A stretch of DNA of 64,000 bases from Temnopleurus reevesii (taxonomy: Eukaryota > Echinodermata > Echinoidea > Temnopleuroida > Temnopleuridae). The notes below the pieces were generated by a model, which was not told where the DNA came from, searched no databases, and was given only the letters and a program-made list of their open reading frames with translations. Shown one piece after another: positions 1 to 64,000 of this stretch; position 1 is the stretch's first letter; each line of letters starts with the position of its first letter. The DNA is taken from positions 44,682 through 108,681 of the forward strand of contig BQKZ01000737.1 in NCBI GenBank assembly GCA_036244855.1, given 5' to 3'. Made by a program: the position numbers and the translations under genes.

Positions 1-1780
1 AGTTGTACTGTCCCCATAAAAGCCCATCAATTTGGGAAATTGTTTTTATAGCTGATTAATCTATATTTCTATTTTTAGATATTGTAAGTCATCTCCATGA
101 TATTCAGCACACATTCGTGCCAACGGTTGCATAATCTGTATTTGAGGATTACAGTTAGAAGGTGATAATAATCTAGAATTCCTGCTGAATACTGCTCTCC
201 GGATATCCGACTATACGAGAAATCTTGTCTAATTACCGCAATTAAACGGATTACAAAGGAAATCACATAGATTACCGGGTCATTCTTTAAGCCTCAGATT
301 TCCACCTGTAAACAAGGATTTTCCCACAAAGTTTAATTGTCCCAAATCTCTAATTATAGTATACATTAACCTGATTTGATAACAGGAACATTATTTGATA
401 TCTTTGTTTGCGTCTGAAATATGAAATTTGAACAAGGTAAAGATGCTCACCCCAAAACAAACATTCAAGTCGCATCACCTGCCAGATTTTCATTGTCGTT
501 TGCTGTGGGAGTTCTATTTACTTTAAAAAGTATAAAAGTCATGTGAAACACTTTTCTGTACTGCAACTGAATAATAATCATAATATTAGAGATGCCCACT
601 GTTACGGAATATACATGAAGTCCAAATTAAACTATGAATAATGCAAGAGCTGAACAAAGTGCAAGCAAACGTGATAACATTTACCATTGTGAATAGCCAT
701 TTAACTTCCAGAGAAAGCCTTGAATCCATATGAATATACACCTTATGCATATTCTGGAATAGTTACCATCTCTGTAATTATGCAATTGTAATGTTTGCAA
801 AGGGCTGTTAAATCATGACAATTTGAATTGTTCTGAAATTGATTTGATTGTTTTACTTCTAGATAAGCTATAAAAGATATCGACTGAATCATTTGTTTTT
901 GTCATTCATATCATCAAAATTCAGAGCATTACCTGTTGTATGACTAATACAGGAACCCAGACGCACTGGTATCAAATGTTGCAACCCAATTTGTTGTCAA
1001 TAAAGCGAAACAATCCCAAGGAGAATCAGGTTATAAACAAGTTCTTCCGGAAGAATTTTTGGAGAGAGGTGTATGTCAGAGTCCTTTACAGAGACATATT
1101 TATTGTTACTTCCTGCGAATGAATCTTAGCGGATCTGGCCTGTCTGTGTTGTCTTGGAGTGGCATTTGTTAGAAATTATGTTCTTCTTTTGTTTTTAGGA
1201 TCGACCCTTAATTTGTACCGTGTCACCTTCAATGTCTCATGTGGGATAGGTGTGTTTACCTCTTCCTGCCTCAGTAGGTTCTCTACCCCTTCGGTTTCTT
1301 TCTTCCTTATCTATCTTTGTGCCCCTCTCCATCTCTCTCTCATTCTTTCCTGCCCTCCCAACTTCTCTCCACTCTTTTGTCCTTTTTATTTACATCTTTC
1401 TCAAAATCTCATTTTCTTCCATTCCCTCCCTCCCTTTATAGATCAACTCCTACTTCTCTGCTCCCTCCCTTGTTCACCCCATGTTGCTCTGTCTAAATCT
1501 ATCTCAATATCCCCATCTCCATTTCTCCCTTCCCCTCTCCCTCAAACCACTTTTTCCATCCCTCTCTGCTTGGCCCTCGCAAGAATAAATCTTCCCTATC
1601 TTGAGCTGTTTTCTACCACCAATATTTCTATTGTTTTATCATGACATAAAGGTAAAATCTTACTAGGAAAATACAAATGAATCCTTGCTGCCTTTTTACT
1701 TTTCTTTTAATATCAGTTATGCAGTCACTGAAATTAAGTAAGGAAAATGTTTGAATCAATAACCTTTACTCCTTTTATAG
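1..1780. other. upstream intron, CT-rich tract at 1255-1575
   Basis: No exon of the formin was found here in the phase required by exon 1. A strongly pyrimidine-rich tract (CTCTC/CCTT-type simple sequence) fills about 1255-1575 and makes spurious long open frames. Acceptor-like TTTTTAG sites occur at 78 and about 1199 but have no matching donor. I take the region to be the end of an intron whose 5' exon is outside the window. Confidence 0.6.
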
Positions 1781-1885
1781 CTGACCAGAATGCAGTACCC
1801 AAAAGAAAAAAGTTATCGATCCGGGCGGTCGTGAAGGAAGAAAGTACACCGGTCATCAGCCCGCCCTCTCAGACCCCTCTAGCAG
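1781..1885 (+). CDS. FHOD: FHOD linker exon 1 (phase 1-1, 35 codons)
   Basis: Acceptor CCTTTTATAG before 1781, donor AG/GTACAA at 1886. It reads DQNAVPKRKKLSIRAVVKEE and continues with a Ser/Pro/Thr tail. A basic patch followed by a short hydrophobic stretch and acidic residues is a pattern that recurs in exons 4 and 21. Its terminal G joins the AT of exon 2 to make Asp. Numbering starts at the first exon visible in the window. Confidence 0.75.
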
Positions 1886-3520
1886 GTACAAGAATTACCC
1901 CCTCCCCAATCCTGCAAGTGAATAACCCCCTCATTGTTCAATTTCCTTGTATGATATGGATATGTGGACTCCATAATTGTGTTTCAGAGTTCATATCATT
2001 GTCTTGTGATGAACATTTTTCATTCTCTCTCATGCCTTGGAATTCAGTGACTGTTGATGTGCCATCAATTAAAGTTAATTTCTAATTAACATACATTTTA
2101 TTCTCTTCCTGATATGTACCTTGAAATTTACAGTTTGAACGTGACTTGTTATTTACATAATTACCCTGGTTCATTCAATGATCACTACATTCCTAAGTTA
2201 CATTTCTTCAGGTTAAAACCTTACACAATGATGCTCAAACTTCACGTTATTTCTTAACTAATTTTATATTTCTATTTCCAAGTTTATTCAGGGGTACCTC
2301 CTAAATATTGAAACAGATGTCATACATGCAGAGTACATTTTGATACTAGGATGATATAAGAATTTTACTACTAACTAACACACATGCATGGCAATCAACC
2401 CATTAATTGCATTGCTTCTTAATGAATTAATCAAGCATTTAAAATGTTCTATTCCTTCCCCTCACAACTTACCAAATATATCATGTTGATTGAAATGAAA
2501 CTGTTCATTTTCCCTTTTCAGATGAGCATGGATTATGAATTATTGATGTGTTAAGTCCAGGACAGTTTAATGCTACATTGTTGTGTGATTAACCAGTGAT
2601 TTTTTTCCCGCTTGTGCACTAATAATCACATTTGATTATATCGGTCTTAAAAAATGTCCTTTTATTTCTGGATTTAGGATGAGCACTGCTCGCTTTTTCC
2701 ACTCAGATGATATTAGTCCAATTCCACAAGCACCAAGTCAATTAGTATTTACATATTGATTAATTGTTTTTCCATGTGTGGTTTTACAGCATGAGATATC
2801 ATGTTTGTTGTTGTTATGGTTGGCAACCTAGTCCTGGACTTTCATGTTTTAGTTTACGCTTCAGCATGGTTTTATCGTTGACACAATTAAAGGCTTTGTC
2901 ATATGCTGTACTTTTTTCTTGTCCTTCAGTTTTCCCTTTAATTGGTTAAATGTTTGTCCTTCTCAATATACATCGTGGTAGACATTGGATATGTTAGCGA
3001 TATTGTTATATGCAATTCCAATGAACCTCTATTTTTCTCCAGAAATACTTTTTTTTTCTATCTATGATATTCCACTTAGTTTTTTATACATCTATATTTT
3101 TTGTCAGATTTGCTACACTGATGTGATGAATATTTATGGATAATAATGTTCTGTGGTTTACCAAAGCAACTGGAAGTATGGATGTTTTAAATATTGAATG
3201 TTTTGGAGATACATTGAGTATATTTTCTTTTCTTTTTGAGACCTATTTACTCTTTGGTTTACACCACATGATATTAACTCTTGAAAACATTAGATGTCAA
3301 TATCTGTTTATTCATATCTTTTTGTCATTCTAGGAAGATTTAAGCCTGTATCATGCACAAAAACTTATTTGTCAACCTTTGAAATGAGAGGTATTTTCTT
3401 TCACAAAATAGCTATCATGATGTTATATAATGATTGACGTAATCAAGCTCTATCTCTTTATTTTGTATCCCTGTACCCTAATTGTTAAACCCAAAGATCC
3501 TCTTAGAAATGAAACATCAG

Positions 3521-3556
3521 ATTCTTATAAACAAGCAGCCCAGTCGTCATCACGTA
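3521..3556 (+). CDS. FHOD: FHOD linker exon 2 (phase 1-1, 12-codon microexon)
   Basis: Acceptor AACATCAG, a poor pyrimidine tract, and a perfect donor GTAAGT at 3557. It encodes SYKQAAQSSSR. A nearer TCTTAG at 3506 would give a 50-nt exon in the wrong phase, so the start at 3521 was chosen because it keeps phase 1 at both ends. The Ser-rich content matches later linker exons. The weak acceptor is the main doubt. Confidence 0.55.
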
Positions 3557-4521
3557 GTAAGTCAAGTGTGATGTGTCGTTATTTTGTCTCTAATTTTGTC
3601 AATTTTAAAGATGTAGAAAGGCATACTATACCAGAAGACTTACATTCCATATAAATTTGATGAATTTGGATTCCTCATCATAAATTTCAGATTTGTGTAG
3701 AATAAAATTTAGTATCAGAATGCTTCTTGAATGAAATAAGAGTCACTTTGAGTACAGAAAATGTTCCCAAACAGACAGAAAAGTTTGCAAGTAATAACAA
3801 AACAATTTAATGTCTTTTTTATTCATCTATTTGCCACACATGGGGTGGAACACCCTCCTTAGCCAAAAGGCTGTTCTTCTGAGGGGTCCATAATCTGTCA
3901 GTAATTTTACACTTGAATATCAGCACAATTGAAATTGTAAATATTGCATAAAATAATGTTTTTGAAACTATTGAAGTAATTGTAAGGTATATGTACAGCA
4001 TGTTAAATTTTTCAGTCTGATTTAAAAATGGTTGTTAACCTGTCAGCAACCTGCTCTTGAAGAATGTTTCACTTATTTCACTTTCAAGGTTGCAACATAT
4101 AAATACTGATTAAATGTTTGATACATTCAAATGTATGAAGAATAATTGTAAAAATTTGATTGAAATTCAAAGACATTATTTTGAATATAGTTATCAAATA
4201 TTATATCGGTTTGGTATATATTGCAATGAAGTGTGAGAATAGGATACTATAACATAGCATGGCCAACTTTGCATTTTGGTACAATTACACGTCTTCTGTG
4301 ATATTGCATCAACTTCAATCAATGCATCTTTGAGCATGCCTTAGGATGCCATAATGACAGCAAATAATTGCGCTAAGTGAGAGTCATTGAAGATTACATT
4401 TTAGAGGAACATAGATGTGTAACTAATAAAATTACACCATTAAGTCATAGAAATGCTTCAATTATGATGTAGTAACATTTTTATATTATCCTATTGACTT
4501 TAACTAAAACTTGTTGCCCAG

Positions 4522-5190
4522 GTGACAATCTTGCTAGTGATGCTTGCGAGTTTGAAACTTACGGACCAATGTCATCCTCTGTCGCCTTGGCAACAAGCCC
4601 AACAGATGGCCACGCCTCCGAACCAACCTGGTCGTCCGATGACCAGCATATTACCCAGAATGCCGTAGAGCACTTAGAGAGCATGGATGTGGAGAGTTGG
4701 GAAAAGGAAAATGATGAGATTCAGAGCTGTGATCCAGGTGATAGTCATGGCAACAGTGAGAGTACCGAGCTGCATGATTTTGCTGTTCATGAGAACTGGA
4801 AAAGTTCTCTGAAAGTTAGATTAGGAAGGGATAAAGATGAACTTACAAGTCATTACACTAGTTACACTGATGATAGTGACGCTAAAAATAAAGATGTTGG
4901 AGATGTTGAAGATTCATCTATCCATCATTCGGGAAAACTTGATGAGAATCATGATGATAGAAATAAAGACAGCGGAGATGATGAAGATGAAATTTTAGGG
5001 CATCCCAGGGAACTTGGTGGTAATGTTGATGGAAAGAAAGATGATGATAGAAATGATGAATTCCATGACCAAAATAATGATGATGCAGAGGAGATGATTG
5101 ATAAAAGCAAGAAATGTGATGAAATAGATGAAGACTCGCCAGATATCCATCGTTTCCATGACAGCTATAAGGATCACAGCTCTGAAGGAG
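4522..5190 (+). CDS. FHOD: FHOD linker exon 3, acidic (phase 1-1, 223 codons)
   Basis: Acceptor TTGTTGCCCAG, donor AG/GTATTG at 5191. The frame is open across all 669 nt and beyond. The first third is Ser/Thr-rich (GPMSSSVALATSPTDG); the rest is a highly acidic Asp/Asn/His/Lys-rich disordered segment with runs such as DDEDE and DDAEE. No folded domain is recognisable. A TGCATG element lies 5 nt into the downstream intron. Confidence 0.85.
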
Positions 5191-5194
5191 GTAT

Positions 5195-5200
5195 TGCATG
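5195..5200 (+). promoter_or_regulatory. TGCATG splicing element after exon 3
   Basis: Perfect TGCATG overlapping the start of the intron, 5 nt after the exon 3 boundary. RBFOX proteins bind UGCAUG, and sites just downstream of a cassette exon usually promote its inclusion. The function here is inferred. Confidence 0.5.
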
Positions 5201-5408
5201 TGTGTTCATGTGGTACAGGATTGTTCAACAGAACTCTGTTCTGATTTTTTTGACATAATTATAATTTGAAATTAGCTTTTGATATTCTAAGTGACAATAA
5301 CATCATTGTCTTCAAGATTCATTTCAACACATTTGTTCAAAACCTAGCACATCTTTATTTGTTGAAAAACTTCAATTAGTAATTTGGCTTTTCATTTCTG
5401 TATCAACA

Positions 5409-5928
5409 TTTAAAGCCCAAGTACAGTTTTGGTAAAGATGAAGAAATATGAATTTTGGGGATATTTATCATGACACGTAATTCTTATACACATTTTTAGA
5501 CCATAGCATATTTTCTTATGAACTGATTCCTTTGAAAATTTGAATTTGACAGTTAAATCATATTTAGCGCCCTCTCTTGGTAATAGCATTATTTTGCTCG
5601 TTATCGAGCATATACAAATATATTTCCAAGATTTGACAAAAGAATGATATAGAGATATACACAACAATTAAATTCATACATTTTCATCCAATTCTGAGAA
5701 TGGGAAGTTGTCCTTTATCAAGAAAGAAAATATTGAAATAGCGTGGTGAAGCACCACGCTATAAAAATTTGCACATTTCAGGTTATAGCTTTTCCAAAAC
5801 TCGTTCATTTTTCACACAATCTTTTGTGTAATATGTTTATGATACTATAATTCATTTCATATACATTTGAAGATAAAATCTGGTGATGAAAATATTCGCT
5901 TTTACCAAAACTGTACTTGGGCTTTAAA
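5409..5928. mobile_element. MITE family A, full-length copy
   Basis: Inverted terminal repeats TTTAAAGCCCAAGTACAGTT at the left and the reverse complement at the right (ending GGGCTTTAAA), with about 24-nt near-perfect arms. The interior is non-coding and contains GCGCCCTCTCTTGG and a small palindrome (AGCGTGGTG/CACCACGCT, about 5740-5760). It shares ends and interior with the copy at 42968-43488. TA or TTAA target-site duplication is possible; the palindromic ends make it ambiguous. Confidence 0.85.
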
Positions 5929-6990
5929 GCTGCAACCAATACTATAAACAATACATCAGATGGAATTTATTGAGACGTTCAATCCTGATACCCTGCATAT
6001 TGTGTGGATTAATATTACAAATACTTATTTAAGAATGGACAAAGATTATAACTACTTGAAATAATGATATTGCTGAGAACCTCACAGAGTAATGAAGATG
6101 CACGTTTGTGTATAGAGTTGAAATTAAGGTAAACAGATTTTGGAGAGCTGTACTCTTATTATCATCATCCAGACATAGAGTTGTTTCTTTTACTAAAACC
6201 TCTGTCATAAAAAGGTTCACAATTAATCTATAAATTCTTAATTTGGCATGGGTATTTCGTCAATATCATACTCGTCTTTTATTCGAGTGTATACCAATTT
6301 TACGCATTTGACCGTAGAAATTTGCGGTAATGTTCAACAATGATTCGCATGGTTTTACTCAGAGTTGCTTGTAAAGTGTTCTATCACATAATCATTGAGT
6401 ACTTTGCAGATTGGTTCTTGAATCGTGGTTAGAATATCCAGTCTTTGTCTGCTCACAATGTGTGTATAGTTGTCATCATCATTTGCCGTAGCATGCAGTG
6501 TTCAATTACAGTATAGAGGTTATAAGTAAAAACTTATTCAAAAGGTCTGAAAACTTCAGTTTATGCACTTGTAAACTGAAAATTTCAAACTATTTTTGAG
6601 GAGTCATTTAAAAAGTCATCATCTTTTGTGCATAATCTCCAGTCCCTTTATGCAGACATTCTAATCGTACCAGAATATGCATGATAGAATTTAAAATGTT
6701 AGAGCACAAGCAGCTGAACTAAATATTTTCCCATGCAAGAAAGTATGATTATTGTTCTCAGGCTTTCTCTCATGAGAAAATATTTGTTTCAAGTGTACAG
6801 TGTCTTGATTTATATTCTGATGTATATTCCGGAATGGATGGCATCTTTTTGTGTGTACCTCATGTCTTATAGTCATTGATTACTTCACCAAGAATGGACG
6901 CATGTTGTGCTGTGGTTCCCTCACAACTTAACCCAAACCACCTTGATTCATCTTGGTATTCACACATCCATCTCATTATTCCCTTCCAAG
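5929..6990. other. intron between exons 3 and 4
   Basis: About 1 kb of AT-rich intron after the MITE. The frame of exon 4 is open back to about 6876, but the good acceptor at 6981-6990 marks the exon start. Nothing else was recognised. Confidence 0.6.
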
Positions 6991-8189
6991 ATCGCCTCAG
7001 ACCGGTAGCGAAGGCCGAAGAAGGCAAGGAGAATGGGGAGGTGGAGACTAATGGAACCTGGCCCTCTCCAGCCCGCAGGAGGAAGCAGTATGAGAGAAAT
7101 GTGGAGAAACCTCGCAAGAAGAAGGAGGAGGATGATGGCGATGATATCATGGCGTTGCTAAGAGGTGGGGCACCATCGAAGGCAAAAGAGGAGACAAACC
7201 CGAAGAGGAAGCCGGTCGAGAATGGTGAGAGCCAGAAGCAGGGAGTTGAGGGTACAAGGACTAATGGTTCTAAGATCAAAGAGACTCCGGAAGCTGATAC
7301 GGGTGGGGACAAGTCCGCTAAACAAAATGGAACAGATGCTGCAAAGAATCGCTCAGGGGAACAAATGGCAGGGAAGACGACAACGGGAGAAAAGGATATT
7401 AAAAGACCAACGAATCAACAGACTGATGATGCTGCAAAGGATGATGGGAAGAAGAATGGAGAGAAAAAGAACGAGACCAAAGTGGAGAAGGACAAAGATT
7501 CAAAGGATGGAGCTAAAGAGAAGTCATCCAAGAAACCCGTTGTGAAGCGGAGGAGCTTCAAAGCCATGGTAAGCATCACCAGAGAAGAGGAAGAGATCGT
7601 TGAAGAAACAACGGATGTTACGCCGGCGAAGATGAATAAAGAACCTCCAGATGGAAAGCCAGATGAAACAAGCAAAACACCTTCTGATGATTCAAAGAAG
7701 GAGGAGAAACAAGTAAGCAAAGACCAAAAGAAAGATGAGGTTAAGGGGAAGTCTGAGATGGAAAAGAACAAATTGAATAAAGATATGAATAAGGTTAAGG
7801 AACTAGAGAATGTCAAAACCCCAGTTGGAAGCCCCAGGACGAGGAGAAGACAGCTCAGAGGTACAAAGAACATCTTCACGGAAGGGAAAGATGAGGATCT
7901 GATGACGCTTCTGAACAGTGGCACATCACTGCCAAGGAACTTTAAGACCAAAGACCACAAACAAGAACATAAACATCATCAGTGTAATGGGGAGCACAAG
8001 AAAAATGGAGCGACAGAACAAAAGAATGGATTGATCGAACAAAAGAATGGAAAGGGTGGGGATAAGAAGACTGGGAAGGATGAGACTGACTTTGGTACGT
8101 GGCCGAGGAAGAAGAAGAATAACAAGATTGAGAAGGAGGAAGACATCATGGCTTTCTTGAAAGGTGGGCTCGATTCAACACCTGACAAA

Positions 8190-8221
<32 letters not shown>

Positions 8222-8634
8222 GGAGGAGGAGGAGGGGCCAAGAGGACACATCTGTGATATCTGTGGGCAGAATCTCGACGAGATGGATGAAGATGATGAT
8301 GAACAGGAAAAAGAAGAAGAAAACCAAATTACCAAGGATGAAGAGGAAGAAGAAGAGGAAGAAGAGGAGGAGGATGAGACAAAGGATGAGTACTCCACCA
8401 AGTGCGAGGAGACTCTAGAGGGAGTCGACAAGGAGCCAGAGCTTTTCAGGCGTCACAGTCGGAAAGACAACAACATGGATGACCTCTTGATGATCTTACG
8501 TAGTGGCAGCCAGTCTGCGCCCTCACCAGAAGATGACGATGACGAGGATGATGATGACAATGAGGAGGAGGATGATGAGGGTGATGAGACATCGTCGTCT
8601 GAAGAGGAGGTCACTGTCAAAGAGAAACCGAGGA
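6991..8634 (+). CDS. FHOD: FHOD linker exon 4, giant charged exon (548 codons)
   Basis: Acceptor TTCCCTTCCAAG, donor GTGAGT at 8635; phase 1 at both ends. Lys/Glu/Asp-rich, probably disordered, with long Glu runs (about 8189-8235 and 8340-8375) and Asp/Glu runs near 8530-8590. Four copies of a DAD-core/WH2-like motif: GDDIMALLRGG (about 7137-7169), DEDLMTLLNSG (7890-7922), EEDIMAFLKGG (8136-8168) and MDDLLMILRSG (8475-8507). Each is preceded by an Arg/Lys cluster (RRRK, TRRRQ, PRKKK, FRRHSRK). GTWP occurs twice before such clusters. One unpaired CxxC (HICDIC, 8246-8263) is present, with no second half to make a zinc finger. The single exon is nearly half as long as a whole vertebrate FHOD1. 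Confidence 0.9.
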
Positions 8635-9524
8635 GTGAGTTCTTGTTTCACATGTTGACTTCTTAATTCCGTAATGACCAAAGTCTTGTTAGAAGACCAA
8701 TCAAACTCATAGTCAGGGAGCTCATACCTCAAAATTTGTGTTGACAATCCATGTTTGTCGGAAATGTTTCTGATCAGAGTCATTTTGAGTTTATGTTTAT
8801 GACATTTGATTCAGATTATCAGTATAAATTTTAATCTAAGATTATAAAAAAAAGTACAGTAAATCTCTTGTGATTTTAACTGAAAATGGCTCTGCTCTGA
8901 AAATGTTCTAATCATTTTTTTTCCTGGAAAGACCTTATACATCTTAAAGAAATATGAAAATTTATAAACAATTTTTTCATCCATTCCCAAACCTATTCCT
9001 TGTTTTAATGTATAATCCGTTTGATCCAAATCATGCAAATCATATTCACTGTGATTATCATTTTTCAAATACTTAAAGCATGGCTCTATTATCTCATCGT
9101 AAAAATATGTATCAATATACAAGTTTTATCTTTTACATTGGATATATACAAATATTATACTTTGCCTTTTTATGTTCAAGCCCCTGAGTGAAATCAACAT
9201 CATACTCTTGAAAATTGATTGAAAATTGATGCATGAATATGATATTCAACACCCAGTTATATTAATTACAATTGCTACATTTTTCATGATTTTCCATTTC
9301 CATTTAAGCATGTCTTCCATTAAAATGCTAGAAATACTGGTTTTACATCTAGTAATTATTTTATCTCAACCTTTTTGACTATTTATTTAATAACGAATAT
9401 ATATATATATTCATTTCTCCGTGTGAATGCTAAATATTGATAGTTGTCTGAAAATGGATTTCTGTAGTTTGTTTGAGGATTTTTATCACAATGGTTATCT
9501 TGTTTTTTCTCTTGATTTATCAAG

Positions 9525-9557
9525 GTATGTGGGGAATCTCCACAGAGAATTTGAATT
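9525..9557 (+). CDS. FHOD: candidate FHOD microexon 5 (phase 1-1, 11 codons)
   Basis: A strong pyrimidine tract ending in ATCAAG, then 33 nt, then a perfect donor GTAAGT at 9558. The phase matches the array exactly and there is no stop: after the split codon it reads MWGISTENLN. Unlike the other linker exons it contains Trp and few charged residues. Called from splice signals and phase only. Confidence 0.45.
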
Positions 9558-9756
9558 GTAAGTTTGTTTCTTTCTCTAATTTCATTTAAGTTGATAGTTA
9601 TGTTAAAAACATTATGTTAAAAGAATCAACTTTCTATAAATGTTTTTTTATATTGTATCTTATAGTAGGAATAGAGCTAAATATACAATTTCTTACAATT
9701 GTTCCTTTTGTTATCAAAATATTGTAAAATTGTTATCAATCTACATGTCTTTCAGT

Positions 9757-10171
9757 TGGGTATTTCCATGGGGTTGGGTCCACTTTTCATGCAAAGTCCA
9801 TGTAATGTAGTGATCCACTTTGTCACTTCACCATGAAGATCAATTCAGATCTTCTTAAGCTTTGATCTATTGATGAAAATTGCTTTTTTTTCTCAGTTAC
9901 ACACATTTGGAGTTGAAATCTTTTCTGGATTTGAAGGTACAGGTATACAAAAATTTCACTACGTTACATGGACATCCCACTGATGTTGCATGTGCAAGAA
10001 ATTGTCAGGTATCAAATTCCAATATGCTATGGTCTTTGAGGAATACTTCTGGGTGGGACACAGTTTTGGGGTAATGTCATTATTTTACAATACTTGCCTG
10101 GTTTGAAAAAGCCACAGATTTAGGGTTTCTGGATGTCACAAAAATAGACCCAACCCCGTGGAAATACCCAG
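9757..10171. mobile_element. short inverted-repeat element
   Basis: Left end TGGGTATTTCCATGGGGTTG, right end its near-exact reverse complement (about 26 nt, one or two mismatches). The interior has no coding potential. Looks like a MITE; only one copy is seen in the window. Confidence 0.7.
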
Positions 10172-10576
10172 TTGCAATTAAGCCGCAAACACAAGGTAGT
10201 TTTATTACTCTGTGCATCATCGGAGATAGAAGTTGCATTGCATTAATTTAGATAGATATTTTCAAACTATATTACAGTTAATCGAAGACATGGATAGAAG
10301 TACTTAGGTGCATGGAACACATTATTTAGTTGTCATGCACTCTGTTGACATGAATTCAATGAAGAGTGCATTTGTGTTGAAGCCATATTTTATAACAAAG
10401 ATTTGAATTTTTCTTTCATTGATACTGTACCATAGATTGAGTATTTAAATGCTTTTGTACTTCATAGTTCTGTTCTTTTCCTTCTTCTTGACATTCAGTT
10501 TGTGTTATATTATTTTGTCACGTCCTTTACAAGGATTCTTTGTTCATACTGCTTTCTCTCATTTCTATTTCTTTAG

Positions 10577-10621
10577 CCAACTCGTCATCATCCATTCTCT
10601 ATGATGATGCTAATGCTGATA
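10577..10621 (+). CDS. FHOD: FHOD linker exon 6 (phase 1-1, 15 codons)
   Basis: Acceptor TATTTCTTTAG, donor A/GTAAGT at 10622. It encodes NSSSSILYDDANAD. The first split codon becomes Ser after exon 5 or Thr if exon 5 is skipped, so both joins are open. Confidence 0.75.
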
Positions 10622-12064
10622 GTAAGTTTTTGTGTGTTGTCCTCCTTGACATGTTGATCTTTTATCCAGTATGAAATTAGAAAAAGATAAGAACACTTGA
10701 TTTAATTAGCTGCTGGAATTCTTTACTGGATAGAAATGATATGCTATGAATTGTATTTGCGGCACATTGATGATGAATATGCATTTAAAAAACTGTTTAT
10801 TTATTTATTAATTTGATGAATTTATGTATTAAGGGAAATGAAAGCCTTTTTATGTCTTGTAGTCTTGTACTGATAAATTAATTCTTGAATGATATTGCTA
10901 GCAAAACACTGTAAGTCTTTTCCTGTATTTCTGTATTTTGCCTGAGGTTAACAATATGTGTCTGTTGCATTTATAAGTTAATATCACATGCAGATGTGAG
11001 GAATGGCACATATATTCGTGCATCGATGTGCACTTTTTATACAAAATGTGGCCAAGTTTTCCCTTTTATAACTTAATTATGATGGTATACTTGTTGAATC
11101 TTAACAAACATGAAACACATCTCCTTGTCTGTCCGTTTTTGTAGTAATTGGACACAATTTGTGCACTATTTTTATGTAAGTACATGTGGCATATTACTCT
11201 CACATCCCAATTTTACATCGCAATTCATCAGAAAAATTGATAAAAAGATTGATGATTCCTGTAGCTTTTTTATTTCGTTGGCGTCCAAGACTGTATCTGT
11301 TACACACGTCGCCTCTATCACCACTAAATATCTGAACATTGTTCAATTTTTTTTTTGCAAAATTGCGTGCACTATCTCCTTGTAATACCCTGTATCACAA
11401 ACCTCACTGCTTTACCCCCCTGACACCCCCTTCTCTAGAATGGGCACGACTGGCCAACCCCGAACCCATCTTGCGGAAGACACATTGGGGGATGTTGCCC
11501 GCCACATGTGAGTTGTTACCATGGTTACGGTTGAGTTTGCGGTAGCGTGTTCTGCTCGGTTTCCAGTATTTATGCCTGGTTTGGTGTTGCATCTGATTTG
11601 TTCCATTTCAGCTTTGTGATCGACATATTTTTCTAGTCTGTTTAGATAAGAAGTTTGTATTCTTAGATTTTTAGGTCTGTTTTGAGTGTAACTTGTTAGA
11701 ATTTTGCATGACAAAAACTGAATTATCCATCAGCTGTAGAAAAAGATTACCTCTATTTAAAGGGTGAATTGCTTTTTTGGAGCAAGAATAATTGGTTCCT
11801 CTTTGACATGATACTTCTTCTACGGTTCCATAACATTTGCTCCATACTTAGACAATTGCTCCAATGGACAATATAGGCACATCACAGGAAGCCTTATTTC
11901 AAACCTAACCATAACCATAACCCTAATCCTCAGGTAAATCTGTAGCATAAAACCTATCACAACACATACCCTAATGCTATGTATGTTGAATCATTAGGAA
12001 TTGAGCAAATGTTGGGTCACTTCTTTTACTTATGGCTCAAAGAACACAAATTATTGGTTTTCTT

Positions 12065-12429
12065 GAAACATGTCAAAAAACAACTTTTTTTATTGAACTA
12101 AGACAGACTGTTAATGTATCTTTATCCTACTCAGTGGTTTGTACATACATTTTTTCAGTCTGTACAGATAGACTTCAGTCTTGTTTGATTTTTTTTGCAG
12201 ATTGCATGAGTGTGTACCAGTAATCTTTAGTTTCATTCAGATCTGGTTTGAAACATGTCAAAAAAACAAGTTTTTTATTGAACTAAGAATGACTGGTGTC
12301 TGTATGCTACTTAGTGGTTTGTACATACATTTTTTCAGTCTGTACAGATAGATTTCAGTCTTGTTTGATTTTTTTGCAGATTGCATGAGTGTGTACCAGT
12401 AATCTTTAGTTTCATTTAGATCTGGTTTG
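12065..12429 (+). repeat. 185-bp tandem duplication in intron
   Basis: Two head-to-tail copies (12065-12249 and 12250-12429). Both contain TTGAACTAAG, GTGGTTTGTACATACATT and TTGCAGATTGCATGAGTG, with scattered substitutions and small indels. The internal TTTTGCAG looks like an acceptor, but no suitable exon follows. Confidence 0.85.
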
Positions 12430-13261
12430 GAGTGCCTATGAGTGATTTTACTCTACAAGTCCATGTTTTCATCAAAGTCAATTCTTCTGATGCCAAAGAT
12501 CCACAGCAATAATCAGATGACTTATTTATTTGTGATGCTTTATTTGAATGAATAGAGTGTTCTATAATCACATTTGTTTTCAGGTTCTGTGGACAGAAGA
12601 TGGAGACATTAATCACAATATTAGAAACGTATTTGAATTGTTTCAGTTAGTTTTTGTGTGATTTTTAAACTCATCTTTTTCAATGTTGTGAAGAGTGCTA
12701 CAGTTGTATTGCATGTTCAGCTGATTTTTATTAGAGACAGATATACTACATCTAGAAAACTCTTCAGTGAGTAGTAAAATTGATGTTTATATTATTATTC
12801 CCTTTAGTTTTCATCCAACTTTTGTAAAATATACATTCTTTGAATTTAGAGTTATTTTGAAAATAACACATTTTTTTCAGTAAAGCATGGTATATAATTC
12901 TTCATTAAATTGAAAGGATATTTCATTTTCATTATTGACCCTATATTTATATTAAGGCCATTTTTTCAACACTACTTCACATGGTTTTACAAATTGAAAG
13001 TTTGTTGTCCTCACTCTTCTTCTCTCTCTGTTTCTTTCTTTGAGTAAAATGTTAAAGATCTATCAGAACAAGACATTTCTTCTATCATTCTTCAGGTTTT
13101 ATCCTCTTATCTTATTCTAAATTGCTTTTTATTTCTCTTTTTCTACACCATAATAACTCCCATTAATCCCAAATACTGGTGAAAAATTACCCTGTCCATA
13201 TTCCCATAACATCATTTTTCATCTTGTACCCCCCAAAATATCCTTGTGGAACTGCCTTCCC

Positions 13262-13282
13262 TCCCCCCCCCCCCCCCCCCCN
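13262..13282. repeat. poly-C run with one ambiguous base
   Basis: A C homopolymer of about 19 nt ending in N at 13282, directly at the start of exon 7 coding sequence. Probably a sequencing or assembly fault that hides the acceptor AG. Confidence 0.8.
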
Positions 13283-13500
13283 CTCATACTCCTCCTCCAC
13301 CACGCCCCGCCCCAGCTCCTCAAGGAGCTCAGAGAGGGGTCAAACCTCCAGCTACTCCAGCGATCGGAGCACTGAGAAAAGCTACTATGATAGACGGAGG
13401 GATAGCGGTTCTAGAGAGACTGATGCGGAGAAGAGTTTGGCAGAAAGGCGAGCTGAGAGGATGGCGGAGAGGGAGAAAAACAGCGCTAGTTCAACCAGCG
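13283..13500 (+). CDS. FHOD: FHOD linker exon 7, Ser/Arg-rich; 5' boundary unresolved
   Basis: Donor GCG/GTAGGA at 13501, leaving phase 1. It reads SYSSSTTPRPSSSRSSERGQ and goes on through SYYDRRRDSGS to KSLAERRAERMAEREK, a charged helix-like stretch. The acceptor is not visible: the expected position falls in a C-homopolymer with an N at 13282. An exon starting at 13282 would be 219 nt and phase 1-1. A fallback acceptor CTCAG at 13332 gives 168 nt, also phase 1-1. The CAG at 13315 would break the phase. Confidence 0.75.
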
Positions 13501-13507
13501 GTAGGAG

Positions 13508-13513
13508 TGCATG
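13508..13513 (+). promoter_or_regulatory. TGCATG splicing element after exon 7
   Basis: Perfect TGCATG 8 nt downstream of the exon 7 donor; the placement is that of an RBFOX inclusion element. Function inferred. Confidence 0.5.
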
Positions 13514-14273
13514 CCGTGTGCTCTTAATGTCTATAAGATAAAATGATGAATAATATTATGCAAATCATTTTAATAATGTAGAAAATGGAATGAAATATCA
13601 CTATTCACAAAGGTGATTTTGACTGTTTTCTTTGTATGCTTTAGATGCTGAACAAATTAATTAAAGTTTAAGTATATAAAAGAAATCATTTAGAACATAC
13701 ATACATGGACATGCAGAACAGAATTGAGCCTCAAGGCAACTGCATTGAATTGGAGATGATGACTACATCCAATATATGTGTCATTTGACGAACAGTCACC
13801 TTTGTAATGTTTTATAGGAGATTGTGATTCTCTTGTCTTGAATTTAGTTGATTGGACCAACATTCTATTATCACTCACAATTATTTTTTTCATATATTTT
13901 ATTTTTTTCATAAAATGAAGATTTTCTAGTATAACCAAGTACATTCTTGCTGAATTTATTCCATGTGTATAGTTCTGCATATTCAAATTATCTTTTATCA
14001 AATCAGTTTAACGTTATATTGACAATAATTTTGTACCTTTGTATTATGACCTCAGTTTTTAAGTTGTAAATGGCCATATCTTTTCTCCTTATTTTCAACC
14101 ATATTGCTTTCCAAACTTTCTATAAGATCATCACCTACAGGTACAAGATCATGTTAAATCATTGCTTTTAAACAAATACTTTATTGTATTTACCCAATAA
14201 GTTTTGTGTAATTGATTATATTACATTATAGATGAACATCAGTTAGCCATGAAATTTTTTTTCCATCCTTTAG

Positions 14274-14360
14274 ACTCCTCGCAATCAGGTCGTGAATACC
14301 GTCGTTCATCATCATCCTACGAACCGTCGTCAAGAAGGAGTAGCCCGTCATCGAGACCTG
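14274..14360 (+). CDS. FHOD: FHOD linker exon 8, Ser/Arg-rich (29 codons)
   Basis: Acceptor TTCCATCCTTTAG, donor CTG/GTGGGC at 14361; phase 1-1. It encodes SSQSGREYRRSSSSYEPSSR and ends SSPSSRP. The RRSS pattern offers likely basophilic kinase sites. The donor is weaker than average. Confidence 0.8.
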
Positions 14361-15582
14361 GTGGGCACTATAGATCTTTTCTCATTTCCAAATTTATTAA
14401 TCAGAATGACGGAAATTGTATTAGCACAAAATGTATGACATTTAATGTTAATGCTATTCATGTTTGCTGCATTTTAATGCAACATACTAAAACACAAATC
14501 ACAATGTCAGCAGGTTATGTTTGAGCATTAGAACGCTCACATTAATGCTATATTTTCTAATCTCACATATGTATTTATGGATAGCCATCTGTATACGATC
14601 TCAATAATGATTTAATATAAATTATTCTGTCTTTTCATACATTTTTTAGTATAAAATTGCAATAATGGAATCAGGTTTTTGAAACATCAAAAGAGTTGGA
14701 AAAGAATTAAGATCTTCTCAGATTTTTTTCAGATTATAAATTTTAGTAGATTGCATTTAGCATAAAGTACATGTAGCACTATGCATGCCATATCCGTAGA
14801 AGCACAAAATACAATGCAAAGGTTATATTACACATTTGTAGAAAAGCTTGAAGTTTGTTGTAAGCTCTCCCAAGATTTGTTGCTCGATAGACGTATACAA
14901 TTTAATTTGGACATCTGACTGAAAATGTTCATGTTGTTTAAGCAATAAATCCTGGTTAACGTACATACATATTCAGAATATGCTAGACATAAAGTTTCTT
15001 TCATACAAATGTGTGGTATAGCCATTTATTAGAAGCACACTAATTATTTAAACGGAGTAGAATAGACTAATTGCACTATTCAAGGGTTCCTTGGAAAAAG
15101 ATTTGTTTTTCAGATTTGGGATTAAGAAGAAATCAGAAATGCAAAAAAAAATTGTAAAGAATCTGAAATCATATACATGTATGTCATTTGGAGCAGACTT
15201 ATTTTCTTAAGAAAGAGGCATTATCTAAAAAAGAAAAAAGAACATGATGACCAGAACTCAATGCTTTATTTTTTCATATGGGTCTTTTCGCGCATATTCA
15301 TGTATGTTTCAGTTTCTTGAACAGTTTTAAGATCTATTCATGGGACAAAACATTTCCAGTATACTAAGTTGAAACTATTCTGGATAAGAATTTTTTATAA
15401 TGATTGCGATTGTTTCAAAAAGGAAAAGAGATAATGATGAAAATAGTGGTAATTGGATTCAATTTTGGAAAAATGATAAAACTTGCTCTTAACCTATTTC
15501 ATACATTGAATTGCAATTGTTAATGTCAAATGCATCTTGAAAAGCATGTCTCTCTTGCTTTCCTAACCACTCACACGAAAAG

Positions 15583-15723
15583 CTGAATCTTCGATCACTG
15601 AGGAAGGGAGCAGCAGTTACACTCCGTCATCGAGTAGCAGAGATTCGGTGCGACGAACGTTGTCCACTGAATTACCATCCTCCTCGTATTCGTCGTACAG
15701 GAGCGACCGATACTCCAGAAGGG
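15583..15723 (+). CDS. FHOD: FHOD linker exon 9, Ser/Tyr/Arg-rich (47 codons)
   Basis: Acceptor CACACGAAAAG, with a weak pyrimidine tract; donor AAGGG/GTATGC at 15724; phase 1-1. It contains SSSYTPSSSRDSVRRTLSTE and SSSYSSYRSDRYSRRG. RRTLS is a consensus-type PKA/ROCK-like phosphosite; ROCK phosphorylates FHOD formins near the DAD in vertebrates, so the link is only suggestive. Confidence 0.8.
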
Positions 15724-16428
15724 GTATGCAGGGGGCTGTTGCACGAAACTTTCATAATGACAAGTTGGATGATATTTCATTGATACATGTGTTGTTATGT
15801 AACACATACATGTATTGCAATGGGATTGTCATTATGATGGTTTTGTGCAATGCCCCTTATGTGTGTGGTTTCACTTTGTATGGATAGAAGCGCTAAGTTA
15901 ATGCACATGTTATGCCAAGGAATGATAGTGCATGGATATTAATTCTGTAGTAAAATATATTCACACAAAAGCAATATAATTCAATATTATGTAATGAATT
16001 GGAAGATTTGATATATTTATAGAAACTTTTATTACTTTCCATACTGCGTAGATTTGTTAAACACACTGAAGTATGTATGGATGATACATGTAAATAGGGT
16101 TGAAATTAATAATATTTCATTATCAATATCTTAAGTCTGTTCAAAATATTATTTCCTCTATCACTCTCCATGTTTATCTTCTCTTCCGTTAATACACCAT
16201 TGAATCATATCTCTGTTGTTGACTCTGCAATTCTTTCAGACTCTTATTATTACATGGATGTCTGCAAAAATCTTTTACATTTTTATCCGGGAGATGAGAT
16301 GAAGTTTGAGATTTAATAATGATAATAATAATAATAATGACTTTTATTAAATACTCAATGTGTACAATGATTTCTACAAATATTAACATTTCATATTAAA
16401 TCCCCATTCCATCCTTACCCTACCCTAG

Positions 16429-16602
16429 GTGATTCTACCTCCACGGTCAGCGTCCCCCGCTCTCCGACCTCCCCTTCCTCCACCTCCTCTTATAGCCGTA
16501 ACGTCACACCGCCATCGTACCGTCGCACGACCTCCATCGAATCCGTCAAGTCACCGACATCGAAATCGCCGACGACAAAATCGCCGACGTCGACGAAGAA
16601 GG
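16429..16602 (+). CDS. FHOD: FHOD linker exon 10 with SP/KSPT repeats (58 codons)
   Basis: Acceptor CTACCCTAG, donor AGG/GTATGA at 16603; phase 1-1. Ser/Thr/Pro-rich; the C-terminal part repeats SPTSKSPTTKSPTSTKK, three proline-directed kinase sites in a row with lysines. GC content is clearly higher than in the flanking intron, as expected for coding sequence. A GCATG core lies at about +8 in the intron. Confidence 0.85.
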
Positions 16603-16719
16603 GTATGAGGGCATGGTCAATGTGTGTGTTGTTTTTGCAGAAATTGTTGAATTGCATGTTATCACGATGTGTATTTATTCAATTTGTATTTGAAATCCAC
16701 CTGACTCAGATATTTGAGT

Positions 16720-17280
16720 AGTTTGTTGTTTCTGTGGATTTATATTCCTTTAATTACATGCACTGTTGTGCATGGAACACGATTTTACCTTTTTGTGTAC
16801 TAATAAATCCTCTCTGTTTTGTTTACAGGAAATTAATTAAATGCACAGTAATTATGCATGGGATACAATTCCAACATGAAATTTTCTAATTGCCCCTCTT
16901 CATTTTTTAAGTACATGTAGACAGTTGTTTCTGTGAATTTATATCTTTTGAATTACATGCACAATTGTGCATGGAACACGATTTTACCTTCTTGTGTACT
17001 AATAACCCTCTCATTTTTTTAACAGGAAATTAATTCTATTCACATTAATGCATGGGGTACAATTTGAAATGTAGTTCTATACTAATTATCCCTCTTCCTT
17101 TTATAAGTAGTCAGTTGTTTTTGTAAATTTATATTTTTTGAGTTACATGCACTATTGTGCATGGAACACGATTTTACCTTTTTGTGTACTAATGAGTCCT
17201 CTTTTTTTTACAGGAAATTAATGGGATACAATTTCACGTGTAATTCACTACTTATAAGCCCTCTTTGTTTCTAATAGAAA
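16720..17280 (+). repeat. tandem repeat, three units of about 190-200 bp, TGCATG-rich
   Basis: Three diverged units with anchor ACATGCAC at 16756, 16955 and about 17145 (spacings 199 and 190). Each has GTGCATGGAACACGATTTTA, a T-rich stretch and ACAGGAAATTAAT, which resembles a splice acceptor. TGCATG occurs about six times from 16760 to 17370. No coding frame continues through. Confidence 0.85.
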
Positions 17281-18361
17281 ATGTTACGTGAAATTGCTAT
17301 TGAAATTAATATTTTTTCACCAATTTCATTCATCCTAATTTTTTTTCTACAGGTGTGTGCACTGCATGGATCCTAATTTCACTTTCCTCTTTTGGAACTC
17401 TTATACACATGAATAACCATTGTTATACAGATTGTAATGAATAATTCTTACATGATTAACAGTTTATATTCCCTTTTTTTAATATCAAATAAATAATCGT
17501 ATGAATTTTTTAACTTGCATGATTTTTAAAAGAAATAATGACAGTGTGCTCGGTCATTATTCACAAATATATGATGCGTATGAGCACATCAATTCTGAGC
17601 TGATTTAACATCTGTGATTGAGCATGGTGTTTCAGATACTGTTTTGTGATTGGTTGATGTCTGTATTTACTAATTGATTTCTCTTTTGAACACCAGGAAT
17701 AATTTAATGCGATTTTACTATTGTCACCTTTCACCTTCTCTTTATTGTGAAGTTTTATGGTTGTAATGCTTAAAAGTAATTACAAAAGTTTTTAATTAGG
17801 GGCAGATGTACATACTAGTTTTTATTATTATCATATATTATGCCATCAAAAGTTCACAAGACAGTGAAAAGTTACAAATGCATCAAAATAGATTATTACA
17901 TACATATAAAAAACAGAAAAATCAGAAGGGGGAGAGGGGAAAGAGGAAGTAAATAAGAAAATATGAATGGCCATCCATGGGCCAGGGTTTGCAAAAAGCG
18001 AAGGGCATTGGCTTGCAAACCCTCATATATAAAACATATAAATGCATGATTAAAAAAGTCCTGCTCTTTGTCTTTCTTGATGAAGCAATGGATTTTTTTT
18101 GGTGTATGTCTTAACATGTCCACATCTACCATAGATCTACCTCTGTAAATTTTGCCTTAGAAATGTAGTTATTAAGAACATTGAAGTATGTAGAGTAAGA
18201 TACAGATATGAGGTTGTATTGAAATATACACAAATCAATGCAGGCCTTTAGAATTCTGATTAACCTTGCGGAAACTTTGATTGAAGTAAAATTACATATA
18301 AGAGCAATAATCAAATAAAGATTCCTTTCTTCTCTTTCATTTATTCTGCTTCCTTCCCAAG

Positions 18362-18730
18362 CCTCTTATACATACGAACGAAGAGAACATGTCCACTTTG
18401 CGACTGCTGATGAAATAGACCACTCAGAAATTATGTCTTATGATGACTTTGACACAGATAAAACCACAGACTCTGATTCAAACCCTGATTTTGCGACATC
18501 TAAAACCAACCAATTACAGGCCCTGTTACATGGAGAAATTGTCCAAGATAAGAGTAACATGTTTCCTGATTCGTTGATTGACTGTGACTTTGACGATGAT
18601 TACGAAGCGGACAATGACGAAAATGACGACAATAAAATAGACATAGCTCGAAGACGATCTAGTCTTAAACTCAGACATGATAGCGAATCAGATTTAATTG
18701 AACAGTTGGCTGAGCTTATATATCAACCAA
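18362..18730 (+). CDS. FHOD: FHOD linker exon 11, acidic (123 codons)
   Basis: Acceptor TTCCTTCCCAAG, donor CAA/GTGAGT at 18731; phase 1-1. It begins SYTYERREHVHFATADEIDH; the middle is strongly acidic (FDDDYEADNDENDDNK); then ARRRSSLKLRHDSESDLIEQ and LAELIYQP. The last part could form a short amphipathic helix. No known domain. Confidence 0.85.
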
Positions 18731-20187
18731 GTGAGTTGAATATTAGATTTATTCACTTCTTCATCCCAAATATTCATTTACTATAATTTATTTACTATAA
18801 AACTATATTTACAATAATTTTATTTGCTATAAGCTTATTTAGTATTATTTTATTCATTAAACATTCAATATTTGGGGTCTAACTAGTTGAATAATGAAAT
18901 GTGAAAGCATAATATTTCATCAATATGCTTACATTTTTAAATCATTGTGTGTAAATAGATATGGAAATGTGATTGATTTGGGTTGTTTGGTTGATAATAG
19001 ATTTCATTTCCCTTCCCCAAATTTATTTATTTAATTTCATCACCCTTGACAGGTTCTCAAAGAGATATTGTATATAATTCTAATTAATGTGTAATATTTT
19101 CTTTATATTACCCCTGTACCATAAATTTATTATCAGACCCATAAATGCTTGTTGAGAGTTATTCAATATTATTTAGGTGAATGGGATTTTAATTTATGTT
19201 TCATCACTTCCCTTATAACCTTTTTTTTCACAGAGCAAACAAAATAATGTGTTTGGTAAAAAAAAATCACATCCATTGCCTAATCGATTCATATGTTGAT
19301 ATTTGGGTGCATGTAGTTATACAGACCTCTGTAATGAAATGTGTTCACATAACAGAAAACATGGACAATGGTTTCATAATAGTGTGACAATAATTAAGGT
19401 GGTTTTATGATAATCCCTTTTTTTTTATAATTGCAACTTGTATATTACTCTGATTACTGTGTTTGGTTTGTGTATCTGTTTGATAATGAGAATTATTGAT
19501 GATTATTAGTGATGTAAATGAGCATGTAAACGTAGAGATGAGGGAGTGCGAGAGAAATTTTTTTTTTGTGTCTATACATAATGAAGTTTTTCTTGATATA
19601 TAGGTGTAAATTCTTTAATATGATTATGCTTTTGAAAAAGAACTATTATTATTTTTATTTTACTTTGTACTTGTTCAAAATGAATTTCATTCGATCAAAT
19701 AAATAGTTTTTATACTAGCACTTGATTATCAATTTATGGAATGGTACAAAGAGTACATAAAACTTCATATGCATATTAGTATTTGTCACAGTCAAATATG
19801 AGGAGCTCTCCTTGGATTGCAGGGCAATAAAATAGTTAGAATCAATGAAAATTAAAAAGGTGGTCAGAGGAGACGCAATCTGTATATTTAGTATATTACA
19901 CATTATACAGCTACCGGCATTTGAAATTGGTTGAATGAGACTCTCATAGGATAATGTTATGATTCAGTGATAAAAATAATCAAGATCGATAGAAATGCAC
20001 GGAAAAAAGTTTTGAGAGTGAGAAAAGACCAAAATGAGTGAGTATCAGTCAAAGAATGAGTCTTGGCAGAACTGAAATAATTTATTATTAGTCAAATGGG
20101 ATTGTAAAAGTGACCAATGCAGGTGCCAAAATTCATTTTACATTTCTTTTTTTTTCTTTTCCTTGCCTCTGTTTTTGCATGGTTTAG

Positions 20188-20265
20188 AACCCGAGAATGA
20201 CATCATGGCACTCCTCTCACAGGGCGACAGCAAGTCAAAAGACAAAAGCTCAACCAACAGTAATA
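20188..20265 (+). CDS. FHOD: FHOD linker exon 12 with DAD-like motif (26 codons)
   Basis: Acceptor GCATGGTTTAG, donor ATA/GTAAGT at 20266; phase 1-1. It encodes PENDIMALLSQGDSKSKDKS, a single copy of the D-I-M-x-L-L-x-x-G motif also found four times in exon 4, followed by a Lys/Ser-rich tail. As a separate cassette it could add or remove one such motif. Confidence 0.85.
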
Positions 20266-20514
20266 GTAAGTACAATTTAGTCCATTTGTGATTATTATTA
20301 TTACTCATTCTTGTTTTCCGTCTAAAAAGTGTATAGTTGGCAGTGATTTCACAAACTGAACTGTTGCTCGAAACCATCACATCCATCTCTGATCCATTTT
20401 CCCTATTCAGTATCTCTCATGAGTTTAGGCTTTATAGGTGAATATGTGCCTTTACGGTTGCTCATATCAGAGAGCATGATGGGATATATTTCTAGTACGG
20501 AAGTGACTTCGCTT

Positions 20515-21062
20515 TGTGTAAAAACCGCTAGATCGCTGGTGTACTATAAAGGTATCCCAGCATGCTTAGCGTTTGAAACAACCATAAAGGAACGTATTGG
20601 AAATGCCATAGTTACAAGCCTTTTGTCCAAGCTATCTTACTGGCCACCCACATTGGTTCCCTCCAGATGAAAATATATTTAAAATAAACTATTTGTAAAA
20701 GCCAACTGTCTTCAGTGGCCAATTTTATGGCCACTATAGACAGGTTTGACTGAATTAATATTTTCCCCAAAAAATGATTTCAGTAATTCTATATCTACCC
20801 TAGATAAAGGAAGGCAAGCATTGATAAATCTTTAGCCAGAACAAACCGAGTGTTATGGTTTGAAAGAGGTTCATTATGGTGAAGAATAATTGAAGAAAGT
20901 TGATCAGTTGTCTCACGATGTGCAAACGTAGAACGTTTGTGTAAAAACCGCTAGATCACTGGTGTACTATAAAGGTATCCCAGCATGCTTAGCGTTTGAA
21001 ACAACCATAAAGGAACGTTCTACGTTTGCACATCGTGGGACAACTGATCAACTTTCTTCAAT
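20515..21062. repeat. fold-back with 49-bp arms enclosing a copied segment
   Basis: Arms at 20889-20937 and 21014-21062 are inverted copies with about one mismatch (GAAGAAAGTTGATCAGTTGT on the left). The 76-nt loop (20938-21013) is a near-identical copy of 20515-20590 (GTAAAAACCGCTAGATC), also followed by AACGT. A half-element ending ATAGACAGGTTTGACTG (pogo-type end) lies at about 20735-20752. Confidence 0.8.
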
Positions 21063-22100
21063 TAAACCGAGTGTTATTTGACCTGAACCCTGTAGCGTAA
21101 AAAAATTGCGATTAATAGCCAATGAAAATGGCCAATCAATATTTTCATTGCACACTTTTTTCAATAGACTGACGAGTAACCAATGAGAATAATTGCTCTT
21201 TCAAATTAACAATTAATCACACACTTTTATGTTACATGGCCCAATGAAGTTAATCTCCCTTACCACAGTCCAAATAGAAATTGTAGAGAGCATTCAGTTA
21301 TCTTCAGAGAGAAAAAAAAATGAAATGAATATAATTTATTGTTTTACACTTTGACATATCCACATCTACTGTAGATGTAGATCTCCTTATTGTTTATTAC
21401 ATGTGAGACATTTTATTAAATCGCTGTGCTATGTGGTTTAAAAATAGGACTTGCCTTCTTACTCAGTATTTTGTATAGAGCATAAATCATTTTACAGTTG
21501 AATCTTTGGTCAACTGTTTTGACATGTCCACATCTACTGTAGATCTTTGTACACAAAACCTCTTCAATATTTTTCAATCTTTCTCATTACTTTATAGAAT
21601 TTTGTAAAATAGAAATAATGTCCTAAACCTGTTTCCCTTACTTGTAACTCATCTTATCTTTATGATTCTCTAAGGTACCTTATATTTATATTAATGAAAA
21701 TCTGTAATTACAATATTGCTCAAGATGAAATAATCCATAGCTTAGGATTATACTGGTAATAGTAGTATAAAGAATAAGAATATGATAATGATTATAATGC
21801 CAATGTTTAATGGTTATTTTAAAATTTTACAATCAAAAGTATTCCTTATCTAAATATGATTTAAAAAAACTGCCTAAATAGATTTCATCCTTAATTCACT
21901 AAATTTTCAATATCCATTTTTACTTCTCCTAACCCCAATAAGTGTAGTTAATTAATCATCAATACATCTATCAAAAACCTATAATAATACAACAATCTAC
22001 GGTAGTCTAGTTTCTTTTAATTCATTCATATCTCCAATCATTGGTTCTTTATCCTTCCTCTGCCCCATTTCCCCTGATCCCTTTCCCTCTAAACAATCAG

Positions 22101-22160
22101 CCTCTTCATCATCATCTAAACAACCAAGTAAAATAATAAAGCCCTCGTGGCAATTTGATG
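22101..22160 (+). CDS. FHOD: FHOD linker exon 13 (20 codons)
   Basis: Acceptor CTCTAAACAATCAG, donor ATG/GTAAGA at 22161; phase 1-1. It encodes SSSSSKQPSKIIKPSWQFD: a Ser run, a basic patch and a Trp-Gln-Phe end. TGCATG follows 31 nt downstream. Confidence 0.8.
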
Positions 22161-22190
22161 GTAAGAAGTCTGGAATCAAGACTATTTCTC

Positions 22191-22196
22191 TGCATG
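22191..22196 (+). promoter_or_regulatory. TGCATG splicing element after exon 13
   Basis: Perfect TGCATG 31 nt into the intron after exon 13; two TGCATT near-matches follow within about 35 nt. RBFOX-type placement, function inferred. Confidence 0.5.
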
Positions 22197-22294
22197 TGGT
22201 GCATTCGGGGCACAGATGCATTGTGGGTTGAGATGTTAGTCTTTAAGTTATAAAACAAATATTTTCAGTTTGATAGTTACTCTTTATTAATAAT

Positions 22295-22440
22295 ATTCTA
22301 CGATTGCTAGAATTAATTATTGTTAATTAAATTGGTTTTAGAACATTGTTGAAAATACTTTTTTTTTAATAAATTACATTCCACAATTGCTGGAATTAAT
22401 TATGTAAGTTAAATTGATTTTAAAACTTTGTTTCTAGTAA
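22295..22440 (+). repeat. short tandem duplication, period about 83 bp
   Basis: Two diverged units, one beginning ATTCTACGATTGCTAGAATT (22295) and one ATTCCACAATTGCTGGAATT (about 22378), each followed by a TTAATTAT...TTAAATTG stretch. Intronic and non-coding. Confidence 0.65.
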
Positions 22441-23284
22441 AATTAGTAATTTATTTGTGTTTAGTTAAGGCTGAAATTGTTAATGCTGGATAAGCAAAGT
22501 CTAATATGTTTATTGGCATATATTCATATATTTTTAAACTCTGAACTTTATTCTAAAAAAATAAGGAAATAAAGAATATTAAGGATTGAAAAAAAAAAAA
22601 AATTAAATTAAAAAAACAAAAAATTTAACTAAATATCCTGAGGGAACATTGCTAGAAAGTGACAATTGATTGCAAACTGAAACATGCATGTTCAGTTACA
22701 CATAGTCTGACTTTCTAAAATGAAGCAATAATAAATTTCACTTGCAATCAATTGAAACTTTCCTGTATAATCCTCATAGTAATTCTAATTATATCAACAA
22801 AAAAAAAGAATTTAAATGAAATATGAATATTTATTTCTAGCATGGAAACTACAAAATGAGCATGAATGCCACATTGGCTGTGATTGAAATATATTCAAAA
22901 TGCTCTACTGCATTATCAGGCATAACTATCGCATGACTGAAGCATCCAAATATTTGCATTGTTTCTATTTTGCCTTCTTTTTTTCAAATTTACATTGAGT
23001 GAAATCCTTTAAAATGCAACCTGTTGTAAATTTAGTTAATGAATGGCAAATCTTTGAGTGATTTTGAAAAATTAATTCAATGGAAGATATCATCTTTTAA
23101 AGACATACAAAATGTTGAGCAAAAGGTTTTTTTTAAATGTGAGAAAATCTTCACCCAGATATGCTGTATAATTCAGTATATAATCTGTATTTCCTTATTT
23201 GATATATATTTTGTTAGATTCTGTGAAAATTAATGTTTTGTTTGATGGAACAAATACTTGTCAGATCAGTACACACAATACAAG

Positions 23285-23555
23285 TACAGTCAAACCTGTC
23301 TATAGTGGCCACTACAAGGGAAACAGAAAAGATGGCCACTGTAGATAGGTGGCCTCTATAGACAGGTGGCCTCTATAGACAGGTTCTATAACATTTTCAA
23401 ATGGAGGGAATCAATTTTGGTGGTCACTAAAGACAGGTGGCCTCTATAGACAGGTTCTATAACATGCATGTTCACCTGGAGGGAATCGATTGAAGTGGCC
23501 ACTATACACAGGTGGTCACTATAGACAGTGGCCACTATAGACAGCTTTGACTGTA
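23285..23555. mobile_element. pogo/Tigger-like MITE, TA-flanked
   Basis: Ends TACAGTCAAACCTGTCTATA and the reverse complement near CTTTGACTGTA. The interior repeats the units TAGACAGGTGGCCTC and GGAGGGAATC. CAGTCAAACCT...-type ends and TA flanks resemble pogo/Tigger elements; this is recognition by eye. Confidence 0.65.
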
Positions 23556-23668
23556 TATTGCTCAGAGTTGTCGTATCAATATTGACACTTTGATATTCAA
23601 TAGAGAGTCTGCATTTATCCTTCTCTTCACCCTTTTCTCTTGGTGTGTTTGCTATGTTGCATCTGCAG

Positions 23669-23740
23669 ATAATCAGCATCTTTCGTCCTCAAATAAATCA
23701 AAATCAAATACAGAGGATGATGTCTGGGAAATGTATAACA
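23669..23740 (+). CDS. FHOD: FHOD linker exon 14 (24 codons)
   Basis: Acceptor GTTGCATCTGCAG, donor ACA/GTAAGT at 23741; phase 1-1. It encodes NQHLSSSNKSKSNTEDDVWE followed by MYN. Ser/Lys/Asn-rich with an acidic-aromatic end. Two TGCATG elements begin 8 and 15 nt into the downstream intron. Confidence 0.8.
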
Positions 23741-23747
23741 GTAAGTC

Positions 23748-23760
23748 TGCATGTTGCATG
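23748..23760 (+). promoter_or_regulatory. double TGCATG splicing element after exon 14
   Basis: TGCATG at 23748-23753 and again at 23755-23760, immediately after the GTAAGT donor. This is the strongest RBFOX-type signature in the window. Function inferred. Confidence 0.6.
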
Positions 23761-25628
23761 CTATCCATGTCATGCAGATGAATGGAAAAATATTTTACTT
23801 AATAAGGGGACCACAACTTTGCATGAAATAAAAAGAAAAAAACATACTTTATTCTAGAGAAGTATAATATTTATGATTATATTATATCATATTGTTTTAT
23901 TATTTGTAACAATTTGAAATTTAATATAATTCAAAGATTTCAAACTTTATAACTTAGATTTAGCACAATTGAGCCGCAGTCCTGATTTGAGAAATTGATT
24001 GAGGTAATTTTCACATTTTAAGATCCTCCAAAGAATATTTTCAAAGAATAGCCAAATTCTCCCCTTCAAAATTGTTTGTACCTCTAAAACAGAGCATCTG
24101 TATCCCACACATTTTACATTGAATTAACACTCAGACATGTAGAAACGGGGAAGTCTCTTCTTCGATCACCTGCCAAGTTGTGGATCCTTTTGAAATGTTG
24201 GGTATTGTTTCGTTTGGAATTAGTTAGAAGTTGCCCTTGTCTTTGTACACCATGTGGTCAGACAATAATTCATGGACTAAAAAAAACATACATTAAGCAA
24301 GTTATTTTTTTCAAATACTAACATGAAACACTTTCATAACCCCTGCCCCAAAATAAATTGGCAGACCTGCCAATTTCAAATCATGTTCATTCATTTTTCT
24401 GTCTTCTTTTGCTCCATGCAAGTTGTAAAATTGTATAGATGCCAGGCAGGTGTATAAAATCTTTTATACTGAAAATTCACAAGAAAATTCTCCTAAATCA
24501 AGTTAATCAACAAAGATACATAGATAATTACCTGTAAAAAAATCTATGTCATTAATTTTTCCAAAGATTTGAATATTCCTTTGAATATTGGTGCATTTTG
24601 AAAGCTCATTTCCCTATTGTATTATTCTAGATAAAGAGCTTGTTGATGTACAAGCACGCATTGAATTCTGTTGCATGCTTGACATTGTACTTTTATGATT
24701 TGATAGTGAATGCTATTGTGAACCTTGTTTTTATGATTGTATAAATTGATTTGTACCACATGAGCTGATTTTTTTTGCATATTTGAGGTCCCGTGAAAAA
24801 TTTTCCACTCTGTATGATATATATTCATATGTATACAAACACTATCGGAAACGTGAAATTACAAACATGCTTATATATTGAAAACAAAAAATTGTGTATG
24901 CTAAAATATTGACTAATACAGTTTTTTGAAAGTGCATTTTCCTAAGTTTAATGGCAACTAACGATCTTTGGATCTTGGCAATGAGAGTGATTTAAAGCTA
25001 CTTTTATAGCTACTTTATATACCGTAAGCTACATGTATTTTATATAAGCTACATTATATAGTTTCTTGAATTACCTTGCTACTAACATTGATACATTCTA
25101 TACGTATTTATAATAACCCCGTATTGATGAGTGTGAAAGTATTTACTTTTACAGGGGATTTGCATAAATGCCCATCAGTTTTTGTACATTATTTAGCATT
25201 TGAGCTTTAAGATAAGATCAATATGCATGCAATTTACTCTAGTTGTCTGCAATTAGGATGCTAAGCTCATAAGATTTCCAATTATTTTAACAAGAGAATT
25301 GTAGTAGATGAAACATCTTCAGGAGGTGTGAATAATTTTTAAGAGGTAAAGATCTTTAATGAAAATTGTAGATGCATAATATATTTTGTCACAGTTGCCT
25401 CATATCTACAATGTTAAACTGGTATTTCTCTTTTTAAGTTACAATTATCTCAGCATATTCATTGCTTTTTAATTTGATATATTTTTCACACAGACAAGGT
25501 TTGTCCATTGTCTTCTGTTAATATAATCTTTGTCATTTTTCTTTCAGTTTTATTAATTAATTTATTTATCATTCTTATATTTCTAAATTTTATCATTTTA
25601 ACATTGTTGATAATTTTTTTACCCCAAG

Positions 25629-25688
25629 GTGATGCGTATGCTCAAAAGAGGAAAGAGCGGAGAGAACAGTTGCGCAAATATCTCGAAG
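25629..25688 (+). CDS. FHOD: FHOD linker exon 15, basic helix (20 codons)
   Basis: Acceptor TTTTTTTACCCCAAG, donor GAAG/GTGACA at 25689; phase 1-1. It encodes DAYAQKRKERREQLRKYLE, a strongly basic stretch likely to be helical. It differs from the disordered Ser-rich neighbours. TGCATG lies 39 nt downstream. Confidence 0.85.
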
Positions 25689-25726
25689 GTGACATATGAT
25701 TTGATATGTTGCTTGTGGAGTGCACC

Positions 25727-25732
25727 TGCATG
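25727..25732 (+). promoter_or_regulatory. TGCATG splicing element after exon 15
   Basis: Perfect TGCATG 39 nt into the intron after exon 15, just upstream of the possible alternative terminal exon at 26296. Function inferred. Confidence 0.45.
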
Positions 25733-26295
25733 ATTTGTTACAGACTCCCCTGCCCCTCCTCATCCCCTACCCCTCCTCCTTCGCATTGTTGTCAGATGTG
25801 TTGTCCCAACCACCATGCCTGTCAGTGTAGAAGTATTCGATCACTTAGTCGAATTCCATTACATCTGAATCTTCCTGGAATGCATCCATATCAATGTCCA
25901 TTTATTATTTAATCATTGATCAATATTTTAGCATGATGCCCTCACAACAAGATGTTGGTATCACGAGGGGTCCTGATAAGAATGTGTTGTATACCCAGTA
26001 TAGTCCAAAAGTTACAAATATTTCTTGAAGTTGACAACATGATAGTTGAGTGGACCTGTATGCTATTTGTATATTACACCCTGGATGCAGCAGTAATCAT
26101 TCATTTAATCTGCTGACCACCTTCCCTGTGAGCATAAGGGAGAAAGGAATTGGAGAAAGTGATCATCTTTTATTCAAACATTCACATTAGCTAGATGCAC
26201 ACAAAAGAAATATCATTCCCTCTTATTCTGTCGAGAACAAGTGTCATACCCATTTAGTTAATAAAAAGGGGAACTATTTTCCTTCGTCTTTGAAG

Positions 26296-26621
26296 CTATT
26301 GTGAAGACTGGAATGAAGCCATTTACTTTGGCCAATTCTTCAGCCCCTTCTACTCCCAGTGCTTTTTTATTTGAACCTCATGTGAGTTTTATAGTCCACC
26401 CACTAGGTGTGAATCGGGCAGAAAGCCCAGGGCCAGAACCCCACTCTCTACTTTCCAATAGGTGTATTAGAACCTGCATGTTGTCTGGTTATAATATTAA
26501 AGCAGCCAGTCCAGAACCACATTGTCTACCTACCACAGGGCCTACAGAAACCTGCATGCAATTTACACCCCAAGATTCCACAGAGATTGACCTCTTGCTT
26601 CAGAATGGACTTGTCTACTAG
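26296..26621 (+). CDS. FHOD: possible alternative terminal exon of FHOD
   Basis: Acceptor CCTTCGTCTTTGAAG. Joined to exon 15 (G + CT) it stays in frame for about 108 codons to a TAG at 26619-26621. The predicted peptide is Pro/Ser-rich and has an internal protein repeat (AESPGPEPHSLL...RTCM and AASPEPHCLP...ETCM), and it ends STEIDLLLQNG, which again resembles the LL-x-x-G linker motif. If used, it would give a short isoform without FH1/FH2. No strong AATAAA is close by; an ATTAAA occurs at about 26756. An internal donor-like GTGAGT at 26382 would end the exon in the wrong phase. Confidence 0.3.
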
Positions 26622-26977
26622 CCCACGGATCTAATGGTTTATGCATAATCTTTGCCCAGTAGACCCATTGGTACCATATCCCTTGGTTCAAAACTATTCG
26701 ATTCAAAATTATTTGCTACACTTCTCTAAGACCTAATTCAGATCTATGGCATTAATTAAACTGCTTAGACAGAAACCAGTTAAACAGAAAATAGTTTAAT
26801 AGCTAGTCTGAATGGAACAAGCGGTCATGAAATTGGTCTTAATTGAACTTCCAAACTGGTTTGGCAATCCATCTTTTGAGGCATTTTAACTATATCATTA
26901 ACCCACAAACATTGAAAGGCTACACTGCTTGAGTTTCTGATTGGCATGCATCACATAAAAAAAAAATCGTTCCTTAA

Positions 26978-27106
26978 GCCCCAGTCACATAGAAGCCCGG
27001 GAGCAACACGATCAAACACAACTCTTTGTTCAGTGCACAGTTAGCTACCTCAGAACAAAGAGTCATGTTGAATCGTGTCCAGTCGTGGCTTCAATGTGAC
27101 TGGGGC
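26978..27106. mobile_element. hairpin MITE before exon 16
   Basis: GCCCCAGTCACAT at the left and ATGTGACTGGGGC at the right, with inner complementary patches (CAACACGATCAAACA against TGTTGAATCGTGT and ACTCTTTGTTC against GAACAAAGAGT). About 130 bp, foldable over most of its length. It ends 62 nt before exon 16. Confidence 0.7.
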
Positions 27107-27168
27107 ATCATTTTGTCACCTCTGTATAACAATCGTTAAAACGCATCAAAATATTTTATCTTTTCCAG

Positions 27169-27243
27169 AGGATACACCGCTCGTTACTCCGTCATCCAGG
27201 TTAGAGAGGTCTTCATCGACAATGTCTACAGACTCCACAGAAA
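27169..27243 (+). CDS. FHOD: FHOD linker exon 16 (25 codons)
   Basis: Acceptor TTATCTTTTCCAG, donor AAA/GTAAGT at 27244; phase 1-1. It encodes DTPLVTPSSRLERSSSTMST followed by DSTE. It begins with AG, so it cannot be joined to an exon ending in T without making a TAG stop. Confidence 0.85.
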
Positions 27244-27342
27244 GTAAGTCATCGCGATTGGGATTGCTAGTCTTACGTTTACCACACATGACACGACTTT
27301 TAGTCCTACAACCTTTTTTTGGCAAATGACTGATTTTGCAAA

Positions 27343-27515
27343 TACAGTGGAAACTCCGTATAACAAGTTGCTTGGGACCATCAAATATACCTTGTTATAG
27401 CAGTTTTCTCTTTAGTTAAAAACCAATAAGTTATAAAGAGCTTGGACCAGATTTGTTTACCTCTTTATAGCAGTATTACGTTATATGAGATCTCTTTATA
27501 CTGAGTTTCCACTGT
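27343..27515. mobile_element. pogo/Tigger-like MITE, copy 1
   Basis: TA-flanked ends TACAGTGGAAACTCCGTATA and the reverse complement (ACTGAGTTTCCACTGTA). It carries GCTTGGGACCATCAAA near the left end, shared with the copy at 54444-54616. Confidence 0.75.
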
Positions 27516-28353
27516 ACTGAAACATGTAATACGTCATCTCACAGCAAAGTACTTGATACATGAAACTCATGCTGTAATACATCCAGTATCTACAAAATTG
27601 GCCACAAGGTTGTAAGACTGAAAGTTGTGTAGTGTGCGGCAACCTTCAAGGAATTTTAAGTTCAATCAATTACAGAATCTGAACGTAGCAAGTGATATAT
27701 GTAGACCCCCAAGTCACTGTGAAATCTCGATTTAATACAATTGATTTACCAGTTACATTCTATGTGATCTATGCTATTTGCCCCTCTTTATTCAGGGGCA
27801 GTTAATCAGGTTAATCAGGAATCAACTAGACAAAGATTTGTGCTAAATTGGATTGAATTGTGGCTTCTATATGACAGGAGGCTTTACCCATTGTTGTTAT
27901 AAAGACAGTATTTTGTCATGACAACAATGTTTTTTTTTATTTATAATGTTCACCATATGATTGTTAACAAGACTGTGGTGGACTTCAAGTATTAGTATCC
28001 ATATACTGTTGTATAAATTTTGTACTGTAGTATAAAATTCATGAGTTTTATGTTCTTGACGCTTTGGCTTAGCAGAATGAAAATTAAAACTTTTAAAGAT
28101 CTTAGGAAGTAATGAAGTGCATTCTAGCACCTTACTTTTTCTTCTTTTTCCTGTAGTGTGCATAAAACCTCCAAGGAATATTGTCGCTCATCAGTTGGTT
28201 GTACTTGCTAGATACATTGTGTGCAAATACTTTATGTAGCATATATGGATCATCAATGTCATCTATTCTTAGGTTTAAAAATTGAAAAAAATAATAACAA
28301 TTTAAAACAAATAATTGAGATTGAATTTCTTTATCCTCTTTTGACTTCATCAG

Positions 28354-28422
28354 GCTCAAGAACATCATCATCTAGGAGGACAGACACAACACCAAGCACG
28401 TCCATGGATGTCTCTTCTGGAA
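28354..28422 (+). CDS. FHOD: FHOD linker exon 17 (23 codons)
   Basis: Acceptor TTTGACTTCATCAG, donor GAA/GTAAGA at 28423; phase 1-1. It encodes SRTSSSRRTDTTPSTSMDVS followed by SG, a Ser/Thr-rich disordered piece with one basic SRR patch. Confidence 0.85.
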
Positions 28423-29056
28423 GTAAGATGGTCCTTCTTGAGCTCAGTATTTAGAGATAATTAGAACCCGGTCCAGAAATTTAATATTCATATATCTAGA
28501 AATAATCAGAAAATTCTGTGTTACAATTAGGAGAATTTTTAGATTGGGGGTAAACTAAAATGAAAGTTAACCCTTTGCGTGCGGGCCAATGCTCATTGGC
28601 CATGACAAGCATTTGTTACCAGTATTAGCAATTTGGAAATGATTATCTTATTTGATGATGAATTTCATTTTTTTAATTGACTACTTGTTTTTCAGTTCAT
28701 GTGCCAAAGAATGAGATGTTTTTCCCTGTCTAAGAATGTTACTTTTGTTCTTGGCGTTGCTAGATAATTTTACTCGTAAAAGTATTTAACGAATGAAAAG
28801 TCAACCTCATTTCTGATAACTTGTCTGTAGAAGCCTGTTACCACCAAAGGTTTCATAAAAAAACTTTCCTATCTCTTATTTCTTTTTTTTTTAGTTGATC
28901 TCTCTTATTGATTATTTTCCTGAAAGGAATATTTGGCTATATCTTTGAAAATGTATTGAATAATAAGTACCAGCCCTTCCCTAACAAATATAAACTATAC
29001 TAATCAGTTTTGGGTTCAATGTGGTATATTGGTCTTTTTGTATATTTTTTTTCCAG

Positions 29057-29116
29057 GTGTTTCATACAGAAGAAGAAGAAATAGAGACACAGATTCAGAA
29101 TCAGTCGCATCCACAG
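29057..29116 (+). CDS. FHOD: FHOD linker exon 18, Arg cluster (20 codons)
   Basis: Acceptor TTTTTTTTCCAG, donor CAG/GTAAAA at 29117; phase 1-1. It encodes VSYRRRRNRDTDSESVASTG. The aromatic-Arg cluster-acidic layout recurs in exons 20, 21, 22 and 24. Confidence 0.9.
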
Positions 29117-29621
29117 GTAAAACCAGTGGTCAATACTCAATGAAAGCCCCTAGTCTTTAAGAGGAGATTTAAAGCTGTCTGTCAAGTGTAGAGAAGAGAA
29201 ACACAATTTGAACATAAAATAACCTGCTTTCCTCTCAGGAAAGAGTACCAAATTTTTCCAGGGGAGAATAGATATGCAATCTATGCCGCAATTTCGTCAA
29301 AGAAAATTAGTACCATTTGTATAAGCTTTACTCTGAAATAACATATTGTGCTGGGAATGTCATTGAACTTCAAGTAATCAATAATTCAAGAAAAGGCTAC
29401 CAATTTGAATGTATCTTAATGACTTTTATTCATTGTCTTTCCAAATTATACATGGAATAGCATGATATATGACTTCGTATAAAAAGAACATTTTTGCTGT
29501 AATATAATATATGATTTATTTATTGATATCAGTAGAAAAATAAATCACAAGTATTTTTGCATCTTCAAGCTTTCCTCTTAAAATGACAATTTTCTTTTGA
29601 TCCAATCTCTCGTAATTGTAG

Positions 29622-29666
29622 ATACAACTGAAACAAAGAAAGAAGAACCTAGCCAACCAGCGATGT
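29622..29666 (+). CDS. FHOD: FHOD linker exon 19 (15 codons)
   Basis: Acceptor CTCGTAATTGTAG, donor TGT/GTAAGT at 29667; phase 1-1. It encodes TTETKKEEPSQPAM. It ends in T, so joining it directly to exon 21 through the AAG acceptor (skipping exon 20) would create TAA. Confidence 0.8.
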
Positions 29667-29710
29667 GTAAGTAGAGTTTTATTTTGTCAAAATTTATATC
29701 GTACATAGTA

Positions 29711-29817
29711 TTAAAGCCCATATTTAGTTTTGGTAAAGATTACAAATGTGAATTTTATGACATGTTTAGCATGACACATATATCTTAGTTTTTACCAAAA
29801 CTTTACTTGAGCTTTAA
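29711..29817. mobile_element. MITE family A, internally deleted copy
   Basis: 107 bp with the same ends as the 520-bp copies (TTAAAGCCC at the left, TTTACCAAAACTTTACTTGA at the right). Only about 50 nt of interior remains. A deletion derivative about 45 nt downstream of exon 19. Confidence 0.8.
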
Positions 29818-30213
29818 ACAAAGATTAATAGTAAGAAAATATGCACAGAAAAATAATAAAATCACAGAATTGAATGCAAATACTCAATTTGAAATAGAGT
29901 ACTGACTTTCTGAAGCCACATTTTAATTATTAATTTGAATATGATGTTTTAATAATCCTGTGTCAGCAGATAGAATACAATCTCGAGATACAAAATAGCT
30001 ATAAAACATGAGGTTCATGTTTCCATTGCATGATTCATATAGATCTGCCGGCCAAACCTCATAAACCAGTAATTAAAACCACATCATACAATCCAAATCA
30101 AATGCATTATTCCTTATAATGACTTTTGCTGTTTCTCATTATTATTTCAACATAAGATGATTCCAAAACATATTTTTTTTATGTATGACCTCTCACCTTT
30201 GACCCTAAACCAG

Positions 30214-30291
30214 CTTCCTATGTGCCAAGGTCGAGAAGAAGACCAGAAGTTGTGGAAGAGAAACCAAAAGAGGAAAAACCAGATGAAGACA
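30214..30291 (+). CDS. FHOD: FHOD linker exon 20, Arg cluster plus KPEE (26 codons)
   Basis: Acceptor TTTGACCCTAAACCAG, donor ACA/GTAAGT at 30292; phase 1-1. It encodes SYVPRSRRRPEVVEEKPKEE followed by KPDED. The Pro/Glu/Val/Lys composition is like PEVK-type elastic segments. Confidence 0.9.
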
Positions 30292-31306
30292 GTAAGTAGA
30301 ATATAATAGAATAATTACTACTGTCAAAGAACAAGTTTACTTAGATAATTGAATAAGAATCATTCCAATATGCATAGATGTCAACCATTCCAGAATTTGC
30401 TTGAGCTGTGTTTTCACATGAATTCTAGGCTCTTATAACAAATGACTGGTATAGAGCATGGTTATAGTTGTAATGTTTGCTCCTGCTTTTGTTCAGCTGT
30501 TGCATTATTCACGTTATACTTTTGACCTTGTGTATATTCCAGAACGGTTGGCATCTAGGTATATGCGTCTGAAATCCCATCGAATAAACACAACCCCAAA
30601 AAGTAACTACCTCTTCTTGAAATTAGCATATATTTTTAACGGAAGGATTTTCAGATAACAAATTTAGCAATAATATTAATCAATTTCTAGCCAAGAGCGG
30701 GTGTGTGAAAATTGAAATGATCGAATGAGGAATGCATAAGTGAACACAAATCACAGAGAAAATTTAACTTTTTATAAGTCACAAAGAGTAGGCAAAATTA
30801 TGAGGATATTTTGATGAACCAAAATTAATGATAAGCAGTATGATTTGTGAGCTAGCCATGGTAGAAAATCCGAAGAAAAACTTTATATATACAGTAATGA
30901 ATACAAAAATAATTTATGCTAACATGCTGCCACTGTCCAATGCCATCAAATGATTCTTATCCTGCCAAAAAAATCACCAATCTATTAAAAATATGCCAAC
31001 ATTACATTCGATTTGACAAAATTATCTATCTGATAAGGTTCATTGTTCAAAGCCACCCAATATATTGAATAATACACGACAGTGCTTTGTGATCTAATTC
31101 AATGAAGAAAATTATTCATAAACAAATAATTATAACAAGTAATTATAACAAGTAATTATAACATTAATTGAGGTATATTATGCATCTTTGCTGCAAAATT
31201 GTTATAAAAAGTAGAACCAACATATCTAAATGCTTCCTGTCTCTCCTTATCATGCATGAAAATGAAATGATAAGTATATGAAATGTTGATATCTATCATA
31301 CAGCAG

Positions 31307-31369
31307 AAGTTAGATTTAGACAACGTGTCATGTTTAGTATCGCTGAAGATGAAGAAGAGGATTGTACAG
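31307..31369 (+). CDS. FHOD: FHOD linker exon 21, NAGNAG acceptor (21 codons)
   Basis: The acceptor is a tandem CAGCAG (31301-31306). Using the first CAG adds one codon and changes the split codon from Lys to Thr-Glu. Donor CAG/GTATAA at 31370; phase 1-1. It encodes VRFRQRVMFSIAEDEEEDCT. Confidence 0.85.
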
Positions 31370-32655
31370 GTATAAAATCATATTTTCAATGATTAAAAAA
31401 AATATATCACTCTTCAACGGGCTTCCATCTGCTTCTGCTTATAAAATAAAATTATTAATTCTCTTTCCTAATGATTACCATCATTTTCTTAATCTTAATG
31501 TACTTGATTGAGTAATATTTGCTTGCTGTCCATGAATATTTTTATGCGTAAATATGTCATTTCATATCTTGATTATCATATTATCCAGTTATTATCAGTT
31601 ATTGATTATATATGCCCTGAACTATTATTGCTCAATACCCTTATTCAATTTAATCATTTGAATAACAATATTTTATTGCATGATCAACGTATCTTATATT
31701 GAAGTAATATTCCATACAATTTTAACATTACCTTCATTTAATAAATTCATCAAATAATATATTTCAATACATATTTTCAAACTTATGATTTATAATACAC
31801 TCTGGAAAAGATTGAATCATGTTTTAAGCTCAAAACAATTCATGATCATGCAAATGATAAAAGTTTTCGTTGTCATGTAGCATTTGTGATGGGAAAGATA
31901 CATATCTACATCAACTTATCATAAATCCTCTGTGATATTTTGATATTTATTTTTCATATGATGTTACCTGTTTGGGATAATATAGGTTTAACTCTGTGAA
32001 TGATGTGTGAGCATGCTGTCTCCTATGCCTGTTGTGTTTTTATACATACATTTGAAACAACCGGAGTATTTATTGGATTCAGGAGTTGTGGTATTCATTG
32101 AAACTTTAGGAAATTGTTTCTGTATGCATCACATTAATAGGGAATTCATATCAATTTTCTTGCCAATATGTGGTTACCAAGACATTATTATAGTAAATTA
32201 TGCAGGAAAAAGCCACACTGATTTTCTACTCATTTAATTAATGAAGTATTGATCATTGAAAAGATTGAATTAATTCATTAGCTACTGGAACCAGATGCCC
32301 CTTGTAGAAAGTCTATGGACATATAAAAACTCAGTAGTCAATGGGTTAAATGAATCTGCATCATAGAAAGGTTTCAATGATGCGAGTTTATTATTTTCTC
32401 CAGTAGAGAAAAAAAAATTCAAAAAAAAACCTAATAATTATAATTTTTGTAATGGTTAATGATTTATCATCTGAGATTACTGACCTGTATAATGGTTTAT
32501 ATTCTCTCTATATATATCTCTCTCTTATAATAGATGAACTATTTAGAAAGAAGACAATTTTTTATTTTGTTGAAATTTGTAATGGTTACTGATTCATCAT
32601 CTGAAGGTATATATAGTTCTAAATATGGTTTTACCACCTTTTGAAACCATGAAAG

Positions 32656-32745
32656 ACTCGACCACAAGCATGCCGTATCGAAGCAGACGACGAAGACTGC
32701 TTGATGAAGCAACTGCTAATACTACTTCTTCTACCAATCAGGAAT
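32656..32745 (+). CDS. FHOD: FHOD linker exon 22, Arg cluster (30 codons)
   Basis: Acceptor CCATGAAAG with a modest upstream pyrimidine stretch; donor AAT/GTGAGT at 32746; phase 1-1. It encodes STTSMPYRSRRRRLLDEATA followed by NTTSSTNQE. The MPYRSRRRR cluster resembles exons 18 and 20. It ends in T. Confidence 0.8.
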
Positions 32746-32779
32746 GTGAGTTTGTTTGTGCTTGATCCCAAAAGCATCA

Positions 32780-32960
32780 TCTGTGTGTGACCTTTGCTTG
32801 ACCCTTATTTGACCTTTCCATGACCCTTCCATGACACTTCTATGACCTTTCCATGATCCCGTTCACTTGCATGACCCCTACTGTACCTTTCCATTACCCC
32901 TGTTCAACTTTTACATGACTCTTGTTTGACCTTTGCATGACCATTGCTCGAGCTTTGCAT
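32780..32960 (+). repeat. imperfect TGACC(C/T)TTNCA simple repeat
   Basis: About a dozen degenerate units of the type TTTGCATGACC, TTCCATGACC and CTTTCCATGA just downstream of exon 22. Non-coding. Confidence 0.6.
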
Positions 32961-33076
32961 GAGGGTTACTTGGTATAGCATGAGTTCTGAATGGTACCAT
33001 CAGGTCTGCCAGAATTTCATAGAGAATAAAGAAAATGAAAAAAAATCAGAATTTCAGAAAGAATGATATTTGCCCA

Positions 33077-33903
33077 TATCCTACTGCTATCACAATGGTA
33101 CTAGGCCATATCCCACTGCTGCCACCATACCATTGGTTCATATCACACTGCTGCCACCATACCATTGGTTCATATCCAACTACTATCACCATACCAATGG
33201 TTCATATCCCACTCTGCTGCCACCATACCATTGGTTCATATCCCACTGCTGCCACCATCTCATTGGTTCATATCCCACTGCTGCCACCGTACCATTGGTT
33301 CATATCCCACTGCTGCCACCATACCATTGGTTCATATCCAACTACTATCACCATACCATTGGTTCATATCCCACTCTGCTGCCACCATACCATTGGTCCA
33401 TATCCCACTGCTGCCACCGTACCATTGGTTCATATCCCACTGCTGCCACCATACCATTGGTTCATATCCCACTGCTGCCACCATACCATTGGTCCATATC
33501 CCACTGCTGCCACCATACCACTGATTCATATCCCACTGCTGTCACCATACCATTGGTCCATATCCCACTGCTGTCACCATACCATTGGTTCATATCACAC
33601 TGTTGCTACCATACCATTGGTTCATATCACACTACTGCCACCATACCATTGGTTCATATCCCACTGCTGCCACCATACCACTGATTCATATCCCACTGCT
33701 GTCACCATACCATTGGTTCATATCACACTGTTGCCACCATACCATTGGTTCATATCCCACTGCTGTCAACATACCATTGGTTCATATCACACTGTTGCCA
33801 CCATACCATTGGTTCATATCACACTGCTGTCACCATACCATTGGTTCATATCCCACTGCTGTCACCATACCATTGGTTCATATCCCACTGCTTTCGACAT
33901 GAT
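33077..33903 (+). repeat. 32-bp minisatellite, about 26 units
   Basis: The unit is ATACCATTGGTTCATATCCC followed by ACTGCTGCCACC (32 bp); variants carry TATCACACT, GTTGCC, GTCACC, or a 2-bp insertion (CCACTCTGCTG). Because 32 is not a multiple of 3, all three + frames stay open and produce spurious long ORFs. It lies in the intron between exons 22 and 23. Confidence 0.95.
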
Positions 33904-34300
33904 ATTGGTCTTTGTCCTAACGCTTCTGACCGGCCATTGAAATAATTCATGGCCTGTATGATTACCTTTTGATTTCTGTATGACCACTTCAATCCTGCTC
34001 TGACTTTCCCACTTGGCTTTGATTGCTGAATAAAAAAAAGTGTGAGCATGCATAGTCTTCCATTTTCCCAATATAAAATGTTATAAATCATTAATATTTT
34101 AAACCTAAAAACTATGACCTCTAAATGATTTAATTTACTAAAACATTTGACAGTTGCATGTGAATTAGGATGCAAGAAATTTAATAATGAAAACTTAACC
34201 TTTTATCTGCCCGCTTACCCATTTTATGGAACTAGAAGAGGCATGTTTGGTCATGTTAAAATTTGGATAGATCAATAAAACTTCTCCCTCCATTTCGCAG

Positions 34301-34408
34301 CGAGCACCAAATCATCAGAGAAAAGTTCAAGAGATAGAACAACATCAGAGTCTTCAGACAAAACAGCCGATAAGACTGCTGGAGACAAGGGGTTAAAGAA
34401 ACCAGACT
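34301..34408 (+). CDS. FHOD: FHOD linker exon 23 (36 codons)
   Basis: Acceptor CCCTCCATTTCGCAG, donor ACT/GTGAGT at 34409; phase 1-1. It encodes STKSSEKSSRDRTTSESSDK, then TADKTAGDKGLKKPD. Ser/Lys/Asp-rich and disordered. GGCATG occurs twice within 30 nt downstream and TGCATG at about 34481. Confidence 0.85.
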
Positions 34409-36196
34409 GTGAGTTTGGCATGGAAAATATGGCATGAATTGTTTTAACCCACAAAATGCCAGACTAAATGAACACATGATTGCATGATGAATATCCACCG
34501 ATGCAGGAAACTTCTTTTTGAAAAACACATTTGAGATTTTTACGAATCAAGCTTCTCTGAAAAATAAATCTTTCCGAGGTCACCATAAAATTTTGTTCTT
34601 GCTTTTGTTTTGTCTGTCAAGTATTAAAAGAATATTTTGAATGATGAAAATATTGCTTTCCTGTCGAATCGATAGGTTTCAAATTTCCAATTCATAATGA
34701 AATTGAGAGCAATAGATACGGAGAGAAAAAACACTGTTCATGTAATACATATCAAAGTGTTTGACGATGCATGTTTGACCTTTGCTGCTATTGAATGAAG
34801 AAAGTTTTCTCACTATGTGAAAAGGATCATTATCTTCTTATCAATTAAAAATACATCTGTATCTGCTCTATTTCTGACATTATTATAATGCTACTTCTTT
34901 GATTAAATTTCAAATGCTTGGAGATCACCACACAGGGTTGGATTTTTTTAACAAGCATGAGACAACTATAGTTATCATTTGAATTTGTGTTTTATTTCTA
35001 TCACATTTTTTAAGTGGATTCCCATGAAGACTGTTTCTTGAATCAGTTCCCCACAATTTTTCTCATAAAATGGAGTACACAATTTTGTAATCTATCAAAC
35101 GGTGTCAGTTAAGGCATCATACATGCTGTATATGTATGAAATATATTTCATTGTTTATTTATCAGAAAAGTGTGGTTTTGTTTGCTGTATTCATGATTGT
35201 TATTCATATTAATGCATGATTTCATCAATTTCTTCAGAAAGTGATGGTAGCCAAGAGGGTATCTTATGAAACCATCCTGATACTATACATTTTCATTGAA
35301 ATGTTCTCTTTCATAGAATCAACATGCATTTCATAAGGATTCCCTTTCAATATTTGCTATATCAAGATTTATTCATCTTTATGCTGCACTACCCTTTGGC
35401 TACCATTACTTTGTGAAAGGGGACAAATTGCAGTTTGCATGAAAGTACAAGAATATAACCTTCTCTTATATTACCAATCCCCTCCTAAGATGCATGCATT
35501 TTCAGGTGTATGATGATCATGTCATTCAGTATTTTTAACTTTTCAGATAACATTTTTGACTAATAACCCAACGTTCAACATTTATCAACTTCTCTATTAT
35601 CAATGTTTAATGTATGAAATTATAATTGTCGCCCTCTTGCATATCATCATGGCATGAAAAGTATTGTAAAATCAGAAATGTATGTAAAGCAAAATAAAAG
35701 AGACAGAGAGAACGTGACAAATAACTGGGTGATGTTATTAAGTGTATTGTATGCATTCACCTTTTTTGGAAATGTGAAAAAACAAACTGGACTACATGTA
35801 CGCCCCCAATTAATAATTGGTTTATAGCTGTCGAAATGGAGTCAAGTATCATGATTTGAATGAAGTTTTAGCATGATGACATTTTTTTCTCCGAGAAGCG
35901 AGCTGTATTGTACAAGTTTTAGAATGATAACATAGCAGATTTTCTATACACCTGTTTCAGTGAACAAAAGTAGAACTGAACTGAGGCCATGGGATAAGCC
36001 AAATTGAATATGAATTTTAAGAAATCGTAGAATACGGTCCCATATTCTAAAAAAATGGAATCCAACTGTTTAAGTTGATTAGATTAGACAACTCAGTTAA
36101 TGAACTTTTTGTGTAATATTTCATTTTTGGGTAAATGACACCTTGTAATCTTTTCCAAACTCAACATTGACACGATTTCCCCAAACCGCCCTACAG
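34409..36196. other. 1.8 kb intron between exons 23 and 24
   Basis: AT-rich intron. A 21-nt exon-like segment lies at 35238-35258 (see findings). Nothing else was recognised. Confidence 0.5.
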
Positions 36197-36424
36197 ATCT
36201 AACCAATGGTATCGCTGCTCGTCGAAACAGAAGAACGGAGGCGGAGAAAGATGAGACAACTTCCGCACAAGCAAAGAAAGATAGCGATAGCAGATCGGCA
36301 AATTTCATCTTGAGCCAGCTCAGAGGTGGCGATGTGAAGCCAACAGAGAATGGAGATATCTCAACGAGTAAGAAGCCGGATGATGAAGTATCCAATAGAT
36401 ATAGATGGAGAACAGACAGAACAG
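36197..36424 (+). CDS. FHOD: FHOD linker exon 24 (76 codons)
   Basis: Acceptor CCGCCCTACAG, donor CAG/GTATGG at 36425; phase 1-1. It encodes LTNGIAARRNRRTEAEKDET, then SANFILSQLRGGDVKP and VSNRYRWRTDRT. FILSQLRGG is a diverged form of the linker motif lacking the D-I-M core. Arg clusters lie at both ends. Confidence 0.9.
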
Positions 36425-36529
36425 GTATGGAAAGTTTTTCATATTCTTTATTAAGTACGATATCGCCATAAATATCTGATCTAATTATTTTTCTAGATAA
36501 CATTAAGGATGAGTATGAGAAAATTGACA

Positions 36530-36815
36530 ATATCATTGATAAGATATTATAAGGAAAAAGGGACAAAGGATTTTGACAAAGTAGACAACTTCATTTATGC
36601 CTTCACAATAGCTTTAGGAACACAAATAGGGAAAGTCGCTTCCCTTTTTATTCAAGGAACAGATGCGACACCTGTTCAACATTTCTCAGCAGAATAAGAG
36701 GGGGGGGGGAATTTCTTTTGTGAGCATCTAGCAATTTTGAATAATCTAATGGAGGTTTTTTTTTTGTTTTTTTTTACTTTGTTCAAGTCTTTTGTCCCTT
36801 CTGCTCACAGTTTAG
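36530..36815 (+). repeat. dispersed repeat, shared with 46400-46640
   Basis: It contains ACAACTTCATT, then CAACATTTCTCAGCAGAATAAG, a TGGAGG-T-rich stretch and CTTTTGTCCCTTCTGCTCACAG, all matched in order at 46450-46640. Possibly the 3' tail of an old duplicated or retroposed gene fragment. Confidence 0.6.
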
Positions 36816-37026
36816 ATATGTATTTTTATATATGCACATGTTAGCTTTAGCCAAGAATATTTCTGCTCATAGGGACCAAAAATAAATTCAATTCCTGCTG
36901 GGCATATGTTGTTTTTTTTAATGCAAATTTGGATCGAAAATTTTGCCATGAATGCTTATGTGTAAAATGGAAAAAATGTGACCCCTTATGATTTTTTTAA
37001 AAATTGTCAAACATTTGCAATATTAG

Positions 37027-37224
37027 CTGATTCCACAGAGAAGGAGAAGCCAGGTGAGACCAAGGCAGTAAATGGTGACATATCTTCAACACATAAACCA
37101 AATGGAGAAGTGGAAAGCAAGACGAGAGATGTGAGCAAGGAACCGGTCCAGGACAGCAAATCAGCAATACAAGAAACCAAAGATGAGAAGAAACCGGAAG
37201 AAAAGAAGAAGAGACTTTTCACTG
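37027..37224 (+). CDS. FHOD: FHOD linker exon 25, Lys/Glu-rich (66 codons)
   Basis: Acceptor TTTGCAATATTAG, donor CTG/GTGCGT at 37225; phase 1-1, the last symmetric exon before FH1. It encodes DSTEKEKPGETKAVNGDISS and ends DEKKPEEKKKRLFT. NGDIS is shared with exon 24 (TENGDIST), which suggests the two exons are related by duplication. Confidence 0.85.
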
Positions 37225-37676
37225 GTGCGTAACACAAAATTTTGTTAAAATATTAAAGCAGTAGATTGATGATATGACATCATACTTTCCCTTTGCTTAC
37301 TTTCCCGTTAGTAATGCATTGTAAAGAAATACATTACATATATGATATTTGTTTGATTTGGCCTCTTATGCAACAAACATTGAATTATTTGCTTGCTTTT
37401 TACTGTATTGCTTAGTGTGAAATCCTTAAAAGAAGTAAAAGTAGGGGGAAATTATTCTCTTCTTTCAATTTCTTAGCTTGAAAATTCTTAATATTCTGTC
37501 GTTAAAAAATTCAAATGCAGGATCGTGTAAATTGCAATGATGCTGACAGTGACAGTCATGCATTTCACTCACTCATCGTCCCTATCCATCTTCTCTTAAT
37601 TCATTTGAAGTCTTATTGGTACGCCAAAACATTTTTTACTGAATGTGGAGCATATATTTTTTATTTTCTCTTGCAG

Positions 37677-38788
37677 TGAAAAAACCTGAAATCAAGATAG
37701 ACGACTCACCAGCGGAGAAGAAGCAAGAAGAACGTAAGAAGGAAGAAGACAAGAAAGAGGAGCCAAAGAAAGAGGAGGATAAAGAGGAAGTGGTTGTGCC
37801 TTTGAAGCCTGTTGTAACAGATACTAAATCAGCTGTCAGGACTACAGATAAAAAAGATGAAGTGACGAAGGACATTGTGGAGAATGAAAAGCCAAAGACT
37901 GATCCGTCAGATCGCGGGAATCTATTGTCCGTGACGACAAGTGATCAGGATGAAAAAGGATCAACGGGTGCGAAGTCGCGAAAGATATCGACTACCTTGC
38001 AGAACGTTAAGAAATTGGATGAGCGCAAGGCAGATCTGCTGGTGGTGAAAGAGAAAGAGGAGGAGGAACGAAAGGAGAGTAAGAAGGTCGAGGAGGACAA
38101 GGAGATATTGAATAATTTGGATGCCGTGCAGTCGATGCATAAACATTTACAAGAGAAAGCGGAAGATGGGAAGGATAAGGAGAAAGAGAAGGCAGGGCCA
38201 CGAGGGGATATAAGCGGGAAGATTAGCCAAGCCATTGAGGGGATTAAGGTTAGCAATGTTGCTCCGAAAGAGCCAGATCCAATTGCGATTAAAGAAGACG
38301 AGATTAAACAGGAGGAGGAAGCCTGGGAGGAGGTGCTGAAGTTGAACGATCGCGAGCTCCGCGTTAATAAGTGGGATTTCACCGATTTATGTCGCGACGA
38401 TGACAAGGACTGCCTCAAATCGATCCCGATGATGATGTCAATGATGACGGCATCGGACGGGGCGCCGCCTCCACCGCCCCTCCCCGGTTTAGGAGCACCA
38501 CCCCCACCGCCCCCAGTCCCCGGCGCACCCCCTCCACCTCAGCCTCCCAAGGTGCCTGGGGCACCGCCTCCACCGCCGTCCTTCGACAGCAACACCTTCC
38601 CAAAGACCAAGAAGAAGAAGACGGTGCGTCTCTTCTGGAAGGAGACGCAGCCGGAGACAATGACGCTGGGACGGCAGCCCAAAAACGGCAACAACTCCAC
38701 CATCTGGACGCAGCTGGAGGATGTGAGCATTGACTGCAAGAAGCTGGAGCATCTTTTTGAATACAGGGGCAAGGATCTCATTGCTAAG
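37677..38788 (+). CDS. FHOD: FHOD exon 26: end of linker, FH1 and start of FH2
   Basis: Acceptor TTATTTTCTCTTGCAG, donor AAG/GTATGT at 38789; starts in phase 1, ends in phase 0 (370 complete codons). The first about 260 residues are Lys/Glu-rich and probably partly coiled. FH1 (about 38457-38590) has four polyproline blocks of five or six prolines (APPPPPLPGLG, APPPPPPVPG, APPPPQPPKVPG, APPPPPSFDS) for profilin binding. FH2 begins KKKTVRLFWKETQPETM, with W in the lasso, and reaches LEHLFEYRGKDLIAK. GC content rises sharply through FH1/FH2. Confidence 0.97.
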
Positions 38789-41645
38789 GTATGTCCTTCA
38801 CATATCAATACACACAATTAATCATACAGATAATATTTTCCTACAATTCAATTTATAATGGATGATTCTATGCAGATCGCACTTCATGTATTTTTCCATG
38901 TATATGCAAATGACCAGTATTATATTGTTCATATCAAAATTTGCAACAGGTCACTTACATTTTTAAGAATGTTTCAAGAGCACACATGAACATACTTTTT
39001 TCTTTTCATATTGAAAAATTATGAATATTTCAATTATATTAACTGAACAGTGATTTTCATGCAAGCTGGTAACTTTTGGTAAACGTGATATGACGTATGT
39101 CATGCACTTCTCTAAGAGTAGTTCATTATCTTATTTTTTTTAACCCACTTTTTTACATTTTGACCCAAAACAAAATAAAATTTTGTTGATAAATACACGG
39201 GTACAGATACATTTAGTGATTCAATATTTTGAATATTATTGAAAAATATGCATTGATAGCATAGAATGGACTTTTCAAAATAATAAGTTAGAATAAGATA
39301 AAAGTTGAGAACTGGATGACATATGTCATAACATGTGACCAAAATTGAGCAATTTGCGTGAATATGACTGTTCAGTTGTAAAATTGAAATATTCATAACA
39401 TTCTGATTTACTTCAAACATTATTTATCTGTCCATCTGAATTGTTCTGGTGCAGACTCAGTCTTTAATCATATCATGAAATCGTTCAACATCATAGCACT
39501 CTTCAGAGAATCATACTAAATAGCATAAAACAGAACTTTTGCAACTGCACTCATCATAAAAATCTGGGGGAAATTCTTAATACCTGCAGTGGATAAGCAA
39601 GCAATGATCTAGTCTATACCCAAGCTTGAGTACGTTCTAGCCCTTGTGCAAAATCATAGAATCAGAAATAGTCAAATACCCTGCTCAAAAATCAGAAATC
39701 TTGATAAAATTCTTGTGCATTGCATGCAAAGTTTGAATGCAAATATGAATGTTACTAGTCTAATTTGATTATTGTTCAAAAAGGAATTTTCTGAAAAGCA
39801 TGACCAGAATTATGCATCAAGTGCTAACTCTTTATATTAATTGTTTAATATAAAAGGATTGTGAAATGATTATTGAAGATTATGTGTTTCTCCTTAGTAA
39901 AAAAAAAAAATAGGCCAACTTATTATATAAGATAGACACTGTATGTCTTTCAAGATAAAAGGAATCAATTTTTGTTTTGTCATTTTTTTTAAATTTGTAT
40001 AATTATCTATAATCCTGCAATATTGATGAATGAATTGTCATTATAATGATTATATGATCTCTTTGATGTATTAACATGCGTTTATTTGTACAATGTGTAT
40101 TTGTTGTGTTTATAGTACGGTAAAGTTTTTCCCTTTGAAAATCCCTTGGTTTATGTTATCCCCATTGTAAGTTTTGAACTTGAGAGGCAACAAAAATATA
40201 CGTAGCATCCAATATGGTTTTATCAGAAAGTGATTACCAAATGTTGCACAAGATTGTTAGATATTGTTATAACTTACCAGGGTAAATTATGAATTTTGTC
40301 AGCATAGTAAATTCAATTAAGCGCTTCCAGAGATTATGCAAAAATACCCTTCCTACTTCCCTGTTACATGTATATACATGTACATTTAGACAATTCAAAG
40401 TTGCTTTGCCAAGTTAAAAAAACCCAAATGTAGCAAAGACAATGCAAAGCATAGCAATTAAATATCAACTTCCCCAAATTTACATGTGATACAGACTTAT
40501 GTAGACTCTTTTCCTCATTTGACATACAGAGTCTTCCCCCAAAATGTCATCAACCAGGCCATATTCAGGATATTACTTTACTAACTCCTTAAGAGCATTT
40601 TTCAACAAGATGAATAAACTTTATTTCATTAAAGTCATTCTACCCATTTTAAAGTTGTACCTCTTTTTGTTTTGGTGAAGCAATACTAGCAATGTGAAAT
40701 ACAGAGCAAGTTTGCTCCACAAAAAGAGTCAGAACTTTTGACTCGCTTGACTAATTTTGATGAATTAAAGATGATTTTATCTAGATTAGAAACAATCTAG
40801 GATTATGAGTAAACAATATCCTGAATATCAACAGTTGTTCAAGTACATTTTTGTTGACATTCTACTTTCACGCTAAATAGGAAGTCAGAAACAAAAATGT
40901 ATATTAGCAGATTTTTCTTTTTGTATTTTAGAGAAATTTTGCTAGCAAATGAAGCCAGAGTCTGCATCTTGAAATGTAATGAAAGCCCAACAAGCGACCA
41001 CTTCCCCACAAAAATTTCTTTAAAACAAAATAAATTAATTGCAGCAGCATAGAAAGCTTTATAAATGTTTTAGTATGAATACCGTCTCCATAGCCCCAGT
41101 TATATTGATGCCCCAATTTAATATGATACACTATGACTTTTTTTCCAGTTTAGCCCTGGCTAACCTGATTAGCTGTCCCTTAACAAAGAGGGACGCTCAA
41201 CAGATAACAGAGGACTCAACTAGTTAAGAATTGTGTTAAATTGTGTTATGTCGGGGTTTCTGTGTAACTGAGGCTTTTACAACATTATATGTGAGAAATA
41301 AAGTAATAAAGTAATATGAGATTATAGTATATGCTGCCTGAGGCATGTAAAATGACAATGATAAAAGGCATGATAGACTTGTTAATACTAACAACCTCCT
41401 CTCTTCCCTGTTCTCCCTTTTCTTTTTGTTTTTGTTTGTATGTTTTTTGTTTTGCACTGGCCGTCCTAATCATTTTGTTTGATTTATATGGAAACAAAAC
41501 AAAACAAAAATCCCACTGGCTTCTATGCAACGCACATGTGCACATACGCTCGGTGTCCGTCTACTACTACAATTACTACTTCTACTACCTCTTCAACGAT
41601 TATCCATCTCCAGGATCATCATCAGGTTTGTTGTCGTTTATTTTG

Positions 41646-41780
41646 ATGAAGGCCCAGTCCAATTCCAAAAATTCACATGTGAGAAATACTTTATGAAATA
41701 CTAGAAATCAATTTAAAAAAATGTCTGTTAAAAAAATCTGTTATGATACCCTTGACAAAGTGATTGGACTGGGTCTTCAT
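41646..41780. mobile_element. hairpin MITE
   Basis: ATGAAGGCCCAGTCCAAT at the left and ATTGGACTGGGTCTTCAT at the right, about 18-nt inverted ends with one mismatch; 135 bp, non-coding. Confidence 0.7.
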
Positions 41781-42967
41781 TTTGATTTCATTTTCTCATT
41801 TTTCATTGTTTCTGTTTATTTTGTTAATTTTTGTTAAATTTTTGTTTTATGTTTTATGTTCCTTTTATTTTTATTTTGAATTAGTTGTTTATTGTTTTAT
41901 TTTGTTTTGCACCAAAATGAATGTGTTATGAACTAAATTTTTATTGCATCATACTGTTAATTGATAATGTGAATATAGAATCCATATGAAAAGATTAAAT
42001 GAATATTTGCAAAGCATGATATGTTAAAATATTTCTTTGTTCATAAATATTCTTTATACAAATAACACTAATGATGATAATACTTCCTAACATTTTAACC
42101 ATCTTAATTTTATTTTGATATTCATGTACAGGCTTTTCCTTCTATTAAAGCATTTTTAAAGATTTTCATTTTTCCCTGAGAAGTTACTTTTTACAGATTT
42201 TATTTTTCTGATGTCATAATATTCACTATTTTACACTCTAATTTTTTGCTAAGATTTAAAAGGCTATTTGTCCATTGTGATCTAATGATCTGTTTTCATG
42301 CAAATAAATATTTTTTTGTTTTTGTTTTATATCATTTGTAGACAATATGTTTTTTAAACCAAGAAAATATTTTAATTGAAATCTCGAATACAATATGACC
42401 AAACAGATGTTACTAGAAAAAGTTATATGTTTCATTTCTCTGGAGTTTTTGTGTCTTCCATTTTTCATTTGTATTAGTCCAACACCGTACTGTATATCTA
42501 TTGCAAAAGTAAATTTGCTGCTCACTTTTGAAATATTTTGCAAAATTTTGCAGTGCTTATTTACCAAAATCCTATGCTTAAGTCAAAGTTACATGTACTC
42601 TTATTTAAGTGCTTAAAATTGTGCAATTCCAATTGATACCAATATATCCAATATATCCCCAACAAGCTTTTTGTTTTAAAAAAAATTAGCCGTATTGCTT
42701 TTTGTATTAAGCAACAAAAATTGTTATGTTTTTCTTTTCATAATGTTATACGTGATTCTTTTGACTAAATTTAAATTATTTTGTGAGATTTTAGATTTAA
42801 AAGTAACAGTAGTATATCAACTTGAAAGTAGTGTCCTAGTAGATTGTGTAACAAACTTGAATTATTACACACGAAGTAGTTGATTAGAATAACACTGAAA
42901 TAAAACATCAGTGCTTATACAAACGAAAAGAAATGACAGAAAATTAGAAATGTCATGGCCTTTTTCT

Positions 42968-43488
42968 TTTAAAGCCCAAGTTCAGTTTTGGTAACGATTT
43001 AGAAAAGTGAATCTTACCGATTTTTAACATGGCATATATATTTTACACATATTTCGGGACAATATCATATCTTTTTGTGAACTGATAATCCTTTGAAATT
43101 TGAATTTGACCGTTAAACCATATTTAGCGCCCTCTCTTGGTGATAACAATAATCTGTTTGTTATCAGGCATGTGTAATGGTATTTCCGAGATTTGACAAA
43201 AGCATGATAAAAAGGTATACAAAAAGATTAAATTCTGAAATTTCCATCCAATTCGGTGCACAAGAAGGTGTTATTTATCAAAAAAGAAAATATGGAATTA
43301 GTGTCGGGGGACACGACGCTTAAATATTTTGCACATTTTAGGGTATAACTTTACCAAAACTCATTCATTTTTCATGCGAACTTTTGTGCAGTATCTTCAT
43401 GATACTCTATTTTATTTTATTTAGATTTGAAGACAAAACTTGAGGAAAAAAATATTCGTTTTTACCAAAACTTTACTTGGGCTTTAAA
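42968..43488. mobile_element. MITE family A, second full-length copy
   Basis: Same ends (TTTAAAGCCCAAG / CTTGGGCTTTAAA) and same interior landmarks (GCGCCCTCTCTTGGTGATA, GAGATTTGACAAAAGCATGA-type text) as 5409-5928, with scattered substitutions. About 520 bp. It ends about 100 bp before FH2 exon 27. Confidence 0.85.
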
Positions 43489-43592
43489 AAGCACTGGATA
43501 TATTTGAAAATTACATCATCCATGTACTCAACAAAGAATTTGATGGAGATAAGAGACTAAAATAATTTTCCCTTTGAATTTTAAATCTGTAG

Positions 43593-43751
43593 AAAGCGAT
43601 GGAGGCAAACAAGAAGAATTTCATCACAGTCCTAGACCCCAAGAAGTCCAACGCGATCAACATTGGATTGACTGTTCTACCCCAGCCACGGTCTATCAAA
43701 CAGGCTATCTTGAATATGGATAGTATGGTCATGAACAAGGAAGGAATTGAG
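43593..43751 (+). CDS. FHOD: FHOD exon 27: FH2 lasso/knob (53 codons)
   Basis: Acceptor TTTTAAATCTGTAG, donor GAG/GTGAGT at 43752; phase 0-0. It encodes KAMEANKKNFITVLDPKKSN, then AINIGLTVLPQPRSIKQAI. Its NAINIGL contains, by alignment from memory of the family, the isoleucine equivalent to the actin-contacting knob Ile of other FH2 domains. Confidence 0.96.
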
Positions 43752-44317
43752 GTGAGTTTATATGAAAGTGGAATGGAGAATGTGCAGTGTTTATACAGAT
43801 ATTGAACAATTTTGGAGAATTTTGTATTCTTGCAAAGTTAGGGAAAAGTATGATTAGTAAGAGCAGTAGAATAGAATCAGGAGGGGATAGTAGGAGAATA
43901 AACAAAGATCGAAGGATGAAAGAGGGAAAGGGAGAGACGGAGAGATGGTAGCGAGTAGAGCTGCAGAGGAGAATTAAGGAAGATGGGAGGTTGTGAGAAA
44001 ATTGAAAATAGAGGAGGAGAAAAGATATTAAGGGAGAGATGAAAGAGCAAAATGAAGACGGGGAGAGAGAGGGTTGAAAGGGATTGAGCGGTAGAATTTG
44101 TTGGACAGGGCTTGAAGTGGGAGGGTAGTAGAGAGTGAAAAAAAAAAGGATTGAAAAATCACAAATAATTTCAATAAGGGAAAAGAAACTCTCACCATTA
44201 GAAAGTTTTGAATCCCATCTCTCAGAAAAATTATCAAAAATACAACGACTCCGCCTCTTCTCAGTGTTATTCCAAACATTACTTTCACCAAATACAATAT
44301 TCACTCTGCTCCTACAG

Positions 44318-44500
44318 AAACTGCTGAGTATGATGCCTTCGGAGGAGGAGGTTGCTAGGATACAGGAAGCCATGCTTGCCAACCCAGACGTTCCTCTTGG
44401 ATCAGCGGAGCAGTTCCTTCACATGCTATCCACCATCACCGGTCTGGAAGCTAGACTCAATCTCTGGCTCTTCAAGATGGACTATGATAATATGGAAGAG
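44318..44500 (+). CDS. FHOD: FHOD exon 28: FH2 core (61 codons)
   Basis: Acceptor CTCTGCTCCTACAG, donor GAG/GTAAGT at 44501; phase 0-0. It encodes [20 protein letters not shown], then [11 protein letters not shown] and [19 protein letters not shown], typical FH2 helices. A decayed copy of its second half lies downstream at 44591-44677. Confidence 0.97.
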
Positions 44501-44590
44501 GTAAGTGATTGTAGTCAATTGTTTAGTATAATTAATATGTAAGAGAGAGTACACATGTAATTAAATATATTACATGGTTAGGTATCGTGA

Positions 44591-44677
44591 TTCCTTCACA
44601 TGCTATCTACCATCAGTGGTCTGGAAGCTAGACTTATTCTATGGCTTTTCAAAATGGACTATGATAACATGGAAGAG
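44591..44677 (+). pseudogene. partial copy of FH2 exon 28
   Basis: 87 nt colinear with 44414-44500 without indels. Eight of 29 codons differ, six of them synonymously. It lacks the first half of the exon and an acceptor, has a TGA just upstream in frame, and the donor is GTTCAT instead of GTAAGT. Unlikely to be spliced. Confidence 0.9.
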
Positions 44678-45345
44678 GTTCATGGTCATCTAGTCTAGGT
44701 TATACAGAAAGTATAGCTGCACAATATATCATATGTCATGATTCACTATGAGAAATAACAAAATTATATGATTGAAAGATATATCACATGGCCCTTTTCT
44801 TGATTATTTATGTTGAATGTATCACTTCTTTCCCAAATTGTTTTGTAGAAGTAGAAGTTTATAATTTACTCATTGTCAGTGATAACAATTGCTTGATATG
44901 GTGTGAATACCTAAGATAACTTTCTTTGTGAATGAATTGGCCGAACTAGACTTTAAAAGGAATAGAGAAGATCTGAGATGCTAAAAAAAAGTGGTCATTC
45001 ACAAGTTGGCAGATTTTTTTGGTAAAATTGAGTGTGGCGATAAACCACATCTAAAAATGAAAAAAAGAGAGTCTTTGTCAGAAAATATAATCTATTCAAA
45101 TGAACCATACCTAATTATTAGTCTGCTTGATTCAGCTATTTTGGTCTTCATTTTGATCAAACTGTACATTTTATTGAATTGAATTGAACATTTATTTCCT
45201 GTTCAAAACATAAACAAATTCAAATAATCTAAGTAGGCAAAAGCCCTGCAAGCAATCCTTGAGTGGGGTCACCTTGACATCTTTTCATGCAAATTCCAAT
45301 TAGATTTTCTGTACTGACAACTCAATTCCTTCTTGTTCAATGCAG

Positions 45346-45465
45346 GAGGTAGCTGAACCCATGGCTGATCTGAAGAAAGGGATAGAGGATCTGAGAGAAT
45401 CTAAGACGTTCAAGATCATCCTCTCAACGTTACTTGCCATCGGAAACTTCTTAAATGGAGGAAGA
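45346..45465 (+). CDS. FHOD: FHOD exon 29: FH2 GNFLN segment (40 codons)
   Basis: Acceptor TCTTGTTCAATGCAG, donor AGA/GTGAGT at 45466; phase 0-0. It encodes EVAEPMADLKKGIEDLRESK and ends ILSTLLAIGNFLNGGR, the FH2 signature (GNxLNxG). Confidence 0.97.
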
Positions 45466-45522
45466 GTGAGTCATCTTTGCTTTCCATTTCGAGTTTTGAA
45501 AACAGTTCATATTATCAAATAT

Positions 45523-45541
45523 AATGATGATGAAGATGATA

Positions 45542-45574
<33 letters not shown>

Positions 45575-45669
45575 TTGGTGGTGGTGGTGGTGATAATAAT
45601 GATGATGATGAGGATGACAGTGATGATAATGACGATGATGCTGATGATGATGATGATGATGATGATGAT
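45523..45669 (+). repeat. (GAT)n microsatellite, interrupted
   Basis: GATGATGAT runs with GGTGGTGGT and GACGAT interruptions in the intron just after exon 29. Reads as poly-Asp in one frame, but is not exonic. Confidence 0.9.
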
Positions 45670-46268
45670 ACATAAATCTAATGTAGCGCACTGTACATCA
45701 TAATTAGATGCTCAAAGCACTTAGAAAGTCAATTTTTAAATGTAGGCCATCAACTTTGCAGTTTGAGAGCAGGAAATATTGATCTAAGTTACATTACGCA
45801 GCTTACCTTTTCATATGGTGATGAACATTCATAATATTGTATGAATGCAATGGAAGATCAGCGATATTCTGTGAATAACACTTAAATTGGCTTGTTCTTA
45901 TATTGTACATTTGTGTTATTTTTTGTTATATTTTGTTGAATTTACAGAAATAAAAACAAACAAACAAACAAAAGAATAGTTTTATCTCTCATTTACCAGT
46001 TAAAGCTATTGGTCTTGTGATTGCTTTTATTCAGTTAAATTATGGTTTATTGGTACATTAGAAATTCTTTAAACGGGTTAATATTTTGACTACTATTAAG
46101 TGGTTTCCTACTAAATGATTTATTCTTCCATTTCTCCATTTTTTTAGCATCTAGATTATTTGAAATCCTTCAATAATTATACCACTTTCTTTAATTGTCA
46201 AAGCATCTAGAATATTGCAAGTATTTGAAACAAGTTATCATGTATCCCCAACTATCTGTTCATTTCAG

Positions 46269-46556
46269 ACTGTACGTGAGATCAAGTCATAAGTATAAAG
46301 ACCTGACAACGTCAGGCAGCATGCTCGTGGGCAGTTCTACAAAAAGTATCAATACCATTACGCTTACAACAATACATATCTTGACCACGGTTCAATGAAA
46401 TTCCTGGCGCTCACTGTGAGCGGAAGGACCAAATACCTGGGACAAACTAAACAACTTCATTCAAGCATTGACAATAGATTCATGATCACAAAAGAAGATC
46501 TCAGACTGCTGATCTTGTTGAACATTTTCAGCAGAATAAGAAGGATGATAAGTTAA
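46269..46556 (+). pseudogene. degenerate FGF-like C-terminal fragment
   Basis: After an acceptor-like TTCATTTCAG, one frame has two early stops (46290 and 46296) and then stays open for 85 codons to TAA at 46554-46556. It includes YAYNNTYLDHGSMKFLALTV followed by SGRTKYLGQTK, which resembles the last core strands of FGFs (Y..Y...WYVAL...G....G..T). Its 3' part and following sequence are shared with 36530-36815. I read it as an old retroposed or duplicated fragment, not a working gene. The family assignment is by eye. Confidence 0.35.
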
Positions 46557-46640
46557 TTTGTGTGCATGTAGCTATTGTTAATGCTTGAATGGAGGTTGTT
46601 TACTTTGTCTCAGGCCTTTGTCCCTTCTACACACAGTAAC

Positions 46641-48475
46641 TACTATATGTAATAGTATCTATTACATGCACTATGAAAAATAAGTTAAGGATCACTATGA
46701 AATGTATATACATCTTAAATGAGGTTTTATATTTCTGTAACTACCCCCAAATAAAACTGTCTTCATGTTATCATACACACTGTAAGCATTACCACACATG
46801 AGTGATTTCATTTGCTCTATAATGTCTCTAACCCGTTTACACATCTTTGAAAAGTGAGCCTATAGTGAAATGAAAAACTTTACAAGTGATCGGTAACTTT
46901 CTTTGTGTAAAGTATACTAAATTAAAATGAATTTCATTGATATTCTGTCAGAATAAACTAACTTTATACTGAACTGAATTGTTCAAAAGCGTAATGGTCA
47001 CTAAACTTTTTGTAGAATTTAGTGCGTACCGAGTCAATTGATACATGGTATAGTGATGTGTGATTTGAATGCCAACTTCATGTCTCATATCTGTTCCATT
47101 ATGAGACACAAATGAACTTGTTATGAATTTCAATCTTTTGATAATTTGTATCTTGCCTGAGTCTTCTAATGTAACATCTTAAGAAAATCAGAGATATTAT
47201 GACAAGTGTTATATTTCTCTTTCTAAATGCTACCTTGTTTATGAGGTACTTATGCACAAATTACACTTTGAAATAAATACAACAGAAGCCCTCTATCATG
47301 GATTTCAGGGCCCCACTTGAACTCAAATAAAGAGTTGTCACCCAGTTTTAAAAATTAAAAATGATTTATGGTCGAGTTTCTTCTGGAATAAAATGTTATT
47401 GTGCAATTTTAAGTGGGTTCCATTGTATAGTAGTGTTTGTATATGTTATCATAAGCATGGTGTATATTGACATCATTCGACGAGATTATTACTTTGAAAT
47501 TGACTTCATGTAGCATGACTAACATGAATTCAATACAATATTCTAGCGAGTCTGCTATTTTCCATGACCTTGAATATCGGTTTAATGGAAATTCAAGTGC
47601 CCAATCATAGTTCCATCATTACTTTTTGAATCATTGATAGTTCCATATTTGTACTTTTGATGCATTCTAAAGCTGCATCTGATATTTCATTAAGCAATAT
47701 AAGTGGTTTTTAGAAAATGAAAAATAAGGTATTTCATAGGAGGCTAGCGAAACATGTATCTGAATATACCTTTTGTGTTTCTTCTTTTTATACTGTGATT
47801 TTTATGTATGAGCATGTAATCAGCATGACTTATGTTGTGTTGATTTAACAAGATTGCAGTGATAGAGTCTCATGTACCTGACATGTTATCATTAATTGAT
47901 TTGTGTATTTTTGAAAATGTACCAAAAGATTTCAGTCAGTAGCAATCCCTTTTGTGGCATGAATTGATGTAAAATTCCATGCTTGGATTGGCAATTGATG
48001 TACTGTGAAGTTTATGTACTTTAAAATGAATATGGAAAATAACATGGAAATACAATACAAGGAATGTGGATAATACATTAAATCAAGTTCCTGATGTAAT
48101 TACTGTTCACATGTAATTTCATGTGGGTGGGTAGTACAAAAATGTAGGTTTCATTTAATAAGTATTAGATGAAATTCAGAGGTATTTTCTTTTTTTGGAA
48201 TAAAAAATATCCTTGTTATTTTCAATGTAAAACTTCACATAAATGATCAATTTGACCGTTTGCATCCGGAAGTCTGTAGGCTCCTTGGACATTAGAACTT
48301 CTTTTGATAGAGTCTTCAAATATTTTAATTAACTCTTAACCAGCTGCATATTGCAGCAACCCTAGACTGCTAGGTTTTTATGGATGTATGGAATATTGTG
48401 AGCTCAACTTGTCGACCAGAGTCGACAGAAGCTAGCCAGTGTATGTGACTGATGTCGTCAGAAGCGAGTAAAGAG
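46641..48475. other. intron, no feature seen
   Basis: AT-rich intron between FH2 exons 29 and 30. No exon, repeat array or conserved motif was recognised. Confidence 0.5.
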
Positions 48476-48924
48476 TTAAAAGAAGAGTATACCCAATAAT
48501 AATAATTTTTTACAGGAACAGAAAAAATAGGCAAGCAGAACAAAAAAGTTTGAAGAAAATCAGACAAGTAATTCAAAAGTTATGGATTTTTAAAGAGTTG
48601 AAAAAATGAGCAAATTAGTGAAGGACTTTCTTTATGTTTATGGTGTAAAATCCATCATTTTTACAGAAAGATACAAAGTTTATATGAATGTAAACATGCG
48701 AAAAGGAGATCCACATGTAGATAAAGTTTTGAGGAAATCACAGTTTTGAGAAAAAGTAATATTTCGTAACATTGACGTCATCAGTTGCCAATTTGTCTAA
48801 ATATTAAAACATTCATAACTTTCATACTAATTGTCCGATTTACCTCAAACTTTTTTTGTTCTGCTCATCTGATTTTTCTGCTCTTGTTGAATGAATATTA
48901 ATTTTGGCTAGGCTCTTCTTTTAA
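48476..48924. mobile_element. imperfect fold-back element
   Basis: Outer arms TTAAAAGAAGAG (48476) and CTCTTCTTTTAA (48924 end). Inner arms AACAAAAAAGTTTGA (about 48540) and TCAAACTTTTTTTGTT (about 48846-48861), with TTCATAACTTT also mirrored. About 450 bp, ending 60 nt before exon 30. A related half occurs near 39370-39440. Confidence 0.7.
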
Positions 48925-48984
48925 AAAGAATTACACCCATTCTCGTGGAACTAATTGTATATTTGTGATTAATATTTGTTTCAG

Positions 48985-49146
48985 GCTGCTGGGTTCAACC
49001 TGGAATACTTGAGTAAGGTGCCAGAGGTCAAAGACACTGTCCACAAGCAATCTCTTTTGCATCACCTTGCTGCAACCGTCATGGAGCAATTCCCTCAGAG
49101 CACCGACTTCTTTTCAGAGGTCGGAACTATCACAAGATGTGCAAAG
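48985..49146 (+). CDS. FHOD: FHOD exon 30: FH2 (54 codons)
   Basis: Acceptor AATATTTGTTTCAG, donor AAG/GTTAGT at 49147; phase 0-0. It encodes AAGFNLEYLSKVPEVKDTVH, then SLLHHLAATVMEQFPQSTDF and TRCAKV-type text across the junction. Matches FHOD FH2 closely. Confidence 0.97.
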
Positions 49147-49247
49147 GTTAGTAGGATGAGGGGTTAGAATGAATAAAAAGAAATTTGAGAGAAGGAAGGA
49201 ATGAATGGGGAGGAGAGACATGTTTAGGGAGGAGAGGAAGAGGGAAG

Positions 49248-49339
49248 ACTCTTCTGCACCACCTTGCTGCAACCATGATGGAACAGTTCCCTGAGAGCGT
49301 CAGTTTCTTTTTAGAGGTCGGAAACTGAGATGTGCAAAG
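49248..49339 (+). pseudogene. partial copy of FH2 exon 30
   Basis: Colinear with 49051-49146 (CTGCACCACCTTGCTGCAACC), with several substitutions and a short deletion after GTCGGA that causes a frameshift and a TGA. It keeps the donor-side GCAAAG/GTTAG. No acceptor. Offset from the parent is 197 bp. Confidence 0.9.
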
Positions 49340-49405
49340 GTTAGCTAGAATCAGGGTGGGGAGGATGTGCTTGGCGGTGGTGAGGGTGTCAACTATTGTG
49401 ATTTG

Positions 49406-49408
<3 letters not shown>

Positions 49409-49474
<66 letters not shown>
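49409..49474 (+). repeat. (GAT)n microsatellite running into the gap
   Basis: About 22 uninterrupted ATG/GAT units ending at the N run; GGAGGA repeats lie on the far side (49694-49730). Length polymorphism probably caused the assembly gap. Confidence 0.95.
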
Positions 49475-49693
49475 NNNNNNNNNNNNNNNNNNNNNNNNNN
49501 NNNNNNNNNNNNNNNNNNNNNNNNNNNNNNNNNNNNNNNNNNNNNNNNNNNNNNNNNNNNNNNNNNNNNNNNNNNNNNNNNNNNNNNNNNNNNNNNNNNN
49601 NNNNNNNNNNNNNNNNNNNNNNNNNNNNNNNNNNNNNNNNNNNNNNNNNNNNNNNNNNNNNNNNNNNNNNNNNNNNNNNNNNNNNNNNNNNNN
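49475..49693. other. assembly gap (219 N)
   Basis: A run of 219 N between the GAT and GGA simple repeats, inside the intron between exons 30 and 31. It does not interrupt the FH2 coding sequence. Confidence 1.
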
Positions 49694-49813
49694 AGGAGGA
49701 GGGGGGAGGAGGGGGGAGGAGGAGGAGGTTATGGTTGTAGTATATGCAGTGATACAAGCTTACTACTGTTTAATGTGCGAGCCTCTTCTTTTCATTTATT
49801 TCATATTCTTCAG

Positions 49814-49929
49814 ATTGATTTTGATGAGCTAACAGTAAACTTGAGCAAGTTAGAAGAGCAATGCAAGACTTCCTGGGATCATCTTCAGGTCATTAATCAG
49901 CATGAGAAAGCACCACAGAGTAAAAACAA
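49814..49929 (+). CDS. FHOD: FHOD exon 31: FH2 (phase 0 to 2)
   Basis: Acceptor TTCATATTCTTCAG, donor CAA/GTAAGA at 49930. It encodes IDFDELTVNLSKLEEQCKTS, then WDHLQVINQHEKAPQSKN. The split codon AA+A gives Lys with exon 32. Confidence 0.95.
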
Positions 49930-49966
49930 GTAAGAAAATTTAGATTCCAAGTTGAATTAAATGACT

Positions 49967-50138
49967 ATTGCTAGAAAACTACGATCATTTACAAGTGGTA
50001 GTTGATTGGCACGTACCAATCAAAACCATTGTTTCATGCACACCTTGTCAAAAGCACAGACCATTTGCAAAAGAATATTAATTTGCAACTGTTTTGCAGT
50101 TGATTTATGATCAATTGCAACTTTCTAGCAACAACCCC
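49967..50138. mobile_element. MITE family C, copy 1
   Basis: Ends ATTGCTAGAAA and TTGCAACTTTCTAGCAACAA (inverted), 172 bp, starting 38 nt after exon 31. Same end family as 55927-56063 and 57043-57200. Confidence 0.65.
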
Positions 50139-50343
50139 TAATAGCAGTCTGTTTCACCCGTCGTTAAGAGGTTTTTTTTTAGTCAACCTTGAAAACTCAT
50201 TCTTATAAAGTATATACTTTTGAGCATCTACTTCTATTATAATTACAGATTTGATTTAATGAGCAATATACAGTGTAACTCACTAAATTATTATTATTTC
50301 ATTGAAGGTCTTGACAGTTTTGTTCATTTTGTTTTAAATCCAG

Positions 50344-50418
50344 ATTACATGACTTTCTACAAGACTGTGCCAAGAGAATTATAGTACTCAAGATTGTACA
50401 CAGACGAGTGAGCAATCG
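50344..50418 (+). CDS. FHOD: FHOD exon 32: FH2 (25 codons)
   Basis: Acceptor GTTTTAAATCCAG, donor TCG/GTAAGC at 50419; phase 2-2. It encodes LHDFLQDCAKRIIVLKIVHR, then RVSN. The FHOD-typical IVHRRVSNR crosses the junction. Confidence 0.95.
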
Positions 50419-51031
50419 GTAAGCGTCAATCTATTCTTCTTCATTGTTGAATAAGGCTGGCAACTTCTTTTCAGGAAAGTAGTGTTCCTGTAATATAGGG
50501 AATGGAGAAAAAAGACTCGGAATTATCAAATCTACAAGTTAATGCATAGGGACACCTGACAGAACTAATAGGGTTATCACATCATGGCCATGAACTTCTT
50601 GATGGTAGAGTTAGGATATTAAATTTTCATGATAAATCAAAAGACAATTTGTACAAATACTAGCTCACACAATGAAACAATTGAATGGAAACACGAAGTA
50701 ACCTGTATGCAATTAAAAGGCCTCGTACATAGATTCCTTGCAATGATTTTGAACGAGCCATTTAAAAAGTATTCTAACTCAATTTTTCAATTTTTTTACC
50801 TCCCTAACTAGTAATCTATATCACGTTGGATACAATTTTTTTTTAAATTGTATGCATTTAAGTAATATACAAATTACATTTGTGTACCTTAGATACCCCT
50901 CTCTTGATAGTAGCTGAAGAGGTTCATTATATGATGTGGATTGGTGGAAAAAGTGGGGTACGAAATACAAAAATTGTCATTGAATTGTCCAAATATTCAT
51001 TCATACCCAACTGTATTTATTACTATTTCAG

Positions 51032-51224
51032 TTTCAATAAGTTCCTGCTGTTCATGGGTATGAGTACAAGCGCGGCGAGAGAGGTCAAGATCAGTACATT
51101 CTGTCGCATCATCAGCGAGTTTGCACTGGAGTACCGCACCGCTCGGGAACGCATCATAGAACAGGAGAAGAAGAAAGCTAACCATCGCAAGAGGAACAAG
51201 ACGAGAGGGAAGATGATCACAGAG
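51032..51224 (+). CDS. FHOD: FHOD exon 33: end of FH2 and post-FH2 helix
   Basis: Acceptor ATTACTATTTCAG, donor GAG/GTATAT at 51225; phase 2 to 0. It encodes FNKFLLFMGMSTSAAREVKI, then STFCRIISEFALEYRTARER and the basic coil KKKANHRKRNKTRGKMITE. RNKTRGKMITE is a hallmark of FHOD formins. Confidence 0.97.
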
Positions 51225-51534
51225 GTATATTGTGTTTATTGAAAATATTGCACAGAAACTTTGGAGGTGGCTTTATTTTACCGGATTTTGTAAGCCTTCT
51301 TTGGATTGCAAAAATATGACAAAATCAGAATACCCTACTGTTCAATGATAAGAATGCAACAATTGTCAAATGTAAATGAATTAGGATTGCCTCAATGCCT
51401 TCTGTTGAAACCATCACTTAGTGTGACTTTTGGAAGTAGGATTTAGCTCCCACAACACTAAATTCACTTACCTGTGAAATCACTTGATGCACATAGGTTC
51501 CCATTCGCAAAAGTGTCCATATTCTATTAAATAG

Positions 51535-51634
51535 AACTTCTTTATCTGTAAAGACAATGTTAAGGATACAAAATTGAAGGAACCCCCTTAGCACAAAGCA
51601 AGGCACAGCTCCTGGTAACTATATGTTACAGAGC
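51535..51634 (+). pseudogene. decayed copy of tail exon 34, copy a
   Basis: Colinear with 51868-51967: AACTTCT, GTAAAGACAA, AGCAAGGCACAGCTCCTGGT, TTACAGAGC. It has substitutions and a frame-breaking insertion (CCCCCTTAGC) and no pyrimidine-rich acceptor. Confidence 0.9.
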
Positions 51635-51709
51635 TCATGTCTTAAACCGTTATAGCAATCTTTAAAAACATTTTTTTTCATGATGTTCCCCTATATTTGA
51701 TTGATGCAC

Positions 51710-51785
51710 AACTTCTCAATTGGTAAAGACAGTGCCAAATAGGCCAAGTTATGGAAACTCCTAAGAACACAACAAAGCACAATAT
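51710..51785 (+). pseudogene. decayed copy of tail exon 34, copy b
   Basis: AACTTCTCAATTGGTAAAGA matches the parent exon start closely. It then degrades (GCCAAATAG, CTCCTAAGAACACA, CAAAGCACA). It sits 175 bp after copy a and 158 bp before exon 34. Confidence 0.85.
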
Positions 51786-51867
51786 TGAGAGAGAACAGGC
51801 CCTAAATCTCCTTGAGAATCTTCAAGACTGTTGGTAAAGTTTTATGTCAAATCTTTTGTCTCCACAG

Positions 51868-51991
51868 AACTTCTCAATAGGTAAAGACAGTGTTGAAGAC
51901 GCCAAATTAAAGGAACTCCTTAGCACACAGCAAGGCACAGCTCCTGGTGATGAAACGTTACAGAGCAGACAGAGAGCCAGACCCTCTATGA
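51868..51991 (+). CDS. FHOD: FHOD exon 34: post-FH2 tail (phase 0 to 1)
   Basis: Acceptor CTTTTGTCTCCACAG, donor TGA/GTAAGT at 51992. It encodes NFSIGKDSVEDAKLKELLST, then QQGTAPGDETLQSRQRARPS. This is the copy with intact splice sites and frame; two decayed copies precede it. The tail between FH2 and DAD is poorly conserved in FHODs. Confidence 0.9.
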
Positions 51992-53922
51992 GTAAGTTTT
52001 TCATCTATACAAGAATAAGTGGTTAAGTCAATGTTTGGTTTTGAATTTTAGGCATCTGTTCTTTAATATTGAGAACAAATGGCTATATACTGCCCCAGCT
52101 TTTCTTCGGAACTTGACCAATTATCCCATTGGCTCTGGCTCAGCTACTGAAGAAAGAGTTAACATGGAATCCATGTACAAGAAGTGCTCAAGTCGCTCAT
52201 GACATTTTTCCAGTCTTGCATACTAGTAACCCTTTCCAAAATAAAAAGAGATAAATACTGTAAGTAAAGCACCCCCAAACCAAAGCCACCCCTCCCTTAA
52301 AAAGGGGGAAATTGATTGGTAATTCATTTGATTCTGAATACTTCTGTGCTGCTTGCACTACTGACTTTGGTTATGATCTGATGACAGAACAAAAAAAAAC
52401 ACAAATGTTACCATGGTACCTACTAAAGCACTAATCAATCTATTGCTCCTTGAACACTTGTTTGATCCATTGTTACCCTTTTTTCACCATTAATGGAAAC
52501 AAACCAAATTCATAACTGTTTAACTACCCAATCCCCAATATTCTTAATGAAATTGAATTGAAATTGTCACATTAACCAACAGATTTATTAATATTCTAAT
52601 ACATTTCTGACTGATTAAATTGTTCTTATCTGTATCAATTCTGAACTGTGCCAAGATTTTGTTATAAAGTCATTCTTTGTCATTTGTTGAAATCAATTTT
52701 CTTATCTCATGCAGACAGATGCAAAAGAATTCAGGCTGCTGAGATAGTTTTTTTTTACCAATGTACTCTTATACACAGAAATTGGGTACATGAATGTTGT
52801 ATTTTTTAAATTATATTCATAAGGGGCTCATACCTATGTAAATCACTGTCTTGTAATTATCTGTGTTGTCCTACTACTTGCAATATAAATATGTATGTAC
52901 ATGTGATAACTAAATAACTATCTTGCTAAAAATATTTGGATATTTATCAAATTGATTATCATTGAATTTCATGTTTTCAATTTGCACATACTATTAAAGC
53001 ATGTAATATGCATCTTCTCTTGAATGATGGGGGATGAATTATATATTGTAGAATTTTTACCTGTATAGGTTTAATGTGCGTGTCCTAAAATTATTATGCA
53101 ATTAGAACAAATGCTATCCCTTTAACAGGTATGTCTTATACACAGTTTGAAAGAAACGAATCATTACCAATTCTTAATTTTATACTTTCGATACATAGTT
53201 ATGTTAAATAAATTGTATGAATGATATCATTTAATGATGGAATGAACTACCTTTCTACTGATGTGAAATGTCACGTTCACTGGTCGTCTGAGATTCTGAC
53301 TCTTTGCAAAAATATCACAGAGCCTGCATGGACAGTGCAGGTTTTAGCGATTTTTTTATGCCTACCCGATTTTTAGATTTTGTCAAATTTCTCTTGAAAA
53401 GAAATCCTAGAGATAACAAAGCCTGCCGAACTTTACAAAATTGTACAGTCTCTGCATAGGGACTGAGGCAACGGCATGTGATATGGGGATATATTTTATG
53501 GGTTCTGAAGATAAGTCCCAAAGCAAAATATAACTAAGCATTATTGTGTCAGGCTGGTGCCTTTTGCACAAAGAGTCTTTCCTTTTCTTCTTGCTAAAGT
53601 AGGGTAGCAGCTTGTTACATGTACATCTCCAAACATATAATGTATTATCAAAATCGATGCAGCTATGTTACTAGATGACAAGCCCTTCCAACGTAGGGTA
53701 TAGATTATGGTCAGATGGTTTCAAAAGATAGGCCTCTGATTCTCGGGTGACTGGTGAATATGATTTTAGCACATCGGTACTCCTTTTTCATTATAATATT
53801 TTGACTGCGCATCTGTTTATTTTACCATTCTTATTTGCATGATGACTTGCATGACTTATTCTACACCTTCCGCAACCTTCACCAACAAACTGCGCATCTT
53901 GACTTGAATGGCGCCCTCTCAG
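51992..53922. other. 1.9 kb intron between exons 34 and 35
   Basis: AT-rich intron. I saw no further phase 1 exon, repeat array or inverted-repeat element in it. Confidence 0.5.
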
Positions 53923-54078
53923 GTGGGCGTCTGAACATGAGCATGACGGCCGATGAGGAGATGGCCGATCAGCAAACTGATGAAATGATCCAAATTCTTG
54001 TCAACACAGCCAAAAACGCCAGTACACGGTCCGCCCCGCGAGAGCGCAAACGCACTCGCAACACCAACCGTAAATCCC
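53923..54078 (+). CDS. FHOD: FHOD exon 35: DAD and basic region (52 codons)
   Basis: Acceptor GCGCCCTCTCAG, donor CCC/GTAAGT at 54079; phase 1-1. It encodes GRLNMSMTADEEMADQQTDE, then MIQILVNTAKNASTRSAPRE and the basic stretch RKRTRNTNRKS. TDEMIQILV is the FHOD DAD core that binds the N-terminal DID in autoinhibition; Ser/Thr residues beside the Arg patch correspond in position to the ROCK sites known in vertebrate FHOD1. The DAD lies in a phase-symmetric exon, so skipping it would remove autoinhibition in frame. Confidence 0.95.
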
Positions 54079-54443
54079 GTAAGTAGCTTGCACGCGGCAA
54101 GGGCCTCTGCATTGTGGGTAATGCTCATTGCATTCTTTAATGTCTATCATGTTGCATATTTATTATAGGTTATCCTAATTCAAACAGGAATATTAGTCAG
54201 TTTTCCCAAAATTTAGGGTTCAATATCATATTCTTTAGTTTTTTCATATCTTTGTATGGAAACAAGTATTCAATCAATGGTGAATATTACATATATATCT
54301 TGCAAAAGTTGAGGGTGTTTTTTCCCTTAATGTTCATGAATAATTGAACGTCATATTTAATATTTTTGTATTTTCGAAATGTAATGTACAAGAGGAGCTC
54401 TGTAGGGCTGAATAGGTTTTTCCCTACTGCATGCAAAACTAAG

Positions 54444-54616
54444 TACAGTGGAAACTCAGTATAGTGAGGTGCTTGGGACCATCAAAATTACCTTGTTATA
54501 GCAGTAATCTCTTTATAGCAGAGTTAAAAAACAATAAGTTATTAAGAGCTGGGACCAGATTTGTTACCTCTTTATATCAGATATTTCGTTGTATCAGATC
54601 TCTTTATTCCACTGTA
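54444..54616. mobile_element. pogo/Tigger-like MITE, copy 2
   Basis: TA-flanked TACAGTGGAAACTCAGTATA at the left and a shortened inverted end ATTCCACTGTA at the right. GCTTGGGACCATCAAA and CTTGTTATAGCAGT are shared with 27343-27515. Confidence 0.75.
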
Positions 54617-55737
54617 CTGCATCATGTTATAACATTAGTTGGATGACATTATTCTTTTGCAGAATTGCATCATAATCCAGCAATATCCAGCTCTTTTGAT
54701 GATATTATAGAAAAATGGGGGACTGATATATTAAAAGAAATATATGTTTATCTCATTTTTGGCCATTATCTAAATTAATTCATTACTCAAAAGAGAAGAA
54801 TATATTCAACCTTACTTAAGACATGAAAGTGAAATAGATTAAGGATTTAAAGATGGTACATGAACCAAGTTATGGGATAAATATTCATAATTTGTTTAAA
54901 TCCTCATTTATTCATATTATTCTGTTACCTTGCTTGAATGCTGCATAATGTTCCTTAAAACAATGAATGCTTTAGTATATTGCATTTTTATGAAGCTGTA
55001 TTTACATCATTATCAATAATTAACTGAATGTTGGATATGAGAAAAATACAATGCTACATGTAATGTGTGAAATTTATCATTCATGGTCATTTTACTATCA
55101 ACAGTAACTTTTCTGTGATAATTACAACGCTGCCAACAGTGTCAATTCTTAAATGTTTCTATTGATGGTGTTGTAACCATGGCGATACATTTTCTGTATC
55201 AGAATCTATGATGCTGCATGCATCAATTAATGACGAATGAATCGGCAACAGAAAAACTGGTTGGGCATCCCTCCAGTGCCATTTATGATGAGGTTTGATG
55301 AGATTAATGATAAAGCTTCTTCTAAAAATTTATCAATATGGCTATTCTATCTGAGGAAATAATGTTAGGGTATGTACAGAAAAATCAATCAATTCTAATG
55401 AAATATTATGAGAGATGAGACAATCTTCACATGTTTGTAAGATATTTCTAAAAGGAAAGTAAAGTTCAATTTGATTTTTAAGAAAATTTCATCTTCACTT
55501 TTTTCCATCTCTGTAAAATTCCGTATTCATGTTAAAAAAAATCAGTGTCAACGCTGGTGTAACTACCCGGGGTAAGTATTAAGATATATATGAATATTAA
55601 TGCCCCATTGGGAAATTTTGAGGTAATTTGGGGCAATAATTATGGACATTTGGAAATTTTTATCAGAAATATGATATACCTACCCTGGGTAAATTTCCTA
55701 TGTGTAATAATATTATCATTTGAATCTTTGCTTACAG
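54617..55737. other. intron before the last exon
   Basis: AT-rich intron. CTACCCGGGGTAAGTATT (about 55563) is an isolated donor-like sequence. No supported exon. Confidence 0.5.
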
Positions 55738-55826
55738 TAAGGAGAACATTGAAGAGTGGACTAACGGATGCAGAGCGACAAGCCCTAGGCCTATTACATG
55801 CCAAGCCAAACGAGGTTCATGTATGA
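55738..55826 (+). CDS. FHOD: FHOD exon 36: C-terminus and stop
   Basis: Acceptor AATCTTTGCTTACAG; starts in phase 1. It encodes RRTLKSGLTDAERQALGLLH, then AKPNEVHV and TGA at 55824-55826. RRTLKSGL...ALGL is the conserved FHOD C-terminal end. Confidence 0.96.
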
Positions 55827-55926
55827 TGAGTCGGAACCTCTTTTCCTGTCCTGTTGTGAACTGCTATTGTCTGATTGGTTTCATAATTTTGGTGTAATAT
55901 CAATTAAATTCAATGTTTAATACTAC

Positions 55927-56063
55927 GGGGGTGTTGCTAGAAAGTTGCAATTGATCTCAAGTTGCATTTGATCACAAAACGGCAATTTAAATGATTGTTT
56001 TATATATATCTACTGAAATTGCAGTTTATTTGCAATCAATTACAAGTTTCTAGCAACATCCCC
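55927..56063. mobile_element. MITE family C, copy 2
   Basis: GGGGGTGTTGCTAGAAAGTT at the left, AGTTTCTAGCAACATCCCC at the right; 137 bp, with TTGCAATTGAT / ATCAATTACAA mirrored inside. About 100 nt after the stop codon, so it may be transcribed in the 3' UTR as a hairpin. Confidence 0.8.
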
Positions 56064-57042
56064 TCTATCACTTGATCGGTGTAATTATATTTGGTGTAAT
56101 TTCAATTAAATTCAAAGCTTAAGATGTAATTGGTAATTTATAATCTCTTTATAACAAAAATTCAGTAATTCAAATACATAGCAAAGATTTGATTTCATCC
56201 TCTCACATTTACAAAATTGAATTTCCAAATTTTGTTCAAATTTTGCCGTAAAGTGGCAAGAATGAGAATTGTAAATTGCTGTCAATGATGTTTAACTTCA
56301 TAAATAACTTCTAAACTCAATAATGATATAAATAATAATATTAATAATCGTAATATTAGCAATGACAATAGCTACTTGTGCAACACTTGGATCCACCTTA
56401 TCCATGTCCATGCCACTGACAGCTGTCAATGTGATTATAATCATAATGATATTTGCTATCATTATTGTTTGTGATAATCTACAATCAATCACCACTTTGC
56501 CTTATGTAGAAGCCATTCTATCAGTATTCTCTTAATAATAGTTGTATCGTGCGTATGTAAATAATACTAATACATCAAAGGAACGAGAGGTCATTGTGTA
56601 TGGATACTGAAATTATGTTATGGAAACATACAATTGAATTAAAAAAAATATTGAATGTAAATTATCTGCCTGTTACGGATCTAAAAACTGCTAAACAAGC
56701 ACAAAAATCAATGATCGTATCTAAATTCATTGAAAAAATACCATTCAGAAACTGGAGCTTTCTTCATATGTATCATATATGAATACTGTCATGTAATTCA
56801 TTGTATCTATTTCACGAAAAATTCTATTTGCAAATGGGTATAGTGGTTAAGTAAAAGTAGTGTGCAATGTTGAGGTTAACCTTGGTCTAATTTAGTGTGT
56901 GTTTATTTCATTTGAATATACAAATCAGAGATATTTTGTACATTTTTAAGGATTGTCTGTCCTCTTTTCTTCCACTTGTTAGTGCCATGATTATATATGT
57001 TTTGGGGACAAAAGAAGGTTGTTTGTTTGCTTCGTTACTATT

Positions 57043-57200
57043 GGGGTGTTGCTCAAAATCAACAGCAAATCAACTGCAAACTTTGCAAATTGTAACGCGC
57101 ATTTTCATTCGCGCCTGATGTGCGCATTTAACAAGACGCGTATGAAATAATGATTTTGATTGGCGTATTTCGATCAACTGCAACTTTTGAACAACACCCT
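57043..57200. mobile_element. MITE family C, diverged copy 3
   Basis: GGGGTGTTGCTCAAAATCAA at the left and TTTTGAACAACACC at the right, with inner GATCAACTGCAAC / CAAATCAACTGC text. It contains a CG-rich centre (AACGCGCATTTTC, AAGACGCG). Confidence 0.65.
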
Positions 57201-60200
57201 CTATGTCTTTTTCACGGTTGAAACCGTTTTAATTTGCCAATTGTCATTTATGCTTGATAAAAAGAAGCATGAATATATTTATTGAGCTCCTAGGAAAGCT
57301 TAACATTTAATAGCAATCTGCCAGTTTAGCCTGCTTCTTTGGGAGAAAATTCAGACTGGTTTCACAATTTTATCATACCTGCCATTAAGATGAAATTTTT
57401 GATGAAATACTATTTATGACATACAGAATTGATTCATATATTGTTAAATGTCGTCAAATTATCTCTTAATTTTGTTTTGAATTCTGTTTTAAATTTAAAA
57501 ACGTAAACAAAAACAAAAATGACAAAATTGAAATTGTATAGGGAAAAAAATGGATGGAGAATTATAAGAAGATGTATTGATATTGTGTCATAAATATGTT
57601 GATAAAGTTTACTTCTATGCAACAAATTACATTGAAAGGTTCTTGTTCTATTGTTATTCATTATTGCGAAACAATATTCATGATATTCAAACAGCATGGG
57701 TTGTACATTTTATACATTGAAATGAATTTATATTGTAATTGCAAAGAGATTTGTTTTGTAATGTAAATGTAAATTATTTGTACTTAAGATATTTTATCCC
57801 ATCTTTGCAGAGGCAAGATGGTTTTGTACGTATTGTTTACTGATTGTCAGAAGGCTGTTAAAGTTGTTCTGTCACAACCTTTTAAGGGCGCCTTTTATTG
57901 TTGCTGGTTTTTTTTTAAGCATCGCTCAAACTCTACCTTCAAAGTTGTGTGGAATATGATTCTGATTAAGATCTAAATCAATGCATCAATTATTAGAACC
58001 ATGTTCTAGTTAATTAGTAAATGAAGACAAAGGATGTGAGAGTTTAGATTAAATGAACAAGAGCTATCAGAAACTATTATTTGCAGACGAGACTGGCCTC
58101 TAAACATCACTATCAGAAGACGTGACCAGGGCACCTCAATTAATTTGTAACTCCTCCCTTGCTTCGATTATGAGGACATGCTATGGCAATAAACAAATGA
58201 AAATATCCTGCAAAGCATGTGATAAAAGTTTTTGTTGAAATTTGCATCAAATTCTTTGAATGGCAGAAGGACTTTAACACCATATGACTTTTGGTAGGCA
58301 AAGCAGTGAGTGACAGAAAGTTGTAAAGCTTTGGGTTATAATGAGGAGCATTTTGGCATATGTTTAACAAATTTCATTATATTTGTATGTAAAAAAAATT
58401 AGGATATTTCATCCATTTGTCCTTAGAAAGCTTACACCATTCTCGTTTGTAAGTAGGAATCCCAATCTGTTCACATTAGTAGAGATTGTGCCTACTGATC
58501 CCATACAAATCAACATTTCATATAATGGTTGATGAGCTGTTTGGAAGCATTACCATTTGCACAATTTTGAGCTTCAGTGCATTACATTTGTTGATTCGCA
58601 TTTTTTTAACACTAAGAATCATGTTTTCATGACATCTCTCTGTGGAAAGCCTCCCCCATGCTTGTATGTGACCCATCATGAGAAGAAATTATCACAAATT
58701 TCTGTCATTACGATTTCAAAGCTTCTCCTATTTTTGTTATGCCTTGTTGCCCGAGCTTCTTCTGCCCGTAATGTGAATAGTATTTTTCACAGCACAGTAA
58801 AATGATCCCAGTTTATACATGCATTATGTTCGAAGCCATCTTTGTTGGGACGAAACTTTGTCATGAGACCCTTTATGAAATAAGGATTATGTAATAATTA
58901 TGTCATTTATTTCATATCTGTTGGTTATAACTTGACCACAGGGCAAGTAATGGTTACCACTCGAAAATTTCAAATCTATGGTTTTGGGGAAAAACCAAGA
59001 AAAAATGAATTCAAATGAATGTTGTAATCATCGTAGCTTTCAGTAAATGTGAACACATCGTTTAGGCTATTATCATCTTTCCTCACTGGATGTTTGTATT
59101 TTTATTTTTGCATTCCATTTCATTGTAAGACACTTTTGAACAAATAGATTGGGGGAAATATGGAATGGTGCTTGGCTCTATTATTGGGAAACTGGATGAC
59201 TTAAAATTTGATATACCACACGTTATTCAGTTGAAGTTTTAATAATGGCTCGAGTTAATGAATTTGGGTACTACTTTTACTTGATTTTTTGATAACCTAT
59301 ACAATTCTTTATTACTTGGTATTAACTCTCACTTTTACAAGTATGTGCAAGTTTTCTGAAGTTTGACTAATTAAAAGTTCAGAACACAATTTTGTAATAT
59401 CTGTTGATGCAAGATTGAATTAGACAGAGATGATTTTATATACATCTCTCTCTTCAATTAAAAAAAAAAAAGAAAATAATGTTCTGGTGCACATTTGAAT
59501 TAGGTCCCACACCCCAAATCACCACATCCAATGTACTGAATTATTCTTTTGGGTTACATAAGTAAAGTTTTCTCCATTTTTAAGATAATACAATGTACAA
59601 TAGCCTTGCCTTTAGAAAGATATCTTTTGCCATTTCCTCTTACGATGGTTGCAATTAGCTAGTCGCTCGGATCACTCTATTTATTTATTCTTCATATGCA
59701 TGTTCAAGTTATCCTTAGAAAAAAATATGTGTAGATTGTGTGCAATTTTGATGTGCAAAATCCTGTGCCTGCCTTGTTAGACTCCATTGTAATTATGTTT
59801 TCAAATGGTTTGAAAATGTTAGTCTTTTCATTCTTATTGGGGTTAACTTGGAGAGTCATTTTCCCCTTCAAGTCCGTTTTGTCAATAAAAAAAATCCTGA
59901 ATGATATGTCATACTCATGGTCGGTTTGAAAACATGTAGAAAATATGTCACATTTTAGAAAAAAATGAATAAAAATATGTGCTTCCATTATTTTTTTTCT
60001 TTGAAAGAATGACTCAGTGGTATCATTTACTCAACTGTGTGATGTTGTATTGGAGAGGCTATATTATAACAAGCCAGCGTAGAATGAAATCCTCAAAAAG
60101 TTTCAAAACATAAGTGTACAGACAAATAGCAAAGGTATGTCATGTCCATATCAAGTCATATCACTGAAAAGAGCATTATTTATCCAAAAAAAATACATTT

Positions 60201-60725
60201 TTCCCATGTGTTATCCTTGAAAGACCCAATAATCTGCATTAAGTCACTGTAGCCTAAACCCATTGACTACTGCATTCTGTAATTTTCATTGACTTTATGC
60301 AGGGACTGTCAGGATTCGGCTGTTAATGAGTTAATGATAACCCGTAGATTTTAATGGATAAAATGGATGCATGAGCAGGGAGAATCGACAAATAAATTCA
60401 TGATTTTTTCCAGGTGAAATTTTAAGAATGTGATAAATTGTAATTTATATTCTCTAATGGGAATTCTTGAGCTGTCAACCTTCAGAGAATATGTGATGTC
60501 ATATTGGACAACTCTACATTCATTCTATACACAAAATTTTGCATTCTGTTTCAATTTTTTTTGGTGGGGAGGGGGTCACGTCAGTATAACACGTCCTATC
60601 AATTCCGCAATCATTTTGGTAAAAGTAATTTTGAATCCTTATTCTAAATTGCTCATACGTCACAGATCCTGCCTAAGTTGCCAACTGAAGGATGATGATT
60701 GACTGAGAATGGGGGAGGGGCAGAG

Positions 60726-60850
60726 GTAGAGAGAGAGAGAGATGGCAGTGTGTGTGTGTCTGTCTGTGTGTGTGTGTGTGTGTGTTTTGAATGAATGTTT
60801 GAAAAGAAGATTAATGCACATATCAGAGAGAGAGGGGGGGTGTATAGGGG
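60726..60850 (+). repeat. (GA)n and (GT)n microsatellites
   Basis: GAGAGAGAGA, then GTGTGTGTGTCTGTCTGTGT and another GT run to about 60786; a second short GAGAGA-G run lies at 60825-60840. Confidence 0.9.
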
Positions 60851-61214
60851 TGAAAAGGGGAGGGGCGTATTAAGTATATGTGTTTATGGGAGCATAGTAT
60901 CGAGAGAGAGAGAACTAAGGACGGATCAGGAGCGGTTGAATCTCTTTTAGTAACAATCCCATAGCAAAGTAAAAAAAAAAGTGTGCTTGCATGTCGAAAG
61001 GAACAACTAGAATTTACATATTTACACTCCTAAAAAGTCTCTCTTGTATGTGTATACTGAATCAAGGTTTTGCATATCCAGAAATATCCCAATGCAACTG
61101 TTTAGAATGCCATCATTGAATGGTGTATCTGGCTCCAAGTAGGCAGCAAGGGACATAAAATTAAGCTAAAAGAGAGCGCGAATTTAAAAAATCATATCTG
61201 TTTAATTCATTGGG

Positions 61215-61870
61215 GCTGATAAAAGAAAAACTTTCCTTTCAACATGCTTATCTGACTTTCTTTCCACATTCTTATCAGGGTTTTCTTTCAATACTCACAT
61301 CTGACTTTTCTGAACACAGACATATCTGACTTTTCATTCAACATTCATACCTGACTGTTCTTTTAACAATCATATCTGACTTGTCTTTCAGTATTCATCT
61401 CTGACCTTCTTTTCCTCATTCATATCTGATAACTTTTCTTTCAACATTCATATTTAACTTTCTTCTAACATTCATATCGGACTTTTCTTTCAACATTCAT
61501 ATCTGACTTTTCTTTCAACATTCATATCTGACTTTTCTTTCAACATTCATATCTGACTTTTCTTTCAACATTCATATCTGATTTTTCTTTCAAGATACAT
61601 ATCTGACTTTTCTTCCAACATTCATATCTCACTTTTCTTCCAACATTCATATCTGACTTTTCCTTCAACATTCATATCTGACTTTTCTTTCAACATTCAG
61701 ATCTGACTTTTCTTTCAACATTCATATCTGATTTTTCTTCCAACTTTCATATCTGACTTTTCATTTAACATTCACATCTGACTTTTCTTTTAACATTTAT
61801 ATCTGACTTTTCATTTAACATGCATATCTGATTTTTTTTTCAACATTAATTTCTGATTTTTCTTTCATCA
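61215..61870 (+). repeat. 25-bp minisatellite, about 25 units
   Basis: Unit TTCATATCTGACTTTTCTTT plus CAACA. Most regular from 61480 to 61740; diverged units at both ends. Intergenic. Confidence 0.95.
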
Positions 61871-61879
61871 TTCATCCCT

Positions 61880-62194
61880 GGGTTGTGTTTCATAAAGCTG
61901 CTCGTAGATCTACGCACGACTGTACGAACAACTGCTAGCCCTTTCTCCGGTGCAGGGAGGTGTTTCACCAAGATAAGAAAGACTTTAAGAACGACTTTAA
62001 GATCGACTGGTATCCCTTCTTGCACGTAATGGTCCACACTGTTACGCGCATTCAGCACAAGAACTTATATCAGTCGAACTTAAAGTCGTTCTTAAAGTCT
62101 TCCTTATCTTGGTGAAACACCTCCCTGGAAATGGTCACCAGTCGTTCGTAGAGTCGTGCGTAAACTATACGGACAGCTTTATGAAAAACAACCC
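61880..62194. mobile_element. nested long hairpin (fold-back MITE)
   Basis: Outer arms GGGTTGTGTTTCATAAAGCT and AGCTTTATGAAAAACAACCC. Inner near-perfect arms of about 58 nt (GGGAGGTGTTTCACCAAGAT at about 61956, reverse complement ending at about 62127). GTCGTTC/GAACGAC text also pairs. Non-coding. Confidence 0.85.
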
Positions 62195-62710
62195 AAACCT
62201 GACTTTCTCGTCATCTGACTTCCAATGATGGATACTACTTGCAAAATTGCTGGCGGCTCAGGGAGTGCAGATCCAATACGTAGTTACGTGCACACGTCAT
62301 TGCTGAAAGGCCGACCACGTTTCAACACGAATGCTTGTCCAATCCCTGCGTCATTATTCGGGGTGTTTTTGTACGTGACTATTGGCATGGATTCTCGCTG
62401 AAGTCCGATGCGGTCCAACTGTCATCCTATTTTCTTGCCCTACGCTTATTATCTTAGTACGTTTTCCTTTCTATTATTTTACTAGAGCGTCTACCTGGCC
62501 GCCAATGCTGTTTTTCTGCTTTCAGTATTGTATTTGAGTGTATTCTACATGCATCCTACCGCTCATATTTTTAATCACATGTTATGTTGTTATGTATCAT
62601 TTTGTATATGATATGTCACAATTCAGCCTTCTGGATGCAATGGTATGTTTTTGATAGACGTTCAATTGAATTAGGGAAACGGCCTTCATCCCGATCTGGA
62701 ATCATGGAAC
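62195..62710. other. intergenic, nothing recognised
   Basis: About 500 bp with no coding frame that looks real and no repeat structure identified. Confidence 0.5.
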
Positions 62711-63018
62711 TTTCTTTTTCGTCTTCTTTTCTCTTCTTCTTCTTCTTCTTCTTCTTCTTCTTCTTCTTCTTTTTCTTCTTCTCTTCAGCTTCATCCTCCT
62801 CATTTTCCCTCTTCTTCTTCTCTTCATCTTACTCCTCCTTTTCCGCTTCTTCTTCTCATTCTTATTTCCCCGCTCCTCCAACTTTTTTCTTCTAATTCTT
62901 CTCATTCCCCCTCCTTTTTCCCTCACTCTTCTCCTTCTTCCTCGACTTATACTCCTTCTTCCTCAACATCTTTTTTTCCTTCCCCTTCTTCATCTTTTCT
63001 TCTCCTTTTCCTTCTCGA
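62711..63018 (+). repeat. (TTC)n and pyrimidine-rich tract
   Basis: TTC repeats from about 62733 to 62790, then 230 bp of CT-rich sequence (CTTCTTCTC, CCTCCTTTTC). Purine-rich on the other strand, which explains spurious Lys/Arg/Glu-rich frames there. Confidence 0.9.
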
Positions 63019-63059
63019 CAGGGACCCATCCGATGTATGCCAGACTGATACTTGCACAA

Positions 63060-63610
63060 TTTTGTGGCACGCATTGGCACGACTCGTAAACTTGTTGTAA
63101 AGTCTGTTTGCGATGTCGGGACGAGTATTTTGATATACAATTGTGGTCAAGGCAACATTTCGAGACCGGGAGGTGAACTATGCACAAACTGTTTACGAAC
63201 TCGTCGGAACGATACCATGGATACGGGAGGATGCTTGCCAATGGGTGACAGTGTGTGCCATGTCACGACTGTCACAAACTGCCAGAAATAGCCCCCAGTC
63301 ATCCATATCTACTGTCGACGTTATCCCGGAGACACAGCAGGATCACGGCACCTTCCGAATTGTACAAACTCGTCGTGCCAATGCAGGAACTGCGTGAACT
63401 ATGCGCAAACAATGCGTAAACTATGGTAAACTCATCGTGCCAGTTCGTGTCAATGTGGACATCTATGGGTACGCATTCGTGAACTACTCGTGAACTCGTC
63501 GTGAATTATTCGTGAACTAATCATGAAGAGTGCAGAAGCCTTCCAGCTCGTGCCCCTAAATAACACGACTTACCACGACAAAATCGTGGCCAAAAGTCGT
63601 GCAAGTGTCG
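63060..63610. repeat. degenerate CGTGAACT-type repeat region
   Basis: Many loosely repeated words: ACTCGTCG, CGTGAACTA, ACTCGTGAAC, GCGTAAACTATG, AAAGTCGTGC. Higher GC than the surroundings. Probably a decayed fold-back element related in words to 26978-27106. Confidence 0.5.
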
Positions 63611-64000
63611 GCCTGGCTTTGCTCAGACTGGCTTTGCTCTGAAAACGTCAGACAACACTATTCTCTTAATGTTAAATTATCTTTAAAAATACAAAAAAAA
63701 AAGTATTTTAAAAAAGACCTTCCTCGGATACTAAATTCAGAAATGGCGTGGATTAGGTTTTAAGGTACTTGATTTTATAGCCTAATTTATAGCGATTATC
63801 TTTTTCACTCGATTACATCATACAGATTACATCATGCGATCATTATTCTCCTCGTCTATCCGGATTAGGATTGATTAACTTACAAGGTTTAACCCCAGAC
63901 TATAAATTTATATCAGTCATGCGTGCACTCAAGATTTTTACACCGGAGAGGGGGGGGACTCGATTGTTGGTGGCGCCCCTCTCAACAAATGTGGCGTCCC

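Follow-up and report, generated by a model that had tools for sequence, protein, structure and literature searches.

The FHOD formin gene of the sea urchin Temnopleurus reevesii contains, in the window (the whole stretch of 64,000 nt that was analysed), 25 successive predicted exons (e1 to e25, positions 1781-37224, + strand), which encode about 1,610 residues of the linker between the DID and FH1 regions. In the best reading of this array, cassette splicing swaps binding modules: the 25 exons are likely to be included or skipped by Rbfox-type factors, adding or removing short binding modules of the DID-FH1 linker (probability roughly 0.6).

FHOD proteins are formins, actin-assembly proteins that build and maintain contractile actin arrays. 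The assignment of the gene to FHOD, made in a preliminary description of this DNA, was borne out. Its FH2 domain is of the FHOD type (Pfam FH2, E=2.1e-85), the closest match of the FH2 region searched was starfish FHOD among the matches listed (63% over 98%), and FHOD proteins were the top entries among the matches listed for the gene. The contig also carries six DID segments upstream, and 15 of 20 ambulacrarian queries matched each of them. No GBD was found upstream on the contig, where bases 1-7578 read N. A C-terminal DAD with an extended basic tail was recognised by eye in exons f9 and f10 (TDEMIQILVNTA...RERKRTRNTNRKS, then LRRTLKSGL). Three pieces of the linker gave no Pfam match up to E=1.

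Exon run of the linker

The features are as follows, e1 to e25 being predicted exons; 1-1 gives the phases at the two exon ends.

1781-1885, +, linker exon e1, 105 nt, 1-1, only phase 1 open
4522-5190, +, linker exon e2, 669 nt (or 678 nt to 5199), 1-1, only phase 1 open
6991-8634, +, linker exon e3, 1644 nt, 1-1, only phase 1 open, four motif copies inside
7140-7169, +, motif copy 1 in e3, DDIMALLRGG
7890-7922, +, motif copy 2 in e3, DEDLMTLLNSG
8136-8168, +, motif copy 3 in e3, EEDIMAFLKGG
8475-8507, +, motif copy 4 in e3, MDDLLMILRSG
9525-9557, +, microexon e4, 33 nt, 1-1
10577-10621, +, exon e5, 45 nt, 1-1
11439-11507, +, exon e6, 69 nt, 1-1
13282-13500, +, exon e7, 219 nt, 1-1 only if its start lies in the poly-C/N tract (inferred)
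14274-14360, +, exon e8, 87 nt, 1-1
15583-15723, +, exon e9, 141 nt, 1-1, weak acceptor
16429-16602, +, exon e10, 174 nt, 1-1
18362-18730, +, exon e11, 369 nt, 1-1, only phase 1 open
20188-20265, +, exon e12, 78 nt, 1-1, motif copy 5 NDIMALLSQG at 20196-20225
22101-22160, +, exon e13, 60 nt, 1-1, only phase 1 open
23669-23740, +, exon e14, 72 nt, 1-1
25629-25688, +, exon e15, 60 nt, 1-1, phase 0 reading better against relatives
27169-27243, +, exon e16, 75 nt, 1-1
28354-28422, +, exon e17, 69 nt, 1-1
29057-29116, +, exon e18, 60 nt, 1-1
29622-29666, +, exon e19, 45 nt, 1-1, phase 0 reading better against relatives
30214-30291, +, exon e20, 78 nt, 1-1
31304-31369, +, exon e21, 66 nt, 1-1
32656-32745, +, exon e22, 90 nt, 1-1, weak acceptor
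34301-34408, +, exon e23, 108 nt, 1-1, only phase 1 open
36197-36424, +, exon e24, 228 nt, 1-1, only phase 1 open, degenerate motif at 36298-36330
37027-37224, +, exon e25, 198 nt, 1-1, only phase 1 open, alternative in-frame acceptor at 37039
37677-38788, +, exon e26, phase 1 to 0, linker end and FH1
43593-43751, 44318-44500, 45346-45465 and 48985-49146, +, FH2 and following exons f1 to f4, mixed phases
49814-49929, 50344-50418, 51032-51224 and 51868-51991, +, exons f5 to f8 (FH2 and following), mixed phases
53923-54078, +, exon f9, C-terminal DAD, 1-1, DEMIQILVNTA at 53979-54011
55738-55827, +, last exon f10, RRTLKSGL..., stop codon included
1886-37676, +, linker introns with a sense-strand GCATG excess, 83 sites in 31,045 intronic nt (antisense 40)

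The claim that all linker exons before e26 are of phase 1-1 and 33-1644 nt long was recovered with these 25 predicted exons, the start of e7 being inferred. Apart from this start, all have AG/GT ends, and the length is a multiple of three in 25 of 25, given an e2 end at 5190 or 5199 and an e7 start at 13282. The run comprises 26 phase-1 introns (e7 counted with its putative start), a long same-phase series of symmetric exons of the titin PEVK type. The median exon is 78 nt long, and microexons of 33 and 45 nt are included. Phase 1 is forced by the reading frame alone in eight exons (e1, e2, e3, e11, e13, e23, e24 and e25); in the other 17, two or three frames lack stops, and phase 1 was assigned from neighbours, homology or a coding score whose training set consisted partly of exons of the same window.

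The run is bordered upstream by exons D6 (phase 0 to 2, contig 39228-39481) and D7 (2 to 1, contig 43058-43218), both on the same contig outside the window, and downstream by the FH1 exon e26. Sixteen other introns were placed in the gene (nine of phase 0, four of phase 1, three of phase 2); at this frequency (4/16) the probability of 26 straight phase-1 introns is about 2e-16, a descriptive figure. The earlier statement that the FH2 exons change over to phases 0 and 2 was nearly right: after the FH1 exon it holds for 0-0 (four times), 0-2, 2-2 and 2-0, and fails for 0-1 and for the 1-1 DAD exon.

When exons were chained free of phase, 13 of 16 linker exons were 1-1 with a higher penalty and 15 of 18 with a lower one, the three exceptions lying around e5 to e7. 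In a greedy scan at score 16, 1-1 candidates made up 8 of 11 in the linker (antisense 0/2), 1 of 10 in the DID region (antisense 1/4) and 1 of 6 in the FH2 and 3' part (antisense 1/1). At score 8 the contrast was weaker, with 10/18 in the linker vs 3/12 antisense, 1/13 in the DID region (antisense 1/14) and 1/12 in the FH2 and 3' part (antisense 3/5).

Individual exons differ in how well they are defined. The best visible acceptor of e7 (13316) makes it a 2 to 1 exon and another (13333) gives TAG after e6; its true start is probably hidden at 13282, because the frame stays open up to the assembly N in the poly-C tract. A second copy of the e7 region was looked for, and the window itself was the sole match. 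Acceptor scores were poor for e9 (-7.2), e22 (-5.1) and e25 (-7.1), as for the FH2 exon f1 (-3.1), and the mean splice-site scores of the linker were only a little below those of FH2 (donor 2.9 vs 3.9, acceptor 2.4 vs 2.6). Compared with 11 ambulacrarian linkers, 14 of 24 exon peptides did no better than shuffles (p>0.1; e3 left out, e7 taken from 13333), and the phase 0 reading fitted relatives better than phase 1 for e15 (p 0.08 vs 0.62) and e19 (0.04 vs 0.42). The e4 peptide scored above all 60 shuffles. Weak matches to relatives were obtained for e6, e12, e18 and e24 (tblastn E 0.36-3, shuffle p 0-0.03), including e6 WARLANPEPI, similar to starfish WLNRANPQPI (E=1.8, p 0.02), and e24 GIAARR, common to other echinoderms (E about 3, p 0.03). 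By eye, the e4 peptide resembles a starfish SPWSAHSTD segment. Three further candidate exons were not counted: 35238-35258 (TAA after e23), 3497-3556 (very weak acceptor) and 3334-3390 (plausible, unsupported).

Predicted exon skipping and GCATG in the linker introns

Frame-safe skipping, as the preliminary description proposed, is predicted for nearly the whole linker, with 320 of 325 forward exon pairs joined without a stop codon when e2 ends in G; the end at 5199 (in T) would bring further stop-making joins. The five exceptions are e4 to e6, e12 or e16, and e6 to e12 or e16. Since the join of e4 to e6 gives a stop, skipping e5 alone would break the frame. These joins were dropped as a sign of selection, 5/325 being reachable by base usage alone. 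Free combination is limited, as a single exon of 1644 nt (e3) carries four of the five motif copies, so that motif number can change only in blocks.

Annotated starfish isoforms differ by cassettes within the same linker. Among 18 indels (7 informative, 10 ambiguous, 1 complex), phase 1 only was found in all seven informative cases (Patiria 2, Acanthaster 4, Asterias amurensis 1), several of which share one junction and are not independent. The donor after ...QP joins two acceptors in Patiria and four each in Acanthaster and A. amurensis, and the first residues at these acceptors (K, S, T or N) are all codable with first base A. Most of the isoforms come from computed RefSeq models, and linker position, not single exons, served to match them to the window.

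GCATG is the sequence bound by Rbfox splicing regulators. In the linker introns its enrichment exceeded that of every other pentamer, with 83 sites against 30.1 expected (reverse complement 40 vs 35.0). After removal of four repeat stretches the counts were 72 vs 28.0 for GCATG and 36 vs 29.3 for its reverse complement, and in strand asymmetry GCATG ranked 8th of 710 pentamers, not first. Its density of 2.67 per kb compares with a genome mean of 1.08 (SD 0.50, maximum 2.10; 30 strand values from the 15 usable of 20 sampled stretches). Within the gene the excess is confined to the linker introns, with 28 vs 31.4 expected in DID introns, 3 vs 2.4 in the D7-e1 intron, 21 vs 17.7 in FH2 introns and 7 vs 8.4 downstream. 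The introns flanking linker exons thus show the (U)GCAUG enrichment associated with Rbfox-regulated exons. Within 300 nt of linker exons (repeats included), TGCATG occurred 15 times downstream vs 4.7 expected and 7 times upstream vs 3.4; near FH2 exons the values were 0 vs 2.2 and 2 vs 0.7. The reverse-complement hexamer CATGCA was mildly raised too (26 vs 15.4), and TGCTGC and TGTGTG were among further words above expectation (repeats included). In the part of PMC12435732 available, Rbfox binds clustered deep-intronic (U)GCAUG elements; the putative sites in FHOD are similarly dense in introns around the putative alternative exons, but here the excess is diffuse, spread over about 36 kb and many exons.

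Symmetric exons and GCATG-rich introns together make it likely that the flexible middle of FHOD is built from optional modules, on which Rbfox-type proteins would act. The array may instead be an inherited structure without regulatory meaning, its exons mostly constitutive and their phase recording an origin in one phase-1 intron or a disorder that tolerates symmetric exons. Same phase does not by itself imply skipping, e3 and other large exons have the look of constitutive ones, and the stop-making joins of e4 and e6 suit a fixed order; the skipping in the same linker of annotated starfish isoforms, the confinement of the GCATG excess and the small exon sizes argue against it, and we regard it as rather unlikely.

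Repeated motif of the linker

The linker repeats an acidic amphipathic motif of the EDDIMALLSQG type, common to most ambulacrarian FHODs (echinoderms and hemichordates). It was found five times in the linker and never in 500 composition shuffles, the pattern having been drawn after the copies were seen. Among 200 non-ambulacrarian FHODs, vertebrate ones included, the only match lay in an unrelated domain, the exchanger portion of a fused model from a fish. A database search with the motif array gave three hits: the query, the FHOD of Saccoglossus, and a gene model from Glandiceps that lies on the FHOD contig and has nine copies. A tyrosine-plus-polybasic repeat was too rare to claim (1-2 per protein in six proteins and the window). 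If the linker exons carry binding modules, the copies in e3 and e12 are the leading candidates.

Titin PEVK/I-band has a long run of small symmetric exons that encode disordered sequence, and the FHOD run is likewise a long series of symmetric exons, as predicted from the genomic sequence. Splicing could accordingly set the reach of the tether from DID to FH1-FH2, exon sequence mattering little. The frame-safe array is compatible with this, as are the lengths of the ambulacrarian FHOD proteins returned (1537-4064 residues, within a returnable range of 1321-4203). Unlike titin PEVK, however, the FHOD run sits between autoinhibitory and catalytic domains and carries ambulacrarian-wide motifs. 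Such shared motifs argue against sequence-free spacers, as do the weak matches of the e6, e12, e18 and e24 peptides, and we consider length tuning improbable. The earlier proposal that splicing tunes linker length, like elastic length as in titin, found no support: known vertebrate FHOD3 linker exons add a binding site, as far as the available part of PMC10192571 goes.

That the motifs are internal DAD-core copies, which would rival the C-terminal DAD in binding DID and let splicing set the strength of autoinhibition, is very improbable: the pattern D-x-hydrophobic-M/L-x-L-L is common to motif and FHOD DAD, and RRRR follows some hemichordate copies, as in the bipartite DAD of FHOD1 (available part of PMC12858348), but the likeness by eye exceeded the numbers and the idea was dropped, the true DAD ranking only 6th to 117th among its own protein's non-motif windows (leave-species-out motif profile, 10 proteins), both copies in Ptychodera residues 1-860 being unstructured in AlphaFold2 (block pLDDT 27-40; 8-row alignment, no positive control), two motif stretches matching no PDB sequence at E up to 10, and single core-motif substitutions in FHOD1 not measurably weakening DID binding in pull-downs (same part of PMC12858348).

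Comparison with vertebrate FHOD3

Cassette splicing of binding modules has a vertebrate precedent. In the parts of PMC3324543 and PMC10192571 available, FHOD3 has alternative exons in the same disordered DID-FH1 region (mouse exons 11 and 12), muscle-regulated and needed for sarcomere localisation. These two exons are kept in heart and skipped in brain and kidney (PMC3324543, same part), and a linker insert of 175 residues binds cardiac MyBP-C (cMyBP-C) (PMC10192571, same part). By analogy, exon inclusion in the sea urchin may choose the partners or location of the formin. Unlike the run of about 25 phase-1 exons here, vertebrate FHOD3 has two linker exons, and its cassettes fit phase 2 only in 5 of 5 informative cases (29 vertebrate indels, about two distinct exons; Sparus left out), so mere enlargement of the vertebrate array does not account for it. 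The intron phases suggest that two animal lineages expanded the same FHOD linker via different introns. Here, the array may have grown by exon gain inside one ancestral phase-1 intron, flanked by the 2 to 1 exon and the FH1 exon; in that position an added exon holds the frame only if it is symmetric (1-1). No description of such an array in FHOD was found in the literature, as far as its text was reached by full-text search.

A fuller proposal, that ambulacrarian FHOD is splice-programmed, with an Rbfox-controlled block of about 25 symmetric exons that arose in one ancestral phase-1 intron independently of the vertebrate cassettes and sets the number and kind of ligand motifs displayed between the autoinhibitory and actin-assembling domains, among them a multivalent EDDIMALLSQG array particular to echinoderms and hemichordates, is tentative. 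If true, one gene would give rise to numerous formins that differ in their partners and in where they act in muscle and other tissues. The position of vertebrate FHOD3 in the sarcomere depends on a few alternative linker exons; the array described here is about tenfold larger and, with a putative cis-signal of its own and a repeated motif specific to the lineage, would offer an accessible model, in echinoderm embryos and muscle, for the retargeting of a formin through splicing of its disordered linker.

The FHOD gene and its run of symmetric linker exons

Most of one FHOD formin gene lies on the plus strand of the window, which spans 44682-108681 of a 154-kb contig in a 558 Mb assembly; DID exons were found on the same contig, upstream of the window. 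The predicted FH1-FH2-DAD part matched the Pfam FH2 family (E=2.1e-85) as well as formin FH2 chains in the PDB (19 distinct sequences). When residues 1880-2400 of the predicted protein were searched against a database of 5.8 billion proteins, the top match among those listed was a starfish FHOD (Patiria, 63%), followed by FHODs of crinoids, one sea cucumber and hemichordates. No sea urchin names occurred among the best 120 of 3243, or the best 120 of 144, matches of the two FHOD protein searches, both of which were run under protein-length limits and gave names in shortened form.

The elements of the linker region, predicted from splice sites and reading frames, are as follows.
Contig 43058-43218: exon D7, entered in phase 2 and left in phase 1, directly before the run (peptide RRGLSVQNDDVTTPTT..EMLTLEERRQRLRERR)
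1781-37224, plus strand: 25 predicted linker exons, e1 to e25
37677-38788, plus strand: FH1 exon, entered in phase 1 and left in phase 0

The 25 linker exons encode about 1,610 residues in total, and all have a length that is a multiple of three, e7 being counted with the start proposed below.

Lengths of the predicted linker exons (nt)
Shorter: 33, 45, 45, 60, 60, 60, 66, 69, 69, 72, 75, 78, 78, 87, 90
Longer: 105, 108, 141, 168 (e7; 219 with the proposed start), 174, 198, 228, 369, 678 (or 669), 1644

Eight of the 25 are open in phase 1 alone, and the other 17 have a further open frame. Phase-free chaining recovered 16 linker exons, 13 of them 1-1, under one penalty setting, and 18, of which 15 were 1-1, under a second setting. 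In a greedy scan at score 16, 8 of 11 candidates on the linker sense strand were 1-1, compared with 1/10 and 1/6 in other same-strand regions and 0/2, 1/4 and 1/1 on antisense strands; at score 8, the values were 10/18 in the linker versus 3/12 on its antisense strand.

For e7, the best visible acceptor (13316) gives phase 2 entry, and that at 13333 leads to a TAG after e6. Upstream of the exon the frame, judged by eye, stays open and serine-rich like the rest of e7 until a poly-C tract (13261-13283, with a single N at 13282) that adjoins the likely start. A local assembly error in this tract probably hides the acceptor, and an e7 starting there would be 219 nt long, 1-1, and without a stop after e6. 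A search for a second copy of the e7 region found the window itself alone. The roughly 25 consecutive 1-1 exons of the preliminary description were borne out, with the start of e7 being a point that we infer.

Borders of the run and duplications elsewhere

The exons upstream, with phases chosen among candidate splice sites, read in order 0-1, 1-0, 0-1, 1-0, 0-0 and 0-2. From D7 onwards there are 26 consecutive phase-1 introns, closed by the FH1 exon; the remaining 16 introns placed in the gene comprise nine of phase 0, four of phase 1 and three of phase 2. The simplest history would be that the array exons were gained within a single phase-1 intron; the gained exons would then all be 1-1, because any other exon inside such an intron breaks the frame.

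By eye, the D7 peptide resembles the starfish segment following the DID, and the RQRRERL segment that comes after the DID in Ptychodera FHOD appears equivalent to this exon. AlphaFold2 placed an isolated helix in the latter segment (residues 439-457; block pLDDT 76 and 63).

Repeats were also seen outside the linker. In the intron after the FH2 exon f2 (44318-44500), 44589-44680 holds a second in-frame copy, recognized by eye, of the 3' half of f2, followed by GT; it is a partial exon duplication and possibly provides an alternative FH2 exon. Exon f4 is likewise followed by an incomplete copy of itself (LLHHLAATMMEQFPESVSFFLEVGN, then a stop; by eye) at 49248-49330, so that partial duplication occurs twice in the FH2 part. 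Upstream of the window, DID exon D2 is present twice and part of DID exon D4 is repeated near contig 25124-25221 (contig sites concerned: 9373-9467, 13662-13756 and 24742-24833). Either the sequence was duplicated in tandem or the assembly left haplotypes unmerged. Downstream of the gene, a minisatellite with a unit of about 25 nt (CATATCTGACTTTTCTTTCAACATT) occupies 61270-61860.

Isoforms and linker motif in relatives

Intron phase in relatives was read from the junction residues at indels between isoforms of the same species. The 18 starfish indels comprised seven informative, ten ambiguous and one complex case, and all seven informative ones (Patiria 2, Acanthaster 4, Asterias amurensis 1), which are not independent, agree with phase 1 and disagree with phase 2. 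In vertebrate FHOD3, five of 29 indels were informative (Hemicordylus 1, Gallus 2, Neomonachus 1, Bos 1); all five fall in the linker, correspond to roughly two different exons, and agree with phase 2 but disagree with phase 1. Two indels of the nemertean Lineus indicated phase 1 at residue 2294, close to the C-terminus, and phase 2 at residue 1304; one of the ant Camponotus indicated phase 1 at residue 2523, also close to the C-terminus. In annotated starfish isoforms, mainly computed RefSeq models, one donor (...QP) is spliced to two to four acceptors.

The linker repeats a lineage-specific, acidic amphipathic motif, [DE]-x-hydrophobic-[ML]-x-[LF]-L-x-x-G, of which e3 holds four copies and e12 a fifth; e24 has a degenerate copy. 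Copies were counted with a single pattern drawn after they had been seen, and armadillo-repeat matches were dropped; 500 shuffles of the window linker contained none. Counts were 10 in both Saccoglossus and Ptychodera, 1 and 2 in Glandiceps, 9 in Anneissia, 7 in Antedon, 5 in Apostichopus, 7 in Acanthaster isoform X5, 6 in both Asterias species, 1 in Acanthaster X20 and 0 in Patiria. Among 200 other FHODs returned, one had a match (Electrophorus, within a fused sodium/hydrogen exchanger). Although the motif is similar to the core of the FHOD DAD, a profile test and structure prediction gave no support for an internal DAD.

Since annotated starfish models exist with and without it, the motif array itself appears to be optional. 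The Acanthaster models carrying the full array had no DID match: one starts MSASRDRKD, and three more share its motif positions with no DID family listed. Isoform X20 has the DID and a single copy. The models with an array and no DID reflect either an internal promoter or a split model. In the hemichordate Glandiceps talaboti, LOC144437296, a separate gene model with nine copies on a contig as long as that of its FHOD, is either a split gene model or a motif array transcribed separately.

GCATG in the linker introns and reading of the array

The most enriched pentamer of the linker introns, relative to a trinucleotide expectation, was GCATG, which forms the core of the site bound by Rbfox (PMC12435732); by strand asymmetry alone it ranked 8th of 710 pentamers.

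GCATG in the gene and its surroundings (observed; expected)
Linker introns: 83; 30.1
Linker introns, reverse complement: 40; 35.0
Linker introns without four repeat stretches: 72; 28.0
The same, reverse complement: 36; 29.3
DID introns (32.7 kb): 28; 31.4
D7-e1 intron: 3; 2.4
FH2 introns: 21; 17.7
Downstream of gene: 7; 8.4

The e22-e23 intron contains one of the stretches excluded from the repeat-free counts, a minisatellite (33066-33900) with a unit of about 31 nt (CCACTGCTGCCACCATACCATTGGTTCATATC). Without the four stretches, TGCATG occurred 37 times against a simulated mean of 15.2 (SD 3.7, maximum 26; 200 simulations). GCATG density was 2.67 per kb in the linker introns versus a mean of 1.08 per kb in sampled genome stretches (15 usable of 20, giving 30 strand values; SD 0.50, maximum 2.10, two values of at least 2.0). 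With repeats included, TGCTGC (17 vs 6.3 in linker introns, 6 vs 1.8 in FH2 introns), TGTGTG (19 vs 10.5) and CTCTCT (11 vs 6.2, both in linker introns) also exceeded expectation, as did minisatellite-like words in linker introns. The annotated isoforms of relatives and this confined cis-signal support, as a prediction for this species, the combinatorial splicing proposed in the preliminary description.

The nearest tested case is provided by the linker exons of vertebrate FHOD3. Its exons 11 and 12 are included in heart but left out in brain and kidney, and sarcomere localisation depends on them (PMC3324543); the FHOD3 linker insert is reported to bind cardiac MyBP-C (PMC10192571). The proposed likeness to titin PEVK-type regions holds for exon architecture and not for a function in tuning linker length. 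On the basis of the localisation and cMyBP-C binding of FHOD3, the array probably supplies optional modules for binding, and not spacer length.
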